Part shown: in pieces, positions 1 to 64,000 of the stretch | Numbering within the stretch: the stretch's first letter is position 1 | How the letters are laid out: each line of letters opens with the position of its first letter | NCBI GenBank assembly: GCA_902800395.1 | Contig: CADCEC010000011.1 | Coordinates: forward strand, 1-64,000 | Origin: an uncultured Bacteroidota bacterium | GTDB lineage: Bacteria > Bacteroidota > Bacteroidia > Bacteroidales > P3 | Direction: 5' to 3' | DNA length: 64,000 bases | Made by a program: the position numbers and the translations under genes | Notes under the pieces: model-generated | What the model was told of the DNA's origin: nothing | Database searches by the model: none | What the model saw: only the letters and a program-made list of their open reading frames with translations

Positions 1-212
1 AAACATGATAGGCTAAACGGCTGTAAATCAGTGTCAAAGAGGGACCCTCTTCTTATCAAGTTTTAATCAAATTCTATTCCGATTTTAATCAACTTTTACC
101 TTAGTAAAAGATGGTAAAAAGAGAATAAGTAAAATGTTAAATTTTAACATTTCAGATAGGTCGTAGATTCTTCATGAAAAAAAGTTTTTTTGAGAGAAAA
201 ATTGAAAATAAA

Positions 213-244
213 TTTGGTCAGGTGGATTTTTTTTCGTAAATTTG
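213..244 (+). promoter_or_regulatory. Promoter of the sensory-hydrogenase operon
   Basis: TTTG at 213-216 and TAAATTTG at 237-244 with 20 bases between match the Bacteroidota -33/-7 consensus. The ATG lies 30 bases further on. The -33 box is embedded in TTTGGTCAG, an extension shared with other promoters here. Bases 1-212 hold no supported gene. They contain two small AT-rich palindromes (93-110, and 132-152 with 10-bp arms). Confidence 0.65.
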
Positions 245-273
245 CACTTTGAAATATTAATTTATTCTGTGTT

Positions 274-615
274 ATGACTTTAAAGGAGATTGTAGACAAA
301 CTGGGAGCTACGGTGCCGCTGGGTGCCGAGAAGCTCGGCATGGAGGTGGAGCACGCTTTCGCCTCAGACCTGATGAGCGACGTGCTGACATTGAAGGACA
401 CACCGGTGCTGGTGACGGGCCTGTGCAACGTGCAGACCATCCGCACCTGCGATATGGCCAACCTCGACGTGGTGATCTTCGTGCGCAACAAAAAGCCCAC
501 GGAGGATATGATTGAGTTGGCCGAGGACAACGATATGGTGCTGATATGTACGGCCTATTCTATGTTTAAGACCTGTGGCATCCTCTATCAGGCAGGCATG
601 AAGCCCCTTTACTAA
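274..615 (+). CDS. DRTGG domain-containing protein
   Basis: This 113-aa soluble protein resembles the stand-alone DRTGG-domain proteins that accompany [FeFe]-hydrogenase genes in anaerobes. The family fold is related to a domain in some phosphotransacetylases and CBS-type regulators, and no catalytic residues are evident. No signal peptide is visible. It is first in a tight three-gene operon: the RsbW-like ATPase starts 12 bases after its stop and the hydrogenase-like gene follows that at 2 bases. The context suggests a regulatory or ligand-binding partner of the hydrogenase-like protein. The domain assignment is from sequence recognition; the role is inferred from neighbours. Confidence 0.8.
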   Translation: MTLKEIVDKLGATVPLGAEKLGMEVEHAFASDLMSDVLTLKDTPVLVTGLCNVQTIRTCDMANLDVVIFVRNKKPTEDMIELAEDNDMVLICTAYSMFKTCGILYQAGMKPLY

Positions 616-627
616 AATCCCACGATT

Positions 628-1041
628 ATGCATCAGGAATACACAGTTGTAGAAGGTGATTTTGTCAATGCAGGCAAAGCCTCCAGTTCCGTCAAGAAGA
701 CTCTCAAGCAACTCAATATCAACCCTCAGGTGGTGAAGCGTGTCGTCGTGGCACTCTACGAGGCCGAGGTGAACGCCATTGCCCATGCCTACGGCGGCAA
801 GGTGCTGGTGGACATCGACTCGGACAAAATCAAGATGGTGGTGGCCGACAAAGGACCCGGAATCCCCGACATCGCGCTGGCTATGCAGGAGGGCTACTCC
901 ACGGCACGCCCCGAGGTGCGCGACATGGGCTTCGGCGCCGGCATGGGTCTGCCGAATATGCAGAAGAATGTCGACAAGATGAATGTCACCAGCGAGGTGG
1001 GTGTCGGCACGACCGTCGAAATGGAAGTTAATTTTCAGTAG
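628..1041 (+). CDS. RsbW-like anti-sigma ATP-binding protein (HATPase_c)
   Basis: A 137-aa single-domain GHKL ATPase of the serine/threonine kinase anti-sigma type. The N-box (EAEVNAIAHAY, about residues 46-56), the G1 box (DKGPGIPD, about 73-80) and the G2 box (GFGAGMGLPN, about 100-109) are all intact, so ATP binding is expected. In characterised systems such proteins phosphorylate an anti-sigma antagonist or bind a partner. Here it lies between a DRTGG gene and a hydrogenase-like gene, an arrangement known from hydrogenase-associated operons in anaerobes. No STAS partner or sigma factor is nearby, so its target cannot be read from the window. Confidence 0.88.
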   Translation: MHQEYTVVEGDFVNAGKASSSVKKTLKQLNINPQVVKRVVVALYEAEVNAIAHAYGGKVLVDIDSDKIKMVVADKGPGIPDIALAMQEGYSTARPEVRDMGFGAGMGLPNMQKNVDKMNVTSEVGVGTTVEMEVNFQ

Positions 1042-1043
1042 TT

Positions 1044-2408
1044 ATGGCTTTTTATCATGCTCTCCAGATAGAAGAACCGCGCTGCATTGGTTGCTCACGG
1101 TGCATGAAGATTTGTCCCACGGAGGCTGTCCGCATCCATGGCGGCAAAGCTGAGATTCAGGAGCACCGCTGCATCGACTGCGGCAAGTGCTACGAGGTGT
1201 GCCCCGCGCAGGCTATCAGCATCAAGGACGACGACTTCGGGATGTTCCGCAAGTACCCCCATTCGGTGGCCCTGCTGCCGTCGGTATTCCTGGGACAGTT
1301 CCCCGACGACATCAGCGTGTCGAAGGTCTATGCTTCCCTCTATGAACTGGGCTTCGCCCATGTGATGGAGGTGGAGAGCGCCGCGATGATCTACAAGGAG
1401 GCTAAGGAGAAGTATGCCCGTGAGCACCCCGAGATACGGCCCCTCATCTCGTCGTTCTGCCCCGCCATCGTGCGACTGATACAAATCAAATATCCGTCGC
1501 TGGCGGAGAATGTGATGCCCATCAAGGTGCCGCTGGACCTCAGCGCCATGTACGCCATCGAGGAGCTGCAGCGCCGCGGTATTCCGCGCGAGGAGATAGG
1601 CCTCTTCTATATCACCCCCTGCGCCGCCAAGGTGGCGGCCGTGAAGGCTCCTGTGGGTGAGGAGAAGAGCATCATCGACGGTGTCATCAATATGAATATG
1701 CTCTACAATGGTGTCTACAAGCACATCAAGGGCGTGGGCAAGAGCCACCAGTTCCCGCCGGTGACGCGCCACCGCCTGAGTGCCGACGCCATACTTTCGA
1801 CCCTCACCAACGGTGAGCGGCGCCTCTGCTCCGCCAAGCGCAGCTATGCCATCGACGGTATCCAGAACGTGATGGACTTCCTCGACAAGCTGGAGAACGA
1901 CGAGGTGGAGGGCGTGGAGTTCCTCGAGCTCCGTGCCTGCGACCAGGGCTGTGCCGGCGCGCTGCTGAGTTGCGACAACCGCTTCCTCTGCGGCGAGAGG
2001 ATGTACGCCCGTGCCCGTCGCGCCGCCGAGCGCGAGCGCAACGGCGAGATGCCGCGCGACCGCGAGATGGACCAATACAAGGACTACCTGATTGAGAATG
2101 CGGAGCTTGACGAGGTGCAGCCGCGCTCGATGATGGTGCTCGACGAGAATATCTCGAAGGCGCTGGAGAAGATGGAACGCATCGAACGGCTGAAGACCCA
2201 CCTGCCGCAGATTGACTGCGGCGTGTGCGGTGCTCCCACCTGCGAGGCGTTCGCCACCGACGTGGTGTGCGACAAGGCCGACCTGCACCAGTGCGTCTTC
2301 TACCGCCTCCACCTCGAGGCGCAAGGCAAGATGACGCTGAACGAAGGACGCTCCAACATGTACTCCGTCTGGGGCGATGACCGCATCAGCGGAAATCTGG
2401 AGGAATAG
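1044..2408 (+). CDS. [FeFe]-hydrogenase-like iron-sulfur protein, probable H2/redox sensor
   Basis: 454 aa. Residues 14-24 and 43-53 are two CxxCxxCxxxC ferredoxin motifs, each followed by Pro. A hydrogenase large-subunit-like domain follows: SSFCPA (Cys139), TPCAAK (near 196), and RACDQGC (near 300). Compared with catalytic [FeFe] hydrogenases, all four H-cluster cysteine ligands appear present. The proton-relay cysteine of the TSCCP motif is replaced by Phe138, and the GGGQP tail of the third motif is missing. A C-terminal CGVCGAPTC motif with a later Cys is a FeS (PF04060-type) domain. These changes fit regulatory rather than turnover hydrogenases (the HydS/HsfB-like groups). Its position after an anti-sigma-type ATPase supports a sensing role. 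The stop codon falls inside a 7-nt tandem repeat. Confidence 0.85.
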   Translation: MAFYHALQIEEPRCIGCSRCMKICPTEAVRIHGGKAEIQEHRCIDCGKCYEVCPAQAISIKDDDFGMFRKYPHSVALLPSVFLGQFPDDISVSKVYASLYELGFAHVMEVESAAMIYKEAKEKYAREHPEIRPLISSFCPAIVRLIQIKYPSLAENVMPIKVPLDLSAMYAIEELQRRGIPREEIGLFYITPCAAKVAAVKAPVGEEKSIIDGVINMNMLYNGVYKHIKGVGKSHQFPPVTRHRLSADAILSTLTNGERRLCSAKRSYAIDGIQNVMDFLDKLENDEVEGVEFLELRACDQGCAGALLSCDNRFLCGERMYARARRAAERERNGEMPRDREMDQYKDYLIENAELDEVQPRSMMVLDENISKALEKMERIERLKTHLPQIDCGVCGAPTCEAFATDVVCDKADLHQCVFYRLHLEAQGKMTLNEGRSNMYSVWGDDRISGNLEE

Positions 2409-2452
2409 TTAATAGTTAATAGTTAAAAGATAATAGTTAAAAGTTAAGAGTT
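2404..2452. repeat. 7-nt tandem repeat AATAGTT spanning a stop codon
   Basis: Three exact AATAGTT units (2404-2424) are followed by degenerate copies to about 2452. They fill the gap between two convergent genes, and the first unit supplies the TAG stop of the hydrogenase-like gene. No intrinsic terminator is seen here. Confidence 0.85.
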
Positions 2453-4341
2453 GGGGCGGCTTCGATGAAGTCGCCTTTCTCTTTGATGTGCTCAATGAGG
2501 GCGCGGTAGAAGCGGTGGTGGGCGAGCGTCTGGGCGTTGCCCACGATGATGAGCTTCATGCGGGCACGCGTCATAGCGACATTCATGCGGCGCAGGTCGC
2601 GCAGGAAGCCGATGTGGCCGTCGGCATTGTCGCGCACCAGCGAGATGACAATGACGTCGCGCTCCTGTCCCTGGAATCCGTCGACAGTACCCACGGTGAT
2701 GTGGCGTTTGAGTTTGCGGAAATAATGCTGCATCTTGAGCAGGCGGCGGATGAGGCGCGCCTGACCGCGGTAGGGGGTGATGATGCCGAAGTCGATGCGT
2801 TCGCTCTCGATTTTCTGCGGCGAAATCATCTCGATATAATCGCGCAGGGCGTGGATGACGAGGCGGGCTTCCTGGGCGTTGGTGATGGAACCTGAATTAT
2901 TCCTTTTTTCGGAGTTCTCAGAGTGTTCGGAGCTTTCAGAGTATTCTGAGGTGTCTATCCAGGTGAGTGGTGTGTCGAGGGGGCTCACCTGGCGGTGGGC
3001 GGCCTCGGGTGCCGCCTGCAGGCGGCTGTGGTAGAACCAGCGCGAGGAGAAGGACATGATGTCCTCGTTCATGCGGTACTGTGTGGTGAGCAGCGTGACG
3101 CAGCGGGGATGCAACTCTACGAGTTTCTGCATCAATGTGTCGGCGAGACCTCCCTTGACAGCCGCAAGGCTCTTCACCGTGGGTGGCAGCTGCTGGTGGT
3201 CGCCGCTCATGATGACGCGGTCGGCTTTGAGGATGGCGGCCCAGCAGGCGGGCTCGAGGGCCTGTGCGGCCTCGTCGATGAAGAGGGTGCTGAAACGGCG
3301 CCGCTCCATCAGACGGTAGGCGCTGCCAATCAGCGTGCAGCTTACCACACGCGCCTGGTCGAAGAGATCTGCGTTTATCTTGATTTCCAGCTCGGTGGCG
3401 CGCTGCTGTAGCTTCTGTCTCCTGATCTCCTTATCTCCTTTACTCCTTAACTCCTTACGAATGTTCCAAAGTTCATGGTAGTCGGGATGTGCGGAGTAGC
3501 GGCGCTCGTAGCTGCAGTCGAGCATCTCGTCGCTCATCCTCAGGGGGTTGCCGATGCGCAGGACATTGACGCTGCGGCGCATGAGTTGTTCGCTAATCCA
3601 GTCGACGGCGGCGTTGCTGGGGGCGCAGACGAGCACCTGTGTCTCGCGTTCGAGGGTCTCGATGATGGCCTCCACCAGCGTGGTGGTTTTGCCCGTCCCC
3701 GGAGGTCCGTGGACGACGCTCACCTCCTGCGCCTCCACCACCTTCTGGATGGCGGCATTCTGGCTGCTGTTGAGCCAGGGGAAGGAGAGCGGCGGCAGTT
3801 GGCGGAAGGCGGGTTGCGCATTGCCTACCAGCACGTTGCGGAGGCGGACGAAGCGCTCGTCCTCTTTCCTTTCGGCTTCCGAGAGCGACTCCTGCATCAC
3901 ACGGTAGCTGGTGTTGTCGATGCCCAGTTGCACCCCCAGCAGGTGGCGCTCGCTGAGGTCTTTGAGACTCTGCAGGGCAGACTTCGAGGGGAGGCTGACG
4001 CTCATCACGCCGTCGCCCACGAGCTCGACATAGCATTGGTACGGCAGTTCCTTTGCACCGCCGTCGGTGAGGTAGAACAGTGTGGCGGGCTTACCGGGCT
4101 CGAAGTCCAGCTCTACCTCGTCCTCGCTGACGTCGTAGCGCAGCTCGAGGGTGAGCTGTCCGAGGGGATTGTAGGCGTCGTTCCCGAGGCGCACGGGGTA
4201 GCGGCAGGCGGGCTCCTGGATGCTGCCCGTCAGCGAGGCCCCTTTGGCTTCGAGGCTTCGCTGGTAGGCCTGCTGCTCCTCGCGGAGCTCGAGGGCCACC
4301 AGTTCACGCAAATGACTGAAATATGTGCCGATGTTCACCAC
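2437..4341 (-). CDS. UPF1/IGHMBP2-like superfamily 1 DNA/RNA helicase
   Basis: A superfamily 1B helicase of about 634 aa. It has an N-terminal beta-rich region, Walker A GPPGTGKTTT (about 220 in the longest frame), a Q/III region DEAAQALEP (about 363), GDHQQLPP (about 390), QYRMNEDIM, TVDGFQGQERDVIVISLVR and a final NVAMTRARMKLIIVGN. It should be an ATP-dependent 5'-3' translocase on nucleic acid. The longest frame begins with TTG at 4365, which lies inside a -7-like box (minus strand, 4363-4370), so GTG at 4341 is preferred. Two tandem repeats are translated in linkers: one gives the Ser/Glu-rich run near 2905-2950, the other the Lys/Arg-rich run near 3419-3458 inside the inserted helicase subdomain. 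Confidence 0.9.
   Translation of the reverse strand: MVNIGTYFSHLRELVALELREEQQAYQRSLEAKGASLTGSIQEPACRYPVRLGNDAYNPLGQLTLELRYDVSEDEVELDFEPGKPATLFYLTDGGAKELPYQCYVELVGDGVMSVSLPSKSALQSLKDLSERHLLGVQLGIDNTSYRVMQESLSEAERKEDERFVRLRNVLVGNAQPAFRQLPPLSFPWLNSSQNAAIQKVVEAQEVSVVHGPPGTGKTTTLVEAIIETLERETQVLVCAPSNAAVDWISEQLMRRSVNVLRIGNPLRMSDEMLDCSYERRYSAHPDYHELWNIRKELRSKGDKEIRRQKLQQRATELEIKINADLFDQARVVSCTLIGSAYRLMERRRFSTLFIDEAAQALEPACWAAILKADRVIMSGDHQQLPPTVKSLAAVKGGLADTLMQKLVELHPRCVTLLTTQYRMNEDIMSFSSRWFYHSRLQAAPEAAHRQVSPLDTPLTWIDTSEYSESSEHSENSEKRNNSGSITNAQEARLVIHALRDYIEMISPQKIESERIDFGIITPYRGQARLIRRLLKMQHYFRKLKRHITVGTVDGFQGQERDVIVISLVRDNADGHIGFLRDLRRMNVAMTRARMKLIIVGNAQTLAHHRFYRALIEHIKEKGDFIEAAPTLNF
2905..2950. 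repeat. 9-nt in-frame tandem repeat (TCNGAANAC theme) in the helicase gene
   Basis: Five degenerate 9-nt units read on the minus strand as alternating Ser-Glu-X triplets. The same theme occurs at 5262-5312 in the neighbouring divergent gene. Confidence 0.8.
3419..3458. repeat. 8-9-nt tandem repeat (TCTCCTTA theme) in the helicase gene
   Basis: About five degenerate units of the CTCCTTA(T) theme code for a charged linker. The theme recurs at 39864-39894 (RNase R), 61917-61956 (a signal peptide) and 29556-29592 (intergenic). Confidence 0.75.
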
Positions 4342-4389
4342 GGATGTCGTCTTTTCGGGTTGCAAAAATACGAAAAAAAATATTTTTTG

Positions 4390-4397
4390 TATCTTTG
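4390..4397 (+). promoter_or_regulatory. -7 element upstream of the esterase gene
   Basis: TATCTTTG lies 22 bases before the ATG in the divergent gap with the helicase gene. On the minus strand a TATTTTTG box covers 4363-4370. Neither has a convincing TTTG at the expected -33 distance. Confidence 0.5.
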
Positions 4398-4419
4398 CAA
4401 ATTCAAATAGGATGATTCG

Positions 4420-5457
4420 ATGAAGAAGTTTTTTCTCTTACTAACTATAATTTCGGTCGTTACAGTTTCTCAAGCGCAACGTCTCACGGCCCATCGCGGG
4501 GATGTGAAGGAAGCCTACAGCTTCTGGTTCTATGAGCCCCCTACCGACAGTGACACGCTCAAGCAATCAAGCAATCAGGCAATCAAGCAATCAGTCAAGC
4601 CCTTGGTGGTCTTCCTGCATGGCAAGAGCCTGAGTGGCAAGAACCTCAACCGCGTGAAGCGCTATGGTCCCATCAACGCCCTCGAGATGGGCATGAATAT
4701 CGACGCCTATGTGCTGGCGCCGCAGACCTCCAACGGCTGGAGTCCGCAGCGCGTCATCCGTCTGGTGGACTGGGCGGTGGAGCACTATGCCGTCGACACT
4801 AACCGCGTCTATCTCCTCGGCATGAGCATGGGGGGCTTCGGCACCCTCGACGTGGCGGGCACCTACCCCGACCGCTTCGCCGCCGCTATGGCCCTCTGTG
4901 GAGGCAGCACGCTGAAAGAACTCTGCGGCCTGAACCGCATGCCGCTGTGGATACTCCACGGCACCGCCGACCGCGCCGTGGGCATCGGTGCCTCGCAGCG
5001 CGTGGTGGATGCGATGGAGACCTGCGACACCGCCGAGCGCCTCATCTGGACACCCCTCCAGGGGGCCAACCACGGCCGTCTGGCGCGCATCTTCTATCTC
5101 CCCAAGACCTACGAGTGGCTCTTCTCCCACAGCCTCGCCGACCGCGACCGCACCGTGAACCACGACTACGACATCACCGTCGAGGAGCTGGCCGACAAGA
5201 ACATCTACCGTGCGGCACGCAGCGGCGGCAACAAGGTGGTGACCGAGAAGGCCGTAGGCAGTTCGGATAATACAGAATACTCGGAAAACTCCGGTGATTC
5301 GGAAAGCTCCGGCACCCGCTACCACACCGTCAAGAAAGGCGACACCCTTAGCAAGCTGGCTCGCCGCTACCACACCACCGTGAAGAAACTCTGCAAACTC
5401 AACGGCATCAAGCAGACTTCCAAACTGCAGATTGGCAAGAAAATAAGAATTAAATAA
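4420..5457 (+). CDS. Exported alpha/beta hydrolase (esterase-like) with C-terminal LysM domain
   Basis: 345 aa with an N-terminal signal peptide ending near SQAQ. The hydrolase domain carries the nucleophile elbow GMSMGG (Ser about 135), the acid in HGTADRAVG (about 183) and the base in GANHG (about 217), as in dienelactone-hydrolase or prolyl-oligopeptidase-like esterases. Residues about 300-345 form one LysM domain (YHTVKKGDTLSKLARRY), so peptidoglycan attachment is likely. Two tandem repeats are translated: an 8-nt AAGCAATC repeat (4561-4592) early in the mature protein, and a 9-nt Ser/Glu repeat (5262-5312) in the linker before LysM. The SDR gene follows after 10 bases, probably co-transcribed. 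The substrate is unknown. Confidence 0.85.
   Translation: MKKFFLLLTIISVVTVSQAQRLTAHRGDVKEAYSFWFYEPPTDSDTLKQSSNQAIKQSVKPLVVFLHGKSLSGKNLNRVKRYGPINALEMGMNIDAYVLAPQTSNGWSPQRVIRLVDWAVEHYAVDTNRVYLLGMSMGGFGTLDVAGTYPDRFAAAMALCGGSTLKELCGLNRMPLWILHGTADRAVGIGASQRVVDAMETCDTAERLIWTPLQGANHGRLARIFYLPKTYEWLFSHSLADRDRTVNHDYDITVEELADKNIYRAARSGGNKVVTEKAVGSSDNTEYSENSGDSESSGTRYHTVKKGDTLSKLARRYHTTVKKLCKLNGIKQTSKLQIGKKIRIK
4561..4592. repeat. 8-nt tandem repeat AAGCAATC inside the esterase gene
   Basis: Four units (one with a single change) are translated as KQSSNQAIKQS. The same theme sits in the FAD oxidoreductase gene at 46603-46634. The unit length is not a multiple of three, so gain or loss of one unit would shift the frame. 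Confidence 0.85.
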
Positions 5458-5467
5458 AAATAGTATT

Positions 5468-6223
5468 ATGAAGAAAACTGTATTGATTACTGGCGCGACG
5501 AGCGGTATCGGCCTCGCCTGCGCCCGCAAATTCGCCGCCAACGGCGACCGTCTTATCCTCACCGGCCGCAAGCCCCAGCTCCTCGAGGAGATTCGCAACG
5601 AACTCACCGCCAAGGGTACCGAGGTGCTGACCTTGGTCTTCGACGTCCGCGACCGCGAGAAGGCCACCGAGTGTATCGAGAACCTCCCCGCCGAATGGAA
5701 GGACATCGACGTGCTGGTGAACAACGCCGGCCTCGCCCTCGGCCTCGAGCCCGAATACGAAGGCCATTACGACGACTGGGACACCATGGTGGATACCAAC
5801 ATCAAGGGCCTCCTCACCATGACGCGCCTTGTGGTGCCCGGTATGGTGAAGCGCGACCGCGGCCACATCATCAACGTCGGCTCCGTGGCCGGCGACGCCG
5901 CCTACGCCAACGGCAACGTCTACTGTGCCACCAAGGCGGCTGTGAAGACCATCACCGACGGCTTGCGCCTCGACGTGGCCAATACCGCCATCCGCGTCAC
6001 CAACCTTAAACCCGGCCTCGTGGAGACCAACTTCAGCAACACGCGCTTTCACGGCGACACCGAGCGCGCCGCCAACGTCTACAAGGGCATCAAGCCCCTC
6101 ACGGGCGACGACATTGCCGACACGGCCGTCTTTGCCGCCAACGCCCCCGAGCATGTGCAGATTGCCGAGGTGCTTATCCTCGCCACCCACCAGGGCAGCG
6201 GCAGCGTCATCGTCCGCAAGTAA
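5468..6223 (+). CDS. SDR family NAD(P)-dependent oxidoreductase (YdfG-like)
   Basis: 251 aa, the usual length for a classical short-chain dehydrogenase. The nucleotide-binding motif TGATSGIG is at about residues 8-15, NNAG near 88, the catalytic Ser in NVGSVAG, and YCATK (Tyr/Lys pair) near 154. The overall match, with TGRKPQLLEEI after the first strand and VETNFSNTRF after the active site, is to YdfG-like 3-hydroxy acid dehydrogenases. Those oxidise L-allo-threonine, serine and 3-hydroxyacids with NADP. Cytosolic. It follows the esterase by 10 bases and ends 18 bases before a strong terminator. The family is firm; the substrate is inferred. Confidence 0.92.
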   Translation: MKKTVLITGATSGIGLACARKFAANGDRLILTGRKPQLLEEIRNELTAKGTEVLTLVFDVRDREKATECIENLPAEWKDIDVLVNNAGLALGLEPEYEGHYDDWDTMVDTNIKGLLTMTRLVVPGMVKRDRGHIINVGSVAGDAAYANGNVYCATKAAVKTITDGLRLDVANTAIRVTNLKPGLVETNFSNTRFHGDTERAANVYKGIKPLTGDDIADTAVFAANAPEHVQIAEVLILATHQGSGSVIVRK

Positions 6224-6241
6224 CCTCCTGTCCCCTAAAAC

Positions 6242-6283
6242 AACCGCTGCCATCCCAACGCAAGGATGGCAGCGGTTTTCTTT
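6242..6283 (+). terminator. Intrinsic terminator after the SDR gene
   Basis: Perfect 14-bp stem (AACCGCTGCCATCC / GGATGGCAGCGGTT) with an 8-base loop, followed by TTCTTT. It lies between convergent genes and could act in both directions. Confidence 0.9.
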
Positions 6284-6302
6284 ATGATATTGTTGCAAAA
6301 AG

Positions 6303-7535
6303 CTATTTTTGCCAGCGCTTCAGCTGGGGGAAGTACTGGCGGAGCTGCTCGCGGTACTCCTCGGCGGTGAGGTGCTGGCCGGTGTTCTGGTTGAACTGGT
6401 CGACGAACTGGACGCAGAAGTCTATCATCTGCTCCATGGTGCAGTCCTGCGTGAACTTACCCTCTTTATAGCAATACTTGCAGTACTCGGTGTTGAGGCT
6501 GCCATCGGCATCGGTGCCGCAGTCGGCAGCGCCATTGAGTGGCATGCCACAGCTCTGGCAAAAATGCTGTTTGGAGGCGCCGGGCTTGCGCTGCAGGACG
6601 GCATAGACCTTGGCCATGATGTCGGCGGCGCGGAGGTGGTAGTTGGTGAGCATCTCGTCGGGGGTGCCGCTCTCGCCGAACTTGTCGTCCACCGCCACGT
6701 ACTCCATCGGCGTGGGGCAGTGGAGAGCGAGGGTCTGGGCCACACTGTCGCCGAGGCCGCCGTTGAAGAGGTGCTCCTCGCAGGTGACGACGGCGCCGGT
6801 CTTCTTGGCGCTGGCCACGATGGCCTCCCCGTCGAGCGGCTTGATGGTGTGGATGTTGATGACTTCGCAGCTGATGCCGACCTTCTCGAGCATCTCGGCG
6901 GCCTGCAGTGCTTCCCACACAAGGTGGCCGCAGGCGAAGAGGGTCACGTCGGTGCCCTCGCTCAGCAGCTGAGCCTTACCGATTTCGAATTTTTCATTCT
7001 CCGGCAGGAAGCAGGGCATCTTGGAGCGGCCGAGGCGCAGATAAACGGGGCCGACGTGCTCGGCGGCGGCCAGCGTGGCGGCCTTGGCCTGGTTGAAGTC
7101 GGCGGGCACGAGCACGGTCATGTTGGGCAACACCTTCATCAGGGCGATGTCCTCCATGGTCTGGTGCGTGGCGCCGTCCTCGCCGAGGGAGATGCCGGCG
7201 TGCGAGCCGCAGATCTTGACGTTCTTGTTCGAGTAGCAGACCACCTGGCGGATCTGGTCGTAGACGCGGCCGGTGACGAACTCGGCGAAGCCCCCGATGA
7301 AGGGCACCTTGCCGCAGAGGCTCAGGCCGGCGGCAATGCCGACCATGTTGGCCTCGGCGATGCCGCACTGGATGAAGCGCTCGGGGAATTCCTTGGCGAA
7401 GCCGTCCATCTTGACGCTGCCTTTCACGTCGGCGCTCAGCGCCACAACATTCTCGTTCTTGCGGCCAGCCTCTACCAGGCCTTCGCCCATGCCGGCGCGC
7501 AACTCTTTGCTTGATTGTTTTTCGTAGTGGGTCAT
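6303..7535 (-). CDS. Transketolase C-terminal half fused to a zinc-ribbon domain
   Basis: 410 aa. Residues about 1-315 match the C-terminal subunit of split transketolases: a pyrimidine-binding domain (LSADVKGS, CGIAEANMVGIAAGLS, ISLGEDGATHQTMEDIALM) and the C-terminal transketolase domain. Residues about 320-410 form a separate module with CQSCG (about 323) and YCKYC (about 352) cysteine pairs. It resembles the stand-alone putative zinc-ribbon proteins (PF12674-like) usually about 90 aa long. The thiamine-diphosphate-binding N-terminal half is not adjacent: the gene upstream on this strand, 24 bases away, is a VWA protein. If active, this half must pair with an N-subunit encoded elsewhere. 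It is last in a leftward gene run. Confidence 0.88.
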   Translation of the reverse strand: MTHYEKQSSKELRAGMGEGLVEAGRKNENVVALSADVKGSVKMDGFAKEFPERFIQCGIAEANMVGIAAGLSLCGKVPFIGGFAEFVTGRVYDQIRQVVCYSNKNVKICGSHAGISLGEDGATHQTMEDIALMKVLPNMTVLVPADFNQAKAATLAAAEHVGPVYLRLGRSKMPCFLPENEKFEIGKAQLLSEGTDVTLFACGHLVWEALQAAEMLEKVGISCEVINIHTIKPLDGEAIVASAKKTGAVVTCEEHLFNGGLGDSVAQTLALHCPTPMEYVAVDDKFGESGTPDEMLTNYHLRAADIMAKVYAVLQRKPGASKQHFCQSCGMPLNGAADCGTDADGSLNTEYCKYCYKEGKFTQDCTMEQMIDFCVQFVDQFNQNTGQHLTAEEYREQLRQYFPQLKRWQK

Positions 7536-7559
7536 AATTATTGCTGTTTTATTTTGTTT

Positions 7560-8906
7560 CTAGAATTGTATCTTGGTTGTCTGGCTGCTTTCTATGACAA
7601 AGCGTTTGGTCTGGACTTTGTCGTATTTGGTGGCAGTCTGGGGGTGGAGAACGAGCTCGTACTGGCCGGGCTGCAATAACAGGCGTTCGCCGGCGGTGCT
7701 GGGGTTGAGGTCGGTGGCAAACTCCACCTGACCGTCACGTAAACGGAATATGGCACCGGTGGTGATGCCCTTGGGCTTGCTGAGGATGAGCATGCCGGGC
7801 ATGGGGACGGAGAGCTCGGTGGCGGCATTGCCGCGCACCTCGACGCCGCGCAGGGTGGTGACGGGCAGTGTCTGTACCTCCACGTCATAGCGTCCGGCGA
7901 GATACTGGCCGGTCTCGCCGACCTCCTGTGCCGCCACGCGCTCGCCACTGCCGGCACGGCGCACTATCACGTCGACCGCGGTCTGCTGCCACTGTGGACG
8001 CTGGCCGCTGTACTGCACCTTGAGGGTGCCCTCGCTGACAGTGATGTCGATATTGTTCGGCCGGTCGATGCTGAACTGCATGGCCTCACGGCGTAGCGGC
8101 GGATGGGTGAAGACGGCCATGTCGTAGGTCACCAAGGGGTCCATCAGCAGCGTGTCGGGCTTCAGCTTGCTGTCCACGCTATAGATAGTGCTGTGGCGTA
8201 TGACGCCGGTGCGGCTGTCGTAAAAGGCCACGGGATGCTCGGTTTCATAGAGCTCCCCGTCGCCGTCGAGCATCTTCAGCACCACCTTGGCTTTCTTACC
8301 GCTAAGGCGGAAGATGTCGTACATCGTCTTGGCGTATTCCTCCTCATGCGGCACCAGGAAGAGACTGCCGGCACAGTCGGCATTGCGAAAAGCGCCGCCG
8401 CCGATGCCCAGCACGAAGGTCTGCACCACCACGCCGCTGAGCTGCACCTGGCGCGCCACCTCGCATATCTCGGCGTCGCAGTCGTCCATGCCGTCGGTGA
8501 TGATAAGTATCAGGTTGCGGGCGTTGCCCGTCGCGGGAAAGTCGTTCAGGGCATCGGTGAGTGCCGTTGCCGCTGTGCAGCCGCCTTGCGGTACAAGGGT
8601 TTTGATTTTGCTCTGCAGCTGATAGATATTGTCTGTTCCAAAAGGCACCTCCAGGCGGGTGGAGAAATGCATCTTGTTCTCGTGGCCGAAGACGCGCAAA
8701 GCCACATCGACGTCGTGCTGCTTGGAGATACTGTCGAGGAACGACAGCAGCACCTGCTGCGTGACCTTGATTTTGGCATTGCTTTGCCAGTGGTCCCACA
8801 TCGTATGGGAGCAGTCGACGATGAGCAGTAAACGTGTCTTCTCCGTTGGCTGAGCCTGTACTATGCCGGTCAGCATTAACAGCATTACTATGAACAATCT
8901 GCGCAT
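7560..8906 (-). CDS. Exported VWA-domain protein
   Basis: 448 aa. A signal peptide (cleavage near VQAQ) precedes a von Willebrand factor A domain at about residues 27-200. Its MIDAS motif is VDCSHTM, a DxSxT variant of DxSxS, with a later IITDGMDDCD. The second half is beta-rich with no recognised domain. Metal-dependent ligand binding at the cell surface or periplasm is likely. The gene starts 5 bases after the M14 carboxypeptidase gene on the same strand, so the two are probably translated from one message. No transmembrane anchor is seen, unlike the BatA/BatB VWA proteins of aerotolerance operons. Confidence 0.85.
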   Translation of the reverse strand: MRRLFIVMLLMLTGIVQAQPTEKTRLLLIVDCSHTMWDHWQSNAKIKVTQQVLLSFLDSISKQHDVDVALRVFGHENKMHFSTRLEVPFGTDNIYQLQSKIKTLVPQGGCTAATALTDALNDFPATGNARNLILIITDGMDDCDAEICEVARQVQLSGVVVQTFVLGIGGGAFRNADCAGSLFLVPHEEEYAKTMYDIFRLSGKKAKVVLKMLDGDGELYETEHPVAFYDSRTGVIRHSTIYSVDSKLKPDTLLMDPLVTYDMAVFTHPPLRREAMQFSIDRPNNIDITVSEGTLKVQYSGQRPQWQQTAVDVIVRRAGSGERVAAQEVGETGQYLAGRYDVEVQTLPVTTLRGVEVRGNAATELSVPMPGMLILSKPKGITTGAIFRLRDGQVEFATDLNPSTAGERLLLQPGQYELVLHPQTATKYDKVQTKRFVIESSQTTKIQF

Positions 8907-8911
8907 CGTCG

Positions 8912-10156
8912 TTAGTGTTTAATCACTTTGGCCGTCCCCACGGCGGTACGAAGCAGGTAGAGGCCGGGTTTCAAATTGAGAATTGAGAATTGAGAATTGA
9001 AACTGGAGATTACGAGGCGACCGTAGGCGTTGTAGAGTTCGATGAGGCTGCCTTCGGGGAGACCCGTGACGGTCACTTGGTCGGTGGTGGGGTTGGGGTA
9101 GATGGCGATGTTCCCGGTCTCTGTTGAACGGAGTCCCACGTTGTCGGGCAGCGAATGAATCTCGCCAATATAGTGGATAAACGATGGCGCCAGGAAGTGC
9201 CAATATTCCGGCAGGCGGTCGCTGCTGAGGGTTTTCCGTGTAGATATCTCCATCGTGAGTTCCAGACAGTTGTAGGTGTAGTTCACATAGTCCTGCCGGC
9301 CACCGGTGATGATGTACCAGTCGCCGCCAGCGATATAGCCGCTGGAAGTTACATCGTTAAAATGGTTGCTGCCATAGGTCCGCGCGGTGTCTACAAAGCG
9401 CTGGCAGACCTCCCGCCACCAATCCGCCGCGGGGTGTGGATTCTGATTGGAAGTGAAACTGTCCCACGGGTAGTTCATCACCTCGGAACCGCCATGGAGG
9501 TTGGCACTCAGGCGGAACTGATGCGCCGCAAAGTAGTCCATCATCGCCTGGTTCTCTTGTGCCACGCTGGGTTTGGCGGGACTGAAGGGATTCGGATAGT
9601 TGCGGTTCAGGTCGACATAGTTAGCGTTGTAGCGTTGCGAGCCCTGCACCGTGTGGTTGCCGCGCCAGTAGGTGCCGTCGGGGTTGGCCAACGGGTTGAT
9701 GCTGATGCGTGTGCGGTCCATCAGCGAGGTGAGTTCGACGTTGGTGCCGTAGCTGGTGAGCAGCGTGTCTATCAGGCGCAGCATCATCACGTATCCCGTC
9801 ACCTCGTCGCCGTGGATGGTGGAGGAATAGAAAAACTCAGGACGGTAGAGGTCGGCATCGGTTGGTGGCTCTATATACATGCTCAGAATCAACCTCCCCT
9901 GCACGCTGGTGCCGATAGTGTCCACATGGCAGAGGGTCGGGTAGGTCGCCACCCAGCGGCGCATCATTTCCAGGTAGGTGTCGTAGGTGGGGTAGCGGTC
10001 CCAGTCGGCCATCTCCTCCACAGTGGTGGCCATCGTGATGGCTTTGCTGTCAAGAGTTTCAGGCTTCGGTGGGAAAGCGTCGGGACGCGGCTTCAACTGG
10101 GCGGTGGCCCCGAAGGTCGCGGACAGGAACAGGAGTATGAACAGATAACGCCTCAT
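8912..10156 (-). CDS. Secreted M14 zinc carboxypeptidase with T9SS sorting domain
   Basis: 414 aa. A signal peptide (ATFGATAQ) is followed by an M14 metallocarboxypeptidase domain. Zinc ligands are in HGDE (about 114) and ANLHGG, substrate-binding residues in NPDGTYWRGN and DLNRNYPNPF, and the catalytic Glu lies in CLELTMEIS. The last 75 residues are a type A T9SS sorting domain (AIYPNPTTDQVTVTG ... LKPGLYLLRTAVGTAKVIKH), so export by T9SS to the surface or medium is expected. A 7-nt AATTGAG repeat at 8974-9001 is translated inside the sorting domain as part of FNSQFSIL. It is flanked by UpxY (13 bases upstream) and the VWA gene (5 bases downstream). Confidence 0.93.
   Translation of the reverse strand: MRRYLFILLFLSATFGATAQLKPRPDAFPPKPETLDSKAITMATTVEEMADWDRYPTYDTYLEMMRRWVATYPTLCHVDTIGTSVQGRLILSMYIEPPTDADLYRPEFFYSSTIHGDEVTGYVMMLRLIDTLLTSYGTNVELTSLMDRTRISINPLANPDGTYWRGNHTVQGSQRYNANYVDLNRNYPNPFSPAKPSVAQENQAMMDYFAAHQFRLSANLHGGSEVMNYPWDSFTSNQNPHPAADWWREVCQRFVDTARTYGSNHFNDVTSSGYIAGGDWYIITGGRQDYVNYTYNCLELTMEISTRKTLSSDRLPEYWHFLAPSFIHYIGEIHSLPDNVGLRSTETGNIAIYPNPTTDQVTVTGLPEGSLIELYNAYGRLVISSFNSQFSILNLKPGLYLLRTAVGTAKVIKH
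8974..9001. repeat. 7-nt tandem repeat AATTGAG in a T9SS sorting domain
   Basis: Four units (the last AATTGAA) lie in the carboxypeptidase gene. A four-unit copy at 50449-50476 encodes the same FNSQFSI peptide in another T9SS protein. Confidence 0.9.
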
Positions 10157-10169
10157 GATTTTTTAATTT

Positions 10170-10721
10170 TCAATCCTCCTCTTCCCGAAAGCCTTTTTGC
10201 TGGTTGGGGTCTTCCTCGACAGGGACGAGGATGCTCTCCTCGATGGTGGTCACCAGAGCGAAGTCGAGTCCCGAGATGCTGACGCAGAAGTTACCCTCCT
10301 CGCAGTCGCTGATGAGCATGCCCTCCATGTTGATGAAAGGGCCTTCTACGATACGCACCCGGGCACCGCGCTTCAGCTGCGAGTTGTTCTTCACATGCAC
10401 CTCCGCTGCGGCATCCATCAGTTGCTTGATGGCGTTGATTTCTTTGTCGGGGATGATGGCGGGTTTCCCATGCCACGAGACGATAGTTACCACGCCGGCG
10501 GTGGCCCGCACGGGAGCCACGTCCTTGTCGCGTATCTTGGCGAAGACATAGGAATTGATGAGCGGCACTTCGACACTCTTCCAGCGGTCGCTCCACTGGC
10601 GTCGTGTGTGCTGCAGGGGTAGGTAGACTTCAAAGCCGGCGGTCTGCAGCGTCTGAGCGGTCTTCTTCTCGGCGCGCGAGTTGGTGTATAGGGCCACCCA
10701 TTGTTTTGTGTCGTTCAGCAT
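10170..10721 (-). CDS. UpxY-family transcription antiterminator (NusG-like)
   Basis: 183 aa. The NusG N-terminal domain begins with KQWVALYTNSRAEKK and includes GFEVYLPLQ, PLINSYVFAKI and a KOW-type segment (RGARVRIVEGPFINMEGML). It matches the UpxY/LoaP-like antiterminators that in Bacteroides head capsule polysaccharide operons. No polysaccharide genes and no UpxZ inhibitor gene are nearby. It sits between comEC, whose stop lies 7 bases inside its start, and the secreted carboxypeptidase. A C-terminal acidic tail (EEDPNQQKGFREEED) is present. The target operon is unknown. It might act in cis on the exported carboxypeptidase/VWA genes below. Confidence 0.88.
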   Translation of the reverse strand: MLNDTKQWVALYTNSRAEKKTAQTLQTAGFEVYLPLQHTRRQWSDRWKSVEVPLINSYVFAKIRDKDVAPVRATAGVVTIVSWHGKPAIIPDKEINAIKQLMDAAAEVHVKNNSQLKRGARVRIVEGPFINMEGMLISDCEEGNFCVSISGLDFALVTTIEESILVPVEEDPNQQKGFREEED

Positions 10722-11992
10722 AGGGGTAAATTCTTACTCTCTTTGTAACGACGAAGACCAATATTTATTGTAATCAATAATAAAAAAATAGCCGTCACTA
10801 GGAGTGCTGTTCCCAGGGGGCTGATTCCGATGTTGTTGAGGTTAGCTCCCGGCAGACGCGAGATGGCTCCCGTGAGGCGGTCACTGCATTCGAGGAGCCA
10901 CCACAACGGCGAGGCGAAGAGGGAGCAGGGGAGGAGCATGTAGAGTAGCGAGAGGGCGAGGATAATGGCGGCGAGAGGTACGATGATAATATTGGAAATG
11001 AGGAAGTAAGGCTGGAAGGTATGGAAAGTGGAGAGTGTGACGGGAAGGGTGGTCAGGGTGGCGGCGAGGCTCACCACGGCGGCTTGCCAGAAGGGGTTGT
11101 GGAATAATTGTATTGCGGGACGTGCCAGCAGGATGCCGGTGACGGCGCTGAAGGAGAGCTGCCAGCTGGTGTCGAAGAGCAGCTGCGGGTCGGCGGCCAG
11201 CATCACGATGGCGGCGAGGGCCAGCAGGTTGAGACTCTCGGTGCGGCGTCCCATCATATGACTCACCACGAAGAGGCTGAACATCAAAGCAGCACGTACT
11301 GTGGCGGGTGCCCATCCGGTGAGCAATGCGAAGCCCCACAAGGCCACCAGTTGCAGGCTTCCGCGAATGATGCGTCCGCGGCGCTCCTCACCGAGCCATA
11401 GGAGGAGCCACCCTACCATGGCGGCCAGCAAGCCCACATGTAACCCGCTGACGCAGAGCAGGTGCATGATGCCGGCATCGCGGAACTGGGAATAGAGGTC
11501 GGGCTCGAGGTCGCCACGCCAGCCGAGGGTCATCGCTTCCGCCACCCCCGCGTGGCGGTGCTCCAGAGGGCCGCGTTGCATGCGGTGCAGGGCTTTCATC
11601 CTCAATGCTTCACAGTGGGCGCGTAGCGAGGTGCTGTCGCGGCCCGTGACGAGGTAGTGGTCGGAGGTGACATAGAGCATTCCCCGCAGGGTGTCGGCAT
11701 AGCCGTGGAGTGTCAGCGTGTCGCCGTAGTGCAGGGTGGCGGCGGTGCTGTCCTTGCGGAGGTAGAGACGCAGCGTGCCGTGGGCCTCGCGGCTGTCGAC
11801 GGTGAGCACCTCGGCCTCCGCCTTCCAGCTGCGTTCGCGTGGCACGGGGCTCTCCGTGAGACGCAGGGTGAGGAACGAAGGCTGGCTGACGAGGTGCGAC
11901 CAGTGGCTCGTATCGGGCCACAGCGTCTGCCACACCCCGATTACCACCATCATCACCACCGCCACCGGTACCAAAGGAATCTTCCGCATCAT
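10715..11992 (-). CDS. comEC: ComEC/Rec2 family membrane protein, short form without MBL domain
   Basis: 425 aa. The N-terminus has a transmembrane helix and a soluble OB-like region (DUF4131 type). It is followed by the Competence domain with multiple membrane segments and the signature ICVSGLHVGLL (HLLCVSGLHVGLLAAMVG), then ALLTGWAPATVRAALM. Full-length ComEC adds a C-terminal metallo-beta-lactamase domain, which is absent here because the protein stops after the last helices. It would form the inner-membrane channel for single-stranded DNA uptake. It overlaps the UpxY start by 7 bases. A ComEA-like HHH protein lies 2 kb away (13728-14471). Confidence 0.88.
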   Translation of the reverse strand: MMRKIPLVPVAVVMMVVIGVWQTLWPDTSHWSHLVSQPSFLTLRLTESPVPRERSWKAEAEVLTVDSREAHGTLRLYLRKDSTAATLHYGDTLTLHGYADTLRGMLYVTSDHYLVTGRDSTSLRAHCEALRMKALHRMQRGPLEHRHAGVAEAMTLGWRGDLEPDLYSQFRDAGIMHLLCVSGLHVGLLAAMVGWLLLWLGEERRGRIIRGSLQLVALWGFALLTGWAPATVRAALMFSLFVVSHMMGRRTESLNLLALAAIVMLAADPQLLFDTSWQLSFSAVTGILLARPAIQLFHNPFWQAAVVSLAATLTTLPVTLSTFHTFQPYFLISNIIIVPLAAIILALSLLYMLLPCSLFASPLWWLLECSDRLTGAISRLPGANLNNIGISPLGTALLVTAIFLLLITINIGLRRYKESKNLPLC

Positions 11993-12024
11993 CGTCGTAG
12001 TCAGCCTTCCTTAACCCATAACCT

Positions 12025-12660
12025 TTATATTATCAGTTCCCCCGCCCGCACTTTAGGCACGTAGTGAATGCCTTCCTTGCGGTAGTAGGCATGACTCTCT
12101 CTTTCGCCGATGGGTGTCAGCTCGATGCGCTCGTCGCTCTTGCCGATGGCCAGCACTAGCAGGGGAGGATAGGGTAGGGCGAGGACTTCCTGAAGTTTTG
12201 TGCGATTAAAAGCGGCGATAATCAGTCCGTTGAGACCCATCTCGACGGCCTTCAGCAGCATGCTCTGGGCAGCGATGCCGAGGTCGATGTCCACCATGGG
12301 GTTTTCCTCTATAGTGGAGCAGACGACGATGAAGGCCTCGGGCTCAGTGCCGGGGAAGGGGAGGTGCAGCTCGGGAAGGGCGGCACCCATCTTCACCAGC
12401 GGCAGCACTTGGTCGGCACCGCTGTCGTGGGTTACTAGCCTGAATCTCAATACCTGCTGGTTGCGGGCTGAAGGGATGCGACTGCAGACGGCAACGATGC
12501 GCTCAAGCTCCGCCCTACTCACGCGGTAGGCTTTTTTATAGCCTCGCGTGCTGCGGTTTTTCAGCAGCAGTTCGTCGACGGTATGTCCTATTTTTTTGAC
12601 CCTAATTTTTCCACTTCCAAGGGTCTCTTCGTAGCGTTTTTCGAGATAATTGTCGGCCAT
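12025..12660 (-). CDS. Nitroreductase family protein
   Basis: 211 aa flavoenzyme-like protein. Recognisable are STRGYKK near the N-terminus, RIPSARNQQVLRF (FMN-phosphate contact region), the DIGIAAQSMLLKAVEMGLNG motif and LPPLLVLAIGKSDE near the end. This is the order in FMN-dependent nitroreductases that reduce nitro compounds or quinones with NAD(P)H. Cytosolic. It is first in the leftward run. A -7-like TATTTTTG (minus strand, 12749-12756) lies upstream, with a five-unit AAAGTTT repeat in its 5' leader. The substrate is unknown. Confidence 0.88.
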   Translation of the reverse strand: MADNYLEKRYEETLGSGKIRVKKIGHTVDELLLKNRSTRGYKKAYRVSRAELERIVAVCSRIPSARNQQVLRFRLVTHDSGADQVLPLVKMGAALPELHLPFPGTEPEAFIVVCSTIEENPMVDIDLGIAAQSMLLKAVEMGLNGLIIAAFNRTKLQEVLALPYPPLLVLAIGKSDERIELTPIGERESHAYYRKEGIHYVPKVRAGELII

Positions 12661-12669
12661 AGTGAGAAA

Positions 12670-12704
12670 AAAGTTTAAAGTTTAAAGTTTAAAGTTTAAA
12701 GTTT
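12670..12704. repeat. 7-nt tandem repeat AAAGTTT, five units, in the nitroreductase 5' leader
   Basis: Five exact units between the start codon and the putative -7 box. The same theme fills the gap at 19616-19643. Confidence 0.92.
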
Positions 12705-12774
12705 GTTATACAATATATTAGGTAGTAAAAATGATTGCTTTTCGAAGACAAAAATACGAAAATTTTTCAAATAA

Positions 12775-12806
12775 TTTTGCCAGTTTCAAAAATGTTCGTA
12801 CTTTTG
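12775..12806 (+). promoter_or_regulatory. Promoter of tRNA-Val(GAC)
   Basis: TTTTG at about 12775-12779 followed by CCAGTTT, then TACTTTTG at 12799-12806 with 19-20 bases between. Nearly the same sequence stands before the second tRNA-Val gene (14485-14515). Confidence 0.75.
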
Positions 12807-12843
12807 CACCCGATTTCGCGAGAAAATTTTGAAGAAATCTCAT

Positions 12844-12918
12844 GATCTGCTAGCTCAGTTGGTTTAGAGCGCTTGCTTGACAGGCAAGAGGTCACAAGTT
12901 CAAATCTTGTGCAGATCA
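12844..12918 (+). tRNA. tRNA-Val, anticodon GAC
   Basis: A full cloverleaf can be drawn: acceptor GATCTGC/GCAGATC, D-arm GCTC/GAGC, anticodon stem CTTGC/GCAAG with loop TTGACAG (anticodon GAC, decoding GUC/GUU), and T-arm ACAAG/CTTGT with TTCAAAT. The discriminator is A, and CCA appears encoded at 12919-12921. Confidence 0.95.
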
Positions 12919-12922
12919 CCAA

Positions 12923-12949
12923 AACCACCCGATTCGGGTGGTTTTTTTG
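12923..12949 (+). terminator. Terminator after tRNA-Val(GAC)
   Basis: ACCACCCG / CGGGTGGT stem with a 3-base loop followed by a run of seven T. Confidence 0.9.
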
Positions 12950-12955
12950 TTATTT

Positions 12956-12987
12956 TTTGGCCATGTCAAAAATAATGTGTATCTTTG
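12956..12987 (+). promoter_or_regulatory. Promoter of the structured leader and small lipoproteins
   Basis: TTTG at 12956-12959 and TATCTTTG at 12980-12987 with 20 bases between. Transcription would start near 12994, giving a leader of about 240 nt before the ATG at 13236. Confidence 0.7.
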
Positions 12988-13089
12988 CACCATGAAAACA
13001 ATAAGATAGATATTAACGAAAACACATAGAAATAGAGAGATAAACAACGAAAATTAAAAAATTTAGAAGCGTTTATGCTTTTCCAAGGT

Positions 13090-13214
13090 AAGACTGAAAT
13101 CTCGACAATTTCAAATATGCCACACAGAAAGCAGAGCGCTCATGGTTATCCGTGAGCTTTCTTGTATGTGGCATAGGTAGTCGAGAACCTCAGTCTTCAA
13201 CAGAAGTTCACGGA
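13090..13214 (+). ncRNA. Candidate structured leader RNA (possible cis-regulator)
   Basis: Three nested exact helices close one domain: AAGACTGA (13090-13097) with TCAGTCTT (13190-13197), CTCGAC (13101-13106) with GTCGAG (13180-13185), and TATGCCACA (13116-13124) with TGTGGCATA (13167-13175). An apical hairpin GCTCATGG / CCGTGAGC (13138-13145 / 13150-13157) has loop TTAT. TCACGGA (13208-13214), just outside, complements TCCGTGA of the apical hairpin (13149-13155), offering an alternative pairing. It lies between a promoter and a small lipoprotein gene. I do not recognise it as a known riboswitch class. Confidence 0.7.
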
Positions 13215-13235
13215 TTTCTTATACCCTCTCGAAAA

Positions 13236-13373
13236 ATGAAAAAGTTTATGCTCTCTATGTCGATATTAATGTTGCTTATTTCCTGCAGCAAGGAGGCGGA
13301 CGGGGGTGATGATAATAGCGCTGCTTCGGGGCAGCCTGAGGAGTTTGAACCGGGAGATACCATCGAATTATAA
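13236..13373 (+). CDS. Small lipoprotein, 45 aa
   Basis: MKKFMLSMSILMLLISC is a typical lipoprotein signal with lipobox LISC. The mature part is only about 29 residues, acidic and Gly/Ser-rich (GGDD, EEFEPGD). The frame is open further upstream to 13152, but that part runs through the structured leader, so ATG 13236 is chosen. The next small lipoprotein starts 14 bases after its stop. No family is recognised. The strong leader and separate promoter argue that it is expressed. Confidence 0.65.
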   Translation: MKKFMLSMSILMLLISCSKEADGGDDNSAASGQPEEFEPGDTIEL

Positions 13374-13387
13374 CCTACCTACACAAT

Positions 13388-13615
13388 ATGAAAAAACTAT
13401 TAATTGTCCTGCCCTTTTTCTTCTCCGCGTGCGACGATAATGTCGTTTCACGGACTGAGTACGATGTGATGTTGTCGGAGAAAAAGGAACTTGAAGGACT
13501 CAACGACTCACTCCAGTTCGAGCTGTCAAGTTTGAGGACATACGTGGAATGTTTAGAGGAAGATAATGCGGAGTTGGTTGAAGAATTGAGACGCACACCG
13601 AGTGATCAGCAATAA
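13388..13615 (+). CDS. Small coiled-coil lipoprotein, 75 aa
   Basis: The N-terminal signal MKKLLIVLPFFFSAC has lipobox FSAC. The mature protein is highly acidic with heptad-like Leu spacing (KKELEGLNDSLQFELSSLRTY and so on), so a short coiled coil on a lipid anchor is likely. It resembles the size and build of small Lpp-like outer-membrane lipoproteins, but no homology is claimed. It shares the promoter and leader of the preceding gene and ends before a strong terminator at 13652. Confidence 0.7.
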   Translation: MKKLLIVLPFFFSACDDNVVSRTEYDVMLSEKKELEGLNDSLQFELSSLRTYVECLEEDNAELVEELRRTPSDQQ

Positions 13616-13651
13616 AGGTTTTTCATAAAACCCTATTTTTTAATGTGAAGA

Positions 13652-13686
13652 GGGGCGGCCACGGGTTGGCCGCCCCAAGTTTTTTT
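13652..13686 (+). terminator. Intrinsic terminator after the small lipoprotein pair
   Basis: Perfect 10-bp stem GGGGCGGCCA / TGGCCGCCCC, 5-base loop, then AAG and seven T. Confidence 0.92.
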
Positions 13687-13727
13687 CATTTTCTTTCGTG
13701 TCAATGCAACTGCATGAGAAGAAATAA

Positions 13728-14471
13728 TTAGAATTCCAGGTAGGGGAGGAGTCGCGCGAGGAGCGTGTCGTTGCAGGAGGGGAGGGCGCGGAGGTCGTCG
13801 GGCGAGGAGAAGGTGACGCCGCGCGAGCGGAGTTTCACCAGGTCGCGGGCGAAATAGTAATCCATATAGGGGTGTTTTATCAGCTGTTTCAGTGTCAGGG
13901 TGTTGACGTTGATTTTCCGCACGTTGCTGGCGTCGAGCTGCAGGTGTGGTCGGATGTGGTCGAGCAACTCGGGCGTGAAGCCGTAGACCTCCAGGAGCTG
14001 GTCGGTGGAGATGAAACCGCCCAGCCGCTCGCGGTAGCGGACGATACGGCGGGCATAGGCAGGGCCGATGCCGTGGAGCAGTTGCAGGGTGGTGCTGTCG
14101 GCACTGTTAAGCTCCACCACGAGGGCTTTCCGCGTGGGGGCCGGCGGCGTGGTGGTGTAGAAATTGTCGGAGAGGGGTTGGGAGGACTCACTGCGTCGTT
14201 CGCGGTTCTGTGAAGGATATGTTTTTTTGTTTCTTGATGTGTAATTGGCTGTCTTATAGTTTCTTCTTTGTTTACGTCTCGATTGGTAGACGGAATCCTC
14301 CTTTTTCTGTAAATCGGCGATGTTTTTTCTCTCTTTTTCTACCTGCTGAGGGGTGTTGCGATGCTGTGGGAAGAAAAAAAATGCAGCTGCGAGAATAATA
14401 AGTAATATTACTGCAAACCAGATTGTTCCGCTGATTTGCGACCATAGGAGCCAGTGTTTTTTCTTTGCCAT
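13728..14471 (-). CDS. Helix-hairpin-helix (ComEA-like) membrane-anchored protein
   Basis: 247 aa from ATG 14471. The frame stays open to 14534, but that part would run through the tRNA promoter. One transmembrane helix (about residues 11-33) follows a short basic N-terminus, then comes a basic, disordered linker. Residues about 120-247 hold repeated helix-hairpin-helix motifs: ELNSADSTTLQLLHGIGPAYARRIVRYRE, then KINVNTLTLKQLIKHPYMD and VTFSSPDDLRALP. This is a ComEA-type DNA-binding architecture on the outer face of the inner membrane. DNA uptake together with the ComEC gene 2 kb away is plausible but not shown. Confidence 0.85.
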   Translation of the reverse strand: MAKKKHWLLWSQISGTIWFAVILLIILAAAFFFFPQHRNTPQQVEKERKNIADLQKKEDSVYQSRRKQRRNYKTANYTSRNKKTYPSQNRERRSESSQPLSDNFYTTTPPAPTRKALVVELNSADSTTLQLLHGIGPAYARRIVRYRERLGGFISTDQLLEVYGFTPELLDHIRPHLQLDASNVRKINVNTLTLKQLIKHPYMDYYFARDLVKLRSRGVTFSSPDDLRALPSCNDTLLARLLPYLEF

Positions 14472-14484
14472 CGAGAAGAAAAAT

Positions 14485-14515
14485 TTTGTCAGTTCAAAAA
14501 AACTATGTACTTTTG
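14485..14515 (+). promoter_or_regulatory. Promoter of tRNA-Val(CAC)
   Basis: TTTTG at 14485-14489 (followed by TCAGTTC) and TACTTTTG at 14508-14515. It is very similar to the promoter of the first tRNA-Val gene. Confidence 0.75.
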
Positions 14516-14537
14516 CACCCGCTTTTAGCGACAAAGA

Positions 14538-14612
14538 GGTCTGTTAGCTCAGTTGGTTCAGAGCGCTTCCTTCACACGGAAGAGGTCGAGAGTTCGAATC
14601 TCCCACAGACCA
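14538..14612 (+). tRNA. tRNA-Val, anticodon CAC
   Basis: Acceptor GGTCTGT/ACAGACC, D-arm GCTC/GAGC, anticodon stem CTTCC/GGAAG with loop TTCACAC (anticodon CAC, decoding GUG), and TTCGAAT T-loop. The T stem GAGAG/CTCCC has one A-C mismatch. The discriminator is A, and CCA is not encoded (CCC follows). Confidence 0.93.
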
Positions 14613-14615
14613 CCC

Positions 14616-14648
14616 AGAAGCCCCGATGAAGGGGCTTCTTTGATTTTA
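14616..14648 (+). terminator. Terminator after tRNA-Val(CAC)
   Basis: AGAAGCCCC / GGGGCTTCT stem, 6-base loop, then TTGATTTT. It also lies just behind the leftward symporter gene. Confidence 0.88.
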
Positions 14649-14654
14649 ATTCTG

Positions 14655-15884
14655 CTATTCACTCGTTTTATTCTCTTCTAAGTTTTTGCCGGTGAGGCGC
14701 TGCATGACGACGGCGCAGGAGGCGTCGCCGGTGACGGACATCACGGTGCGGCCCATGTCGATGATACGGTCGATGCCAGCGGCAACGGCGACACATTCGA
14801 CGGGGATGCCGGCAGAGGCGAAGACCATAGCCATCAAGGCTAGGCTGCCGCCCGGGATGCCGGGGGTGCCGATGGAGGCTATGGTGGAGGCGAAAGCAAT
14901 GGCCATATACTGGCTGAGGGTGAGGTCGATGCCGCAGCAGGTAGCCATAAAGACCGAAGCCACGCCGAGATAGATGGCGACGCCGTCCATGTTGATGGTG
15001 GCGCCCAGGGAGAGCACGAAGCGTCCCACATCCTTGCTGACGCCCATCTTCTCGGTGCACTGCATAGAGTAGGGGAGGGTGGCCACGGAGGAGTCGCTGG
15101 AGAAGGCGAACATCATGGCGGGCTGCATACCTTTGAAGAACTTCAGGGGCGAGAGTTTCCCCAAAACTCCCACGGCAGAGCTATAGACCAGTCCCGCATG
15201 GATGGCGAAGCAGAGATAGGCGAGTATCAGCAGGGCGGCGTAGGAGCCCAACACCGAGGGGCCGTTGTCGACGACCACGGGCGTCAGCATGCAGAAGACT
15301 CCGATGGGGGCCAGCTTCATGATATAATCGAGAATCTTGCTCACCACATCGTTGAAGCTGAGGGTCACCTTACGCGCCATCTCACCTTTGTCGCCGATAT
15401 GCACCATGGCGATGCCGAAGAGCAGGGCTATCACGATGACCTGCATCATGGCCATAGAGCTTATAGGTGTGATGACGTTGTCGGGGAACATGCCGACAAG
15501 CTGGTCCATCACCGACATGTTCGGCAGTTTGACAATCTCGGTTGTCGCGTCGGGATTGATCTCGATGAGCGGCAGGAAGCCCTTCAGCAGGCTGGGGATG
15601 ACGAGTCCCAGTGTCACTGCGAAGAGGGTCGTCACCATGAAATAGACTAGGGCGCGTAGACCCAGATGGCCCACCTTTTTGATGTCGTTCATCGAGAGGA
15701 TGCCCGCCATAATAGAGAAGAGCACCAGCGGCACTACGATGAATTTCAGCAGGTTGAGGAAGATGACGCCAAAGGGCTTGATGTAGCTGTTGACGAAGTC
15801 GGCATGGTCGGACAGCAGAATGCCTGCCAGTACCGCCAGCAGCAGGGCAATGCCAATTTGGGTGGTTAGGGAGAGTTTTTTCAT
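14655..15884 (-). CDS. Dicarboxylate/amino acid:cation symporter (DAACS family)
   Basis: 409 aa with about eight hydrophobic segments and two re-entrant loops, the usual size of GltP/DctA-type carriers. Signatures are the serine-rich hairpin FSSDSSVATLP, the NMDG motif in LGATINMDGVAIYLG, the second hairpin ASIGTPGIPGG and the binding motif DMGRTVMSVTGDA in the last helix. It imports glutamate, aspartate or C4-dicarboxylates with Na+ or H+; which one cannot be decided. Monocistronic, with a minus-strand -7 box TATCTTTG at 15963-15970. It ends 6 bases beyond the tRNA terminator hairpin. Confidence 0.92.
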   Translation of the reverse strand: MKKLSLTTQIGIALLLAVLAGILLSDHADFVNSYIKPFGVIFLNLLKFIVVPLVLFSIMAGILSMNDIKKVGHLGLRALVYFMVTTLFAVTLGLVIPSLLKGFLPLIEINPDATTEIVKLPNMSVMDQLVGMFPDNVITPISSMAMMQVIVIALLFGIAMVHIGDKGEMARKVTLSFNDVVSKILDYIMKLAPIGVFCMLTPVVVDNGPSVLGSYAALLILAYLCFAIHAGLVYSSAVGVLGKLSPLKFFKGMQPAMMFAFSSDSSVATLPYSMQCTEKMGVSKDVGRFVLSLGATINMDGVAIYLGVASVFMATCCGIDLTLSQYMAIAFASTIASIGTPGIPGGSLALMAMVFASAGIPVECVAVAAGIDRIIDMGRTVMSVTGDASCAVVMQRLTGKNLEENKTSE

Positions 15885-15962
15885 TATGCGTTTTGGAAAA
15901 TTATTGATTATTATTGTGTTGTATGCTTCGTGGTATAATATGGCATATTGTCAATGATGTTG

Positions 15963-15970
15963 CAAAGATA
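15963..15970 (-). promoter_or_regulatory. -7 element of the symporter gene
   Basis: TATCTTTG on the minus strand about 80 bases before the symporter ATG. No clear -33 TTTG is seen. Confidence 0.5.
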
Positions 15971-16058
15971 CAAAAAAAATCCGAAACTACATTTTTTGAT
16001 TCATTGTACAATACTTTTTTTGTGGGTATAACGTTAATTGGGTAAATATTTTGTCATT

Positions 16059-16832
16059 ATGATACGCGAAGAGACTGTTTTTGGACCCATTTTTAGCCGG
16101 CGGCTTGGCAGTTCGCTGGGCATCAACCTCCTGCCCGAGAAAGGCAAGATATGCAACTTCGACTGCATCTACTGCGAGTGCGGCTGGAATCGCGACGGCC
16201 GCAACGACACCGTGCTGCCCACCGCCGAGAAAGTGCGCACCGACCTCGAACGTATGCTCGTCAAGTTGGCAAAAGACGGCACTCCTGTGGACAGCATCAC
16301 CTTCAGCGGTGACGGTGAGCCGACGCTGAATCCCGAGTTTCCACAGATTATCGACGACACCCTGCGCCTGCGCGACCAGTACTACCCTCAGGCGAAAGTC
16401 AGCGTGCTGAGCAACGCCACGCGTGTGCATATCCCGGCGGTTTTCAACGCCTTGCGCAAGGTGGACAACCCCATCATGAAAATCGACGCTCCCACCAACG
16501 AGCTCATCGAGAAAATCAATATGCCCGCCCCGGGATATGACATCGCCCGCGTCATCGAGGCCCTCAAGCAGTTCGAGGGCAACTTCGTCCTTCAGACCTG
16601 TATGCTGCGGGGTAATGGGTTTGATTCCGCACGCCCCGAAGTGATTTTCCCCATGATGGACATCGTGCGCCTGCTGAAGCCCCGCGAGTGGATGGTCTAC
16701 ACCATCGACCGCGCCACCCCGATGCAGGGGTTGGAGAAATTCTCACCCCAGGAAATGAAATCCCTCGTCCAACCTATTATAGACGAAAGAATTACAAAGG
16801 TTCAGGTCAAAGGGGCTGTGGAAGATCTGTAA
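16059..16832 (+). CDS. Radical SAM protein (COG0731-like Fe-S oxidoreductase)
   Basis: 257 aa. The family-typical N-terminus GPIFSRRLGSSLGINLLP is followed by the radical SAM cluster motif CNFDCIYC (CxxxCxxC), then FSGDGEPTLNPEFP in the SAM-binding region. This pattern is that of the COG0731 group related to wybutosine-synthesis enzymes, whose bacterial members are of unknown function. A longer frame starts at ATG 16038, but the conserved part begins at ATG 16059, so that start is chosen. It stands alone between a divergent symporter and a convergent ABC permease. Cytosolic and oxygen-sensitive chemistry is expected; the substrate is unknown. Confidence 0.88.
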   Translation: MIREETVFGPIFSRRLGSSLGINLLPEKGKICNFDCIYCECGWNRDGRNDTVLPTAEKVRTDLERMLVKLAKDGTPVDSITFSGDGEPTLNPEFPQIIDDTLRLRDQYYPQAKVSVLSNATRVHIPAVFNALRKVDNPIMKIDAPTNELIEKINMPAPGYDIARVIEALKQFEGNFVLQTCMLRGNGFDSARPEVIFPMMDIVRLLKPREWMVYTIDRATPMQGLEKFSPQEMKSLVQPIIDERITKVQVKGAVEDL

Positions 16833-16874
16833 GCGCCTCGCACTTAGCAATTTCGCCCTCTGTTCGACCATTGC

Positions 16875-16917
16875 TTAACCATTGTTTAACCATTTTTGAT
16901 GGTTAAACAATGGTTAA
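16875..16917. terminator. Long perfect inverted repeat between convergent genes
   Basis: 19-bp perfect arms TTAACCATTGTTTAACCAT (16875-16893) and its complement (16899-16917) with loop TTTTG. The left arm itself repeats AACCATTG. Placement between stops of convergent genes suggests a bidirectional terminator or mRNA 3'-end stabiliser, although no long T-run follows. Confidence 0.65.
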
Positions 16918-16930
16918 AGAGTGGCAGGTG

Positions 16931-18118
16931 TCATTTCGAAAACATCACCTTCTCGCTGTTGAACATCTTGGTGAGGCCCCAGACGGCGACGCTGGCGAAG
17001 ACGATATTGGCGGCCAGCGTGATGGCTACAAAGCCCCAGTTGAGGTTGTGGGCGAAGACGGCGGTCATCGCCTGAATGCTGTTATAGAATGGGATACAGT
17101 AGGTCGTAATGCTTTCCGAGGCACCATCCTGCATCAGTGGCATGAGTCCGCAGAGCATCACCACCAGCATGAAGGGGGTGATCATGGTGCCGGCGTTCTT
17201 GACGTCTTTGGCCAGTGCCGAGAGGAGGCTGACGGCGGAGGCCATGATGAGGACGGAGGAGAAGATGATGAACATCAGTGCGATATAGTCGTTGAAGGTG
17301 TAGTCGAATCCCAGATTGGCGTCTTCGGCGCTAATCATGTTGGGCAGCGACAGGGCGATACCGATGAAGCTGGAGATACCGCTGAGGAGTGCGATGCAGC
17401 TCAGCGAGACGATTTTGCCGATAGCCAGCTCGTTACGCTTCATGGGGGTGACGAGTAGGGTGGCGATGGTGCCGCGTTCCTTCTCGCCAGCGATGGCGCT
17501 GGGGGCGATGGCCATCACACCGCTGAAGAGCATCATGAGGATGAGCATGGGGAGAATCTTGCTCCATATCATGGAGCCGATGGATTCGTCGGCCACGTCG
17601 TATTGCTTCGTGGGCTCTGCAGCTTCGCTTTCGTTGATTTGGTATCCACGCTCGAAACTCATGATTTCATCGTGAAGTCTGTCGTAGACTATGTTCGACG
17701 CCATGTTGGCCGAGTTGTAATAGATCTCGATGTTGGGTATGGCCTCTGACTGAAGGGAGTTGTAGTCTTCTACCTGCTGGTCGAAGTCGGAGGGGAAGCG
17801 AATGAGGAGGAGGTTCAGCTCTTTGTCATTCAGTTTTTTGATATCGTTGTCGGAGAAGGGTCCCAGCTCCACTTTGCACATGGGAGGGACGTTGTGGGCC
17901 AGCAGCATGGTGCTCATGCTCTCCGGCATATTCTCCACCTGCAGGGTGATTTGCTGGTTCTCGCTGTCGGCAATCATGTTGTTGATGCCGGTGCCCATGA
18001 GGCTGTAGATAAGGTAGATGAGCAGGCCCGGCATGATGACGGCCGTGAATATCAATTGTTTGTCGCCGAAGAAGCGGGCGAACTCTTTCTTGATGATGGT
18101 CCAGATATTCGATTTCAT
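16931..18118 (-). CDS. ABC-2 type transporter permease (NatB-like)
   Basis: 395 aa. One N-terminal transmembrane helix (about residues 22-42) precedes a large extracytoplasmic domain to about residue 175. Five or six helices fill the C-terminal half, including ALLVTPMKRNELAIGKIV, the coupling-helix region. This is the ABC2_membrane_3 layout of NatB and related exporters. The motif GEKERGTIATLLVTP is typical. Its start overlaps the stop of the ATPase gene by 4 bases (ATGA). Together they form one exporter. NatAB extrudes Na+, but drug or polysaccharide export cannot be excluded. Confidence 0.9.
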   Translation of the reverse strand: MKSNIWTIIKKEFARFFGDKQLIFTAVIMPGLLIYLIYSLMGTGINNMIADSENQQITLQVENMPESMSTMLLAHNVPPMCKVELGPFSDNDIKKLNDKELNLLLIRFPSDFDQQVEDYNSLQSEAIPNIEIYYNSANMASNIVYDRLHDEIMSFERGYQINESEAAEPTKQYDVADESIGSMIWSKILPMLILMMLFSGVMAIAPSAIAGEKERGTIATLLVTPMKRNELAIGKIVSLSCIALLSGISSFIGIALSLPNMISAEDANLGFDYTFNDYIALMFIIFSSVLIMASAVSLLSALAKDVKNAGTMITPFMLVVMLCGLMPLMQDGASESITTYCIPFYNSIQAMTAVFAHNLNWGFVAITLAANIVFASVAVWGLTKMFNSEKVMFSK

Positions 18119-18894
18119 GCTTCACCTCCTTTCAATTCTTTATAAATATTGAAGAATCTGTCTTCCAGCGGAATGCCGCCGCAGACCTCGTTGAGGGTGC
18201 CGCAGACGGTCATGCGGCCGTCGATGATGATGCCCACGCGGTCGCAGAGACGCTCCACAAGGCTGAAAATGTGGGTGCTGAGGATGATGGTCTTACCCTC
18301 GGAGCGCAGTTCCTGCAGGTAGTCGGTGACGGTGCGTGCCGTCAGCACGTCGAGGCCGTTGGTGGGCTCGTCGAAGATGATAATCTCGGGGTCGTGTACC
18401 AGTGAGATGACCAGCGAGAGCTTCTGCTTCATGCCGGTGGAGAGGTTGGCGACCTTCACCTCGGCGAATTTGTCGATGCCGAAGCGGCAGAACATGCGCT
18501 CTTTACGCTCACGGATGGTGGCTTCTTCCACGCCATGCAGGCGGCTGAAGAAGTCGAAGAGGTAGTTGGGCGTGAAGAAATCCTCGAGTTTGAGCTCGGA
18601 GGTAAGGAAGCCTATCTTGCCGCGCACCTCGCTGGGCTGGTTCACCACGCTGCAGCCGTCGAGGATGGCGTCGCCTTCGTCGGGACGGATGAGGGTGGAG
18701 AGCATGCGGAGGGTGGTGGTCTTGCCGGCACCGTTGGGGCCCAGCAGGCCGAAAATCTCGCCGCGGTAGGCGCTGAAAGTCAAGTGGTCCACCGCCGTTT
18801 TGCGCTTGGCGGTGGTGCGCTCTATCTTCTGTTGTTTTCGCGAGAGGGTGAAGGTCTTGCACAAGCCCTCCGCGTGAAGGATTTCTTCCATCAT
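18115..18894 (-). CDS. ABC transporter ATP-binding protein (NatA-like)
   Basis: 259 aa with all ABC motifs: Walker A GLLGPNGAGKTTT, Q-loop region GFLTSELKLED, signature NLSTGMKQKL, Walker B IIIFDEPTNGLD and H-loop ILSTHI. The start is taken at ATG 18894 (MMEEILHAEGL) because the longer frame to 18993 would run through the promoter. First gene of the two-gene exporter operon; translation of the permease is coupled by a 4-base overlap. Role: drives the ABC-2 permease. Confidence 0.93.
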   Translation of the reverse strand: MMEEILHAEGLCKTFTLSRKQQKIERTTAKRKTAVDHLTFSAYRGEIFGLLGPNGAGKTTTLRMLSTLIRPDEGDAILDGCSVVNQPSEVRGKIGFLTSELKLEDFFTPNYLFDFFSRLHGVEEATIRERKERMFCRFGIDKFAEVKVANLSTGMKQKLSLVISLVHDPEIIIFDEPTNGLDVLTARTVTDYLQELRSEGKTIILSTHIFSLVERLCDRVGIIIDGRMTVCGTLNEVCGGIPLEDRFFNIYKELKGGEA

Positions 18895-18916
18895 ATCGTT
18901 AACTTTTTTCGGGATG

Positions 18917-18949
18917 CAAAAGTACGTAATTTTTTTTATCTGTCCGCAA
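18917..18949 (-). promoter_or_regulatory. Promoter of the ABC exporter operon
   Basis: On the minus strand TACTTTTG covers 18924-18917, with a weak -33 (CTTG, 18949-18946) 21 bases upstream. Confidence 0.55.
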
Positions 18950-19023
18950 GAAAAAATATTTTGTAACACTAAATAATAAATAATCAATTTCATAGTTATC
19001 GATATTGAACAATTTGTTGCCCC

Positions 19024-19617
19024 ATGAACCTCCGTCGACTGTTCTCCCTGACACTGCTCTTAGCCTTACTGGGGCCACTTTCCGCACAAGACTTGTTCCG
19101 CCCTCACTATACGTTCGCCACCTTCTATGAGGGCGATACCATCCCGCTCTACTTCCTCAAGCAGGTGGATGTTTGGGGCTCGTATTTGTTGCTGACGCAG
19201 AAGGAGATAAATAAGAACGGCAAGCTGATACGCAATGTGAAGATTATGCTGCCCTATGCCCGTGAGGCCAAGCGGAGGCTGGATGTGCTGGAGGTGGAGA
19301 TTGCCCAGATGGCCCCCAAGGAGCGCAAGGCGGCACTGAAGAAGGCGGAGAAGGATATCGAGGCGGAATACAAGAAAGATTTGAAGAAACGTACTTATTC
19401 ACAGGGGCTTGTGCTTATCAAGCTGATTGACCGGGAGACCAGCCGGTCGGCCTACACACTAGTGAAAGACTTGCGTGGTTCGTTCCGTGCCGGACTCTAT
19501 CAGGCTTGTGCCAGACTCTTTGGGTTCAACCTCAAGGATAAGTTCGACCCTTCGAAGAACTCGAAGGACGACCTTATCGACCGCATTGTCAAGTCCGTGG
19601 ATAAGGGATATTTATAA
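19024..19617 (+). CDS. DUF4294 domain-containing exported protein
   Basis: 197 aa. A signal peptide (cleavage after PLSAQ) precedes a DUF4294 domain that covers most of the mature chain (EGDTIPLYFLKQVDVWG ... DRETSRSAYTLVKDLRGSFRAGLYQ ... LFGFNLKDKFDP). The family is widely conserved in Bacteroidota with no known function. A strongly basic helical middle section (about residues 95-125) is typical. The stop codon overlaps the first unit of a four-unit AAAGTTT repeat that fills the whole 30-base gap to the NlpC/P60 gene. Confidence 0.88.
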   Translation: MNLRRLFSLTLLLALLGPLSAQDLFRPHYTFATFYEGDTIPLYFLKQVDVWGSYLLLTQKEINKNGKLIRNVKIMLPYAREAKRRLDVLEVEIAQMAPKERKAALKKAEKDIEAEYKKDLKKRTYSQGLVLIKLIDRETSRSAYTLVKDLRGSFRAGLYQACARLFGFNLKDKFDPSKNSKDDLIDRIVKSVDKGYL

Positions 19618-19643
19618 AGTTTAAAGTTTAGAGTTTAAAGTTT
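19616..19643. repeat. 7-nt tandem repeat AAAGTTT bridging two genes
   Basis: Four units (the third AGAGTTT) run from the stop codon of the DUF4294 gene to 4 bases before the next ATG at 19648, so the intercistronic spacer is made only of repeat. Confidence 0.92.
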
Positions 19644-19647
19644 AAAG

Positions 19648-20208
19648 ATGAAAGGATATTGTTTTTTATCAGCGGTGCCCATGCGGGCCGAGGCAAGCGA
19701 CAGGGCCGAGATGGTGAACCAGCTTTTGCTGGGAGATACGGTGGAAGTGATTGACCGTCAGGAGAAATGGTCGAAAGTGCGCTGTGGCTATGATGGCTAC
19801 GAAGGATGGGTGGACAACAAGCAGTATGTGCCCTTCGAGAGTGCCGCCGAGTTGGCCGAGCGCTGCTTCCTCAACACGCCCTACCTCTGGGGAGGCCGCT
19901 CGAAAGCGGGCATCGACTGCAGTGGCCTCACGCAGGTGTGCTTCAAGGCGATGGACATCTGGCTGCCGCGCGACGCCTCGCAGCAGGTGACCTGCGGCCA
20001 CGAGGTCTGTCTCTGTGATATTCAGCAAGATGACCTTGCTTTCTTCCAGAACGACCAAGGTCGCGTCATCCATGTGGGCATCTGCATGGGCGACGGCCGC
20101 ATCGTCCACTCGTCTGGTTTCGTGCGCATTGACAAGCTCGACTCTACAGGAATCTTCAACGGCGAGACCTACTCCCACCGGCTTCATTCCATCCGCCGAG
20201 TCCGCTGA
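19648..20208 (+). CDS. C40 (NlpC/P60) peptidase with SH3 domain
   Basis: 186 aa. Residues about 5-60 form a bacterial SH3-like domain (VPMRAEASDRAEMVNQLLLGDTVEV ... GWVD). The NlpC/P60 domain follows, with nucleophile Cys in GIDCSGLTQVCF (about 92), His in GRVIHVGI (about 149) and a third polar residue near IVHSSGFVRI. Such enzymes cut D-gamma-glutamyl-meso-diaminopimelate links in peptidoglycan, often in recycling. No signal peptide is apparent, which favours a cytoplasmic or recycling role like that of YkfC-type enzymes, or a missed start. It is downstream of the DUF4294 gene across the repeat spacer. Confidence 0.9.
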   Translation: MKGYCFLSAVPMRAEASDRAEMVNQLLLGDTVEVIDRQEKWSKVRCGYDGYEGWVDNKQYVPFESAAELAERCFLNTPYLWGGRSKAGIDCSGLTQVCFKAMDIWLPRDASQQVTCGHEVCLCDIQQDDLAFFQNDQGRVIHVGICMGDGRIVHSSGFVRIDKLDSTGIFNGETYSHRLHSIRRVR

Positions 20209-20210
20209 TT

Positions 20211-20238
20211 TGTCGGCGAATTTTACGAATTTAGCGAA
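20211..20238. repeat. Short GCGAATT-type repeat after the NlpC/P60 gene
   Basis: A GTCGGCGAATT...CGAATTTAGCGAA run with about 9-nt spacing. A close copy lies at 36794-36824 after the acyl-CoA ligase gene. Confidence 0.65.
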
Positions 20239-20276
20239 ATTTTCATCTTTCTTTTTCCGTTTTTCAATTTTATTCG

Positions 20277-20284
20277 TATTTTTG
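20277..20284 (+). promoter_or_regulatory. -7 element of lysS
   Basis: TATTTTTG followed by CA, 34 bases before the lysS ATG. No clear -33 TTTG. Confidence 0.5.
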
Positions 20285-20318
20285 CATTTTATTTTGAATA
20301 CAAAAATACAAGAATATT

Positions 20319-22037
20319 ATGGCAGAACTTACTGAGCAAGAACAGATACGCCGCAATTCGCTGGCAGAGTTGAAGAATCTGGGTATCAACCCTTACCCCG
20401 CCGCCCTCTATGAGGTAAACTGCAAAAGCGCAGAGATTCTTGAGCAATTTCCCAAGGACAACACCCTTTTCCAGAACGTGAGCATCGCTGGCCGCATTAT
20501 GAGCCGCCGCATCATGGGTGCCGCTTCCTTCGTGGAGTTGCAGGATAGTTACGGCCGCATCCAACTGTATATCAAGCGTGACGAGATATGCCCCGGCGAG
20601 GACAAGACCCTCTACAACACCGTCTTTAAACGTCTGCTCGATATCGGTGATATCATCGGTGTTACTGGCTATGTCTTTGTAACCCAGATGGGTGAGACTT
20701 CCATCCATGTGAAGAGTCTCACCGTGCTCAGCAAGTCGCTCCGTCCCCTGCCCATTGTCAAAGAGAAAGACGGTGTGGTGTACGACGCCTTCAATGACCC
20801 CGAGTTGCGCTACCGCCAGCGCTATGTGGACCTCATCGTCAACCCGCAGGTGCGCGAGACCTTTGTGCAGCGCACCAAGATAATCAACACGATGCGCTCC
20901 TTCTTCAACGAGCAGGGCTACCTCGAGGTGGAGACACCGGTGCTGCAGGTAATCCCCGGCGGCGCTGCGGCGCGCCCCTTCATCACGCACCACAACGCGC
21001 TGGACATGGAGCTCTACCTGCGCATCGCCGACGAGCTGTACCTCAAGCGCCTTATCGTCGGCGGCTATGCCGGAGTGTACGAGTTCAGCCGCAACTTCCG
21101 CAACGAGGGCATCGACCGCACACACAACCCTGAGTTCACCTGCATGGAAATATACGTGGCCTACAAGGACTACAACTGGATGATGACCTTCGTCGAGACC
21201 ATGCTGGGACGCATCGCCCAAGAGTTACACGGCACCACCAAAGTGAACGTGTGGGGTCACGAGATTGACTTCGGCGGTCCCTTCCGCCGCGCTCCGATGT
21301 GCGAACTCATCAAGGAACAGACTGGCTACGACGTGGAGAACATGGACGAGCAGCAGCTGCGCGACACCTGCAAAGCCCTCAACATTGAAGTCGACGAGAC
21401 GATGGGCAAAGGCAAGCTGATCGACGCCATCTTCGGCGAGAAGTGCGAGCCCACGCTGATACAGCCCACCTTCGTCACAGACTACCCCATCGACATGTCG
21501 CCCCTCTGCAAGCGCCACCGCGACAATTCCAACCTCACCGAACGCTTCGAGCTCTTCGTCTGCGGCAAGGAACTGGCTAACGCCTATAGCGAGCTCAACG
21601 ACCCCATCGACCAGCTGGAGCGCTTCCAGGAGCAGCTGCGTCTGAGCGAGAAAGGCGACGACGAGGCCATGTTTATCGACATGGACTTCGTGCGCGCCCT
21701 CGAGTACGGCATGCCACCCACTAGCGGCATGGGCATTGGCATCGACCGCTTGGTGATGATGATGACAGACGAACAGAACATTCAGGACGTGCTCCTCTTC
21801 CCCCTGATGAAGCCCGAGAAGAAAGCCGCCGTCACCACCGACGAGGATTTCGTCAAGCACGGCGTCCCCGCCGAATGGGTGCCGGTAATCCGCAAGGCAG
21901 GTATCAATACCATATCCCAGCTCAAAGCAGCCAACCCCAACAAGCTCTTCAACGACCTCGGCGGTCTCCGCAAAAAGCTTAAACTCGACATCCCCGCCGT
22001 ACGAAAAGAACAAATTGAAAGTTGGATTAACAAGTGA
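20319..22037 (+). CDS. lysS: Lysine--tRNA ligase, class II
   Basis: 572 aa. An N-terminal OB-fold anticodon-binding domain ([23 protein letters not shown]) is followed by the class II core: motif 1 region [24 protein letters not shown], motif 2 [24 protein letters not shown] and motif 3 [14 protein letters not shown]. It attaches lysine to tRNA-Lys. The C-terminus extends about 60 residues past motif 3 with an extra helical domain ([23 protein letters not shown]), as in many Bacteroidota LysRS. It heads a close-packed run whose next gene begins directly at the stop. Confidence 0.97.
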
Positions 22038-22046
22038 ATGAATACA

Positions 22047-22850
22047 ATGAAGAAACTTTTTTTGATGGTGGCTCTCATGGCCACGGTATTTTCATCCTGC
22101 ACTAAGGATAAGGAGAATGAATTTGAGAACCTCTCCCAGCAGATGCTTGGTAAATGGATGTTGACACAGTTCGATGGAAACGCATTGACGACAAACGAGA
22201 AGGTGGTATACACTTTTGAATCAGATACCATAGGCTACGTTAGCGCTTCAAAAGTGGACTATAGTGAAACCCAACCTAAGTGGACTTACCGTGCGAAAAG
22301 TTTCATTACTGTGAATGGCAACAAGATTAGTATGTACGGGAACCTCAACAAGACAACCTCTTTCGTGGCTGAATTAGAAGTCAAGTCCATTTCGGAGACC
22401 GAGATAGTTGCCGAAATGGAATACACGGTATCCCATAATGGAGAGACGTTGTATGATAGCAAAGGTATGACACTTTGGACCAGGGTCTCTGACGACTACA
22501 GCAGCGATATTCTTGGCACGTGGGAAGGACGTGTCACCAGTGGTGAAGGATCGGAGTTTGACGATGGCGAGCCACATCGCTGGGAGTATTTTGACGACGG
22601 TACCTATATTTACTACGTCTTGGATGCTGACAGCAACTGGACGCCGAACGCCAGCGAGATGACAGAATATTTTGTCGACGGCACCCTCCTTTGCACACGT
22701 TGGAAGAACGTTGGTGATGACGAGGGAGAGCACCGAGAGTGGTGGGAGATAGCTTCCATCGTTGATGGCGTAATGAACTGGACGGCTTTCCGTCAACGTG
22801 AGGATGGCACCACTTACACCGCTACCTTCCAGATGACCAAGGTTCAGTGA
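22047..22850 (+). CDS. Lipocalin-like lipoprotein
   Basis: 267 aa from ATG 22047 (an ATG at 22038 directly abuts the lysS stop). Signal MKKLFLMVALMATVFSSC has lipobox FSSC. Two beta-rich halves each resemble a Bacteroidota lipocalin-like domain: about 35-140 starting LGKWMLTQFDGNAL, and about 155-265 starting LGTWEGRVTSGEGSEFDDGE. It is paralogous to 28671-29492: both share SEGSEFDDGE.HRWEY, GTLLCTRWKN, EHREWWEI and RQREDGTTYTATFQM. Outer-membrane or surface location is expected. Ligand unknown. The MBL gene begins 1 base after its stop. Confidence 0.8.
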   Translation: MKKLFLMVALMATVFSSCTKDKENEFENLSQQMLGKWMLTQFDGNALTTNEKVVYTFESDTIGYVSASKVDYSETQPKWTYRAKSFITVNGNKISMYGNLNKTTSFVAELEVKSISETEIVAEMEYTVSHNGETLYDSKGMTLWTRVSDDYSSDILGTWEGRVTSGEGSEFDDGEPHRWEYFDDGTYIYYVLDADSNWTPNASEMTEYFVDGTLLCTRWKNVGDDEGEHREWWEIASIVDGVMNWTAFRQREDGTTYTATFQMTKVQ

Positions 22851-22851
22851 A

Positions 22852-23490
22852 ATGATTAAACAGTTTACGTTCAACCACTTTGAGGTTAATACCTACGTGA
22901 TTGTCGACGAGGCGACACGACAATGTGCTATTGTCGACCCTGCCTCCGAAGCCTCCTACGAGGACAGCCAATTGGTTGAGTATGTGGCATCCTCGTCACT
23001 GCAGGTAACCCATATTCTTCTCACCCATGCGCACGTGGACCACATCGCCGGGTTGCGACAATGCTGTGAGCACTATGGATTGCCTGTGACGATGCATCCT
23101 GAAGGACGCCACCTGCTGAAACAGGCCGAGGTCTATGGTTCGCTGATGGGTTTTGCGGTGGATAATATGAGTGACCTTGAGGTATTGGAAATCAATGATA
23201 ACGATCTGTTGAGGGTAGGAGAGACCGAGGTGGAATGCCGCTATGTACCGGGTCATTGCCCAGGGAGTATTTGTTTCGTGCTACCGCAGGAGAAGGCTGT
23301 CCTCACTGGTGATGCGTTGTTCCATTTCAGCATTGGACGTACCGACCTCCCTGGCGGAGACTACCCCACGCTGATAGAGAAACTCAAGGAACGAGTCCTC
23401 ACCCTCCCCGAAGACTACCGGGTCCTTCCTGGTCACGGCATCGCTAGCCAGATTGGCAAAGAAAAGAAATATAATTCTTTTTTAGTATGA
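22852..23490 (+). CDS. MBL-fold metallo-hydrolase (glyoxalase II-like)
   Basis: 212 aa. The zinc motif [10 protein letters not shown] (HxHxDH, about 56-61) is followed by His in VPGHCPGS, Asp in [21 protein letters not shown] and a final His in VLPGHGIAS. This arrangement fits the glyoxalase II/persulfide dioxygenase-like subgroup of hydrolases. It begins with a polar beta strand typical of small bacterial glyoxalase-II-like proteins ([19 protein letters not shown]). Cytosolic thioester hydrolysis is likely; the substrate is not certain. Its stop overlaps the ung start codon (ATGA). Confidence 0.9.
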
Positions 23491-24164
23491 GCGTAAAGCT
23501 TGATCCAAGTTGGTATGCGGTGCTGCAGCCGCAGTTCGAGGCACCTTATTTCGCACAACTCAAGGAGTTTCTTGTCGCTGAGAGACAGCAGTATACCTGC
23601 TACCCTCCAGGTGGCAAGATATTCAACGCCTTCGACACTACGCCGTTCGATAAAGTGAAAGTTGTCATTCTGGGACAAGATCCCTATCATGAACCTGGAC
23701 AAGCGATGGGACTTTGTTTCTCGGTGCCACAGGGTGTCCAAGTACCGCCCTCGCTGGTGAATATCATCAAGGAGATTAACGACGACCTCGGCACGCAGAT
23801 TCCCACCACCTGTGGAGACCTCAGCGGCTGGGCTGAGCAGGGTGTGCTGTTACTTAACGCCACTCTCACCGTCCGTGCCCATCAGGCCGGCAGTCACCAG
23901 CGCCACGGCTGGGAGACCTTCACCGACGCCGCCATACAGGCCCTCAGCCAGCAGCGCTCAGGTCTTGTCTTCCTCCTTTGGGGTAGCTATGCTATTGCCA
24001 AGAAATCGCTGATTGACAGTACGAAACACTGCGTCCTCACCGCCCCGCATCCGTCGCCCCTCTCTGCCTACCGCGGCTTCTTCGGCTGCCGCCATTTCTC
24101 CCAAGCCAACAACTACCTCGCCGCCCATGGGCAGCAACCCATCGACTGGACTCACATACAATGA
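23487..24164 (+). CDS. ung: Uracil-DNA glycosylase, family 1
   Basis: 225 aa, normal for Ung. The catalytic motif [18 protein letters not shown] (general-base Asp, about 63) is followed by [17 protein letters not shown], and [18 protein letters not shown] carries the DNA-intercalation loop and catalytic His (about 186). It removes uracil from DNA to start base-excision repair. Start and stop overlap both neighbours by 4 bases (ATGA), so it is translated in a coupled series with the MBL hydrolase and the AraC-type regulator. Confidence 0.97.
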
Positions 24165-25903
24165 AGAGAAAGATATACATTATATTATATGTCCTCTCGG
24201 CAGCCTTCTTCGTGGGCTGCACGAATGGCGCCGACCGCAAGGGGCGCACGGATACACTTTATACCGCCGATGCGGCAATGGAGGTCTTCGACCAAGACCC
24301 TGAGCGGGCGATGGCGATTGTCGACTCGGGTGTGGCCGTTGGCAACATCGAGGACGAGCTCGCCACCATGTTCAAAGCCAAGTTTTACAGTCAATCGAAC
24401 AAAGAGCAGAATCTCGACACTGCGCGGCAAATGCTTGAAGGACTGATGGAAAGCAGTTGGGCTAAAGAGCCCAACAACCGCGAGATGGTGCTCGACCTGC
24501 TGGTGAGCACTACTCGGCTGCAGGACGACTACGAGCAGTGCATACGGTGGGCCACCGAGAAGGCCAACTTCTGCCGTCAGCAGGGCAACGAGACCGAGGC
24601 ACTGCGCACCGAAGCCGAGATAGGTGTCGTCCTCGTCGAGTTGGGCGAGGTGGAGGAGGGTATTGCCAAACTCAACGGCGTGATTTCCAGCCTTGATGGA
24701 CGGCGTAATGCCGACGATTTGGATGCCTATGTCATCGCTCTTAGACGTAAAATCCTTGTAATGAAGAAGCTTGGCCGCGAAGAGGAGATTATCTCGCTGG
24801 CGCAACATCTCATCGAGGTTCTCGCCCTCTACCGCGAACACTACGCCGAATATGCCGACAACTCCTACCGTATGTCGACCGACAAAGAGGAGGTGGAGGG
24901 CTATTGCGACTACTATACCGCACAGGCCTACGGCAACTTAGCTCATGCTTACGCCTCTCTGAACAAAACGAAACAGGCACGGCATTATCTGAATTTGTTC
25001 GAAGAGAGTGACTATGGACACAGTCTTTACGGCCGTCAATCCATCACCCCGACATGGTGCCTTTTGGGCGACTATGGCAAGATGCTAGCCACCTACGACG
25101 AGGTGACGGCGCAGATGGGCGACGATACAGTTAACCTGGACTATTCCAAGATGTTACATGGCCGTGCCATCGCCGCCAAGGCCATGGGGAACAGCACCGC
25201 CGCCATCGACTACTGGCAACGTTATTCCAACCTGAAAGACACGCTCAACCATCAGCTGCTGGAGGGCAAGGCGCACGAGTACGCCGCCCGCTACCGGCTG
25301 CAGGAGGAACGCCTCAACACCGAGCGTGAGGAGGCCGCGAAGAAACGCATGGGTATCATTGCTACATTATTGGGAATCATACTTATAGGTGCGGCAATCT
25401 TCGTTTACTTCCTGGAGATGCAGTTGCGCTCCATCCGCGAGAAGAACGCCGTGCTTACCAAGGAAATCACCGACAAGATAAAAAATGAGGAAGAATATCT
25501 CGCCTCGATAAAGAAACAGGCTGACAGGCAGTCCGATACAACAACAAGCATCGACCAGTCGACACTCTCCGACAGCGAGTTGTTCGAACAGCTCCGTCGC
25601 ATCATCGTCGAAGAGGAACTGTACCTCGACCCGCTGTTCAGCCGTCAGCAGCTGATGGATCGCCTGCACCTGTCGAAAGAGAGCATCGGCGCCGCCTTCT
25701 CGAAAGGCAGCCAGTATGCGTCGCTGGCCTCCTTCGTCAACGAGATGCGCCTCATCCATGGCGCCAAGCTCCTCGTCGAGCATCCCGAAAAAAGCATCTC
25801 CGACGTGGCTACCGCCAGCGGCTTCGCCAGCAACATCACCTTCTCGCACAACTTCAAGGAACGCTACGCCCTCACCCCTACAGAATTCCGCTCGAGGAAC
25901 TGA
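24161..25903 (+). CDS. Membrane-anchored AraC-type regulator with periplasmic TPR-like domain
   Basis: 580 aa. An N-terminal export signal with a possible lipobox (LSAAFFVGC) precedes about 370 helical residues with TPR-like repeats (for example [24 protein letters not shown]). A transmembrane helix lies at about 397-417 ([23 protein letters not shown]), then a coiled coil, then an AraC HTH domain at about 490-580 ([17 protein letters not shown] ... [35 protein letters not shown]). The layout lets an external signal reach a DNA-binding domain without a kinase step, as in several Bacteroidota TPR-TM-AraC regulators. Direct repeats just downstream (25934-26041) are candidate binding sites. It overlaps ung by 4 bases. 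Confidence 0.9.
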
Positions 25904-25933
25904 AAAAAGTGGCCGTTTGAGGGACAAAACAGA

Positions 25934-26041
25934 TTAATAATTTGTCTCGGACAGATTATTAATGGTTTGTCTTTTTCCTGACAATCAGTTTGATAGATAA
26001 TCATCACTTAATACTTTGTCCGTGGTGGTTAATGGTTTGTC
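25934..26041 (+). promoter_or_regulatory. Four direct repeats TTAATnnTTTGTC, candidate operator
   Basis: Copies at 25934-25946, 25959-25971, 26008-26020 and 26029-26041, with start-to-start distances 25, 49 and 21. They end 30 bases before a -7 box and follow directly on an AraC-type regulator gene. AraC proteins typically bind paired direct repeats about two helical turns apart, so these are likely activator sites for the downstream genes. Confidence 0.65.
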
Positions 26042-26048
26042 TGCGCGC

Positions 26049-26079
26049 TTGCACGGGCGAAATAATACGTGTACTTTTG
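26049..26079 (+). promoter_or_regulatory. Promoter with weak -33 before the 36-aa peptide gene
   Basis: TACTTTTG at 26072-26079 is a good -7 box. At the -33 distance only TTG (26049-26051) is found, as expected for an activator-dependent promoter. Confidence 0.6.
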
Positions 26080-26101
26080 CACCAGAAAAAATGAAACTGA
26101 T

Positions 26102-26212
26102 ATGTCAAAAACACACAATTTCGAGAAAAGGATAAGCTACATCCCGATAGTGGCGACAGCCATGGTGGGGGTGGCGCTGATAATCTTCGGCATCGTGCTG
26201 CTTGCCAGCTGA
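26102..26212 (+). CDS. Small single-pass membrane protein, 36 aa
   Basis: Starting MSKTHNFEKRISYIPIVATA, with a short basic N-terminus and one strong hydrophobic helix (about residues 14-36) running to the C-terminus (IIFGIVLLAS). It follows a good -7 box by 22 bases and the AraC-type operator repeats. Another ATG at 26091 in a different frame gives only 14 codons. No homologue is recognised. Expression is inferred from the promoter and the clean hydrophobic segment. Confidence 0.55.
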   Translation: MSKTHNFEKRISYIPIVATAMVGVALIIFGIVLLAS

Positions 26213-26230
26213 ATTAAGAATTATGAATAT

Positions 26231-26342
26231 GGAAGTTAAAGAAGTTATAGAAGTTAAAGAAGTTATAGACAATAGCACCTGCCAGTCATTTGTCTTTAAC
26301 TCCTAGCGCGAAGCGCGATAACTTCTTGAATTCTTTAACTCC
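26231..26342. repeat. Dispersed fold-back repeat, copy 1
   Basis: It begins GGAAGTTAAAGAAGTTATAG and ends ATAACTTCTTGAATTC plus TTTAACTCC, so the ends are near-complementary. A small GCGCGAAGCGCG hairpin lies inside the right half. Copy 2 is at 30299-30463, and a partial right half is at 33720-33762. Confidence 0.8.
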
Positions 26343-26360
26343 TACAAAAAAAATAATACC

Positions 26361-28466
26361 ATGAAAAAAGTCCTATTTATTCTTGCAGCGTCCTTCGTGA
26401 TGGGGCAGAGTGCTTTCGCGCAGGTCTTCTCGGCAGCCTCGCCGTCGGGCGACACGCTCTATTACGACACCGTCGGCGGCAATGCCGTCGTGGTGGCACC
26501 CTTCTACAACACCTGGGCCGACGTCACCGAGCCCGAGGGTGAACTCATCATCCCCGCCAGCGTCAGCTGGAACGGCACCACCTATCCCGTCACAGCCATC
26601 GGCCGCTACGCTTTCACCAACTGCCTCAACCTCACCTCCGTAGTCATCCCCGAGAGCGTTACTAAAATTGATAATATGGCCTTTATGGGCTGTATGTCGC
26701 TCGCCTTTGCGCCGCTTCCCTCCACCCTCAGGAACATCGGGTATATGGCCTTCCAGGACTGCACCGGCCTCCCCTCAGTGGTGGTGCCCGACAGCGTTGA
26801 GTCGGTGGGTTTCAATGCCTTCGGCCATGTTAAGAACGTCATCTACAACGGCACGCTGAATACCAACAGCTGGCGTCCCTGCACCCTCAACGGCTATGTT
26901 GAAGGGTCGCTGGTCTATGCCGACAACAGTAAGACCACCCTCACCGCCTGTCTCACCTCCGCTACCCAGGTCACCCTCCCCGCCTCGGTTACCGCCATCG
27001 GCGGCTATGCTTTCATGGACTGCATCCACCTGCAGACCCTCGAGGTGCCCAGCACCGTCGATACCATCGGCACCAACGCTTTCTACTATGTTAACAACGT
27101 GGTCTATAGTGGCAGTGCCACTGGCAGCCCCTGGGGAGCCAAGACCATAGGCGGTTATGTGGAAAGCCCCTACGTCTATGCTGACGACACCAAGACCACC
27201 CTCACCGGCTACTGGGGCAGCGCCGACAGCGTCGCCATCCCCGAGGGAGTCACCGCTATCGGTGCCTACGCTTTCACCAAGACCCACTCCCTCAGCGGCC
27301 TCCGTCTTCCTTCCACCCTCACCACCCTCGGCTACGGCGCCTTCAACTATTGCGCCAACCTCTGCCACGTGACCTTCAACGAGGGGCTGCAGACCATCGA
27401 CACCAACGCCTTCTACAACTGCCGCAACCTCCGTGCCATCCGCATCCCCGCCTCCGTCAACCACATCGCCAAGTATGCCTTCTGGGGCAACTTCCGCGCC
27501 GAGAGCGTCGTGGTCGACCGTGAGAACCCCGTCTACCGCAGCTATGAGCTCGACTGGGGCGGTGTGCCTCACAGCCTCAACGCCATCATCGAGCGCTCCA
27601 CCGGCACCCTCGTCCGCGGTTTCGCCAATACGGTCATTCCCTCCACCGTCACCACCCTCTATGAGAACTCCTTCGGTGGCATCCGCGCCCGCCAGTCCCT
27701 CGACATCCCGGCCTCCGTCACCGCCATCGGGAAAGGCACCTTCGAGAACTGCAACCGTCTGGCCACCGTGCGCTGCTTCGGCCACGAAGCCCCCGTGTTG
27801 GGCGAGGAGGCCTTCAGCGGCCAGCATGTCGCCACCACCCTCTACGTCCCCCTCGGATGCATCGCGGCCTACACCGAAGCCGGCTGGGCTGAATACTTCG
27901 ACACCATCCTCGAGGCGCCCCTCTACAGCATCACCGTCAGCCACAACGGCGGCATGGTGACCCTCGGCACCAATACCCTCCCGCAGCACTACCTCTTCCA
28001 CGGCGACCTGGGCGACACCCTCACCCTCGAAGCCCGCAGCGTCTTCGACGAAGGGACGGCTGCCGACCTCGACATCACGGGCTTCAACCACCTGCAGCAT
28101 GTCTACATCGACAGCGTCGAGGTGCCCCTGGAGTCCATCCATCAGGTCAGCACCAGCATGTTTATCAGGTACACCCTCCCCGTGGCCTACAACGGTGACC
28201 ACCAGGTCCGCTTCGAGTTCTCCGACACCCCAGTGGTGGGCATCGAGAACCTGGAGGTTATGGGTTATAGGTTATGGGTTATGGATGGCCGCATCGTGGT
28301 TGAAGGGGCGGAAGGTGCTACGGCCGCACTCTACACCGTCGACGGCCGCCAACTCTCGCAGTGGAAAGTGAAAAGCGCAAAGTGGACAGCCAATGTCAGC
28401 AGCCTCCCCACTGGCGTCTACATCCTCAGTCTCGACGGCAACGGCCGGAAGATAGTCATTAGATAA
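26361..28466 (+). CDS. BspA-like leucine-rich-repeat protein with T9SS sorting domain
   Basis: 701 aa. A signal peptide (GQSAFAQ) is followed by LRR_5/BspA-type repeats over about residues 50-480 (typical unit: AIGRYAFTNCLNLTSVVIPESV), with three interspersed non-LRR inserts (for example the SLVYADNSKTTLTACL and PYVYADDTKTTLTGYW pair). A beta-rich region follows to about 630, then a T9SS type A sorting domain ending LPTGVYILSLDGNGRKIVIR. Surface adhesion or protein binding is the usual role of BspA-like proteins. A 7-nt GGTTATG repeat (28256-28283) is translated at the junction with the sorting domain, and a GTGGAAAG-like run lies inside that domain. It may be under the AraC-type regulator upstream. 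Confidence 0.92.
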   Translation: MKKVLFILAASFVMGQSAFAQVFSAASPSGDTLYYDTVGGNAVVVAPFYNTWADVTEPEGELIIPASVSWNGTTYPVTAIGRYAFTNCLNLTSVVIPESVTKIDNMAFMGCMSLAFAPLPSTLRNIGYMAFQDCTGLPSVVVPDSVESVGFNAFGHVKNVIYNGTLNTNSWRPCTLNGYVEGSLVYADNSKTTLTACLTSATQVTLPASVTAIGGYAFMDCIHLQTLEVPSTVDTIGTNAFYYVNNVVYSGSATGSPWGAKTIGGYVESPYVYADDTKTTLTGYWGSADSVAIPEGVTAIGAYAFTKTHSLSGLRLPSTLTTLGYGAFNYCANLCHVTFNEGLQTIDTNAFYNCRNLRAIRIPASVNHIAKYAFWGNFRAESVVVDRENPVYRSYELDWGGVPHSLNAIIERSTGTLVRGFANTVIPSTVTTLYENSFGGIRARQSLDIPASVTAIGKGTFENCNRLATVRCFGHEAPVLGEEAFSGQHVATTLYVPLGCIAAYTEAGWAEYFDTILEAPLYSITVSHNGGMVTLGTNTLPQHYLFHGDLGDTLTLEARSVFDEGTAADLDITGFNHLQHVYIDSVEVPLESIHQVSTSMFIRYTLPVAYNGDHQVRFEFSDTPVVGIENLEVMGYRLWVMDGRIVVEGAEGATAALYTVDGRQLSQWKVKSAKWTANVSSLPTGVYILSLDGNGRKIVIR
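28256..28283. repeat. 7-nt tandem repeat GGTTATG at the T9SS-domain junction
   Basis: Four units (the second GGTTATA) are translated as VMGYRLWVMD. The complement occurs in intergenic DNA near 60860-60890 and 62875-62905. Confidence 0.9.
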
Positions 28467-28477
28467 ATGAAAAGATG

Positions 28478-28609
28478 CTTAAGGAACTCTGAAGAGATGC
28501 GTACGGAAGAGTGAAGAGTTCCGTACGGAAGAGCGCAGAGTTGCGTACGGAACTCCCAAGAGATGATAGTTATTCTCTGCAAAGATGATAGTTATTCTCT
28601 GCAGAGATG
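28478..28609. repeat. Six tandem 22-nt units of two kinds
   Basis: Exact 22-nt periodicity with starts at 28478, 28500, 28522, 28544, 28566 and 28588. Units 2-4 begin CGTACGGAA and units 5-6 begin ATAGTTATTCTCTGCA. All end in AGAGATG, AAAGATG or AGAGTTC/G. TTCCGTACGGAA at 28519-28530 is a palindrome. The array lies in the 204-base gap before the lipocalin-like lipoprotein gene, and no small ORF explains it. Confidence 0.85.
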
Positions 28610-28670
28610 ATAGAGGAAGAATAAAAAAACAGTTAAACACATTTTATAAACAATTAAAACCTCAACAACA

Positions 28671-29492
28671 ATGAAAAAAATGTTTATGGTGCTCGCCGCC
28701 ACCGTCATCTGCGGCGCTTGCCTCTTCACCTCCTGCAAGAAGGACGAGGACAACACCAGCCTCAACCTAGAGGAAAAGATTATCGGGAAATGGATCACCG
28801 CCGAGAGCGACGGGGAGGCTCTGCCGACCAATATGAAAATCGTTTTCGACATCGTCTCCACCACCGAGGCCTATGTGAGTCTTTCCATTCAGGATAGAAC
28901 GGCAGAAGACACCCCTTGGAGAGATCGGGAAGAGACCGATGTGGAAATAAATGGCAATGACGTGATCCTCTCCCATAGTCCTAAACCCGGCATGACTGTG
29001 ATGGTTGCACTCCACATCGAGTCCATCACGGACGCGACCCTGATCGCCAAGCGCACCGTTACCATCCGGCAAGACGGCGGTTTGGTGAGATCCACAGAGA
29101 ACAGGGTCCGCTACGAAAAGCTGAACGTGGACTACAGAAATGCCATCTGTGGCATGTGGGAAGGCATGAGCACCGGCAGCGAGGGCTCGGAGTTCGACGA
29201 CGGCGAAAACCACCGCTGGGAATACCTCCTGGACGGCACCTTCAACTACTTCCGCAAGGTCAACGGCCAGTGGCAGATCAGCGACGACGACTATGCCGAC
29301 TACTTCGTGGCAGGCACCCTGCTCTGCACCCGCTGGAAGAACGCCGGCGCCGGCAACGAGGAGCACCGCGAGTGGTGGGAGATCGAGAGCATCGAGAACG
29401 GCGTGATGAAGTGGAAAGCCCTGCGCCAGCGCGAGGACGGCACCACCTACACCGCCACCTTCCAGATGGTCAAAGTGCCGGCGAACAAATAA
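28671..29492 (+). CDS. Lipocalin-like lipoprotein (paralogue of 22047-22850)
   Basis: 273 aa. Signal MKKMFMVLAATVICGACLFTSC has lipobox FTSC. There are two lipocalin-like halves: IGKWITAESDGEALPTN (about 38 onward) and CGMWEGMSTGSEGSEFDDGE (about 160 onward). The second half is nearly the same as in the paralogue 6 kb upstream, including DYFVAGTLLCTRWKN, EEHREWWEIESI and ALRQREDGTTYTATFQM, while the first halves differ more. Surface lipoprotein of unknown ligand. It stands in a row with the LRR protein and two further lipoproteins, all on the same strand. Confidence 0.8.
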   Translation: MKKMFMVLAATVICGACLFTSCKKDEDNTSLNLEEKIIGKWITAESDGEALPTNMKIVFDIVSTTEAYVSLSIQDRTAEDTPWRDREETDVEINGNDVILSHSPKPGMTVMVALHIESITDATLIAKRTVTIRQDGGLVRSTENRVRYEKLNVDYRNAICGMWEGMSTGSEGSEFDDGENHRWEYLLDGTFNYFRKVNGQWQISDDDYADYFVAGTLLCTRWKNAGAGNEEHREWWEIESIENGVMKWKALRQREDGTTYTATFQMVKVPANK

Positions 29493-29687
29493 TAAAAATT
29501 GAACCCCTTTGCCGGCCGAGGGGAGACCCCTTGCCGGCAACTAAATGAAAATTGAGGAGATAAGGAGACAGGAGAAAAGGAGATAAGACAAATGTAAAGT
29601 GTAGGGCGACGGCATCAGCGAAAGCCCCTACACCTATGAGCCTTAATAAGAAAAATGAAAACAAAAACATTTATAACACTCAACAAC

Positions 29688-30251
29688 ATGAAAAAAGTAT
29701 TTTTAGCACTTGCGACTGTGGCGATGCTCTTTGTCGGCTGCAGCAAAGACGACAACAATGAAACCAGCGGCGGCGGCAGCGGCGAGACCTTCGTGGCCGA
29801 GCGCGTAGAGATGACCTACAAGCTCACGCTCGACACCGCATCCATCGGCGCCCTGCGCGAGGGCTACGACCTCACCATCGACTACTACGATGCCGACGGC
29901 CAGATCAAGTCCTCCACGGAACTCACCCCCGACAACCTGACCTGGGAGAAGACCGTCACGGGCACCACCTTCCCCGCCTGGTACGGCTTCCGCTACAGGC
30001 TGACCCCCAAGGCTGACCTCAGCGGCGTTGACGAGGGCGCCAAGTTCAACTTCGTCGGCACCTTCTCCATCAACGGCGCCTGCTACTCCACCACGGGCCG
30101 CAAGGTCAACCTCGTTGAGAACCGCAATATCCACAAGGGCGGCATCAAACCCCACAACGGCCACGAATACAAGGAGGCCCAGCGCTACGAAGTGAAGAGC
30201 GACGGCACCTACGAGGGCACCATCTCGTGGGTGGACCAGGACGAGAGATAG
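29688..30251 (+). CDS. Small exported lipoprotein, beta-rich (tandem paralogue 1)
   Basis: 187 aa from ATG 29688 (MKKVFLALATVAMLFVGC, lipobox FVGC). The frame is open to 29655, but the signal peptide fixes the start. After a Gly/Ser linker, the mature protein shares a long pattern with the next gene: TYKL..DT....ALR..YDL..DYYD..G, then FP.W.GFR.R..PKADLS.VD. No known family is recognised. The gap before it (29493-29687) contains an AGGAGATAA-type repeat (29556-29592) and no further gene. Confidence 0.75.
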   Translation: MKKVFLALATVAMLFVGCSKDDNNETSGGGSGETFVAERVEMTYKLTLDTASIGALREGYDLTIDYYDADGQIKSSTELTPDNLTWEKTVTGTTFPAWYGFRYRLTPKADLSGVDEGAKFNFVGTFSINGACYSTTGRKVNLVENRNIHKGGIKPHNGHEYKEAQRYEVKSDGTYEGTISWVDQDER

Positions 30252-30253
30252 GT

Positions 30254-30281
30254 GAAATGAGAAATGAGAAATGAGAAATGA
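30254..30281. repeat. 7-nt tandem repeat GAAATGA, four units
   Basis: Four exact units directly behind the lipoprotein stop codon. Confidence 0.92.
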
Positions 30282-30298
30282 GAAAATATTAATAAAAT

Positions 30299-30463
30299 GG
30301 AAGTTAAAGAAGTTAGAGAAGTTTTTCGCTAAATGAATTTGTTTTCAGCGGTGCTCAAAGCCTGCAAGCAGGCAGAAAGAAGTTAGAGCCAATAGCACAT
30401 GCTGGAACATTTGGCTTTAACTTCTAGCGCGCAGCGCGATAACTTCTTGAATTCTTTAACTCC
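30299..30463. repeat. Dispersed fold-back repeat, copy 2
   Basis: Same ends as the copy at 26231-26342 (GGAAGTTAAAGAAGTTAGAG ... AACTTCTTGAATTC plus TTTAACTCC). It also shares the CAATAGCAC and TAGCGCG(C/A)AGCGCGATAAC interior, with about 55 extra bases in the middle. Both copies end about 20 bases before an ATG. Confidence 0.8.
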
Positions 30464-30483
30464 CTCTAAAAAAATCAAACATC

Positions 30484-31023
30484 ATGAAAAAAGTTTTTTT
30501 AGCACTTGCGGCTGTGGCGATGCTTGCTGTGGGCTGCAACAAAGATGACGACAAAACGACGACGGACGACACCTTCACCGTCGCCAAGGTGAACTGCACT
30601 TATAAGCTCCTTGTGGACACTCCCGACGCTGCGGCGCTGCGCAAAGCCTACGACCTCTACGTCGACTACTACGACAGAGAAGGCAATGTCCAGCAGACCC
30701 AGGAATTCGTCGCCGACGACTTCAACTGGCAGGTGAATGTCGAGCAGACCTCCTTCCCCTCGTGGTGCGGCTTCCGCTTCCGCTTCAGCCCCAAGGCCGA
30801 CCTGAGCGATGTCGACTCGACGGCGTCGTTCTCCTTCACCGCCACCTACAGCGTCGAGGGCGTCTGCACCGGCACCAACGGCACCACCAAGATCTTCGGC
30901 TCCGAAGGCACCTTGGATAAAAGTGGCATCACCCCCTATGTCGATGCCTCCTTCGGCAAGAGCCTCCGCATCAGGATCAAGACCGACGGCACCGAAGATG
31001 GCTTCGAGCCCTGGGAGGAATAA
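30484..31023 (+). CDS. Small exported lipoprotein, beta-rich (tandem paralogue 2)
   Basis: 179 aa. Signal MKKVFLALAAVAMLAVGC (lipobox AVGC) is almost identical to that of the previous gene, and the mature parts align over most of their length (YKLLVDTPDAAALRKAYDLYVDYYD; SFPSWCGFRFRFSPKADLSDVD). It ends EDGFEPWEE. The pair looks like a recent tandem duplication that has diverged. A strong terminator follows at 31053. Function unknown. Confidence 0.75.
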   Translation: MKKVFLALAAVAMLAVGCNKDDDKTTTDDTFTVAKVNCTYKLLVDTPDAAALRKAYDLYVDYYDREGNVQQTQEFVADDFNWQVNVEQTSFPSWCGFRFRFSPKADLSDVDSTASFSFTATYSVEGVCTGTNGTTKIFGSEGTLDKSGITPYVDASFGKSLRIRIKTDGTEDGFEPWEE

Positions 31024-31052
31024 GGTGAAAGAAACCCAGAATCATTTGATTA

Positions 31053-31085
31053 AAAGAGACGGCCGTTTCGGCCGTCTCTTTCTTG
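31053..31085 (+). terminator. Intrinsic terminator closing the LRR/lipoprotein region
   Basis: 12-bp perfect stem AAAGAGACGGCC / GGCCGTCTCTTT, loop GTTTC, then CTTG. Confidence 0.88.
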
Positions 31086-31165
31086 TTCCCGTATAACTTA
31101 CTTAATTGGACCAACATTAGTGTAGGACACTATATAGTAGCTCTTTTGTGCATTTGATACACATT

Positions 31166-31238
31166 TGTTATTCGTTTGTTGTTCGATTAAAAAACGAACA
31201 ACAAACGAACAACAGACGAACAACAGACGAACAACAAA
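31166..31238. repeat. Inverted repeat grading into an 11-nt tandem repeat
   Basis: A 15-bp perfect inverted repeat TTCGTTTGTTGTTCG (31171-31185) with CGAACAACAAACGAA (31195-31209), extendable by 4 of 5 bases. The right arm continues as four 11-nt units CGAACAAC(A)(A/G)A (31195-31238). It lies between convergent genes. Apart from this and the terminator, the 323-base spacer 31024-31346 shows no gene. Confidence 0.88.
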
Positions 31239-31346
31239 TGAATATATAAGCAAGTTAACATTATCCAAACAGATTCTCCTTCCGCCATCACCTTCGCGTT
31301 GGCAAAGAAAATAAATTTGGTGGAACCGGGATTTTCAATCCTCAAC

Positions 31347-33719
31347 TCAGAACGTCAGCGTGGCGCCCAGGCAGACGAGGATGGGGAGCTGGTTGACGCG
31401 CTCGAAGGTGATGCGGTTGAAGTAGAAGATGTTCTCGCGGCTGTAGAGGTTGGTGGCCGAGAGGCTGAGCTCGAGGATGGAGCGGGTGCCCAGGGAGAAT
31501 TTACGCTTCACGCCGACATCGAGACGGTGGTAGCTCGGCAGACGGCCTTTGTAGAGGTCGGCATAGTGGATGCTGTATTCGCCATTTTCCTGCGTGTAGT
31601 CGGAGACGATGCTGCCACCGAAGAGCAGCTGGGAGAAGATGCCCTGGGTCTGAGTGAAGGGGTATCCGCTACCGAAAGTCCAGCGGGCGCTGACCTCCCA
31701 TTCGCGCCATTCGCCGAGGGCGTAGGTGGCGAGGATGTTGACGGTGTGGCGGCGGTCGTAGTGGGGGTTGTAGGTCTGAATCTCGTTGCTGCGCTCCACG
31801 AAGCCCAGAGAGTATGTGGCCCAGAGGTAGAGCCGCTCGAGGTCGGCACGCATGCTGAAGTCGAAGCCCGAGGCATAGCCCTCCTCGATGATGTAGTCCT
31901 TGCGGAGGTATTCGGGCTGTGCGTACTGGCCGCTGTTATAGACGGGGTCGTTGTCGTCGTAGATTTTGTTTCGGTTGGCGTTGAGGAGCTGGTCGAAGTG
32001 CTTGTAGTAGAACTCGGCATTCAGCGTGATATGTTCCGTAAGGTCGTATTCCACGCCGAAGACGGCATGTTTGGCCTGCTGCACGCAGGTGGTGATGTCG
32101 TTGCCGCGGAAGGTCGAGGGCACGTTGAGGTCGGCGGAGCCTGTGAGGAAGCCGTTGAAGAGGTTGACGATGTCGTTGTCGGAGCGCGCGTCGAGGAATA
32201 TCTGGCTGTAGAAGCCGCCGGCGAATTTGAAGCGCAGGTTGTCCATGGCGTTGTATTTCACCGCCAGGCGAGGTTCGAGATGGAAGCTGCCGAGGGTGGC
32301 GTAGGAGATGAGGCGGAGGCCCGGGTCGATGAGCCACTTGCCGGCGTTCCACTTGTAAGTGGCGAAGAGGGAGAGGGAGGTGGAGGGCTCGCGCTGCGAG
32401 ATACGTTTGTTGTAACTGTTGACGAACTGGTAGTCGGTGCTGTAGCCCTCGATGCTGAGGCCGTACTTTATCTTGTTCTGGCCAATGAAGTTGGTAATCT
32501 GCATCTGGGCGTTGAAGCCGCCTATCTCGCTGTATTTTTTGTCGTTGCTGCCGTCGTCGAGGGAGATGTTGTACTTCGAGTAGGCCACGCTGCCGTCGAG
32601 GATGGCGGAGGCGCCGGTGACGAGCATGAAGTTGGTCCCCGCGCCGTAGTTCTGCCAGTGGTAGTCGGCGATGGCCTGGTAGTGGTTGACTTTGTCGTCG
32701 AAGCGGAAGCCGAAGAGGTTGAGCTTGCTGCCGGTGCCGGAGTTGATGGAGAGCTTGCCGTAGAGGTCGAGGAAGTCAAAGGGCAGGCCGCCGTCGACGT
32801 AGGGGTAGAACCACTCGGAGGTAGTGGAGAGGTAGGAGTTCTTGGCGGTGAGGAGGTAGGAGATGGTGGACTTGGAGGTTTCGCTCTCGCGTTTCAGGGG
32901 ACCTTCGAGGATGAGGCTTGCGCCGAAGGTGTTGATGCCTATCTTGCCGCTGTGGTGGCGCTTGTTGCCGTCGCGGGTGGTGATGTCCATCACCGACGAC
33001 AGGCGTCCGCCGTATTCGGCACCGAAACCGCCGGTGTAGATGTCGGCATTGAGGATGACGTCGGTCTCGAAGATGGAGTAGAGGCCTATGGAGTGGAAGG
33101 GGTTGTAGACGATCATGCCGTCGAGGAGGCAGAGGTTCTGTATCATGGAGCCGCCGCGGATGTAGAGCTGGCCGCCCTGGTCGCCGGTGGAGCTGACGCC
33201 CGGCAGCACCTGCATGTACTGCGCGATGTCGGCGGTGCCGCCGATGGAGGGCATCTGCTGTATCTGTGCCGCACGGATCTTCTCCACGGAGACCTGCGTC
33301 TGCATCTTGCGCTCTTCGATGCGGTTATCGGTGATTTCTACGGCTTTGAGGGTCTGCGCCGTGGGCTTGAGGTGGATGGTGAGGGTGACGGTCTTGTTCT
33401 TCTTCAGGGTCAGTTGCTCGGTGTATTCCTCATAGCCTACATACTTCACTTTCAGTGTGTAGCTTCCTTCCGGCACCTTGTTGATGAGGAAGAAGCCGTT
33501 GATGTCGGTAGCGCAACCGTGGGTGGTTTGTTTCTCTACATTCGCTCCCGAGGGGTCGCGTTCGTAGAGAACCACGTTCGCGAACGGTACAGCCTCACCA
33601 TTCTTCTCATCGAACAGCACACCCTTCACGGTACACTGCGCTGATGCAGAAATGAAGAATGAAGAATGAAGAATGAAGAATAAGCTTGCGCAGAAGAATA
33701 TTTTCAGATGTTTTATCAT
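31347..33719 (-). CDS. TonB-dependent receptor with CarboxypepD_reg-like domain
   Basis: 790 aa. A signal peptide ends at SASAQ, then a CarboxypepD_reg-like domain at about 30-115 (CTVKGVLFDEKNGEAVPFANVVLYE), a plug domain at about 125-230 (IQQMPSIGGTADIAQYMQVLPGVSSTGDQGGQLYIRGGSMIQNLCLLDGM) and a 22-strand barrel to the C-terminal Phe (LGATLTF). It imports a substrate across the outer membrane using TonB energy. There is no SusD-like partner, so it is not a standard polysaccharide locus. The signal peptide core is encoded by a 7-nt AATGAAG/CTTCATT repeat. The gene is transcribed alone, and the substrate is unknown. Confidence 0.93.
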   Translation of the reverse strand: MIKHLKIFFCASLFFILHSSFFISASAQCTVKGVLFDEKNGEAVPFANVVLYERDPSGANVEKQTTHGCATDINGFFLINKVPEGSYTLKVKYVGYEEYTEQLTLKKNKTVTLTIHLKPTAQTLKAVEITDNRIEERKMQTQVSVEKIRAAQIQQMPSIGGTADIAQYMQVLPGVSSTGDQGGQLYIRGGSMIQNLCLLDGMIVYNPFHSIGLYSIFETDVILNADIYTGGFGAEYGGRLSSVMDITTRDGNKRHHSGKIGINTFGASLILEGPLKRESETSKSTISYLLTAKNSYLSTTSEWFYPYVDGGLPFDFLDLYGKLSINSGTGSKLNLFGFRFDDKVNHYQAIADYHWQNYGAGTNFMLVTGASAILDGSVAYSKYNISLDDGSNDKKYSEIGGFNAQMQITNFIGQNKIKYGLSIEGYSTDYQFVNSYNKRISQREPSTSLSLFATYKWNAGKWLIDPGLRLISYATLGSFHLEPRLAVKYNAMDNLRFKFAGGFYSQIFLDARSDNDIVNLFNGFLTGSADLNVPSTFRGNDITTCVQQAKHAVFGVEYDLTEHITLNAEFYYKHFDQLLNANRNKIYDDNDPVYNSGQYAQPEYLRKDYIIEEGYASGFDFSMRADLERLYLWATYSLGFVERSNEIQTYNPHYDRRHTVNILATYALGEWREWEVSARWTFGSGYPFTQTQGIFSQLLFGGSIVSDYTQENGEYSIHYADLYKGRLPSYHRLDVGVKRKFSLGTRSILELSLSATNLYSRENIFYFNRITFERVNQLPILVCLGATLTF
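33651..33685. repeat. 7-nt tandem repeat AATGAAG inside a signal-peptide region
   Basis: Four units plus a degenerate fifth encode the hydrophobic core (FFILHSSFFIS) of the TonB receptor signal peptide. A similar ATTCTTC repeat is at 62012-62039. Confidence 0.9.
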
Positions 33720-33767
33720 TTGTCTTTAACTTCTTTAACTCCTTTTAAATTCTTTAACTCCCTAAGG

Positions 33768-34775
33768 TTAGTGTATTACTTTAAAAATCAATTCCTTTAG
33801 CAGTTCGCCGTCGGTGACGGAGCCGCTGTTGCGGACGCCTTTGCTGCGGAGGTCGGTCTCGTAGAGGTAGCCGATGCAAGTGGCCAGTTTGCCGAGCTTG
33901 TAGTTGCTGGCCGCCACCGCGTAGTCCTGCACGAAGGAGGGCGCACACCCCAGCACCTTCGCCGCATCGCTCTTGTTCTCCAGCTGATGATAGAACATGA
34001 TTTTAAGGAAATAGCCGTAGAGGATGGGCAGGATGAGCTGGATGGGGTTCTTTTTGGGGTTGGCGGCGAAGTAGTTGACGATGCGGTTGCACATCACCGG
34101 GTCGCGGCGTCCGATGGCTTTCTGCAGCTCGAAGACATTGTAGTCCTTGCTGATGCCTATCTGCTCCTCAATGAGCTGCTCGGTGATAGTCTCACCAGAT
34201 TGGAGTAGAGGATATAGTTTAGAGAGCTCGTTGGCGATCTTGCCGAGGTCGGCACCCAGCGACTCGCTGATGAGGTAGGTGGCCTTTTCAGAGATGGTGA
34301 AGCCATGTGCCTTCACTTGGTCAGCAATCCAGCGCGGCACCTGGTTGTCCCACACTTTGGGAGACTCGTAGACGCAGCCTTTCTTGTCGATGGCCTTGTA
34401 GGCGGCGGTGCGTTTGTCGAGTTTCTTGTGGCGGTAGCAGAAGACGATGACGCCCTTCTCGGAAGGGTGGTCGAGGTAGGTGGCCAGCTGTTCCCACTGC
34501 TTGGTGTCGATGTCCTGTGCCTCCTTGACGATGACGAGATGCACGGGCGACATCATGGGGTAGCGTTTGGCGTCGCTGATGACGGCAGCCATGGAGGTGT
34601 CGCGTCCGTAGACCACCGTCTGGTCGAAGTCGCGCATCGACTCGTCAACGACGTGGTTCTCGAAGAAGTCGGAGACCACATCAATATAGTAGTTCTCCTC
34701 GCCGGTGAGGAGGTAAACGGGCTTGAAGATGCCCGCCTGTAAATCCGCAATCAGTTGTTTGTCAGTTATTGCCAT
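33768..34775 (-). CDS. holA: DNA polymerase III subunit delta
   Basis: 335 aa, the normal length. The N-terminal domain has GIFKPVYLLTGEENYYIDVVSDFFE, a degenerate Walker-like region of the delta family, followed by VYGRDTSMAAVISDAKRYPMMSPVHLVIVKEAQ. The middle KYLEDKS-type region and C-terminal collar domain (FELQKAIGRRDPVMCNRIVNYFAANPKKNPIQLILPILYGYFLKIM) are characteristic of HolA. It opens the sliding clamp in the clamp-loader complex. A minus-strand -7 box TATCTTTG lies at 34802-34809. It is separate from the TonB gene by 48 bases carrying a partial dispersed repeat. Confidence 0.93.
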   Translation of the reverse strand: MAITDKQLIADLQAGIFKPVYLLTGEENYYIDVVSDFFENHVVDESMRDFDQTVVYGRDTSMAAVISDAKRYPMMSPVHLVIVKEAQDIDTKQWEQLATYLDHPSEKGVIVFCYRHKKLDKRTAAYKAIDKKGCVYESPKVWDNQVPRWIADQVKAHGFTISEKATYLISESLGADLGKIANELSKLYPLLQSGETITEQLIEEQIGISKDYNVFELQKAIGRRDPVMCNRIVNYFAANPKKNPIQLILPILYGYFLKIMFYHQLENKSDAAKVLGCAPSFVQDYAVAASNYKLGKLATCIGYLYETDLRSKGVRNSGSVTDGELLKELIFKVIH

Positions 34776-34912
34776 CGCGACAGGGTTGCTGTTTTAAACA
34801 GCAAAGATACGAAAAAAGTGAAAAATGAAAAGGAAAAGTGAAAAATGAAACGCGAAAGGCGAAAAGTGAATAGGTTGAAAGTGTGGAGAGAAACGTTAAA
34901 AAATGAATTTTT

Positions 34913-34944
34913 TTTGGTCAGTTTGAAAAATATGTGTAATTTTG
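34913..34944 (+). promoter_or_regulatory. Promoter of the acyl-CoA ligase gene
   Basis: TTTG at 34913-34916 (extended TTTTGGTCAGTTT) and TAATTTTG at 34937-34944 with 20 bases between. The spacer 34815-34870 before it is a degenerate GTGAAAAAT-type repeat. Confidence 0.7.
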
Positions 34945-34972
34945 CAAAATTAACTTAAAATAACATTTAACC

Positions 34973-36757
34973 ATGCAAGAGCCTACACGACTGTTTGACC
35001 TGCTTCAGTGGAGGAAGGAACTGCACCCGGAGCGTCCGGTGTTCAAATTCAAGGAAAACGGCGAATGGAAAGAGCATTTTATAGATGAATATATAGAGAA
35101 ATGTGATCTTATCAGCTATGCCCTGATGCACCTCGGCGTGAAAAAGGGCGAGAATATCGGCCTTATCAGTGCCGGCCGTCCGGAGTGGAACTATGTGGAC
35201 TTCGGTGTGCAGCAGACGGGTGCTGTGCTGCTGCCCATCTATCCCACCATCAGCGAGGAGGACTACCACTATATTTTGAACGATGCCCATGTGCGCCTGC
35301 TGGTGGTGGAGAACGCCACATTGTATAAGAAAATCAGCAACATCCGCGAGAAGCTTCCTCATCTGGAGAATTTATGCACCATTGTACCGGTGGAGGGAGT
35401 GAAGTCGATGAATGACATTTATGAGCTGGGTCGCCGCTATGTGGCGGAGCACCCCGACGCCCCGCAGCGGTTGCAGGAGATGAAGGACTCGCTGACCATC
35501 GACGATGTCTGCACGATGATTTATACCAGCGGCACCACCGGCGTTCCCAAGGGGGCTATGCTGACGCACAGAGGACTGATTATGAACGTGCAGGAAATCA
35601 AGGAAAGTCCCGGAAAGAGCTGGACGAAGGCCCTCTCGTGGCTGCCCATGTGCCACATCTATGAGCGCATGATGGGCTACCTCTACCAGTGGCTCTGCTT
35701 CACCATTGCCTATGCCGAGAGCATCGCCAAGGTGGGTGATAACTGCAAGGAAATCAGCCCCAATATGATGGCCTGTGTGCCGCGCTTCATCGAGAAGGTC
35801 TACGACAAAATCTTCCGCAAGGGCGAGAAGTTGACGGGCATGAAGAAGAAGATCTTCGACTGGGCCATCAATCTGGCTTTCGAATACGACCTCGACGAGA
35901 GCAAGCTCTCGGCTTGGTACAAACTGCAGAAGAAGTTGGCCGACAAGCTGGTGTACAAGGAGATACGCGAGAGCATGGGTGGCGAGCTCTATATGCTCGT
36001 GAGTGGCGGCGCCACCATCCAGCCGCGCCTGACGCGCTTCTTCTCTTGTGTGGGCCTAGACCTCTACGAGGGCTACGGCCTCACGGAGTGCTCGCCGCTC
36101 ATCGCCGTGACCAATTCGAACAAGAAGGGCCGCAAGATTGGCTCCGTGGGATTCGCCATGCGGGCCATCGAGGTGCGCATCGACAAGGATACCAACGAGA
36201 TTCAGTGCCGCGGAGGCAACGTAATGAAAGGCTACTACAACCAACCAGAGCTCACAGCCGAAGCCATCGACAAGGAGGGCTGGTTCCACACCGGCGACAC
36301 CGGCTATTTCGACCCCGACGGCTACCTCTTCATCACGGGCCGCACCAAGAGCATGTTCAAGACCTCCATGGGCAAATACATCAATCCCGAAGTCATCGAG
36401 GAGAAGATGAAGCAGTCGCCCTTCGTGCTCGACATGATGGTGGTGGGTGCCGACCAGAAGTTCGCTGCCGCCGTCATCGCACCCGACTTCGACATGTTGA
36501 AAGACTGGTGCAGGCGTCACGGCGTGAAGGCCGAGACCAAGGAGGAGATGATTGCCGACAAGACCGTCATCGGCCGTTACCAGAAGGTGATGGATAAATA
36601 CAACGTCGAGTTGGGTGTCACCGAGCAAGTGAAGAAGTTCGTGCTCGTGGCCGATACCTGGAGTGAGGCCAACAAGTTCCTCACGCCCACGCAGAAGCTT
36701 ATCCGCCGCAACGTCGCTGCTGCCTACCAGGAGCAGATCGACGCGCTGTTCAAGTAA
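34973..36757 (+). CDS. AMP-binding long-chain fatty acid--CoA ligase
   Basis: 594 aa with the adenylate-forming motifs: P-loop YTSGTTGVPKGAMLTH (about 183-198), GYGLTECSPLIAV (A5, about 365), HTGDTGYFDPDGYLFITGRTKSMFKTSMGKYI (A7-A8 hinge) and a C-terminal Lys-bearing region PTQKLIRR. Long-chain acyl-CoA synthetases of this FadD/FAA type activate fatty acids via acyl-AMP. No membrane helices. Single-gene unit with its own promoter; beta-oxidation genes are not nearby, so the product probably feeds lipid synthesis. Confidence 0.93.
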   Translation: MQEPTRLFDLLQWRKELHPERPVFKFKENGEWKEHFIDEYIEKCDLISYALMHLGVKKGENIGLISAGRPEWNYVDFGVQQTGAVLLPIYPTISEEDYHYILNDAHVRLLVVENATLYKKISNIREKLPHLENLCTIVPVEGVKSMNDIYELGRRYVAEHPDAPQRLQEMKDSLTIDDVCTMIYTSGTTGVPKGAMLTHRGLIMNVQEIKESPGKSWTKALSWLPMCHIYERMMGYLYQWLCFTIAYAESIAKVGDNCKEISPNMMACVPRFIEKVYDKIFRKGEKLTGMKKKIFDWAINLAFEYDLDESKLSAWYKLQKKLADKLVYKEIRESMGGELYMLVSGGATIQPRLTRFFSCVGLDLYEGYGLTECSPLIAVTNSNKKGRKIGSVGFAMRAIEVRIDKDTNEIQCRGGNVMKGYYNQPELTAEAIDKEGWFHTGDTGYFDPDGYLFITGRTKSMFKTSMGKYINPEVIEEKMKQSPFVLDMMVVGADQKFAAAVIAPDFDMLKDWCRRHGVKAETKEEMIADKTVIGRYQKVMDKYNVELGVTEQVKKFVLVADTWSEANKFLTPTQKLIRRNVAAAYQEQIDALFK

Positions 36758-36793
36758 ACGGCGAAACTGCTTATCTGTCGGCGTTTTTTTTTC

Positions 36794-36824
36794 GTCGGCG
36801 AATTGTGCGAATTAAGCGAATTTA
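36794..36824. repeat. GCGAATT-type repeat between convergent genes
   Basis: GTCGGCGAATTGTGCGAATTAAGCGAATTT in pieces of about 9 nt is similar to 20211-20238. It lies in the short spacer before the WG-repeat gene end. Confidence 0.65.
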
Positions 36825-37877
36825 GGGCTCCCGCCAGACGAGGGAGCCTTTTTTGTCGATGTAGGCACTTTTGATGCCTTCGCCGCTGCCGTACATGATT
36901 TCCTCATGGGTGAGGCCGGCTTCGTTGATGATGACCAGGCAAAGTCCGTTTACGAAAAAGAGGGCGTCGTCCCACTGTGGCTCGATGACCATCTTGCCTG
37001 TGCGGTCGATGAAGCCCCAGAGGTGTTCCCCGTCCTTGAATACGCGGACGGCGGCGAGGCCTTCGGTGAAGTCGTGAGCGTCAATGAACTGTGGCTCTAT
37101 GACCATCTGGCCGGTTTTGTCGATAAAGCCGTAGTGGCCGTCGACCAGCACTGCCGCCAACCCTTCGGAGAAAGATTGTATGTTCTCGAAGTCTGCCGGA
37201 ATCACCCACCGGCCTGTGCGGTCGATACAGCCGCCTTTCTCGGTGCCGTGCCACGCTACGGCAAGTCCCTCGGAGAAGGTCTCCATCATGGAGTACTGCG
37301 GATTGATGACGAAGTGGCCGGAGCGGTCGATGAAGCCCCATTTGCCGTCTCTCCTCACCAGCGCTAGGCCGTCGGAGAAGTGGCCGGCCAGTTCGAACTG
37401 GCAGTCGATGACCAGCTTGCCGCTCTTGTCGATGTAGCCCCAGCGGCCGTTCTGTACATCGCCGAGTTGTACTGCCGCCAGGCCTTCGTGGAAGTCGTCG
37501 GCGTTGTCCCATTGCAGGGGAATGACCTGTTTGCCGGAGTGGTCGATAAAGCCGCAGCGGCCGTCGATAATCACTTTGGCGAGCCCTTCGGAGAAATGCT
37601 CCGCCCAGTTGAACTGGGGAGCGATGACCATCTTGCCGGTGGCGTCGATGAAGCCCCATTTGGACTCTTCCTCGGTGTACACGGACGCCAGTCCCTCCGA
37701 GAAATCGTGCGCCATGATATACTGTGGCTCGACGACTATCTCGCCTTTAGCGTTGATGAACCCTTTGAGGTCATTCACCGGAGCGCAGTAGAGAGGGGAT
37801 TCCTGAGCGGAGAGGAAGTCGAAGATTGATAATTGAAAAGTGAGAATTATAGCTGTCGCCAGAAGTATCTTTTTCAT
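36822..37877 (-). CDS. WG-repeat exported protein
   Basis: 351 aa. A signal peptide (cleavage near DFLSAQ) precedes seven to eight WG repeats of about 35-50 residues each with the core KWGFIDxTGKMVIxPQFxxAxxFSEGLAxV. The repeats fill the whole mature chain and end in a short tail. Such proteins fold as beta-rich solenoids or propellers; their role is unknown and probably ligand or surface binding. Its ATG overlaps the RNase R stop by 4 bases (ATGA), so the two are co-transcribed. Part of the signal peptide (FQLSIFDF) comes from an AATTGA-like repeat. Confidence 0.9.
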   Translation of the reverse strand: MKKILLATAIILTFQLSIFDFLSAQESPLYCAPVNDLKGFINAKGEIVVEPQYIMAHDFSEGLASVYTEEESKWGFIDATGKMVIAPQFNWAEHFSEGLAKVIIDGRCGFIDHSGKQVIPLQWDNADDFHEGLAAVQLGDVQNGRWGYIDKSGKLVIDCQFELAGHFSDGLALVRRDGKWGFIDRSGHFVINPQYSMMETFSEGLAVAWHGTEKGGCIDRTGRWVIPADFENIQSFSEGLAAVLVDGHYGFIDKTGQMVIEPQFIDAHDFTEGLAAVRVFKDGEHLWGFIDRTGKMVIEPQWDDALFFVNGLCLVIINEAGLTHEEIMYGSGEGIKSAYIDKKGSLVWREP

Positions 37878-40183
37878 TTCTTTCTGTTGTTTTTCTTGGT
37901 TTTTCTGTCCCCAGACTTCCGTTTGGGGTTACTGTGCGGGCGCTCCCTCCGGGAGTTTTTGGAAGAGGGCCTTATGAGGTCGTCCTCTTCCACGAGGTCG
38001 AAGTCTATCTGCTTCTTGAGGAGGTCGACGCGGCGGACGCGGATATGCACTGGGTAGCCGAGCTTATAGGTGCGGCCGTGACGGCGGCCGATGACCTGAT
38101 AGTTGTCCTCGTCGAGCATGTAGTAGTCGTCCTTGAGGCTGCCGATGGGTATCATGCCCTCGCACTTGTTGCCCTCGATTTCGGCGTAGATGCCCCACTT
38201 GCTGACGCCGCTGATGAGGGCAGGGAAGACCTGTCCCAGCTTGTCGGCAAGATATTCGGCTTGCTTGTATTTCACGCTGGTGCGCTCAGCATCTGCGGCT
38301 TTCTTCTCCATGATGGAGCAGTGCTTGCAGTAGTCCTCGTACTCAGCAGCCTTGACGGAGGTGCCGCCTTGCAGGTAACGTTCGAGGAGGCGGTGCACCA
38401 TGAGGTCGGGGTAGCGGCGGATGGGGGAGGTGAAGTGGGTGTAGTAGGGGAAGGCGAGTCCGTAGTGGCCGATGTTCTCGGTGCTGTAGTAGGCTTTTGA
38501 CATGGTGCGGATGGCGATGGTGTCGACCATGTGCTCCTCGCCGCGGCCGGCGATGTTTTCGAAGAGACGGTTGTAGCTCTCTGCCAGTGCCTTGCGGCTG
38601 GAGGTCTTCATGCTGAAGCCCAGCTTGGCGACGAACTCGACGAAGGTGTTGAGCTTCTCGGGGTTGGGCTCGTCGTGGACGCGGTAGACGAAGGTTCTAG
38701 TATTTCTAGATTTACTAGTAGCACTAGATTTACTAGGTTTTCCTATATACTCTGCCACGGTCTTGTTAGCCAGGAGCATGAATTCCTCGATAAGCCAGTT
38801 GGCCTCCTTGCTTTCCTTGATGTAGACGCCGATGGGTTTGGCGTTTTCGTCGAGTTGGAATTTCACCTCCTGGGTCTCGAAATTGATGGCTCCGCTCTTA
38901 TAGCGTGCAGCCCGCAGCTTCTCCGCAATGCTATGCAACTTCAAAATCGCCTCTCCTACCGGTTTTCCACTTTCCACTTTCCACTTTCCACTTTCAATTA
39001 TCTCCTGCGCCTCCTCGTAGGCCATACGGCGGTCGCTCTTAATCACGCTCTTGCCCATCCAGGTATCGTAAACTTTGCCTTTGCTGTCCATCTCCATGAC
39101 GACGGAGAAGCAGAGTTTCTCCTCGTCCTGACGGAGGGAGCAGACCTCGTTGCAGAGTTTCTCGGGGAGCATGGGGATGGTACGGTCGACGAGGTAGACG
39201 CTGGTGCCGCGCTCGTAGGCCTCGCGGTCGATGGCGCTGCCGGGCTTCACATAATAGCTCACGTCGGCGATATGTACGCCCACCTCCACGTGACCATTCT
39301 CTAGCTCGCGGAAGGAGAGGGCGTCATCGAAGTCTTTGGCATCGGCAGGGTCGATGGTGAAGGTGGTGACATCGCGAAAATCACGTCGCGAGGCAATCTC
39401 CTTTTTTGTGGGTTTCTTAATCTTTTTGGCCTCCTCTTCGACCTCCTTGGGGAAGTCGAGCGGGAAGTCGTACTCGGCGAGGATGCTCTGCATCTCGACG
39501 TTGTTGTCGCCGGGTTTTCCGAGGCGTTTGACGACCTTGCCCACGGGGTTGTTCATGCGCTCGGGCCAGTCGGTCATCTCCACCAGCACCTTCTCGCCGT
39601 TCTCTGCGCCACCGAGGTCATCGATATGGATGAAGATATCCACGGGCATGGTGCGTGAGTCGCTGACCATAAAGGCGAATCGTTCTTGTTTCTGTATCAC
39701 GCCCACGAAGCGAGTTTTGGCTCGCTTGATGATTTCCACCACCTGTCCCTCGGGCTTGTGCATCTTGCGTTGGGGGAACATCAGCACCTTCACGGTGTCG
39801 CCATGGAGGGCGTGGTGGGTGTTGTTGGGGGCAATCTGGATATCCTCTCCAAGGTATTGCCTTGTCTCCTTATCTCCTGTCTCCTTGTCTCCTTCACGGA
39901 TCACATAGGCTTTGCCGCCCTGTTTCATGTCGATGGTGCCGACGACATAGTTCTGCGGCAGCAGCTCGTCGTCGATGGACTTGGGGTTGATCTTGTATTT
40001 GCCTTTGTGGCTGTCCTCGACGAGGTGTTTCTGCTCGGCAAGTTCCTGAATGGTGCGTATCACCTCCTGACGCTCGGCTTTGCTGTTGGCGCCGATGCGC
40101 GAGGCAATCTGCTTGTGGTTGTAGGCGTCGAAGGGATTGTTGGCAAAGATTTTGAGTATCTGTTTTGCTAATTGTTCATTCAT
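37874..40183 (-). CDS. rnr: Ribonuclease R
   Basis: 769 aa. It has an N-terminal winged-helix region, two cold-shock/OB domains, an RNB catalytic domain with TIDPADAKDFDDALS (metal-binding Asp residues), a C-terminal S1 domain and a basic tail (KNSRRERPHSNPKRKSGDRKTKKNNRKK in part). It degrades structured RNA 3' to 5'. Three tandem repeats are translated: CTAGATTTA at 38697-38737 (GKPSKSSATSKSRNT), CTTTCCA at 38963-38997 (ESGKWKVESGK) and CTCCTTAT at 39864-39894 (GDKETGDKETRQ). The catalytic motifs are intact around them, so the enzyme is presumably active. Confidence 0.95.
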   Translation of the reverse strand: MNEQLAKQILKIFANNPFDAYNHKQIASRIGANSKAERQEVIRTIQELAEQKHLVEDSHKGKYKINPKSIDDELLPQNYVVGTIDMKQGGKAYVIREGDKETGDKETRQYLGEDIQIAPNNTHHALHGDTVKVLMFPQRKMHKPEGQVVEIIKRAKTRFVGVIQKQERFAFMVSDSRTMPVDIFIHIDDLGGAENGEKVLVEMTDWPERMNNPVGKVVKRLGKPGDNNVEMQSILAEYDFPLDFPKEVEEEAKKIKKPTKKEIASRRDFRDVTTFTIDPADAKDFDDALSFRELENGHVEVGVHIADVSYYVKPGSAIDREAYERGTSVYLVDRTIPMLPEKLCNEVCSLRQDEEKLCFSVVMEMDSKGKVYDTWMGKSVIKSDRRMAYEEAQEIIESGKWKVESGKPVGEAILKLHSIAEKLRAARYKSGAINFETQEVKFQLDENAKPIGVYIKESKEANWLIEEFMLLANKTVAEYIGKPSKSSATSKSRNTRTFVYRVHDEPNPEKLNTFVEFVAKLGFSMKTSSRKALAESYNRLFENIAGRGEEHMVDTIAIRTMSKAYYSTENIGHYGLAFPYYTHFTSPIRRYPDLMVHRLLERYLQGGTSVKAAEYEDYCKHCSIMEKKAADAERTSVKYKQAEYLADKLGQVFPALISGVSKWGIYAEIEGNKCEGMIPIGSLKDDYYMLDEDNYQVIGRRHGRTYKLGYPVHIRVRRVDLLKKQIDFDLVEEDDLIRPSSKNSRRERPHSNPKRKSGDRKTKKNNRKK
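38697..38737. repeat. 9-nt tandem repeat CTAGATTTA/CTAGTAxxx in rnr
   Basis: Four units and a partial fifth form a Ser/Lys-rich insertion. A related TCTAG repeat occurs at 46793-46819 in the FAD oxidoreductase gene. Confidence 0.85.
38963..38997. repeat. 7-nt tandem repeat CTTTCCA in rnr
   Basis: Five units (the first and last with one change). Other copies are at 45890-45917 and 57214-57241. Confidence 0.92.
39864..39894. repeat. 8-nt tandem repeat (GTCTCCTT theme) in rnr
   Basis: Four units, one shortened to 7 nt, are translated as GDKETGDKETRQ. Confidence 0.8.
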
Positions 40184-40216
40184 AATATGAACATAACGCC
40201 TTTTAAAAATATTTAT

Positions 40217-40247
40217 TTTGTCAGTTCATTTTTATTTTGTACTTTTG
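40217..40247 (+). promoter_or_regulatory. Promoter of the cobalamin riboswitch transcript
   Basis: TTTG at 40217-40220 (followed by TCAGTTC) and TACTTTTG at 40240-40247 with 19 bases between. The aptamer begins 5 bases after the -7 box. Confidence 0.75.
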
Positions 40248-40252
40248 CCGCC

Positions 40253-40513
40253 GATTTGGTCACCCGCCGAGGGTGCCAAGAGGGAAGCCGGTGAGAGTCC
40301 GGCGCAGTCCCGCTGCTGTAAGCTCAGTTGTTGAAGCTCAATATGATACGTCACTGTACAACGTCATAGTTGCATGGGAAGACAGAGCCGAAGAGAGCAA
40401 GCCAGAAGACCTGCCAAATCGCTAAAATCGGTACCGCTTTCGAGGAAAAAGCACTCCGGTAACACAAGATTTGCGCTCCCGCAGGTCTTCTTCCGCGATT
40501 TTCCGATACCGAT
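40253..40513 (+). promoter_or_regulatory. Cobalamin (B12) riboswitch with expression platform
   Basis: The aptamer runs from 40253 to 40420, closed by GATTTGG (40253-40259) with CCAAATC (40414-40420). Conserved pieces are AAGAGGGAAGCCGGTGAGAG, AGTCCCGCTGCTGTAA and the B12 box GCCAGAAGACCTGCC. Downstream, GCAGGTCTTC (40481-40490) is the exact complement of GAAGACCTGC in the B12 box (40405-40414). ATCGGTA (40427-40433) complements TACCGAT (40507-40513). These are likely competing helices of the expression platform. High cobalamin is expected to lower expression of the gene at 40557. Confidence 0.95.
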
Positions 40514-40556
40514 ATTGAAATTGGAAACAATAACAAACTAAAAAAACAATATCAAT

Positions 40557-42476
40557 ATGGTAAAAAAAGTACTTACATTATCATTAGGACTGGTGCTGTC
40601 ATTCGTCACCATGGCCCAAATGAACAACAATGAGCATGCGAAGAAGCAACAAGCCAAATCGATATCTTTCCCAACTTCCGATATCCAGTTCTGGGTGGGT
40701 ACGGGCAGCAATTCGGCTGTTGTTATCATCGGATGGGACGACAATCCCAGCGGAAACAATTTCGCCCTGGCTTGGGGTGTGCGTTGGAATGGCAGCTGCA
40801 CCGCTGTGAATATGCTTGACACTATCGCCACTTATGACAGTCGCGTGGCCTACGCCATCAGTTCGGGCTTTGTGACCAGTATCGGCTACAACGACGGCAC
40901 GCTTGTCTCTGGCTCCGAAGACAGCTATTGGTGCTACACCCTCAACGGCACCTGGGCCGACGCTTATGGAGTCCAAGCTATGACCAACGGCGACGTGATG
41001 GAGATTAGTAGCAGTTGTATGTTCCCCCTCACCACTGCTACGGCCGCCAGCGATCCCAACGCTACGGATATCCCCGTTGACGCTACCATTGCCGCCAGCG
41101 ACATCCTCTTCTGGGTGGGTCATGGTGAGAACGAGGCTATCCTCGCTGTCAACTGGGCCGATACTGCTCTCGCTTGGGGCTATCGCTTCGCTGCCGACAG
41201 CGTCTCCTCCGCCACCATGCTGGCCGACATCGCTGCTGCCGACCCGCGCCTCACCGTCGAAGGCACAGGTTACGTCTCCGACATACTTTATATCGACACC
41301 GCTGCCGGTATGACCGACACCCTCGCTGTTACCCCCGGCAACTGGTGGGGCAGCCTCCTCAACGGCTATAGCGACATGGGTACAGGCCAGATGCTTCATG
41401 ACGGCGACCTCCAGAAATGGGGCGACCCCGCCGCCGGTGTCATCGCCGACAGCATGGAATACAGTGGCTACTGGTACTACACCTACGTCTATCCTATGAC
41501 CATCCACGCCGTCACCGTTCCCGACACCACGGGCACTGTGGAGCCTGTCGACCCTGAGCACGGTCCTTTTTGTGGCGCCGTGGGCACTGAAGGCTGCAAC
41601 GCCATCAAGGCCGACAGCAGCGCCATCGTGGCTTGGGCCACCGGCGTCACCGTCACCCGCGGACCCCGCAACATCGCCAACCCCGACCTCGGCCTCGCAG
41701 CCACAGGTACCGAGAGCAATGCCATCGGCATGGCTACCCTCAACGATGTCTATGATGTCGTCAGCCTTGGCGACGGCGGCAGCGCCCTCGTCACCTTCGC
41801 CCGTCCCATCCGCAACGGCGAAGGCCCCGACTTCGCAGTCTACGAGAACGGTTTCAGCGACAACAGCCTCGAACTGGCCTTCGTGGAGGTCAGCACCGAC
41901 GGCCAACGCTTTGTCCGCTTCTCCGCCACCTGCCTCACCCAGACCGAGACCCAGTTGGCCAACGCCGGACAGACCGACCCCACCAACCTCAACAACCTCG
42001 CCGGTAAGTTCCGCATCGGCTACGGTACTCCCTTCGACCTCGAAGAGCTCCGCGACAGCACCGGCATCAATATCGACTCCATCGTATATGTCCGCATTGT
42101 CGACGTTGTCGGCAGCATTAATCCGCAGTATGGTACCTACGATGCTTACGGCCATATCATCAACGACCCCTGGCCCACGCCCTTCGAGGCCAGTGGCTAC
42201 GACCTCACCGGTGTCGCCGTGTTGCATGAGAACACCAACACTAGCGGCATCACAGAGGTGATGACCGTCGAAGGCATCTGGCCCAACCCGACGGCCGACC
42301 GCGTCAATGTCAGCATGCGCTATGCCGCCGAAGGTCTCCTGTATGACCTCACCTGCCGTCAGGTGGCTTCCTACAGTCTCCGCGAAGGCCTCAATACCCT
42401 CGACCTCACCAACCTCAAGAATGGCGTCTACATGCTCCGTACGGAAGGTTCCGTGAGCAAGATTGTGAAGAAATAA
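40557..42476 (+). CDS. Cobalamin-riboswitch-controlled T9SS-secreted protein
   Basis: 639 aa. A signal peptide (FVTMAQ) is followed by two related modules, at about residues 42-165 (SDIQFWVGTGSNSAVVIIGWDD ... ALAWGVRW) and about 180-320 (SDILFWVGHGENEAILAVNWAD ... ALAWGYRF). Residues about 345-565 form a beta-sandwich-like domain with GPRNIANPDLGLAATG, VVSLGDGGSALVTFARPI, NGEGPDFAVYENGF and SGYDLTGVAVLHE. The end is a T9SS type A sorting domain (GIWPNPTADRVNVSM ... NGVYMLRTEGSVSKIVKK). Its only regulation in sight is the B12 riboswitch, and no btuB or other transport gene adjoins. In Bacteroides, surface proteins BtuG and BtuH of B12 loci bind the vitamin. A similar scavenging role is inferred here, not shown. 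Confidence 0.85.
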   Translation: MVKKVLTLSLGLVLSFVTMAQMNNNEHAKKQQAKSISFPTSDIQFWVGTGSNSAVVIIGWDDNPSGNNFALAWGVRWNGSCTAVNMLDTIATYDSRVAYAISSGFVTSIGYNDGTLVSGSEDSYWCYTLNGTWADAYGVQAMTNGDVMEISSSCMFPLTTATAASDPNATDIPVDATIAASDILFWVGHGENEAILAVNWADTALAWGYRFAADSVSSATMLADIAAADPRLTVEGTGYVSDILYIDTAAGMTDTLAVTPGNWWGSLLNGYSDMGTGQMLHDGDLQKWGDPAAGVIADSMEYSGYWYYTYVYPMTIHAVTVPDTTGTVEPVDPEHGPFCGAVGTEGCNAIKADSSAIVAWATGVTVTRGPRNIANPDLGLAATGTESNAIGMATLNDVYDVVSLGDGGSALVTFARPIRNGEGPDFAVYENGFSDNSLELAFVEVSTDGQRFVRFSATCLTQTETQLANAGQTDPTNLNNLAGKFRIGYGTPFDLEELRDSTGINIDSIVYVRIVDVVGSINPQYGTYDAYGHIINDPWPTPFEASGYDLTGVAVLHENTNTSGITEVMTVEGIWPNPTADRVNVSMRYAAEGLLYDLTCRQVASYSLREGLNTLDLTNLKNGVYMLRTEGSVSKIVKK

Positions 42477-42498
42477 TGAGTTGTTTTGATTAATACGG

Positions 42499-42533
42499 CT
42501 GCGGTGGCCCTAGGTGGTCGCCGCAGTTTTTTT
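42499..42533 (+). terminator. Terminator after the riboswitch-controlled gene
   Basis: CTGCGG ... CCGCAG outer stem with further pairing inside (TGGCC/GGTCG), followed by seven T. Confidence 0.85.
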
Positions 42534-42617
42534 ATATTTTTTTAACATGCGCGTACACAATAGAAACAGACATCGCTGCGTTATCAGTCTCAAAAATAAA
42601 AACAACCCATATTGAAA

Positions 42618-43511
42618 ATGAAGAAAATCTTTTTGACAGTCAGTATCTTAGTTGCCACTTTCTCTTTTGTGGCCTGCAATGGCGATGCCAAATCCGAGGC
42701 TCAGAAGCAGATTGACTCCATGCGCGATATCATCGCCCAGCAGAACATTGGCCTTGCCGAGCGCGACAGTCTCATGGCTATGCTCAACGAGGTTGACAGC
42801 ACCTTCGCACAACTTGAGGCCGAATACGCTGTCATGCAGGAGATGAGCCGCAAGAATCCCGAGGCCAACCGTCGCACCATCACTGACCGTATGGCTGCCC
42901 TTCAGGAGACCATGGCCGCCAACAAGGAGAAAATCCGTCAACTCAATGGTCGCATCAAAGCCCTCAATGGCAAGAATAACGACCTTCAGGCTTATATCAC
43001 CCGCCTCGAAGAGCGCAGCGCCGCCCAGGAAGCCCAGATTGCCGAGTTACTCACCGAACTCGAGAACAACAAGGTGGTTATCAAGGACCTCCACCAAAAT
43101 GTCGCCAACCTCAACCAGAATGTTAGCGATTTGACGGCCTCCAATGAGGAGAAGACCCAGGTCATCGCCAAACAGATTGCCGACGCCAACCGCGCTTGGT
43201 TCATCGTGGGCACCTACGACGAGCTCAAGGAAGCCGGTGTCGTTACCAAGAGTGGCGGCTTCATCGGCATCGGCCGTAAGCAGGGCACCGTGGCCAACAT
43301 GAAGACCGACAAGTTCACCGAGATTGACCGCACCAAGGTCACCACCATCACCCTCAACCTCAAGAAACCCGTCCTCGTGAGCCAGCATCCTGAAGGCAGC
43401 TACGAGTTCGTGGCCGACGAGGAGAACAAGAAGGTCACCGCCTACCTTCACATCCTCAACCCCACCCAATTCTGGCAGTATACCGACTATCTGGTGGTCT
43501 CCACCAAATAG
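42618..43511 (+). CDS. Coiled-coil lipoprotein (Cbp1-like candidate)
   Basis: 297 aa from ATG 42618 (the longer frame begins at TTG 42612). Signal MKKIFLTVSILVATFSFVAC has lipobox FVAC. A long helical coiled coil spans about residues 25-195, with heptads such as IRQLNGRIKALNGKNNDLQAYITRLEERS. A compact C-terminal domain follows (AWFIVGTYDELKEAGVVTKSGGFIGIGRK ... YLHILNPTQFWQYTDYLVV). The layout resembles Bacteroidales proteins named Cbp1-family collagen-binding adhesins; that assignment is tentative. It is followed by uvrB after 9 bases, an unexpected pairing. Confidence 0.8.
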   Translation: MKKIFLTVSILVATFSFVACNGDAKSEAQKQIDSMRDIIAQQNIGLAERDSLMAMLNEVDSTFAQLEAEYAVMQEMSRKNPEANRRTITDRMAALQETMAANKEKIRQLNGRIKALNGKNNDLQAYITRLEERSAAQEAQIAELLTELENNKVVIKDLHQNVANLNQNVSDLTASNEEKTQVIAKQIADANRAWFIVGTYDELKEAGVVTKSGGFIGIGRKQGTVANMKTDKFTEIDRTKVTTITLNLKKPVLVSQHPEGSYEFVADEENKKVTAYLHILNPTQFWQYTDYLVVSTK

Positions 43512-43520
43512 TCCCGCATA

Positions 43521-45614
43521 ATGGACTTTAAACTGAAATCCGACTTCGCCCCCATGGGCGACCAACCCGACGCCATCCGCCAACTAGTGGATGGCGTTCG
43601 TGCCGGTCAGCGTGCCCAAGTCTTGCAGGGTGTCACTGGCTCCGGCAAGACTTTCACCGTGGCCAACGTCATCCAGGAGCTCCAGCGTCCCACGCTGGTG
43701 CTCAGCCACAACAAGACCCTCGCGGCTCAGCTATACGGCGAGTTCCGCCAGTTCTTCCCCGACAACGCCGTCGAGTATTTCGTCTCCTATTACGACTACT
43801 ACCAGCCCGAGGCCTATATCGCCGCCACCAACACCTACATTGAGAAAGACCTCGCCATCAACGACGAACTCGACAAGCTGCGCCTCCGCGCCTCCAGTGC
43901 CCTCCTTTCCGGTCGCCGCGACGTGATAGTGGTCTCCTCCGTGAGCTGCATCTACGGCATCGGCAACCCCGACGAGTTCAAGAAAGGCACCGTCGAGATA
44001 CGCGTGGGCGACCGCCTCCAGCGCGACCAGCTGCTGATGCGCCTCCTCGACGGACAGTATGTGCGCAACGAGATAGAGTTCACCAACGGCCGCTTCCGCG
44101 TCAAGGGCGACACCGTCGACATCTTCCCCTCCTTCGCCGACTTCTGCTACCGCGTCTCCTTTTGGGACGATGAGGTGGAAAGCCTCGAGAGCTTCGACCC
44201 CATCAGCGGACAGCGCCTCGACCGCTTCGACGAGATAACCATCTACCCCGCCTCCAACTTCCTCACCTCCAAGGATCACCTCCCCGAGATTATCCTCCAG
44301 ATTCAGCGCGACATGTTCGACCGTCGCGACTACCTCCTCTCTATCGACAAGCACCTCGAGGCCAAGCGTCTCGAGGAACGCGTCAACTATGACCTCGAGA
44401 TGATTCAGGAGCTCGGCTACTGCTCTGGTATCGAGAACTACAGCCGCTATTTCGACGGCCGCCAGCCCGGCACACGTCCCTTCTGTCTCATCGACTACTT
44501 CCCCGACGACTTCCTCCTCGTCGTCGACGAGAGCCACGTCACCGTTCCCCAGATTGGTGCCATGTATGGCGGCGACCGCAGTCGCAAGACCTCTCTCGTC
44601 GAGTATGGCTTCCGCCTGCCGTCGGCACTCGACAACCGCCCTCTGACCTACGAGGAGTTTTACAACCTCACCGGCCAGACCATCTATATCTCCGCCACGC
44701 CTGCCGACTACGAGCTCAACGAAGCCGAAGGCATCGTGGTGGAACAGGTGATACGTCCCACGGGACTCCTCGACCCCGTCGTCGAGGTGCGCCCCGCCGT
44801 CAGCCAGGTCGACGACCTGCTGGACGAGATAGAGAATACCGTTGACAAGGGCGAGCGCGTCCTCGTCACCACCCTCACCAAACGCATGGCCGAGGAACTG
44901 ACCTCCTACCTCATCAACCTGGGTATTCGCAGCAAGTATATCCACTCTGATGTCGATACCCTCGAGCGTGTGGAGATCATGCGCGACCTCCGCATGGGTG
45001 TCTTCGACGTGCTGGTGGGTGTCAACCTGCTGCGCGAAGGTCTCGACCTCCCCGAGGTCTCCCTCGTGGCCATCCTCGACGCTGACAAGGAGGGCTTCCT
45101 CCGCAGCGACCGCGCCCTCATCCAGACCATCGGACGTGCCGCGCGCAACGTACACAGCAAAGCCATCCTCTATGGCGACACCATCACGGGTTCCATGCAG
45201 CGCGCCATCGACATCACCAACCGCCACCGCGAGAAACAGATACGCTACAATATGGAGCACGGCATCGTACCCAAACAGATTGTCAAATCCACCGACGCCA
45301 TCCTCGGCACCACTGGCATTATTGAGCACGCTGCCGAAATGCGGAACGCCACCGATAAAGACCCCGTTGCCATCTATAAGGAGGACACGATGCCGCAGGC
45401 CGCCGAACCCCGCGCGCCCTACGGCGAGAAGGAATCTATTGATACTCCTGCACCATCTCCATTCCTCTCATACACAAAAGAGCAGTTGAGAAAGGAAATC
45501 CGTGACCGCCAGCGCAAGATGCAGCTCGCCGCCAAAGAGCTCGACTTCCTTGCTGCCGCTAAATACCGCGACGAAATCAAAGAACTACAATCCCTCCTCG
45601 ACACCGCCCGATGA
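43521..45614 (+). CDS. uvrB: Excinuclease ABC subunit B
   Basis: 697 aa. Walker A GVTGSGKTFTVANV (about 38-51) is followed by the beta-hairpin region YYDYYQPEAYIA, Walker B-like LLVVDESHVT, helicase motifs QTIGRAARN and VGVNLLREGLDLPEVSLV, and a C-terminal UVR domain (RDRQRKMQLAAKELDFLAAAKYRDEIKELQ) that binds UvrC. It loads on damaged DNA from UvrA and starts nucleotide-excision repair. The FAD oxidoreductase start overlaps its stop by 4 bases (ATGA). Confidence 0.97.
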   Translation: MDFKLKSDFAPMGDQPDAIRQLVDGVRAGQRAQVLQGVTGSGKTFTVANVIQELQRPTLVLSHNKTLAAQLYGEFRQFFPDNAVEYFVSYYDYYQPEAYIAATNTYIEKDLAINDELDKLRLRASSALLSGRRDVIVVSSVSCIYGIGNPDEFKKGTVEIRVGDRLQRDQLLMRLLDGQYVRNEIEFTNGRFRVKGDTVDIFPSFADFCYRVSFWDDEVESLESFDPISGQRLDRFDEITIYPASNFLTSKDHLPEIILQIQRDMFDRRDYLLSIDKHLEAKRLEERVNYDLEMIQELGYCSGIENYSRYFDGRQPGTRPFCLIDYFPDDFLLVVDESHVTVPQIGAMYGGDRSRKTSLVEYGFRLPSALDNRPLTYEEFYNLTGQTIYISATPADYELNEAEGIVVEQVIRPTGLLDPVVEVRPAVSQVDDLLDEIENTVDKGERVLVTTLTKRMAEELTSYLINLGIRSKYIHSDVDTLERVEIMRDLRMGVFDVLVGVNLLREGLDLPEVSLVAILDADKEGFLRSDRALIQTIGRAARNVHSKAILYGDTITGSMQRAIDITNRHREKQIRYNMEHGIVPKQIVKSTDAILGTTGIIEHAAEMRNATDKDPVAIYKEDTMPQAAEPRAPYGEKESIDTPAPSPFLSYTKEQLRKEIRDRQRKMQLAAKELDFLAAAKYRDEIKELQSLLDTAR

Positions 45615-47272
45615 AACAGTTACAGATAGACCTCATCCCCGAGGAGTACGCCTCTCCTTCCTCTGTCCGCCGCGCGGTGGCGCAAGCCATGGGTGTTCGG
45701 GAAGACGAGCTAGAGCCCTTCCGCATCACTCGCCGCAGCATCGACTGCCGCCGCCGTCCCCTGTATCATTGCACCGTGGAAGTGGAAAGCGGAAAGTGGC
45801 ACCCCGAAGGGGAACTGAACACCTTGGAAAAGAAAAAAAATGTAGTGAAGAAAGTGGAAAACGATGCAAAACAGACCGCGGCAGCCGATCTTTCCACTTT
45901 CCACTTTCCACTTTCCACTAAACAAGTCCTCATCGTCGGCGCCGGCCCCGCCGGCCTCTTCGCCGCCCTTAGGGCGCTGCAGCTGGGCATGAAGCCCATC
46001 ATCGTCGAGCGCGGCAAGCCCGTGGAGGAGCGCAAGAAAGACATCGTCTCCCTCGTGCGCACCAAGGAGGTGAACCCCGACAGCAACTGGTGCTTCGGCG
46101 AGGGCGGTGCCGGAACCTACAGTGACGGCAAGCTCTACACCCGTTCCACCAAGCGCGGCGATGTCAGTCAGGTGCTGCGCCTCTTCGTGGAACACGGCGC
46201 CGATCCCGACATCATGGTCGACGTCCACGCCCATATCGGCACCGACCGCCTGCCGGCCATCATCGCCAGCATGCGCAAGACCATCACGGAGGCGGGTGGC
46301 GAATATCATTTCAACACCCGCGTCACCGACCTCATCGTCAAGGACGGCCGCGTCTGCGGTGTGGTTACCGCCGCCGGCGATGAAATTGAGGCCGACGCCG
46401 TCATCCTCGCCACCGGCCACTCTGCCCGCGACATCTATGAACTCTTCACTCGTCGTGGATGGCTCCTCGAAGCTAAACCCTTCGCCCTCGGCGTCCGCGT
46501 CGAGCACCCGCAGGAACTCATCAACGAAATACAATACCACGGCAAGAACTACTCTAAACTACTCCCCCCCGCCACCTACAGTCTCACCACCCAAGTATAC
46601 TCAAACAATCAAACAACCAGACAATCAAGCAATCAACACGGCGTCTTCTCCTTCTGCATGTGCCCCGGTGGCGTCATCGTCCCGGCCGCTACGGCAGGAG
46701 GACAACAGGTGGTCAACGGCATGAGCAACGCCGCCCGCAACAGTGGCTTTGCCAACAGCGGCATCGCCGTGACCGTCGGCAGCGAAGATATTTCTAGCAT
46801 ATCTAGAGAATCTAGCCCTACCAGCCTCCTGGATTTCCAGAAATCCGTCGAGCGTCGCGCCTTCGAGGCCGCCGGCAACACCATCGACGCCCCCTCGCAA
46901 CGCCTCGTGGATTTCCTCCGCCGCAAGCCCTCTTCGCGCCTCAACAAAAGCAACTATATGGGCCACTGCGTCAGCGCCCCGCTGCACGAGATACTGCCCG
47001 ACTTCGTCGTCGACTGTCTGATACAAGGTTTCAAGGATTTCGACCGCAAGATGCGCGGCTTCATCACCGAGGAGGCCTCGCTGCTGGCCGTCGAGAGCCG
47101 CACCTCGTCGCCCGTGCGCATCCCGCGCGACAAGGAAACTCTCCAGCATCCACAGCTGCAGGGACTCTACCCTTGCGGCGAAGGCGCCGGCTACGCCGGC
47201 GGCATCGTCAGCTCAGCCCTCGACGGCATCCGCTGCGTTGAGGCTATTGGCATGCTGCACTCCCGTCAATAA
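45611..47272 (+). CDS. NAD(P)/FAD-dependent oxidoreductase (COG2509-like)
   Basis: 553 aa. An N-terminal domain of about 60 residues (MKQLQIDLIPEEYASP ... ITRRSIDCRRRPLYH) precedes the FAD-binding GAGPAGLFAAL (about 111). Other motifs are NPDSNWCFGEGGAGTYSDGKLYTR, VILATGHSARD and a C-terminal LYPCGEGAGYAGGIVSSALDGIRC. This matches the uncharacterised FAD-dependent dehydrogenases of COG2509. Three repeat tracts are translated: a GTGGAAAG/CTTTCCA stretch of about 50 residues between the N-domain and the FAD domain, AAACAATC (46603-46634) and TCTAG (46793-46819). Its 3' end overlaps the convergent sulfatase gene by 29 bases. Confidence 0.9.
   Translation: MKQLQIDLIPEEYASPSSVRRAVAQAMGVREDELEPFRITRRSIDCRRRPLYHCTVEVESGKWHPEGELNTLEKKKNVVKKVENDAKQTAAADLSTFHFPLSTKQVLIVGAGPAGLFAALRALQLGMKPIIVERGKPVEERKKDIVSLVRTKEVNPDSNWCFGEGGAGTYSDGKLYTRSTKRGDVSQVLRLFVEHGADPDIMVDVHAHIGTDRLPAIIASMRKTITEAGGEYHFNTRVTDLIVKDGRVCGVVTAAGDEIEADAVILATGHSARDIYELFTRRGWLLEAKPFALGVRVEHPQELINEIQYHGKNYSKLLPPATYSLTTQVYSNNQTTRQSSNQHGVFSFCMCPGGVIVPAATAGGQQVVNGMSNAARNSGFANSGIAVTVGSEDISSISRESSPTSLLDFQKSVERRAFEAAGNTIDAPSQRLVDFLRRKPSSRLNKSNYMGHCVSAPLHEILPDFVVDCLIQGFKDFDRKMRGFITEEASLLAVESRTSSPVRIPRDKETLQHPQLQGLYPCGEGAGYAGGIVSSALDGIRCVEAIGMLHSRQ
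45890..45917. repeat. 7-nt tandem repeat CTTTCCA in the FAD oxidoreductase gene
   Basis: Four exact units are translated as STFHFPLST. The reverse orientation (GTGGAAAG) is at about 45777-45803 in the same gene, so both strands of the theme flank the low-conservation linker. Confidence 0.92.
46603..46634. repeat. 8-nt tandem repeat AAACAATC in the FAD oxidoreductase gene
   Basis: Four units, each slightly different, are translated as NNQTTRQSSNQ. Same theme as 4561-4592. Confidence 0.85.
46793..46819. repeat. 9-nt TCTAG repeat in the FAD oxidoreductase gene
   Basis: Three TCTAGnnnn units are translated as SSISRESSP. Related to the CTAG repeat in rnr. Confidence 0.75.
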
Positions 47273-49169
47273 GCATCTCCTGACTCTTCTGTGTCATACC
47301 CAGGGCATAGCGCCGCAGGGCGTCGGCACGCTCGGGTAAGCTGTCGACAAGGTCGACGGTGGAGCGCTCCTTGTAGCGGTAGAGGCTGGCGGTACGGGCA
47401 TTGGCGCGGTAGAGGTAGAGCAGTTCGCCATCGACGCAGCCAATCTTGTCGTCGGCGCTGAAGAAAGCATAGGGACGGGTGTGATGCATCAGGTCGATGC
47501 CCAGCATCGACTGCGGCGCCTCGATACCCAGAAGGGCCAGCAGGGTGGGGGCAATGTCTATCTGCATAGCCAGACGGTCGACAAAATGAGCTGCTATCCG
47601 CCCCGGAGCATAGAAGACTATGGGTATATGGTTGTATTTTAGCGAGATGTCGTAGATAGGTTTGTAGAAGTGCCCGTGGTCGCCCAGGAAGATGAAAAGG
47701 GTGTTGTCGAACCACGGCTTCTCTGCTGCCTGCTGCATGAACTGGCCGATGGACCAGTCGGCATATTCCGTCATCGTCTTGTCCATCTCTTTGTGGCGGG
47801 GGACGAAGTCGATGTTCTCGGGCAGGTAGAAGGGCTCGTGGTCGCTGCAGGTCATGCAGCAGGCGAAGAATGGCCCTCGGTCGCTGATGCTGTCGCAGTA
47901 GTCCATCACATGCTGGAACAGCACATGGTCGGGGATGCCCCACTGGCTCTTGGATTCCTTCCCGGGGAAGCCGCGTTCGCCCAGCACCAGGTCGAAACCG
48001 TTCTCGTAGAGGAAGCCCTGCATATTGTCGTAGTTCTCGTCATAGCCCACGAAGAAGGCGGTGTGATAGCCTGCCGCGCCGAGCGCATGCGGCAGGCCGC
48101 AGACGCGGTGTATGGGGGTGTTCCTCATAATCTGGCGTGCCAGCAAGGCAGGCTGCGAGTAGAGGGTAGAGTAGATGCCGTTATAGGTGTGGATGCCGGC
48201 AGAATAGGCTTCGCGGAAGGTCATCGAGCGTTGCATCAGGCTGTCGAGGCAAGGCGTGTAGCTGTCGTCGCCACGGGAGAGGGAAGTCTTGGCGACACTC
48301 ATCGATTCCATGAGCACCACCACCACATTCGTACCCTCGGGCAGACGCAGCGTGGCCTCCTCGAGGCTCTCGTCGGCAGGCCACTCCTGCTGCTCGCGCC
48401 ACACCGCCTCGGCCTCCTCTTTGTCGATGAGGTTGATGGCCCGGTTGGAGTCCTTGCCGGCTTCCTGAATGCTTTTGAAAAAGGCAAACACAGGGTTGAT
48501 GCCTATCTGGTTGAGGAACGGATTACTGCAGAAGTAGGCCGTGCCTATCTTGATGGGAAATTTCGACACCGTGCCCCGCATCCCGAGGAACAGAGCTCCG
48601 GTCAACAGCACCGCGATGGGGATGCTCCACCGGTACGGCAAATCTGTGGATTGTAAATTGTAAATTGTTGACTTATAAACCAGTCTTCCCAGCAGCCACC
48701 AGACGACGACAATGGCAATGTAGGCCAGCAGGTACAGCACATTCGTCATATCGCCGAAGAGGGTGCTCACCAAGGTGCCGAAGGAGTCGGTCCATCCCAG
48801 CGCCGCCACATCGATGTGGGTGAAGAAGCCGCAGAAATAGGGGATATCGGCCGCGCAGCCGAAGAAAGCCACGGTGTAGAACACCATCAGCATATAATGG
48901 ATGACGGCGTAATACCAGCGCTTTGTGAAGCGTGTCATCTCGCCGATGACGAGCAGCAGCAACGGCAGCGCGAGGAGATAGGTGCTCACCGTGGTGTCGA
49001 AGCGGAAGCCGTTCCACAGCGCATGGAGGTACTGCCCGCCGAAATCGTCGGGGCCCTCCGTGGTGGCGCAATAGGCTACCGTCTCGGCAATTCGGAACAG
49101 CGTGAAGAATGCTATTCCTAACAAATAGATACAAATCAGGTAGTTGAACCTTGCGTTACGTTTCATCAT
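47244..49169 (-). CDS. LTA synthase-like membrane sulfatase
   Basis: 641 aa. Five transmembrane helices occupy about residues 1-200 and a sulfatase-fold domain about 255-600. Signatures are VVVLMESMSVAKTS (metal site Glu), SAGIHTYNGIYSTLYS (Thr about 325 as nucleophile), FLGDHGHFYKP (metal-binding Asp-His) and VFYAPGRIA. It belongs to the LtaS/OpgB-like alkaline-phosphatase superfamily that transfers phosphoglycerol-type groups outside the inner membrane. In Gram-negative anaerobes the product is often modified glycan or lipid. A short AATTGTA repeat (about 48650-48670) codes the loop between helices 4 and 5. Minus-strand -7 box at 49175-49182. The 3' end overlaps the FAD gene. Confidence 0.88.
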   Translation of the reverse strand: MMKRNARFNYLICIYLLGIAFFTLFRIAETVAYCATTEGPDDFGGQYLHALWNGFRFDTTVSTYLLALPLLLLVIGEMTRFTKRWYYAVIHYMLMVFYTVAFFGCAADIPYFCGFFTHIDVAALGWTDSFGTLVSTLFGDMTNVLYLLAYIAIVVVWWLLGRLVYKSTIYNLQSTDLPYRWSIPIAVLLTGALFLGMRGTVSKFPIKIGTAYFCSNPFLNQIGINPVFAFFKSIQEAGKDSNRAINLIDKEEAEAVWREQQEWPADESLEEATLRLPEGTNVVVVLMESMSVAKTSLSRGDDSYTPCLDSLMQRSMTFREAYSAGIHTYNGIYSTLYSQPALLARQIMRNTPIHRVCGLPHALGAAGYHTAFFVGYDENYDNMQGFLYENGFDLVLGERGFPGKESKSQWGIPDHVLFQHVMDYCDSISDRGPFFACCMTCSDHEPFYLPENIDFVPRHKEMDKTMTEYADWSIGQFMQQAAEKPWFDNTLFIFLGDHGHFYKPIYDISLKYNHIPIVFYAPGRIAAHFVDRLAMQIDIAPTLLALLGIEAPQSMLGIDLMHHTRPYAFFSADDKIGCVDGELLYLYRANARTASLYRYKERSTVDLVDSLPERADALRRYALGMTQKSQEMLIDGSAACQ

Positions 49170-49193
49170 GAATGCAAAGATACGAAAAAAACA

Positions 49194-49985
49194 CTAATTC
49201 CCGTCACCACCTCCGCCTTTTCCCCCACCTCTGCCGGCACCATTCCTTTCCACGCCAGGGTTCCCATAGCTCTCATAGTTCTCATGGCTCTCATAGTTCT
49301 CATAGTTTTCATCATTCTCATCACTCACATTTGTCCTTTCACACCCTTTCACTCCTATAAAATTGATATATATGCTCTCCGAGCAGCGTCCCGCATTGTC
49401 CTGCACAAAGCCGTAGAGATGCACCTCATCGTTCTCCCAATAGGAGGGCAGCGTCAGCGTGATGCTTCCCATGCGTCGGTAGACCGGCAGCGACAGCACC
49501 GCCTCGCAGCGCGAGGCATTGATCGCCGCCACATACACGCGGTCGTTGCCGTTGCAGTTCCGGTGCTCGGGATTCTTCTCGAAATCAAGGATTATCTCTT
49601 GTGGGAGCGTACCCTCGTGTACGCCCGTGAACGCCACCGGCGCCACCGGGCCCTCGCTCAGACGCAGGTGCTCGTAGTCAGCGACCAGAGTCTCGCCATC
49701 CATAACAAATCTCCCTTTGTTGACCATCAGGAAATAGTTGCACACGGTCTTGTGTACCTTCAGCGCCGGCAGCTCGAAGCCGATGCGCAGGATGTCCTTC
49801 AGCCGTCCGGCGAAGCCCACCGAAGCCTTAAACAGCTCGCGCTGTTCCAGTTGTTTATCGGTCTTGGCGTCGTGGAACTCGCGTGGCAACGCCCTCACGC
49901 ACCACTGCCCGCGCCACATATACCCCACGGCATTACCCACTCTCCCCACGAACGGCCCATTGATTCCTCCTAATTGCTTTCCCAT
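49194..49985 (-). CDS. DUF6266 family protein
   Basis: 263 aa. It begins MGKQLGGINGPFVGRVGNAVGY, WRGQWCVRALPR, then TDKQLEQRELF, the hallmark N-terminus of DUF6266 in Bacteroidales. A beta-rich middle ends at YINFIGVKG. The tail is repetitive: an AGTGAAAGGG-like unit (about 49336-49352), then 9-nt TATGAGAAC units translated as ENYENYESHENYES, then a Gly-rich end. No signal peptide is apparent. Function unknown; the family is commonly found as isolated genes. The tail is likely expanded by repeat slippage and not part of the fold. Confidence 0.85.
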   Translation of the reverse strand: MGKQLGGINGPFVGRVGNAVGYMWRGQWCVRALPREFHDAKTDKQLEQRELFKASVGFAGRLKDILRIGFELPALKVHKTVCNYFLMVNKGRFVMDGETLVADYEHLRLSEGPVAPVAFTGVHEGTLPQEIILDFEKNPEHRNCNGNDRVYVAAINASRCEAVLSLPVYRRMGSITLTLPSYWENDEVHLYGFVQDNAGRCSESIYINFIGVKGCERTNVSDENDENYENYESHENYESYGNPGVERNGAGRGGGKGGGGDGN

Positions 49986-50244
49986 TTCTTGTAATGTTTA
50001 ATGGTTAACGGTTAATGTTTAACGATTTAACATGGCTTGCGGCAGCCCCGTTAACCTTTAATCATTAAACTTTAACCTTTATTATAACGTTATTCTCTTC
50101 TATTTATTTTTTACCAAAGTAAAATTTCCATAAATTTATATTAGAAGTATAGTAGAACATGATAAGAAGAGGATATTGTATTATAGATTGTTAGATACTG
50201 ACAATTTTCCCCTCTTTGGGGGCGAAATAATAAAAAAATGTGTG
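49986..50244. other. Spacer without gene
   Basis: Divergent start of the DUF6266 gene on one side, stop of the giant T9SS gene on the other. It contains TTAATGGTTAACGG-type repeats (49996-50070) whose ends can fold back (GTTTAATGGTTAACGG with CCGTTAACC and CATTAAAC). No ORF or terminator is supported. Confidence 0.6.
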
Positions 50245-53200
50245 CTATCTGATTATCAGTTTTCTTATGGTGGGGGAGGTGGAGAGGCGGACGAAGTAGA
50301 CACCGGCTGGGAGAGGGCTGATGTCAAGGGTAGTCTTGCCGTTTTCCACTTTCCACCGTCCGCACACGCGGCCGGTGGCATCGGTCAGGGTCAATGTGGA
50401 GGGCTGGTCGGTCTCGACAGTCACCGTCTTGCTGGCGGGATTGGGATAAATTGAAAATTGAGAATTGAAAATTGGAAGTTCCTCGATACCAACACCCTGC
50501 ACAAACACAGCCGTAACCACGGTGTCCGAAGTGATGGCGAAGCTATAGGGATTGAACATGATGGTGTCTCCCGGCACAAAGACCCAGCCATAGAGACCTG
50601 CTGGACATTTGAAGTAAGTGGCCGACAGCGTCACCGTGTCCCCTTCACGATAGGTGCCAGCTCCGGTGACATAAGCGTTCAGGTCGTCGGCATAGCCTTC
50701 CCACCCTTCCAGCCATTTTGTGACGATTGTGACAGTATACCAGACGGTGTCGGGAGGAGGTATCGGCAGGCTGTCGGCCGCAAAGTAGGCGGTGAAGGCG
50801 GTATCGCTCACCAGCATGAGGGTACGCGTGGTGTGGGTGTCGTTGTCGTTCCACGCCACGAAGTGGTAGCCCTCGAAGGGGGTGGCGCTGATGGTGACGA
50901 CGCTATTGTCGGGGTATACTCCCGCGCCGCTGACGGTACCCATCGCGGTATCGTTCACGTCGAGGGTAAGGGTGCGGTAGGTCTGGGTGTCGGAAGAGAC
51001 CAAGACCTGTATGGTGTCGATGCGGATGACGCCTATGTCGGAGTAGTGGGTGGGGCTGTTGTACCAGCCCAGGTTGCGGAAGGCAATGTAGATGTTCTGT
51101 CCGCGGTAGGCGTCGAGCGACAGGGTGCGCGAGGCCCACTGGTTGCTATAGAAGGACGATGCGGTGTCGTTCTGCTCGTAATAGAGGGTGTCGAAGAGGC
51201 TGTGGCTGCTGCGGCCCTGGGTCGATACCAGCACCTGATACTTGGAGTGGTCGCACAGCAGGTGCCACCGCAGCGTGTAGCTTTGCGTATAGTCGTCGGG
51301 GATGGCTATCTCGCGCATGACGAACCAGCTGTCGACGGGGTCATTACTCCAGTTCAGGTACTGCATGCAGGTGATGCCGCTGCTGAAATAGTCGTCGATA
51401 TGCCAACCGCCGCTCCTCTGCCAGCAGGTAATGTTGCTGCTGCTGTTCAGACGCACGGTGTAGGGGAGCTGGGTGATGGGTTCGCAGTTGGTGATGCTGC
51501 AGGTCATAGCCACGCTGTCGCTGCCAGCGGCATTGGCGATGACAACGCTCACATGGTCGGTGCCACCGGCGTGGTACTCGATGGCCGCTGTTGAGTCGGT
51601 GGCTGTGAGGGTGGCCAGGCCTGCGTCGGCCATGGTGGAGTGCCAGGTGTAGGTGACGCCCGTCGTGTCGCCTTGCAGCAGGTGGGCGGTGAAGATGGCT
51701 TCCTCGCTCGAGAGCTGCTCGGTGGGGCCGCTGATGGCTGCCACGGGCACATCGGTATAGTCGATACTGAGGTCATCGATAGCAAGCGACAAGTTGCGGT
51801 TTCCGTGCACGAAGGCAATCCACACCGTCTGGCCCGCGTAGGTGGCCAGCGAAGCGCTGCGGAACAGGTATTCATGGTCGAGGGTATTGGTCTGCTCGGA
51901 GTATATGGTGTCGGTAAAAAGGTTCGTGGCGCTCCCCGAGGTGGAGATAAGAACGGTCAGGCGTGGATAGGTATGGGTTGTGCTATTTCCAAAGAAGTTG
52001 GCGTAGAAACTCAATGACAAGTTGCTACCAGCAGGCACCTCGACTGGCGGCAGGATGAACCATGCGTCGATAGAGCCATTGTCGCTATCCGCCGTTGCAA
52101 AATTCGAGTACAGATAGTGGCTGCCGCTATTGGCATACCAGTATCCGTCATAGATTCTCCAATTCGTCGTTGTGCTGCCGGGGACGGTCGACAGGTGCCA
52201 GCAGGGGTTTACGCCGTTTTCGAAGCCTTCTGTCCAAGGGAAGGTGTTGATGTGGCAGCCAGTGACAGTGATGAAGCGCCTGATGGTGTCGACCCCAAAG
52301 GCGTTGGTGGTGATGAGAGTCAATGTGTCGGTACCACCGGCGAGGTAGACCATCCTCAGGGTGTCGCCGGTGACCACCATCGTGGCCTGTCCCGCGGCGG
52401 CCATGGTCGACTGCCAGCTGTAGTTGAGGCCAGTAGCTGAGCCGGAAGACAGATGGGCGATATAGGTGGTTGTATCATCGGACTGCACGGCAGAGGGACC
52501 GCTGATAGCTGCCACGGGTTTGCCCATGTAGGTGAACGTCACCCATGCCGAATAGCTGCTGTAAGCATTGGTGGCAATGACGCTGATGGTGTCGGTACCA
52601 AGGGCGGTATAGACGATATAGGCCGAGTCGCCCACAGCCGTCAGAATGGCCTGTCCGGCGTCGGCCATGGTGGAGTGCCAGCTGTAGGTGAGGCTGTCGG
52701 AGAGACCGTTGGTCGGATAGGCGCGGAAGAGGATACTGTCACCGCCTACCTGTTCCGGCGTAGCAATGGCCACGGTGGGCATTGTGTCGAAAGCTGTCAC
52801 CTCCATGTTATCGACGATGACTCCGTACCAAACTCCGTACCAAATTGTGTCCTGCGTCCACTGCAGGGCGAAGCGGTGTATATTGGCGGGGAAGGCGCCG
52901 AGGCTCACCGTCACGGTGCTTCCCGTCTGCTGCTGGGGCAGGTCGGCCACACTCACAAAGACGCTGTCCTGCATATAACCCACACTCAAGATGCCCATGG
53001 AGGAACGTTCATGCTGATAGTAGAACGACAGCATCATCTGGTTCAGCGGGGTGGCAAACACGGGACTCTCCACGATGGCCACACTGTCCCATCCGGTAGA
53101 GTTGCCGGCCATCAGCAATAGCGCCTGCTGACCGCTCGTGAAATAGCCGCTGACGGGATTATACGGGTAAGCATTTATGATGTGGGGGGCGTAGGTGGCA

Positions 53201-55803
53201 TTGCTGCCGTTCCAGTAGCTGTGCCAGCAGTCGGGCAGCGGGCCTTCCGCATTATAGGCTGTGCCAAGCAGTGCGTTGAAGTCCTCCGTCCAAGGCAGCG
53301 TGATGGGCGAGCATTTGGTCACCTGCACCACCGCCGTCGCGCTGTCGTTGCCGAAAGCGTTGGTGGCAACGACCGTGACGGTGTCGGTGCCGCCAGAGGG
53401 ATAGACGATAGTGATTGTAGTGTTTATAGTGACTATAGTGGTATCCAGCAGCGAGCTGTGCCAGGTGTAGGTGCAGGGCTGTCCTTCGACGAGGGTAGCC
53501 GTGAAAGTCACGGTGTCGTAGCTATCCACCTGTGTCGGAACCGTCAGCGTGATGACAGGTACCGAGGCGCTACGCACCGTCACATTGTCAATCAGCAGTT
53601 TCTCCGAAGAGATGTCATAGTAGGAAGGGTGACGACAGAAGGCCACATGGATGGTCTGTCCGGCATAGGCTAACAGGCTCACGTTGCGGGTGCCCCAGTT
53701 CTGCCAGCTGTTACCGGCACTGACCACCCCCGAGCTGACCGTCAGCAGGGTGTCGTAAGTCGTCAGGTCGAGGAAGTTCGTGTCGGCACTCACCAGCACG
53801 CTGTAGTGAGGCTGATGGGTGGTGGTGTTTATCGCGGCCGCCTCGTTCCACTCAAGTATCTTTATATCGATTGTGTCGGCAGGCATTTCGATGGCTGGCG
53901 AGACAATCCAGTGGTCCAGTGTGTTGTTCGCATAGGTTGAGACCAAGGCGCGATAGGTGTCGCTATAGTTTACATGGTAGCTGTAAGGCTTGCCGTCGTA
54001 CCAGTTGCTGCCAGCAGGGACATACCAGCACATGCTTCCGCCGTAGAAAGTCTCCGTCCACGGCAGGGTGGTCACCGCTGGGCACTCGACCACCGGATAG
54101 ATGGCCGTCAACGTGTCGGCGCCGTAGGCGTTGCTGACGATGAGTGTCACTGTGTCGGTCCCTGTGGAGGGGTAAACTATAGTCACTATAGTCGCTACAG
54201 TATCTATAGCCACTATAGTGCTGTCAAGCATCGAGGAGTGCCAGGTGTAGGCCCATCCGTTGGTAACGCCGGTCACCCTGTGGGCTGTCAGCGCGACGCT
54301 CTCGCCCGTGCGGGCATGGGTGGGTGCCGTGAGGGTGGCCACAGGTTCTAGCTCCTGAAGAAACTCTACGCGGTCCAGGTAGGCTCCGTTGCCGCCAACA
54401 CCGGTAAGTACAAAAGCCACCTTCACCGTCTGGCCGCGCCAGGCATCGAGGAAGATTCGCCTTTCGATGCTGTTAGAGCACTCATCGGTCAGTGTCATCA
54501 TCGTCGTCCAATCGGCCGAGTCGACCACGCCGGCGGCCGTGCAGGGTGCCACGCGGACCTCCACAGTATCCGACCTGTTTTGCTGGTCATTCTCTGCCCG
54601 ATACTGGAATTTCAGCACCAGTCCGTCATCGTTGGGCAGGTTCACCACCGGCGAGACCAGCCACTCGTCATATTGGTAGTTGCCGGCATATCCGCCGCAT
54701 GCGGCATAGCCGTTCGACCCATGCCACTGGTAGGAAGTGGATGTGTATTGCGAAGCATCCCAGCAGTCGAGGCTGTAGTTGGCAAATTCCGAGACCCACG
54801 GCAGGTACATCACAGGGCCGCAGCCCGTGGTGAAGTTGAAGCTCCGCGAGCGGAAGCTCGTGCTGCTGTCGCACACCGTCTGTACGGTACCTTGATAGGT
54901 AGTGGCAGGGTTGAAGCCGCCGTCGAGGTTGAGGGTAGGCCCTGTCCAGAGGGTGTCGATGCCCCTGGCGGGAATCTCCACATGAAGCGTTCCGCCGTCG
55001 GGGGTCTGCAGACTGACATTCGCCGGGTCGGTGCTCGAGGCGCTGACTGTCGACGGGTAGGGACAAAAGGTGCTGTCGTAAAACAGGTTGTACCAGCGGC
55101 CTTTCTCGGGCCACGCCTCTTCGTCGTTGTGAAGCGAGCAGGAGGTGTTAAGACGCACTCCTTCGTGGGTGGCAAAATCGATGAAGATAATATCCCAGTT
55201 ATTGCTGTTCAGGCTTGCCGACACACCGTTCTGTAAGCGTGCGAAAGAGGCGTTATACACCGCCCCGGGGTCGGACTCGCCATAGACGATGCGCAGGCCG
55301 CCGGCCTCAAACAGCTGCACTTGGAAACTCAAATACAGCGAGTCGCTGGCGTTATTGTAGTCTTTCATCCGTGTCTCCACCACCAGCACGCGGTTCCCCG
55401 CGGTTCCCAGCAGCGCCATACGCGTATAACAGGTGCTGTCGAAACGCCCACAGTAACCGAACGGCTCTACCTTGGGAACGTTGTTTTGGTTCAAGGCGTT
55501 CATATAGTTGCCGCTGGCCGACAGCAGCGTACTGCCCAGACGCACCGTGCCATTGATGTTGGTCGAGAACTGGCTGTAGGTCGTCCCGCACATCGTGAAG
55601 TCGAAGCCGATATTCACCAGCCCCGATCGGGCCGACGTCCTGTTTCCACCAGTGATAATCACCGAATCCACTCCGTCGATATCGTACCACAGCGTTGTGT
55701 CAACTCCCGTGGTCATGTTCCACGTGTCGATAATCATCTGCGCCTGTGTCTGATGACACATCAGCCCCATCAGGGCCATCAATGCAAAGAATACTTTTTT
55801 CAT
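50245..55803 (-). CDS. Giant secreted multi-module protein with T9SS sorting domain
   Basis: 1852 aa. A signal peptide (CHQTQAQ) is followed by an N-terminal beta domain to about 330. Five choice-of-anchor-J-like modules follow, each opening with a Cys and a PW or PY motif (MYLPWVSEF, TLPWTETF, TLPWTEDF, TFPWTEGFENG, QLPYTVRL). They are separated by Ig/PKD-like repeats (YTWHSTMADAG ... GTDTVTVVATNAFG). Two InlB-B/bacterial repeat-like domains (TVSGAGVYPDNSVVTISATPFEGYHFVAWND and a second) precede a type A T9SS sorting domain (IYPNPASKTVTVETD ... PAGVYFVRLSTSPTIRKLIIR). It is likely a surface adhesin or glycan-binding scaffold. Three translated repeats are seen: ATAGTGACT (53408-53443), CTATAGTCA (54178-54221) and AATTGAA (50449-50476). 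Confidence 0.9.
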   Translation of the reverse strand: MKKVFFALMALMGLMCHQTQAQMIIDTWNMTTGVDTTLWYDIDGVDSVIITGGNRTSARSGLVNIGFDFTMCGTTYSQFSTNINGTVRLGSTLLSASGNYMNALNQNNVPKVEPFGYCGRFDSTCYTRMALLGTAGNRVLVVETRMKDYNNASDSLYLSFQVQLFEAGGLRIVYGESDPGAVYNASFARLQNGVSASLNSNNWDIIFIDFATHEGVRLNTSCSLHNDEEAWPEKGRWYNLFYDSTFCPYPSTVSASSTDPANVSLQTPDGGTLHVEIPARGIDTLWTGPTLNLDGGFNPATTYQGTVQTVCDSSTSFRSRSFNFTTGCGPVMYLPWVSEFANYSLDCWDASQYTSTSYQWHGSNGYAACGGYAGNYQYDEWLVSPVVNLPNDDGLVLKFQYRAENDQQNRSDTVEVRVAPCTAAGVVDSADWTTMMTLTDECSNSIERRIFLDAWRGQTVKVAFVLTGVGGNGAYLDRVEFLQELEPVATLTAPTHARTGESVALTAHRVTGVTNGWAYTWHSSMLDSTIVAIDTVATIVTIVYPSTGTDTVTLIVSNAYGADTLTAIYPVVECPAVTTLPWTETFYGGSMCWYVPAGSNWYDGKPYSYHVNYSDTYRALVSTYANNTLDHWIVSPAIEMPADTIDIKILEWNEAAAINTTTHQPHYSVLVSADTNFLDLTTYDTLLTVSSGVVSAGNSWQNWGTRNVSLLAYAGQTIHVAFCRHPSYYDISSEKLLIDNVTVRSASVPVITLTVPTQVDSYDTVTFTATLVEGQPCTYTWHSSLLDTTIVTINTTITIVYPSGGTDTVTVVATNAFGNDSATAVVQVTKCSPITLPWTEDFNALLGTAYNAEGPLPDCWHSYWNGSNATYAPHIINAYPYNPVSGYFTSGQQALLLMAGNSTGWDSVAIVESPVFATPLNQMMLSFYYQHERSSMGILSVGYMQDSVFVSVADLPQQQTGSTVTVSLGAFPANIHRFALQWTQDTIWYGVWYGVIVDNMEVTAFDTMPTVAIATPEQVGGDSILFRAYPTNGLSDSLTYSWHSTMADAGQAILTAVGDSAYIVYTALGTDTISVIATNAYSSYSAWVTFTYMGKPVAAISGPSAVQSDDTTTYIAHLSSGSATGLNYSWQSTMAAAGQATMVVTGDTLRMVYLAGGTDTLTLITTNAFGVDTIRRFITVTGCHINTFPWTEGFENGVNPCWHLSTVPGSTTTNWRIYDGYWYANSGSHYLYSNFATADSDNGSIDAWFILPPVEVPAGSNLSLSFYANFFGNSTTHTYPRLTVLISTSGSATNLFTDTIYSEQTNTLDHEYLFRSASLATYAGQTVWIAFVHGNRNLSLAIDDLSIDYTDVPVAAISGPTEQLSSEEAIFTAHLLQGDTTGVTYTWHSTMADAGLATLTATDSTAAIEYHAGGTDHVSVVIANAAGSDSVAMTCSITNCEPITQLPYTVRLNSSSNITCWQRSGGWHIDDYFSSGITCMQYLNWSNDPVDSWFVMREIAIPDDYTQSYTLRWHLLCDHSKYQVLVSTQGRSSHSLFDTLYYEQNDTASSFYSNQWASRTLSLDAYRGQNIYIAFRNLGWYNSPTHYSDIGVIRIDTIQVLVSSDTQTYRTLTLDVNDTAMGTVSGAGVYPDNSVVTISATPFEGYHFVAWNDNDTHTTRTLMLVSDTAFTAYFAADSLPIPPPDTVWYTVTIVTKWLEGWEGYADDLNAYVTGAGTYREGDTVTLSATYFKCPAGLYGWVFVPGDTIMFNPYSFAITSDTVVTAVFVQGVGIEELPIFNSQFSIYPNPASKTVTVETDQPSTLTLTDATGRVCGRWKVENGKTTLDISPLPAGVYFVRLSTSPTIRKLIIR
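50449..50476. repeat. 7-nt tandem repeat AATTGAA/AATTGAG before a T9SS domain
   Basis: Four units are translated as IFNSQFSI just before the sorting domain. It matches 8974-9001 in another T9SS gene. Confidence 0.9.
53408..53443. repeat. 9-nt tandem repeat ATAGTGACT in the giant gene
   Basis: Four units are translated as TTIVTINTTITI within a PKD-like module. A sister tract (CTATAGTCA, five units, 54178-54221) lies at the equivalent place in the next module. Confidence 0.88.
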
Positions 55804-55837
55804 TATAATTATACTTACTTTATATTTTATAACGCAG

Positions 55838-56284
55838 TTATTGTTGTTTTATTGTTACGACATAGTAGTCGGTGACTGCAGATATTTCCTCATCTGAAGT
55901 CACATGGTATATCGTCAACCATCGGTAGTGGAGCGAGGCTATATTGCAGTCCACACTGTCGCCCAGCACCTTCGAGCCGCCTCGCACCTCGGGATGGAAG
56001 CGCTTGCTCTGCCAGTAGACTATCACATTGTCAGGATTTTCCCCAGGCCAGGCTTCCGAGCGGGCAGTGGAGTCGATGACATAGGTCTTCTGCATCCCCA
56101 AGCTGTCCAACATCCACTCCCAGCCCTCGTCGGTCAAGGCCTCGAAGGTGGTGACGTCGCAGGTGAGCGAGTCGTTGAGCGGGAAGTCCTTGATGAAGCC
56201 CACGCGCACACCGGGCAAATCCTTGCACCGCTGGTACAGCTCGCTGCCCTCCACCGGCTCGGGACGCATCTTCCATGCAGTCAC
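55838..56284 (-). CDS. Uncharacterised protein, 148 aa, possibly 5'-truncated
   Basis: It begins at GTG 56284 (MTAWKMRPEPVEGSELYQ) and runs without family hit through GVRVGFIKDFPLNDSLTCDVTTFEALTDEG and FHPEVRGGSKVLGDSVDC. No signal peptide from the GTG start, but the frame reads upstream as LLRLHAPPPLLAAVTAWK, signal-like, without any ATG before a stop. A 24-codon ORF in another frame (56281-56355) ends at the GTG. The gene precedes the giant T9SS gene by 34 bases, so it may be co-transcribed. A frameshifted exported protein is a reasonable alternative. Confidence 0.55.
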   Translation of the reverse strand: MTAWKMRPEPVEGSELYQRCKDLPGVRVGFIKDFPLNDSLTCDVTTFEALTDEGWEWMLDSLGMQKTYVIDSTARSEAWPGENPDNVIVYWQSKRFHPEVRGGSKVLGDSVDCNIASLHYRWLTIYHVTSDEEISAVTDYYVVTIKQQ

Positions 56285-56355
56285 CGCCGCCAGGAGCGGT
56301 GGCGGCGCATGAAGGCGCAGTAGGCGTCGTGCCGGGAGATGCTATTGTGGTCCAT
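56281..56355 (-). CDS. Possible 24-aa upstream ORF coupled to the 148-aa gene
   Basis: ATG 56355 gives MDHNSISRHDAYCAFMRRHR and four more residues, with stop TGA overlapping the GTG start of the next gene (GTGA). It could be a leader peptide or the true start of a frameshifted gene. Weakly supported. Confidence 0.3.
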   Translation of the reverse strand: MDHNSISRHDAYCAFMRRHRSWRR

Positions 56356-56400
56356 CTACTATATATATACGCAAAAAATGACCGGAATCTGACAAAGGGG

Positions 56401-56438
56401 GTGAAAAAAATTGAGCAAATTGTGTAATTTGCTCAATT
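56401..56438 (-). terminator. Terminator of the porT transcript
   Basis: Perfect 13-bp stem AATTGAGCAAATT / AATTTGCTCAATT with 4-base loop. On the minus strand it is followed by a run of T. It lies 57 bases downstream of the porT stop. Confidence 0.85.
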
Positions 56439-56494
56439 ATAGGGAGAAAAATTTTTTGATTTTTTTGAGGGGGAAGGTAAGGGACTTAGGGTTG

Positions 56495-57241
56495 TCAGCC
56501 TTCGAAGGTGAAGGAGAGCATGAAGGTGCGGGTGGTGACGTTGTTGAAGGAGCGGATGTAGATGTCGGGGTCCTCGACCTTGAGGTCGACGAGGCCGAGG
56601 TTCATCTTGAACTCGATGGCAAACTTCACGTAGCGCAGGAAGACGTCGAAGCCCACACCCAGGGAGTAGCGGAAGTCGTGGGGCTGGAGACGGATGATGC
56701 TCTGGTCGCTCTGGTTCTTGTTCTCGCGCAGCGAGGCGAAGTCGAAGCCGTAGCTGACGCCGGCGGTGAGATAGGGTCGGAAGTTGCCGTAGCGTTTGGC
56801 ACGGAACTTCAGCTCCAGGGGGAGATCGCCGTAGACGGACTCGACGCTGCGGCGCCGTTCGGTGAGGGGATGCGTGGGGAGGTAGCCTGCCTCCCAGGAA
56901 TAGGTTATCTCGCGCGTCACCAAGGTAACGCCAGGCAGCAGGCGCAGGTTGAACCAGTCGTTGAGGCGCAGGTCGCCGATGACGGCGATGTGGAAGCCTG
57001 CGGCGTAGTAGGAGGTGACACCCTGAAGGGTCTGGCGGAGGGCGGCTTCGTCGCTGTATTCGAGGTCGAACATCGACTGGGTGTAGCCCACCTGGATGCC
57101 GTAATGCAACAGGCGCGAGTCGAACTTGCCGAGATTACCCACTTGGGCGGAAGCTGAGTGGGAAGTGGAAAGTGGAAAATGGAAAGCGATGCTGACGCAT
57201 ACCAGCACTAACACTTTCCACTTTCCACTTTCCACTTTCAT
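56495..57241 (-). CDS. porT: PorT, type IX secretion outer-membrane protein
   Basis: 248 aa. The start ATG 57241 is inside a CTTTCCA/GTGGAAAG repeat (MKVESGKWKVL); the longer frame to 57505 is an antisense-like extension. A signal peptide (LSTSHSASAQ) is followed by an eight-stranded barrel-like mature part with the PorT pattern: LLHYGIQVGYTQSMFDLEY, LRLNDWFNLRLLPGVTL, LPLELKFRAKRYGNFRPYLTAGVSYGFDFAS, FRYSLGVGFDVFLRYVKFAIEFK and TFMLSFTFEG at the C-terminus. PorT is needed for T9SS assembly in Porphyromonas and Flavobacterium. The presence of four T9SS cargo genes nearby agrees. It starts 2 bases after the ansA stop. Confidence 0.9.
   Translation of the reverse strand: MKVESGKWKVLVLVCVSIAFHFPLSTSHSASAQVGNLGKFDSRLLHYGIQVGYTQSMFDLEYSDEAALRQTLQGVTSYYAAGFHIAVIGDLRLNDWFNLRLLPGVTLVTREITYSWEAGYLPTHPLTERRRSVESVYGDLPLELKFRAKRYGNFRPYLTAGVSYGFDFASLRENKNQSDQSIIRLQPHDFRYSLGVGFDVFLRYVKFAIEFKMNLGLVDLKVEDPDIYIRSFNNVTTRTFMLSFTFEG
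57214..57241. repeat. 7-nt tandem repeat CTTTCCA covering the porT start codon
   Basis: Four units (the last CTTTCAT) contain the porT ATG. A second GTGGAAAG run at about 57159-57187 encodes the later signal peptide (FHFPLSTSHS). Confidence 0.9.
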
Positions 57242-57243
57242 CT

Positions 57244-58260
57244 TTATTCGGTGATTTCTCCGCGGAGGGACTGGCTGAGGCGCAGTTTGACGTGTTCTTT
57301 GTCGTTGGGGTATTCGCCGAGGAGGCACATCATCTTGGCGATGGCGGCCTCGATTGTAATGTCGCCGGCGCCGATGACGCCGATGCGGTCCATATCGCAG
57401 CTGGCGGCATACTGGCGCATCTTGACGGCGCCGGCCTTGCACTGTGTGACGTTGAGGATGATGATGCCGCGACGGATGGCGTCGTCGAGGGCGGAGATGA
57501 ACCACTCGTCGGTGGGGGCGTTGCCGGAGCCGTAGGTCTCTATCACTACGCCTTGCAGCCCGGGGGTGTGGAGCACGGCACCCACGACATCGGGACCGAT
57601 GCCGGGGAAGAGCTTCAGGATGGCCACGCGGGTGTCGAAGCGCTTGCGCACCTGCATGGGTTCGGTGGGCATGGGCTGGAAGAGGTGCTCCTTGAAGGAG
57701 ATATTGATGCCGGCTTTGGCCAGCGAGGGGTAATTGTAGCTTTCGAAGGCGTCGAAGTTCTCAGCGTTGATTTTGGTGCTGCGGTTGCCGCGGTAGAGGT
57801 GGCTGTCGAAGAAGATGCATACCTCGGGGATGGTGACGATGCGCGTGGAGGCTATCTCCAGGGCGCAGATGATGTTCTCACGACCGTCGCTGCGCAGCAT
57901 GCCCAGCGGCAGCTGGCTGCCGGTGAGGATGATGGGCTTGGCGAGGTTCTTGAACATGAAGCTCAGGGCCGAGGCGGTATAGGCCATAGTGTCGGTGCCG
58001 TGAAGCACCACGAAGCCATCGAAGTGGTCGTACTCGCGCTCGATGATTTCAGCGATGCTCACCCAGAGGGCGGGGGTCATGCAGGAGGAGTCGATGATGC
58101 TGGGGAGCGTCACCGACTCGATGTCGTACTCGCAGTGTTTGAGCTGTGGGACAGCGTCATAGATGCGGTCGAGGGCGAAGGGGTGCAGCGAGCCGTTCTC
58201 GTCCTGCACCATGCCGATGGTGCCACCGGTATAAACGATAAGAACTTTGTTCTGTTTCAT
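57244..58260 (-). CDS. ansA: Type I asparaginase
   Basis: 338 aa. First catalytic threonine motif YTGGTIGMVQD (about 11-21) and second HGTDTMAYTASALSFM (about 84-99). QLPLGMLRSDGRENI and FETYGSGNAP-like (VIETYGSGNAPTDEW) follow as in cytosolic AnsA enzymes that hydrolyse asparagine to aspartate and ammonia. No signal peptide. Upstream gene of porT with 2 bases between stop and the next ATG. Confidence 0.95.
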   Translation of the reverse strand: MKQNKVLIVYTGGTIGMVQDENGSLHPFALDRIYDAVPQLKHCEYDIESVTLPSIIDSSCMTPALWVSIAEIIEREYDHFDGFVVLHGTDTMAYTASALSFMFKNLAKPIILTGSQLPLGMLRSDGRENIICALEIASTRIVTIPEVCIFFDSHLYRGNRSTKINAENFDAFESYNYPSLAKAGINISFKEHLFQPMPTEPMQVRKRFDTRVAILKLFPGIGPDVVGAVLHTPGLQGVVIETYGSGNAPTDEWFISALDDAIRRGIIILNVTQCKAGAVKMRQYAASCDMDRIGVIGAGDITIEAAIAKMMCLLGEYPNDKEHVKLRLSQSLRGEITE

Positions 58261-58308
58261 ACCGCCTATAACGGCACACCAGAGCTTTTATTGTGTTACG
58301 AGGCTATT

Positions 58309-60828
58309 TTATTCTTCCCCATTGGGTTCGCTCTCGTCGTAGAGGGCGTGGTAGACTTCGTAGCGCTGGTGGGTGAGTTTGCCGTCGCGGATGGTGAAGA
58401 GACTGACGGTGATGCTCTCGGGGGCGCCGTGGATATGGCAGAATTCAGGACCGTCGGGGCTGTCGAAGACCATGACATCACCTGACATGTATTCGCCGCC
58501 ATCGTCGGCATTCCAGGTGGGACCATAGACGTTGTCGTAGTAACCTTCCATGGGGTAGGCGTAGACCTTGCCGTCGACGGTGAAGACCTCGAGGGCCAGA
58601 GCCACCTGTGTGGTGTCGCCGTATTCACCGATGCGGGTCTTCCACGGGCCTTTGAATTGGAGGACGCCGTAGCCGAAGCGGTCGTTGGATTCTATCAGCT
58701 GCGAGCGCTCGGCTTTCATATTGTACTGCTTCTCGAGTTGCTTGACGACTTTGGAGGGCAGGGTCTTGGGACTGTCGAGATGGTAGGTCATCGGGACGAA
58801 AGCGTGGCTGCGGAGGTAGTCGTTGGTGACGACGACCCACATGCCCCACATCTCGTCTTCCGGCAGCATGTTGCCAGGATAGGCGAAGGCGTATTTCAGA
58901 CCCGGGGAGGGGATGGAGGGACGGCTGTGGAGCTCGCCGGGGTAGATGTCGCGGCCTTTGGAATCCTTGAGGATTTCGCCGAGGTATTTGAGAATACAGA
59001 CTTTGCCGGAGGGGGTGATGAGGTTAATGTACTTCTCGGCATTCTGGCGGAAGCTTTCCTGCAGCTCCCAGCGCTGGTGCTCGGCTTCGTAGTAGTCGGC
59101 GCTCTCCTCATTCAGCACGGGCTCCTTTACGTCGCTCCAGTAGACCATATGCATGTGGTCCTTGTCGAGGATATAGAGGAACATGGGCATGGAGGCGAGG
59201 ATCTGCTGGTCGGGGCCGATGGGACGGGTGGCGAGGTTGAGGGGGTCGGACTCGGGGGAGAAGAAGTTTTTCTTGCCCGACTGGTCGGCTTGGCTCATGG
59301 TGCCGAGTTTGTCGGTGGGACAGTAGATCTCGCAGCCTTCGAGGACGAATTTGGAGTCGAAACTGAAGAGGGTGTTGTCGTATTTGTTGCTGTAGAAGCG
59401 GCAGTCGGTGAAGGTGACATCCTTGCAGCCACGGCCTTCGACGAGGTCGTACTCCTTGTTTTGGAAGAAGTCGCAGTTGGTGAAGTGCAGCCCTTGCGAC
59501 TTGCGCAGCTGCATGATGCCGTAGGTGCAGTGGTGGACGTTGCAGTTGCGGACATCGAGATTGCGGCTCTCCATGACGTCGAAGCCATAGGTGCCGCAGC
59601 CGTAGAGGTCGCAGTCGAGGACTTCAATAATGTCGCATTTCTTCGCGCCGATGACGCCGCCGGAGCAGAAACCGTATTCGGTGTGGCCGATGGTGAGGTT
59701 CTCCACACGGCAGTGATGGCAGTTGATGAAGTAGAGACAGTAGGAGTAGCGCGGGTCGACCTCGATGCTGGCGTTGCCGGCGCCGCGGATGGTGAGGTTG
59801 TCGATATTGACGAGGTCGAGCTGCTGGCCGTCGGTCTCTCCTTCGCTGATGACGAGGGGAATAGTGCCGATGAAGTCGTCACCGGACTGAACCCAGCGGC
59901 GGCTGGGGTTGTCGGTGAAAAGGCTCTCGTTCTCGAGGACACGCGAGAGGTTGAGGTGCACGTTCTTGGCGAGGACGATGGTGCGGTTGGGACCGAGGGC
60001 GTTGAGGAACTCGCGCTCGTTGGTGACGGTATAGGTCTGCACGCCGTTGATCTCTTCGGGTCCGCGGCCGTCGTCGGCCAGACCGCCGGGGAACATGTCG
60101 GGTGAGAGCATGCTGTAGCGGTAATCATCGGGTGTGGCCTCTTCGGCTTTGATGAGTTCGAGGTTGGTGCGCTCGAGGTCGCTGAGGACGACGGTGCTGT
60201 TGTCCTTGACGGGCTTGTACCATTTCTCTTTCTTGAAGTGGTCCTGCAGGTCTTTGGATTGGAAGTTCCAGCCGTGACGGGCGAGAATTTCGTTGCGCAT
60301 GAGGCGCAGCTCCTCCTTGGGGAAGCGTGCCAGCCAGGTGGTGTTGAGCAGGTGGGTGGTGATGACTTCGGAGGTGGGCATCTGCTCGAGGTTGCGCTCC
60401 ATGAGGGTGCAGCTCTGCAGGTCGGCATTGAGGAAGTATCTCAACGTCCAGGCGGCGTCGCCCTTGTTATTGTAGAAGACCAGGAAATGGGAAACACGGT
60501 CAATGAAGAGTTTCTTCACTCTGGCTCCTTCGTTGACGCGCAGGGCGATGGCGCCGTTGCGGGAGAAGACGGAGTATTCGTTCTTGTCTTCGTTCCAGAT
60601 GAGGGCAATGCTATATTCGTCGCCGTTGATATCTTTGCCGACGAGGTCTACGGCACCACTGCTGAAGGTGCTGGCCTGATAGAAGACGGCGCCGTCCCAG
60701 AACTTGTCGCCGTTCTGGATGGGCTGGGCGAACAAGGTGAAAGATGAAAGGTGAAAGGTGAGAAGGAGTAGGAGTGAGAGGGAAGTGAGAGGGAAGTGAG
60801 AGTGGAGTGAAGGGGACAAATGCTTCAT
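58309..60828 (-). CDS. Exported right-handed beta-helix protein with YARHG domain
   Basis: 839 aa. A signal peptide is built from a repeat theme (LHSHFPLTSLSLLLLLTFHLSSFTLFAQ). A beta-sandwich-like part to about 160 follows, then a YARHG module (LMRNEILARHGWNFQSKDLQDHFKKEKWYKP, about 178-208). A right-handed parallel beta-helix spans about 270-520 (VTNEREFLNALGPNRTIVLAKNVHLNLSRVL ... VENLTIGHTEYGFCSGGV ... CKDVTFTDCRFYSNKYDNTLFS). The last 300 residues are of unknown type. A pectate-lyase-like fold suggests carbohydrate binding or cleavage, but no catalytic motif can be fixed. The signal sequence holds AGGTGAA and GAAGTGAGAG tandem units. Confidence 0.85.
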   Translation of the reverse strand: MKHLSPSLHSHFPLTSLSLLLLLTFHLSSFTLFAQPIQNGDKFWDGAVFYQASTFSSGAVDLVGKDINGDEYSIALIWNEDKNEYSVFSRNGAIALRVNEGARVKKLFIDRVSHFLVFYNNKGDAAWTLRYFLNADLQSCTLMERNLEQMPTSEVITTHLLNTTWLARFPKEELRLMRNEILARHGWNFQSKDLQDHFKKEKWYKPVKDNSTVVLSDLERTNLELIKAEEATPDDYRYSMLSPDMFPGGLADDGRGPEEINGVQTYTVTNEREFLNALGPNRTIVLAKNVHLNLSRVLENESLFTDNPSRRWVQSGDDFIGTIPLVISEGETDGQQLDLVNIDNLTIRGAGNASIEVDPRYSYCLYFINCHHCRVENLTIGHTEYGFCSGGVIGAKKCDIIEVLDCDLYGCGTYGFDVMESRNLDVRNCNVHHCTYGIMQLRKSQGLHFTNCDFFQNKEYDLVEGRGCKDVTFTDCRFYSNKYDNTLFSFDSKFVLEGCEIYCPTDKLGTMSQADQSGKKNFFSPESDPLNLATRPIGPDQQILASMPMFLYILDKDHMHMVYWSDVKEPVLNEESADYYEAEHQRWELQESFRQNAEKYINLITPSGKVCILKYLGEILKDSKGRDIYPGELHSRPSIPSPGLKYAFAYPGNMLPEDEMWGMWVVVTNDYLRSHAFVPMTYHLDSPKTLPSKVVKQLEKQYNMKAERSQLIESNDRFGYGVLQFKGPWKTRIGEYGDTTQVALALEVFTVDGKVYAYPMEGYYDNVYGPTWNADDGGEYMSGDVMVFDSPDGPEFCHIHGAPESITVSLFTIRDGKLTHQRYEVYHALYDESEPNGEE
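60738..60815. repeat. Tandem repeats in the beta-helix protein signal peptide
   Basis: AGGTGAA-like 7-nt units (about 60735-60762) followed by about 10-nt GAAGTGAGAG units (about 60775-60802). They encode most of the hydrophobic core. Confidence 0.8.
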
Positions 60829-60891
60829 ATTACAATTTATTTAATAATTCCTAATTTTTCTATATCCCATAACCTATAACCCATAACCATT

Positions 60892-61983
60892 TTATTCAGC
60901 GTAGTCGGAGAGGGTCTTCCGGACTTCGATGGGGTGCCATATGGGCTCGAAGGTGACGTATTTGCCGATGGCGCTCATTGCTTTCATGTAGGTCTCTTCG
61001 TCGCATCCCTTGTCGTTGACCGTGTATCCGCTTTCGCTGTCAATCTTGTCGCCTTTCATGTTGTACTGGTCCATCCAGGTGGTGCGGCAGACAGGACGGC
61101 TGTCCTTGATGATGCAGAATTCGCCGCGTGCGCAGCCGGTGCCACATCCACCCTGTGCCGCCACGCCGTGCTCGAAGAAGTCCAGCATGGTGTGGGGATC
61201 GGAGAGGACCAGTAACACGGGTTTGCCGTCGGCGATGGAGAAGACGGCATCGTAGAAGTCGTCAAGGGTGTGTATCTGGACCTCATAGGTGCCGTCGAGG
61301 TCGACATCGATGAGCGCATACTTGTCGAACACGACTTCGTCGCCAAGTTCCGAGGCGGCAATCATGTCGTTCAGATACTTGTTGATGTCGAAGGTCTTGC
61401 CGTATTGCTTGTCAATCTTCTCGTTGTTGCAGGTGTAGATGAAGGTGAACATGTCGGCTTTCTCGCTCACATTGCCGAGGTCTTGGCCGGAGAAGGAGAT
61501 GTGGAAGTCGTCGACGAACCAGTCGCCGCGCTCGAAGACCAGGTTGAGGATGACTTTCCTGTTTTTGAAGTTGTGGATGGTCAGTTCGACATCGGCCGAT
61601 GCTTCGGTGATATTCTTGATTTCTTTGATTTTATAGCTCCATTTCTTGTCAATATCCTGTCCGACGACCCAGTGGTCGTAGTCTCGGTAGACATACCCCA
61701 TCTCGTGGCTGAACTTGCTGCACTGGGCGTCGAGCGACAGAAAATCGGCCGAGCAGAAACGGGCATCGTCCTTGTATTTGTAGAGGGTATCGATGCGCTG
61801 GGCGATGTACTCCTTGGTGTGACGGATGGAGTCCTCATGGTCGTCGAGGACCACGTCGGCCTGAGTGGAGTCGATGCTGTCGTGCTTTTGACCGTTGCCG
61901 CCGCAACCTATTAGAAGTAAGGAGATAAGGAGGTAAGGAGATAAGGAGGTAAGGAGGGAATTAAAGGATAAATGTTTTTTCAT
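60892..61983 (-). CDS. Exported lipoprotein, DUF3828-like N-terminal half
   Basis: 363 aa. Signal MKKHLSFNSLLTSLSPYLLI then SLLLIGC with lipobox LIGC. The core is encoded by an 8-nt ATAAGGAG repeat. Residues about 50-175 (YKYKDDARFCSADFLSLDAQ ... YDHWVVGQDIDKKW ... DVELTIHNFKNRKVILNLVFERGDWFVDDF) look like a DUF3828-type domain. The second half (DVDLDGTYEVQIHTLDDFYDAVF ... GGCGTGCARGEFCIIKDSRPVCRTTW) is Cys-rich and unassigned. It forms a row of exported proteins with the beta-helix protein and the next two genes. Confidence 0.75.
   Translation of the reverse strand: MKKHLSFNSLLTSLSPYLLISLLLIGCGGNGQKHDSIDSTQADVVLDDHEDSIRHTKEYIAQRIDTLYKYKDDARFCSADFLSLDAQCSKFSHEMGYVYRDYDHWVVGQDIDKKWSYKIKEIKNITEASADVELTIHNFKNRKVILNLVFERGDWFVDDFHISFSGQDLGNVSEKADMFTFIYTCNNEKIDKQYGKTFDINKYLNDMIAASELGDEVVFDKYALIDVDLDGTYEVQIHTLDDFYDAVFSIADGKPVLLVLSDPHTMLDFFEHGVAAQGGCGTGCARGEFCIIKDSRPVCRTTWMDQYNMKGDKIDSESGYTVNDKGCDEETYMKAMSAIGKYVTFEPIWHPIEVRKTLSDYAE
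61917..61956. repeat. 8-nt tandem repeat (G/A)TAAGGAG in a lipoprotein signal peptide
   Basis: Five exact-length units alternating GTAAGGAG and ATAAGGAG encode LLTSLSPYLLISLL. The unit length is not a multiple of three. Confidence 0.93.
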
Positions 61984-62023
61984 AATCTAAGGTTTATTAT
62001 TATCAATTAATATTCTTCATTCT

Positions 62024-62845
62024 TCACTCTTCATTCTTTACTTTAAAGTATACTCCGTCGACCTTGTTCCTCTTGCCGCTGCAGACGGCTGCTTCGGGAT
62101 TTTCTTCGGAGATGAGCACCACGAAGTTCTTGAAGAAGTGGGCGCTGAAGGAATATCCGCAGTCGTTGGCCTCTTTGTAGTAGAAGCTGTTGTAGGTGGT
62201 GGCGATGAGGTCGGCGGGACGGTCGGGGAGGCTCTTGTAGTAGGATTCGTGCAGGTCGTTGATGACTTCGAAGCGCACCTTGTGGTCGCCGGCCAGCCGG
62301 AAGGTGGCGCGGCCGTTCTTCCAGGAGTTCGACGCGAGGTCCCAGTGGCGATAGACATATTCGCCGTCGAGGGCATCCTCTTTGGCGTAGTCCCAGAAAC
62401 TATTGGACGATGTCCCGATATACTCCATATTCTTCATCTCGAAGACCTGTCCGTTCTTGGGATTGGACCAGGAACCTTCGGTGAGGATGGGCTCGTTGTA
62501 GGTGGTGTCGTCAATTCTCATGCGCAAACAGCCGGTGACGGTGCCGTCGGCTTTGTACTCGTTGAGGAGGTATTCGTCGCCGGTCCAGGTACCGACAATC
62601 AGGAGGCGGATGGGTTTCTTATGGTTGGTGTAGACAATCTCACCCACGGCTACATAATCAGCGTTGACGGCGAACTCGATGGAGACACCTATCTTGTCGC
62701 CTAGCGTGCCCTCGAAATGGAAATCACCGAGGACGTCGGCCTTACAAATTGAAAATTGAAAAATGAAAAATATGCTGGCGCAGAGAAAGGAGTGAAAGGG
62801 AGTGAAAGGGAGTGAAAAGGAGTGAAAGGACAAATGTTTTTTCAT
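62024..62845 (-). CDS. Exported protein of unknown function
   Basis: 273 aa from ATG 62845 (MKKHLSFHSFSLPF; frame open to 62860). The signal peptide is made largely from AGTGAAAGGG and AATTGAAAA repeats (LPFTPFHSFLC ... FIFQFSI) and ends near SICKADV. The mature part is beta-rich (FHFEGTLGDKIGVSIEFAV ... GEIVYTNHKKPIRLLIVG; later HWDLASNSWKNGRATFRLAGDHKVRFEVI). No family recognised. The start of the mature region, a 'low-energy' beta protein with TNHKKP, resembles proteins predicted to report on envelope state, but this is only an impression. Confidence 0.7.
   Translation of the reverse strand: MKKHLSFHSFSLPFTPFHSFLCASIFFIFQFSICKADVLGDFHFEGTLGDKIGVSIEFAVNADYVAVGEIVYTNHKKPIRLLIVGTWTGDEYLLNEYKADGTVTGCLRMRIDDTTYNEPILTEGSWSNPKNGQVFEMKNMEYIGTSSNSFWDYAKEDALDGEYVYRHWDLASNSWKNGRATFRLAGDHKVRFEVINDLHESYYKSLPDRPADLIATTYNSFYYKEANDCGYSFSAHFFKNFVVLISEENPEAAVCSGKRNKVDGVYFKVKNEE
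62791..62830. repeat. 10-nt tandem repeat AGTGAAAGGG in a signal-peptide region
   Basis: Four units encode the LPFTPFHSF-type core of the signal peptide. A short stretch of the same theme is in the DUF6266 gene (about 49336-49352). Confidence 0.9.
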
Positions 62846-62907
62846 CGTAGTAATTTTCATTTAACCGTTATTGTCTATAACCAATAACCCATAACCAATA
62901 ACCTTTA

Positions 62908-64000
62908 TTATTTCACGAATTTGCTGCCGTTCCAGGTGAGTCTCTTGGTCACTTTGCCCTTGTCGGTGAAGTAGACGAACTCGATGGTTTTTCCCTGGCG
63001 GGGGAGGCTGCGGAGACAGCCCATGGAGCCTACCTCGGCTTCCATCTCGTCGCCCAGTTCAAAGGCATATTTATAGCTCATCTTCTTGGTGACGTTGTCG
63101 TACCAATAGAAAGAGAGCCCGGTGAGTTCGGTGTCGATGGGCTTGCCGTTCTGCAGGGCCACGATATTTTCACCCACCAGTTTATGCTTGCCGTCGGCAC
63201 AGTTCCAGTAGCAGTATTCGATAATGAGTTTCTCTCCTTTGGGCTCTTCGACCTCATAGCGGACATAGCCGTTCTTGGGGTCTACGGTGAATTGGGTATT
63301 CTTGGGCAGGGCTTTTCCTTTCAGGTGTTTGTTCCAGTCTGTGGCCATAGCGTTGAGGGCTTCGCCGAGTTCCTCGCGGGAGAGGATGGCGGTGACGAAG
63401 TCGCTGATGTCGGGCTTCTGACCCTTGAACTTCACGGGGAAGGACTCGTCGAGGTTCTCTTCGAATTTCTTCATCTTCTCCCTGTCGATATCGACCCTGT
63501 CGAAGACGGGCTGCATGCCGTTCCAGGCGAAGTGGTGGGCGTAGATGAACGGCAGGTCATACTCCAAGATAATCATTTCCTTGCCTTTGCGGGGCAGCTT
63601 GTGCGCTATTTGGCTGCCCTCACCCTTACGGTGAAAGTCGGAGAGGATGTTGGGTTCGGGAGTCAGACGCTTGGTCGTGGGGTTGTAGTCGTAGAAGCAA
63701 ACCACCTCAAGTTCGGGGTCGGTGGGCTTGCCAATCATGATGGCGAAGAGCTTGTGTCCGTTGTCGCGGTTCCACACGCAGGCTTGCATGTAGAGGCCGT
63801 CGGTGCCGGCGTTGTCCACTTCGACGTAGCCGTTGGTGGCGTCGATGGTCACATAGTAGCCCACCTCGGGGTCAAGCACCTTGTGGTCAAGTCCTTGCTC
63901 CATCACGCTGCAGGCGTCGCGGGTGACGTAGGTGGGCCAGGTCTGGTGGAAGGCTTCCAGCAGGATGCCGATACTGCCGTTCAGCACATTCTCGATGGGT
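62908..64000 (-). CDS. Uncharacterised protein with internal duplication, 5' partial
   Basis: The frame is open to the window edge, with no ATG near it (a GTG is at 63987), so the N-terminus lies outside. At least 364 residues are present. Two halves of about 130 residues match each other: VTIDATNGYVEV ... NRDNGHKLFAIMIGKPTD.ELEVVCFYDYNPTTKRL against TVDPKNGYVRYEV ... NCADGKHKLVGENIVALQNGKPIDTELTGLSFYWYDNVTKKM. Both end with LPR.GK..I..EY and WNG. No known family. It probably belongs to the same set of exported proteins as its neighbours. Confidence 0.75.
   Translation of the reverse strand, partial: PIENVLNGSIGILLEAFHQTWPTYVTRDACSVMEQGLDHKVLDPEVGYYVTIDATNGYVEVDNAGTDGLYMQACVWNRDNGHKLFAIMIGKPTDPELEVVCFYDYNPTTKRLTPEPNILSDFHRKGEGSQIAHKLPRKGKEMIILEYDLPFIYAHHFAWNGMQPVFDRVDIDREKMKKFEENLDESFPVKFKGQKPDISDFVTAILSREELGEALNAMATDWNKHLKGKALPKNTQFTVDPKNGYVRYEVEEPKGEKLIIEYCYWNCADGKHKLVGENIVALQNGKPIDTELTGLSFYWYDNVTKKMSYKYAFELGDEMEAEVGSMGCLRSLPRQGKTIEFVYFTDKGKVTKRLTWNGSKFVK

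Follow-up and report, generated by a model that had tools for sequence, protein, structure and literature searches.

Why do the spacers and the genes of one stretch of Bacteroidales DNA carry the same few short tandem repeats? The stretch analysed (the window, 64,000 nucleotides) comes from a rumen-type genome of 2.41 Mb, G000. The first-pass annotation had counted more than 20 short tandem tracts in it, and TRF bears this out, giving 87 rows at a score of 30 and, at a score of 40 with overlaps removed, 44 arrays, 15 of which have period 7. Our gene calls place 25 of these in genes and 19 in spacers, a split made without gene 56495–57241; two of the 19 (57157–57186 and 57212–57239) are misplaced and really lie in the signal peptide of that gene. 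Perfect period-7 runs of at least 2.5 copies number 11 in the window against 0.15 expected from 20 Markov-2 simulations, and those of at least 3 copies number 8 against 0. At 2.0 copies there is also an excess of periods 8 (8 against 0.8) and 9 (4 against 0.5) over the Markov-2 expectation, but neither has a perfect run of 2.5 copies in the window, indicating that arrays of these periods are imperfect. Arrays in spacers and within genes include:

2404–2452, no strand: AATAGTT array, a stop-containing theme, in a spacer
12670–12704, no strand: AAAGTTT array, a stop-containing theme, in a spacer
19615–19647, no strand: AAAGTTT array in a spacer
3418–3457, minus strand: AAGGAGAT array in helicase gene 2437–4365
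4559–4598, plus strand: AAGCAATC-type array in LysM/esterase-like gene 4420–5457
8974–9000, minus strand: AATTGAG array close to the C-terminus of the T9SS carboxypeptidase 8912–10156
28256–28284, plus strand: GGTTATG array in BspA-type LRR gene 26361–28466
45890–45919, plus strand: (CTTTCCA)n array in a FAD-dependent enzyme, reading LSTFHFPLST
46601–46636, plus strand: the FAD enzyme again, with an insert of 8-nt AAACAATC/AAGCAATC, from TRF and alignment

Most of the themes that had been said to recur at unlinked loci do so: CTTTCCA (38964, 45890 and 57212), AAAGTTT (12670 and 19615), GGTTATG (28256, 60860 and 62877), AATGAAG (33651 and 62014), and themes like AAGCAATC (4559 and 46601), ATAAGGAG (3418, 29555, 39860 and 61917) and AGTGAAAGGG (60773 and 62785). 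AATTGAG is found at 8974, the second site, 50448, being the related AAATTGA. The CTAG theme claimed for two genes comes down to one weak array in RNase R (38697–38740, 69% matches, score 37), and no CTAG array of the FAD gene appears in the TRF list.

The arrays are not peculiar to the window. In 859 kb of G000, TRF finds 511 arrays; those of heptamers number 150 and represent 34 themes, AAAGTGG accounting for 42 of them. A comparison of theme frequencies with a shuffled expectation, set as a check beforehand, gave no match, none of three Markov-3 shuffles yielding a single heptamer array. Over the whole genome a 3-copy CTTTCCA pattern has 79 overlapping matches and the reversed pattern 1. The simulations and shuffles rule out chance or base composition as the origin. 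Arrays are located in spacers, in signal peptides and in conserved enzymes (RNase R, MtaB, MurD, MurF); 78 of the 150 heptamer arrays are intergenic, where intergenic bases make up 16%, and 34 of the 42 AAAGTGG arrays are coding.

Themes that contain a stop (closed) hardly occur outside spacers: they are coding in 5 of 66 arrays against 110 of 176 for the stop-free (open) themes, so the peptides are filtered rather than selected. The earlier description of the repeats as dispersed and not ordinary protein repeats is upheld on the same grounds: units are often not multiples of three, closed themes are kept outside genes, and a single theme is read on both strands. One could still suppose that arrays are selected for a function, serving as signal peptides ready for use, as regulatory sites or as terminators. 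Several signal peptides are indeed made up of repeats, the first 45 codons hold 24 of the 150 heptamer arrays against 9.7% of bases, and some 11-nt pairs form hairpins in spacers. Yet a single theme is read in either strand at unrelated places, and at one site relatives swap the theme or show a gap or plain sequence, which makes functional selection very unlikely. The signal-peptide arrays of the window are:

33651–33681, minus strand: (AATGAAG)n array within the signal peptide of 31347–33719, a carboxypeptidase-regulatory/TonB plug protein
57157–57245, minus strand: (GTGGAAA)n arms in inverted orientation on either side of core1 (GATGCTGACGCA), which together make up the signal peptide of 56495–57241, an OMP beta-barrel (PorT-like) gene
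60734–60814, minus strand: signal peptide of 58309–60828, encoded by one (AAGGTGA)n and one (AGTGAGAGGGA)n array
61917–61957, minus strand: signal peptide region of 60892–61983, encoded by an (GTAAGGAG)n array
62746–62829, minus strand: (AAATTGA)n, the core1-like ATGCTGGCGCAG, (GAAAGGGAGT)n and then ACAAATG, encoding the signal peptide of 62024–62860

Comparison with relatives shows what is kept and what changes. The relative sampled most deeply, G002 (one genome per species being compared), is also rich in arrays but uses another dictionary: AAAGTGG accounts for 0 of 206 there against 42 of 150 in G000, and ACTCATC for 22 there against 0. Across 190 genomes of the family the theme dictionaries are patchy. 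Among 67 comparable coding positions G002 also has an array at 39, against 9 of 576 control positions, which were not matched for loops. The first-pass annotation had asked whether relatives carry the same tracts with a conserved peptide; at these 39 positions the theme is identical in only 6 and different in 33, and the peptide is mostly different. Where the theme in G000 is AAAGTGG, that in G002 differs in 12 of 12 shared positions. In G002 a further 19 of the 67 positions have no array and no gap, and 9 are gaps, so many arrays are simple local gains. A register test left only 6 usable pairs, with a best shift of 0 in 4 of them.

Individual sites show the same pattern, inserts at one site varying in sequence between species. 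In MurD a length of 36 nt is kept in G000 and in 6 of 7 matched congeners while the unit differs, and plain VENGKWLDQDDRW stands in congeners at the position of a GTGGAAA-type array in G000. At the TonB plug signal peptide (33651–33681) relatives carry other themes. The FAD enzyme insert at 46601–46636 is present in L076, partial in L072 and missing in 7 of 9 aligned relatives. RNase R, recognised by an RNB domain, has three arrays:

38697–38740, minus strand: weak 9-nt CTAG array, residues 482–496
38964–38995, minus strand: (TTTCCAC)n array, reading ESGKWKVESGK, residues 397–407
39860–39894, minus strand: 8-nt (AAGGAGAC) array, residues 97–108

The last is shared with L010, whereas 22 of 25 aligned relatives have six plain codons instead; at the CTAG site relatives have plain codons or other arrays. 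In the predicted structure (mean pLDDT 68) two of the three arrays fall in segments with pLDDT below 50 (99–111 and 480–518), and the array at 397–407 lies between two helices at about 72–84. Further stretches, 430–458 and 533–597, also have low pLDDT, and the placing of these arrays in loops therefore rests on the alignments.

Could slippage alone, acting locally at tolerant positions, account for these observations, shared positions reflecting tolerance and themes arising independently? Matches in relatives do cluster at the same places, and an excess of heptamers in bacteria is already described in the available part of PMC4692102. This reading does not readily explain why dozens of unlinked loci share one theme that is absent from a close relative of similar composition, and we consider it improbable. 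The sequences suggest instead that repeat words spread through whole genomes, replacing each other.

The arrangement of neighbouring arrays bears on how this might happen. Same-theme pairs within 120 bp are inverted/direct in ratios of 15/8 and 39/14, and those beyond 120 bp in ratios of 27/43 and 25/63; close arms are thus more often inverted than distant ones, as expected of template switching at inverted repeats. At C1:248399–248486 a native protein segment lies between two inverted arms, both of which carry the G002 theme in G002. Inverted pairs and related elements in the window, besides that at 57157–57245, are:

26190–26340, minus strand: core2 element GACAAATG..CTATTGTC with (GAAGTTAAA)n arms, plus a second small palindrome
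30290–30470, minus strand: second core2 element, of which L009 has an identical core with like flanks
31164–31242, no strand: two 11-nt AAACGAACAAC arrays, inverted to each other, lying between convergent genes

The pair at 57157–57245 folds as a single strand into a hairpin of −25.5 kcal/mol (z −8.65) and that at 31164–31242 also folds well (z −5.43); the core2 element at 26190–26340 folds no better than shuffles (z −1.21), and 45860–45925 forms no hairpin (z 0.90). Such pairs invite the view that each array is an arm of a small non-autonomous mobile element (a hairpin like a REPIN or MITE with a short core), the tandem arms being part of the element and a Y1/RAYT-like or other transposase moving it. 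Of two core motifs picked after inspection of array flanks, core1 (GCTGnCGCA) adjoins 15 of 231 seven-mer-type arrays on their 3' side, and ACAAATG, a part of core2, adjoins 6 of 17 ten-mer-type arrays on that side, neither being found 5'; core2 with arms occurs at several loci, also in other species, and Y1 transposases are matched in 17 of 21 genomes. Against this, 216 of the 231 arrays have no core1, G006, G008 and G009 have no Y1 match, and native protein sequence can sit between inverted arms. A loose core2 scan is mostly noise (160 matches against 94 for the reversed control), so only core2 matches with arms are relied on. A single mobile element with a fixed core is ruled out, as the cores adjoin only a minority of arrays, and the broader mobile-element reading seems to us unlikely.

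We put at about an even chance the explanation that slippage combines with fold-back and with ectopic template switching, where sites are tolerant, to produce a species-specific turnover of themes. In this genus of the rumen, short tandem arrays, mostly with units of 7 nt but also of 8–11 nt, would be made, expanded and rewritten again and again. Locally, a seed would be lengthened by slippage, and fold-back template switching would write an inverted copy nearby, giving hairpin pairs. Across the genome, an array of the current theme would serve as template for other seed-like sites either by ectopic template switching or by gene conversion over very short tracts, leaving one species-specific theme at dozens of loci and replacing older themes at existing sites. 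Selection would act mainly as a filter, genes retaining in-frame, stop-free copies at tolerant places and closed themes persisting in spacers. The enrichment, the small dictionary, the stop filter, the excess of close inverted pairs, the shared positions with switched themes and the species-specific dictionaries are observed, and from them we infer copying between loci. The term 'self-propagating' used in the first reading of the DNA is supported indirectly by the species-specific dictionaries; no copying event is seen in the comparisons, which have one genome per species.

A reverse transcriptase with an RNA template could also supply tandem repeats, as in DRT10, if its cDNA were inserted in the chromosome. 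With DRT10, variable templates do give rise to short tandem repeats (PMC12632851, available part), and G000 encodes one reverse transcriptase. However, RVT_1 is found in 5 of 13 genomes of the genus, and G002, with the highest array density of the genomes counted, has no match; the best PADLOC matches of the G000 enzyme in the 2023 library are RT-Protease_XI and RT-TIR_XII rather than a DRT10 model; and many themes occur together in one genome. The DRT10 pairing of reverse transcriptase and ncRNA was not found in the array-bearing genomes G000 and G002, and we regard this origin as highly improbable.

What might have permitted such copying? Mismatch-repair loss is ruled out as the cause, mutS being present in 21 of 21 genomes. 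Exonuclease VII and SbcCD suppress template switching, which in E. coli is raised when such nucleases are lacking. A match to xseA is found in 1 of 13 congeners against 8 of 8 outgroups, and sbcD is above the cut-off in 3 of 13. The sole congener with xseA, G005, also has sbcD and the lowest array density of the genomes counted. The density of G003, which has no match to either gene, is nonetheless moderate at 9.0 per 100 kb; in G009 neither gene is above the cut-off, yet heptamers are few. A plausible permissive cause, as a correlation among few and related genomes, is that exonuclease VII was lost, in most congeners together with SbcD; the losses may be one old event unconnected with repeat bursts. 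Yeast lacking the Mre11 nuclease shows foldback inversions (PMC10622511, available part); PMC7202029 mentions neither exonuclease VII nor SbcCD.

How do these arrays relate to known systems? The small dispersed repeats of cyanobacteria and the palindromic elements of Rickettsia are likewise tiny and dispersed, the latter in frame inside genes, but they are known as conserved units and not as tandem arrays with species-specific themes. No single conserved in-frame palindromic unit of the Rickettsia kind is found here, where inserts differ between species. For the systems that follow, the comparison holds for the available parts of the sources. The repeats of Xanthomonas and Nostoc (PMC4692102) are also dispersed heptamer arrays enriched in non-coding DNA (78 of 150 intergenic here), but they belong to a single G-rich type, GGGNATC, that coding DNA holds less often than expected, whereas G000 has 34 A-rich themes, AAAGTGG is coding in 34 of 42 arrays, and themes differ between close species; this quadruplex-type unit is not among the 34. 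Nor is TAACTGA, whose direct repeats are known from Beggiatoaceae, cyanobacteria and five Bacteroidetes, mostly beside start codons (PMC4679880). Those repeats are similarly patchy among lineages, and some Bacteroidetes have long arrays of several heptamers; TAACTGA is one motif, unlike the many found here within and between genes. REPINs, associated with RAYT transposases, are small hairpin-forming inverted doublets that spread in a genome (PMC3116915), but they are mostly extragenic with a conserved palindrome, while most arrays here have no core and no conserved palindromic core is found as the repeated unit; candidates for such a transposase are the Y1_Tnp matches, 2 in G000 and 3 in G002. 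DRT10 shares short tandem-repeat DNA with variable units, but is a phage-defence product of a reverse transcriptase and ncRNA, without chromosomal arrays described (PMC12632851). Template switching at inverted repeats (PMC8604942) and the coding palindromes of Nematomorpha mitochondria (PMC6649704) show similarly homogenised inverted arms within coding DNA, but these, unlike our arrays, have no tandem theme common to unlinked loci. In the accessible part of the open literature we found no description of multi-theme arrays in conserved Bacteroidales genes, nor of a bacterial system in which very short repeats evolve in concert in trans.

Species have array positions in common but different units at them, and within a species unlinked loci have the unit in common, which looks like concerted evolution in trans. 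This is testable because congeners differ in repeat density and nuclease genes. A bolder possibility, advanced tentatively, is that each genome harbours an evolving population of repeat words which, copied ectopically from a template, sweep through fixed sockets by the hundred, be they protein loops, signal peptides or spacers. A genus-level loss of exonuclease VII, mostly with SbcD, would have freed them, and repeat conversion would then be a main origin of novel sequence in loops and signal peptides. Dispersed heptamer repeats described so far in bacteria are mainly intergenic, with one motif per genome; here the repeats alter stretches of essential enzymes and make up signal peptides, and variable loops of the affected proteins may be derived from repeats rather than being functional domains.

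The array habit of the genome that holds the window (G000; 2,405,839 bases in 21 contigs; window at C11:1-64000) is real, centred on the genus and turning over between species. In the window, TRF gave 87 rows at score 30; with a score of 40 and overlaps removed, 44 arrays remain. Perfect heptamer runs of at least 2.5 copies numbered 11, against 0.15 in simulations. A survey of 859,465 bases of G000 (the window, all of contig C1, most of C4 and part of C2) contained 511 TRF arrays, compared with 17, 29 and 27 in three Markov-3 local shuffles, which held no heptamer arrays at all against 150 in the real sequence. These 150 group into 34 themes (repeat-unit words), the commonest being AAAGTGG (42), AAACTTT (13) and AAAATTG (12). 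Among the 37 arrays of 8 nt, AAGCAATC occurs 12 times and AAGGAGAT 8 times, and AAAGGGAGTG accounts for 6 of the 14 of 10 nt. The window also carries two adjacent 22-nt tandem arrays of unlike units in a spacer (28468-28613) and a Cobalamin riboswitch (RF00174, 105.9 bits, 40240-40432) upstream of the gene at 40557-42476.

Intergenic sequence makes up 16% of the surveyed bases yet holds 242 of the 511 arrays; by our own hexamer-based gene caller, which overlooked at least one window gene (56495-57241), the others lie in the first 45 codons (55), mid-gene (188) or near the C-terminus (26). AAAGTGG arrays are in coding sequence in 34 of 42 cases, giving the peptide VESGKWKVESGK from one strand and LSTFHFPLSTFH from the opposite one. 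Three closed themes (themes containing a stop) are intergenic throughout (AAACTTT 13/13, AACTATT 7/7, AAAGGTT 6/6). For periods 7, 8, 10 and 11, genes hold 5 of 66 closed-theme arrays as against 110 of 176 with open, stop-free themes (p ~1e-15), and the consensus sense strand is open in 98 of the 115 genic arrays. Since closed themes are rare in genes and the sense strand is mostly open, the array peptides are filtered, not chosen; the array content of genes is shaped by a stop and frame filter. Several signal peptides in the window are made up of repeats (e.g. MKVESGKWKVLVLVCVSIAFHFPLSTSHSASAQ and MKKHLSFHSFSLPFTPFHSFLCASIFFIFQFS).

Orthologues differ at the array sites. We aligned 25 RNase R loci from 80 retained from the genome collection, all Bacteroidales or Bacteroidetes records and many of rumen origin, a make-up by which G000 is taken to be an uncultured rumen-type Bacteroidales. 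At residue 97, the window and locus L010 have an 8-nt array in common, an inverted (AATTAGG)n pair occurs in L051 and a longer insert of GGAGTGAAAG type in L025, and the remaining 22 show six plain codons. The site at residue 482 is plain in some relatives and in others carries (AAAACTC)n or sequence of CTAG or CATCAAGA type. The AAGCAATC insert of the FAD gene is found in L076 as well as the window, partially in L072, and is lacking in seven others; the site of the AAGCAATC array in MtaB is six plain codons in 10 congeners and a gap in four order outgroups. In the IKSPGIP-SLTDLF interval of MurD, a length of 36 nt is maintained in G000 and in six of the seven congeners matched, though the units differ; the exception is G007, with a longer in-frame insert at this site (L193). 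That insert includes a GC-rich palindrome, CTCCCCTTCCCAAGGGGAG, and has array remnants on either side. The last MurF site has an 8-nt array in G000, a 10-nt type in the congener G002 and plain or other sequence elsewhere.

The systematic comparison with G002 started from 177 G000 coding arrays (periods 7-11, 14 and 16), for 72 of which 797 kb of G002 supplied an orthologue of the host gene at 60% identity or more; five with poor flanks were excluded. At the 67 positions, G002 has an array in 39, a gap in 9 and other sequence in 19, against an array at 9 of 576 random control positions in these same genes (p ~1e-35), the TRF cut-offs being unequal (score 40 for G000, 30 for G002). This co-location is partly explained by tolerance, because the control positions were not loop-matched. 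A stricter, non-TRF repeat measure finds fewer G002 arrays (16/73), because degenerate arrays fail its criterion. The theme is identical at only 6 of the 39 co-located arrays, and differs in all 12 involving AAAGTGG, which accounts for 42 of 150 heptamer arrays in G000 and 0 of 206 in G002; ACTCATC has none in G000 and 22 in G002. From such themes, shared among loci and specific to a species, we infer that arrays spread between loci.

Heptamer arrays per 100 kb number 25.9 in G002, 17.5 in G000, 4.5 in G004, 1.75 in G009 and 1.0 in pooled outgroup loci; G009 has 11-nt arrays in place of heptamers (37 in 400 kb, 8 of them AACTCCCTACC). Of the 190 family genomes, 31 contain the three-copy TTTCCAC pattern (30 of the 120 within the genus, 1 of the 70 outside it), with 1 to 79 matches each, and 9 contain the TCATCAC pattern, which has 91 matches in G002. 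Exact three-copy TTTCCAC was also seen in 15 stretches of viral contigs (L307-L321), some of which have inverted copies too (L308). Perfect runs of 8, 9 or 11 nt are preferred at the Bacteroidales loci L066 (eleven 9-nt runs within 22 kb), L061, L055, L057 and L068, hinting that periods, like themes, are lineage-specific.

Same-theme pairs up to 120 bp apart are more often inverted than direct (15/8 in G000, 39/14 in G002), with no inverted excess at greater distances (27/43 and 25/63). At C1:248399-248486, a stretch of native protein sequence lies between inverted arms, and the G002 counterpart has a G002 theme on both arms, which fits fold-back copying better than single-unit insertion. Folded as single strands, two of four window stretches were much stabler than shuffles (57157-57245, z -8.65; 31164-31242, z -5.43) and the other two were not far stabler. 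Short motifs next to arrays are tied to a minority only: among 231 seven-mer-type arrays, 15 have GCTGnCGCA (core1) on their 3' side, and among 17 ten-mer-type arrays, 6 have ACAAATG there. Elements with core2, the core that includes ACAAATG, and with arms, also found in further species, lie in the window at:

26190-26340, core2 element with arms
30290-30470, core2 element with arms

A third class consists of 11-nt arrays in inverted pairs whose members stand a few bases apart (e.g. window 31164-31242 and 16867-16894; G000 units include TTTGTTGTTCG, TTTAACCATTG and TTTGTTCAGTA). These are confined to spacers, and convergent genes border 13 of the 47.

Our best estimate of the mechanism is that arrays would arise by slippage, fold-back and ectopic template switching. 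A possible cause is the lack of nucleases of the xseA/sbcD type (xseA, exonuclease VII large subunit), which restrain hairpins and template switching. Of three gene families sought in 21 genomes (13 of the genus, 8 outgroups), mutS was present in all; sbcD scored above its cut-off in three genomes of the genus (G005, G006, G011) out of 13, and in 5 of 8 outgroups; xseA was found in all eight order outgroups as against G005 alone in the genus, the search finding none in the other 12. Arrays of periods 7, 8, 10 and 11 per 100 kb number 3.0 in G005 and 9.0 in G003 (100 kb each), 13.5 in G004, 14.2 in G009, 28.2 in G000 and 41.5 in G002. The gene counts and the densities alike come from few, mutually related and partly incomplete genomes. 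The reverse transcriptase family RVT_1 occurs in 5 of 13 genus genomes and was absent from G002 when searched. In G000, a 1003-codon open frame (L096, C1:140700-143711) has a reverse transcriptase domain; the PADLOC models that match it best, RT-Protease_XI and RT-TIR_XII, bear what we take to be retron type names. The nuclease losses in the genus offer a direct test of the slippage and template-switching mechanism.
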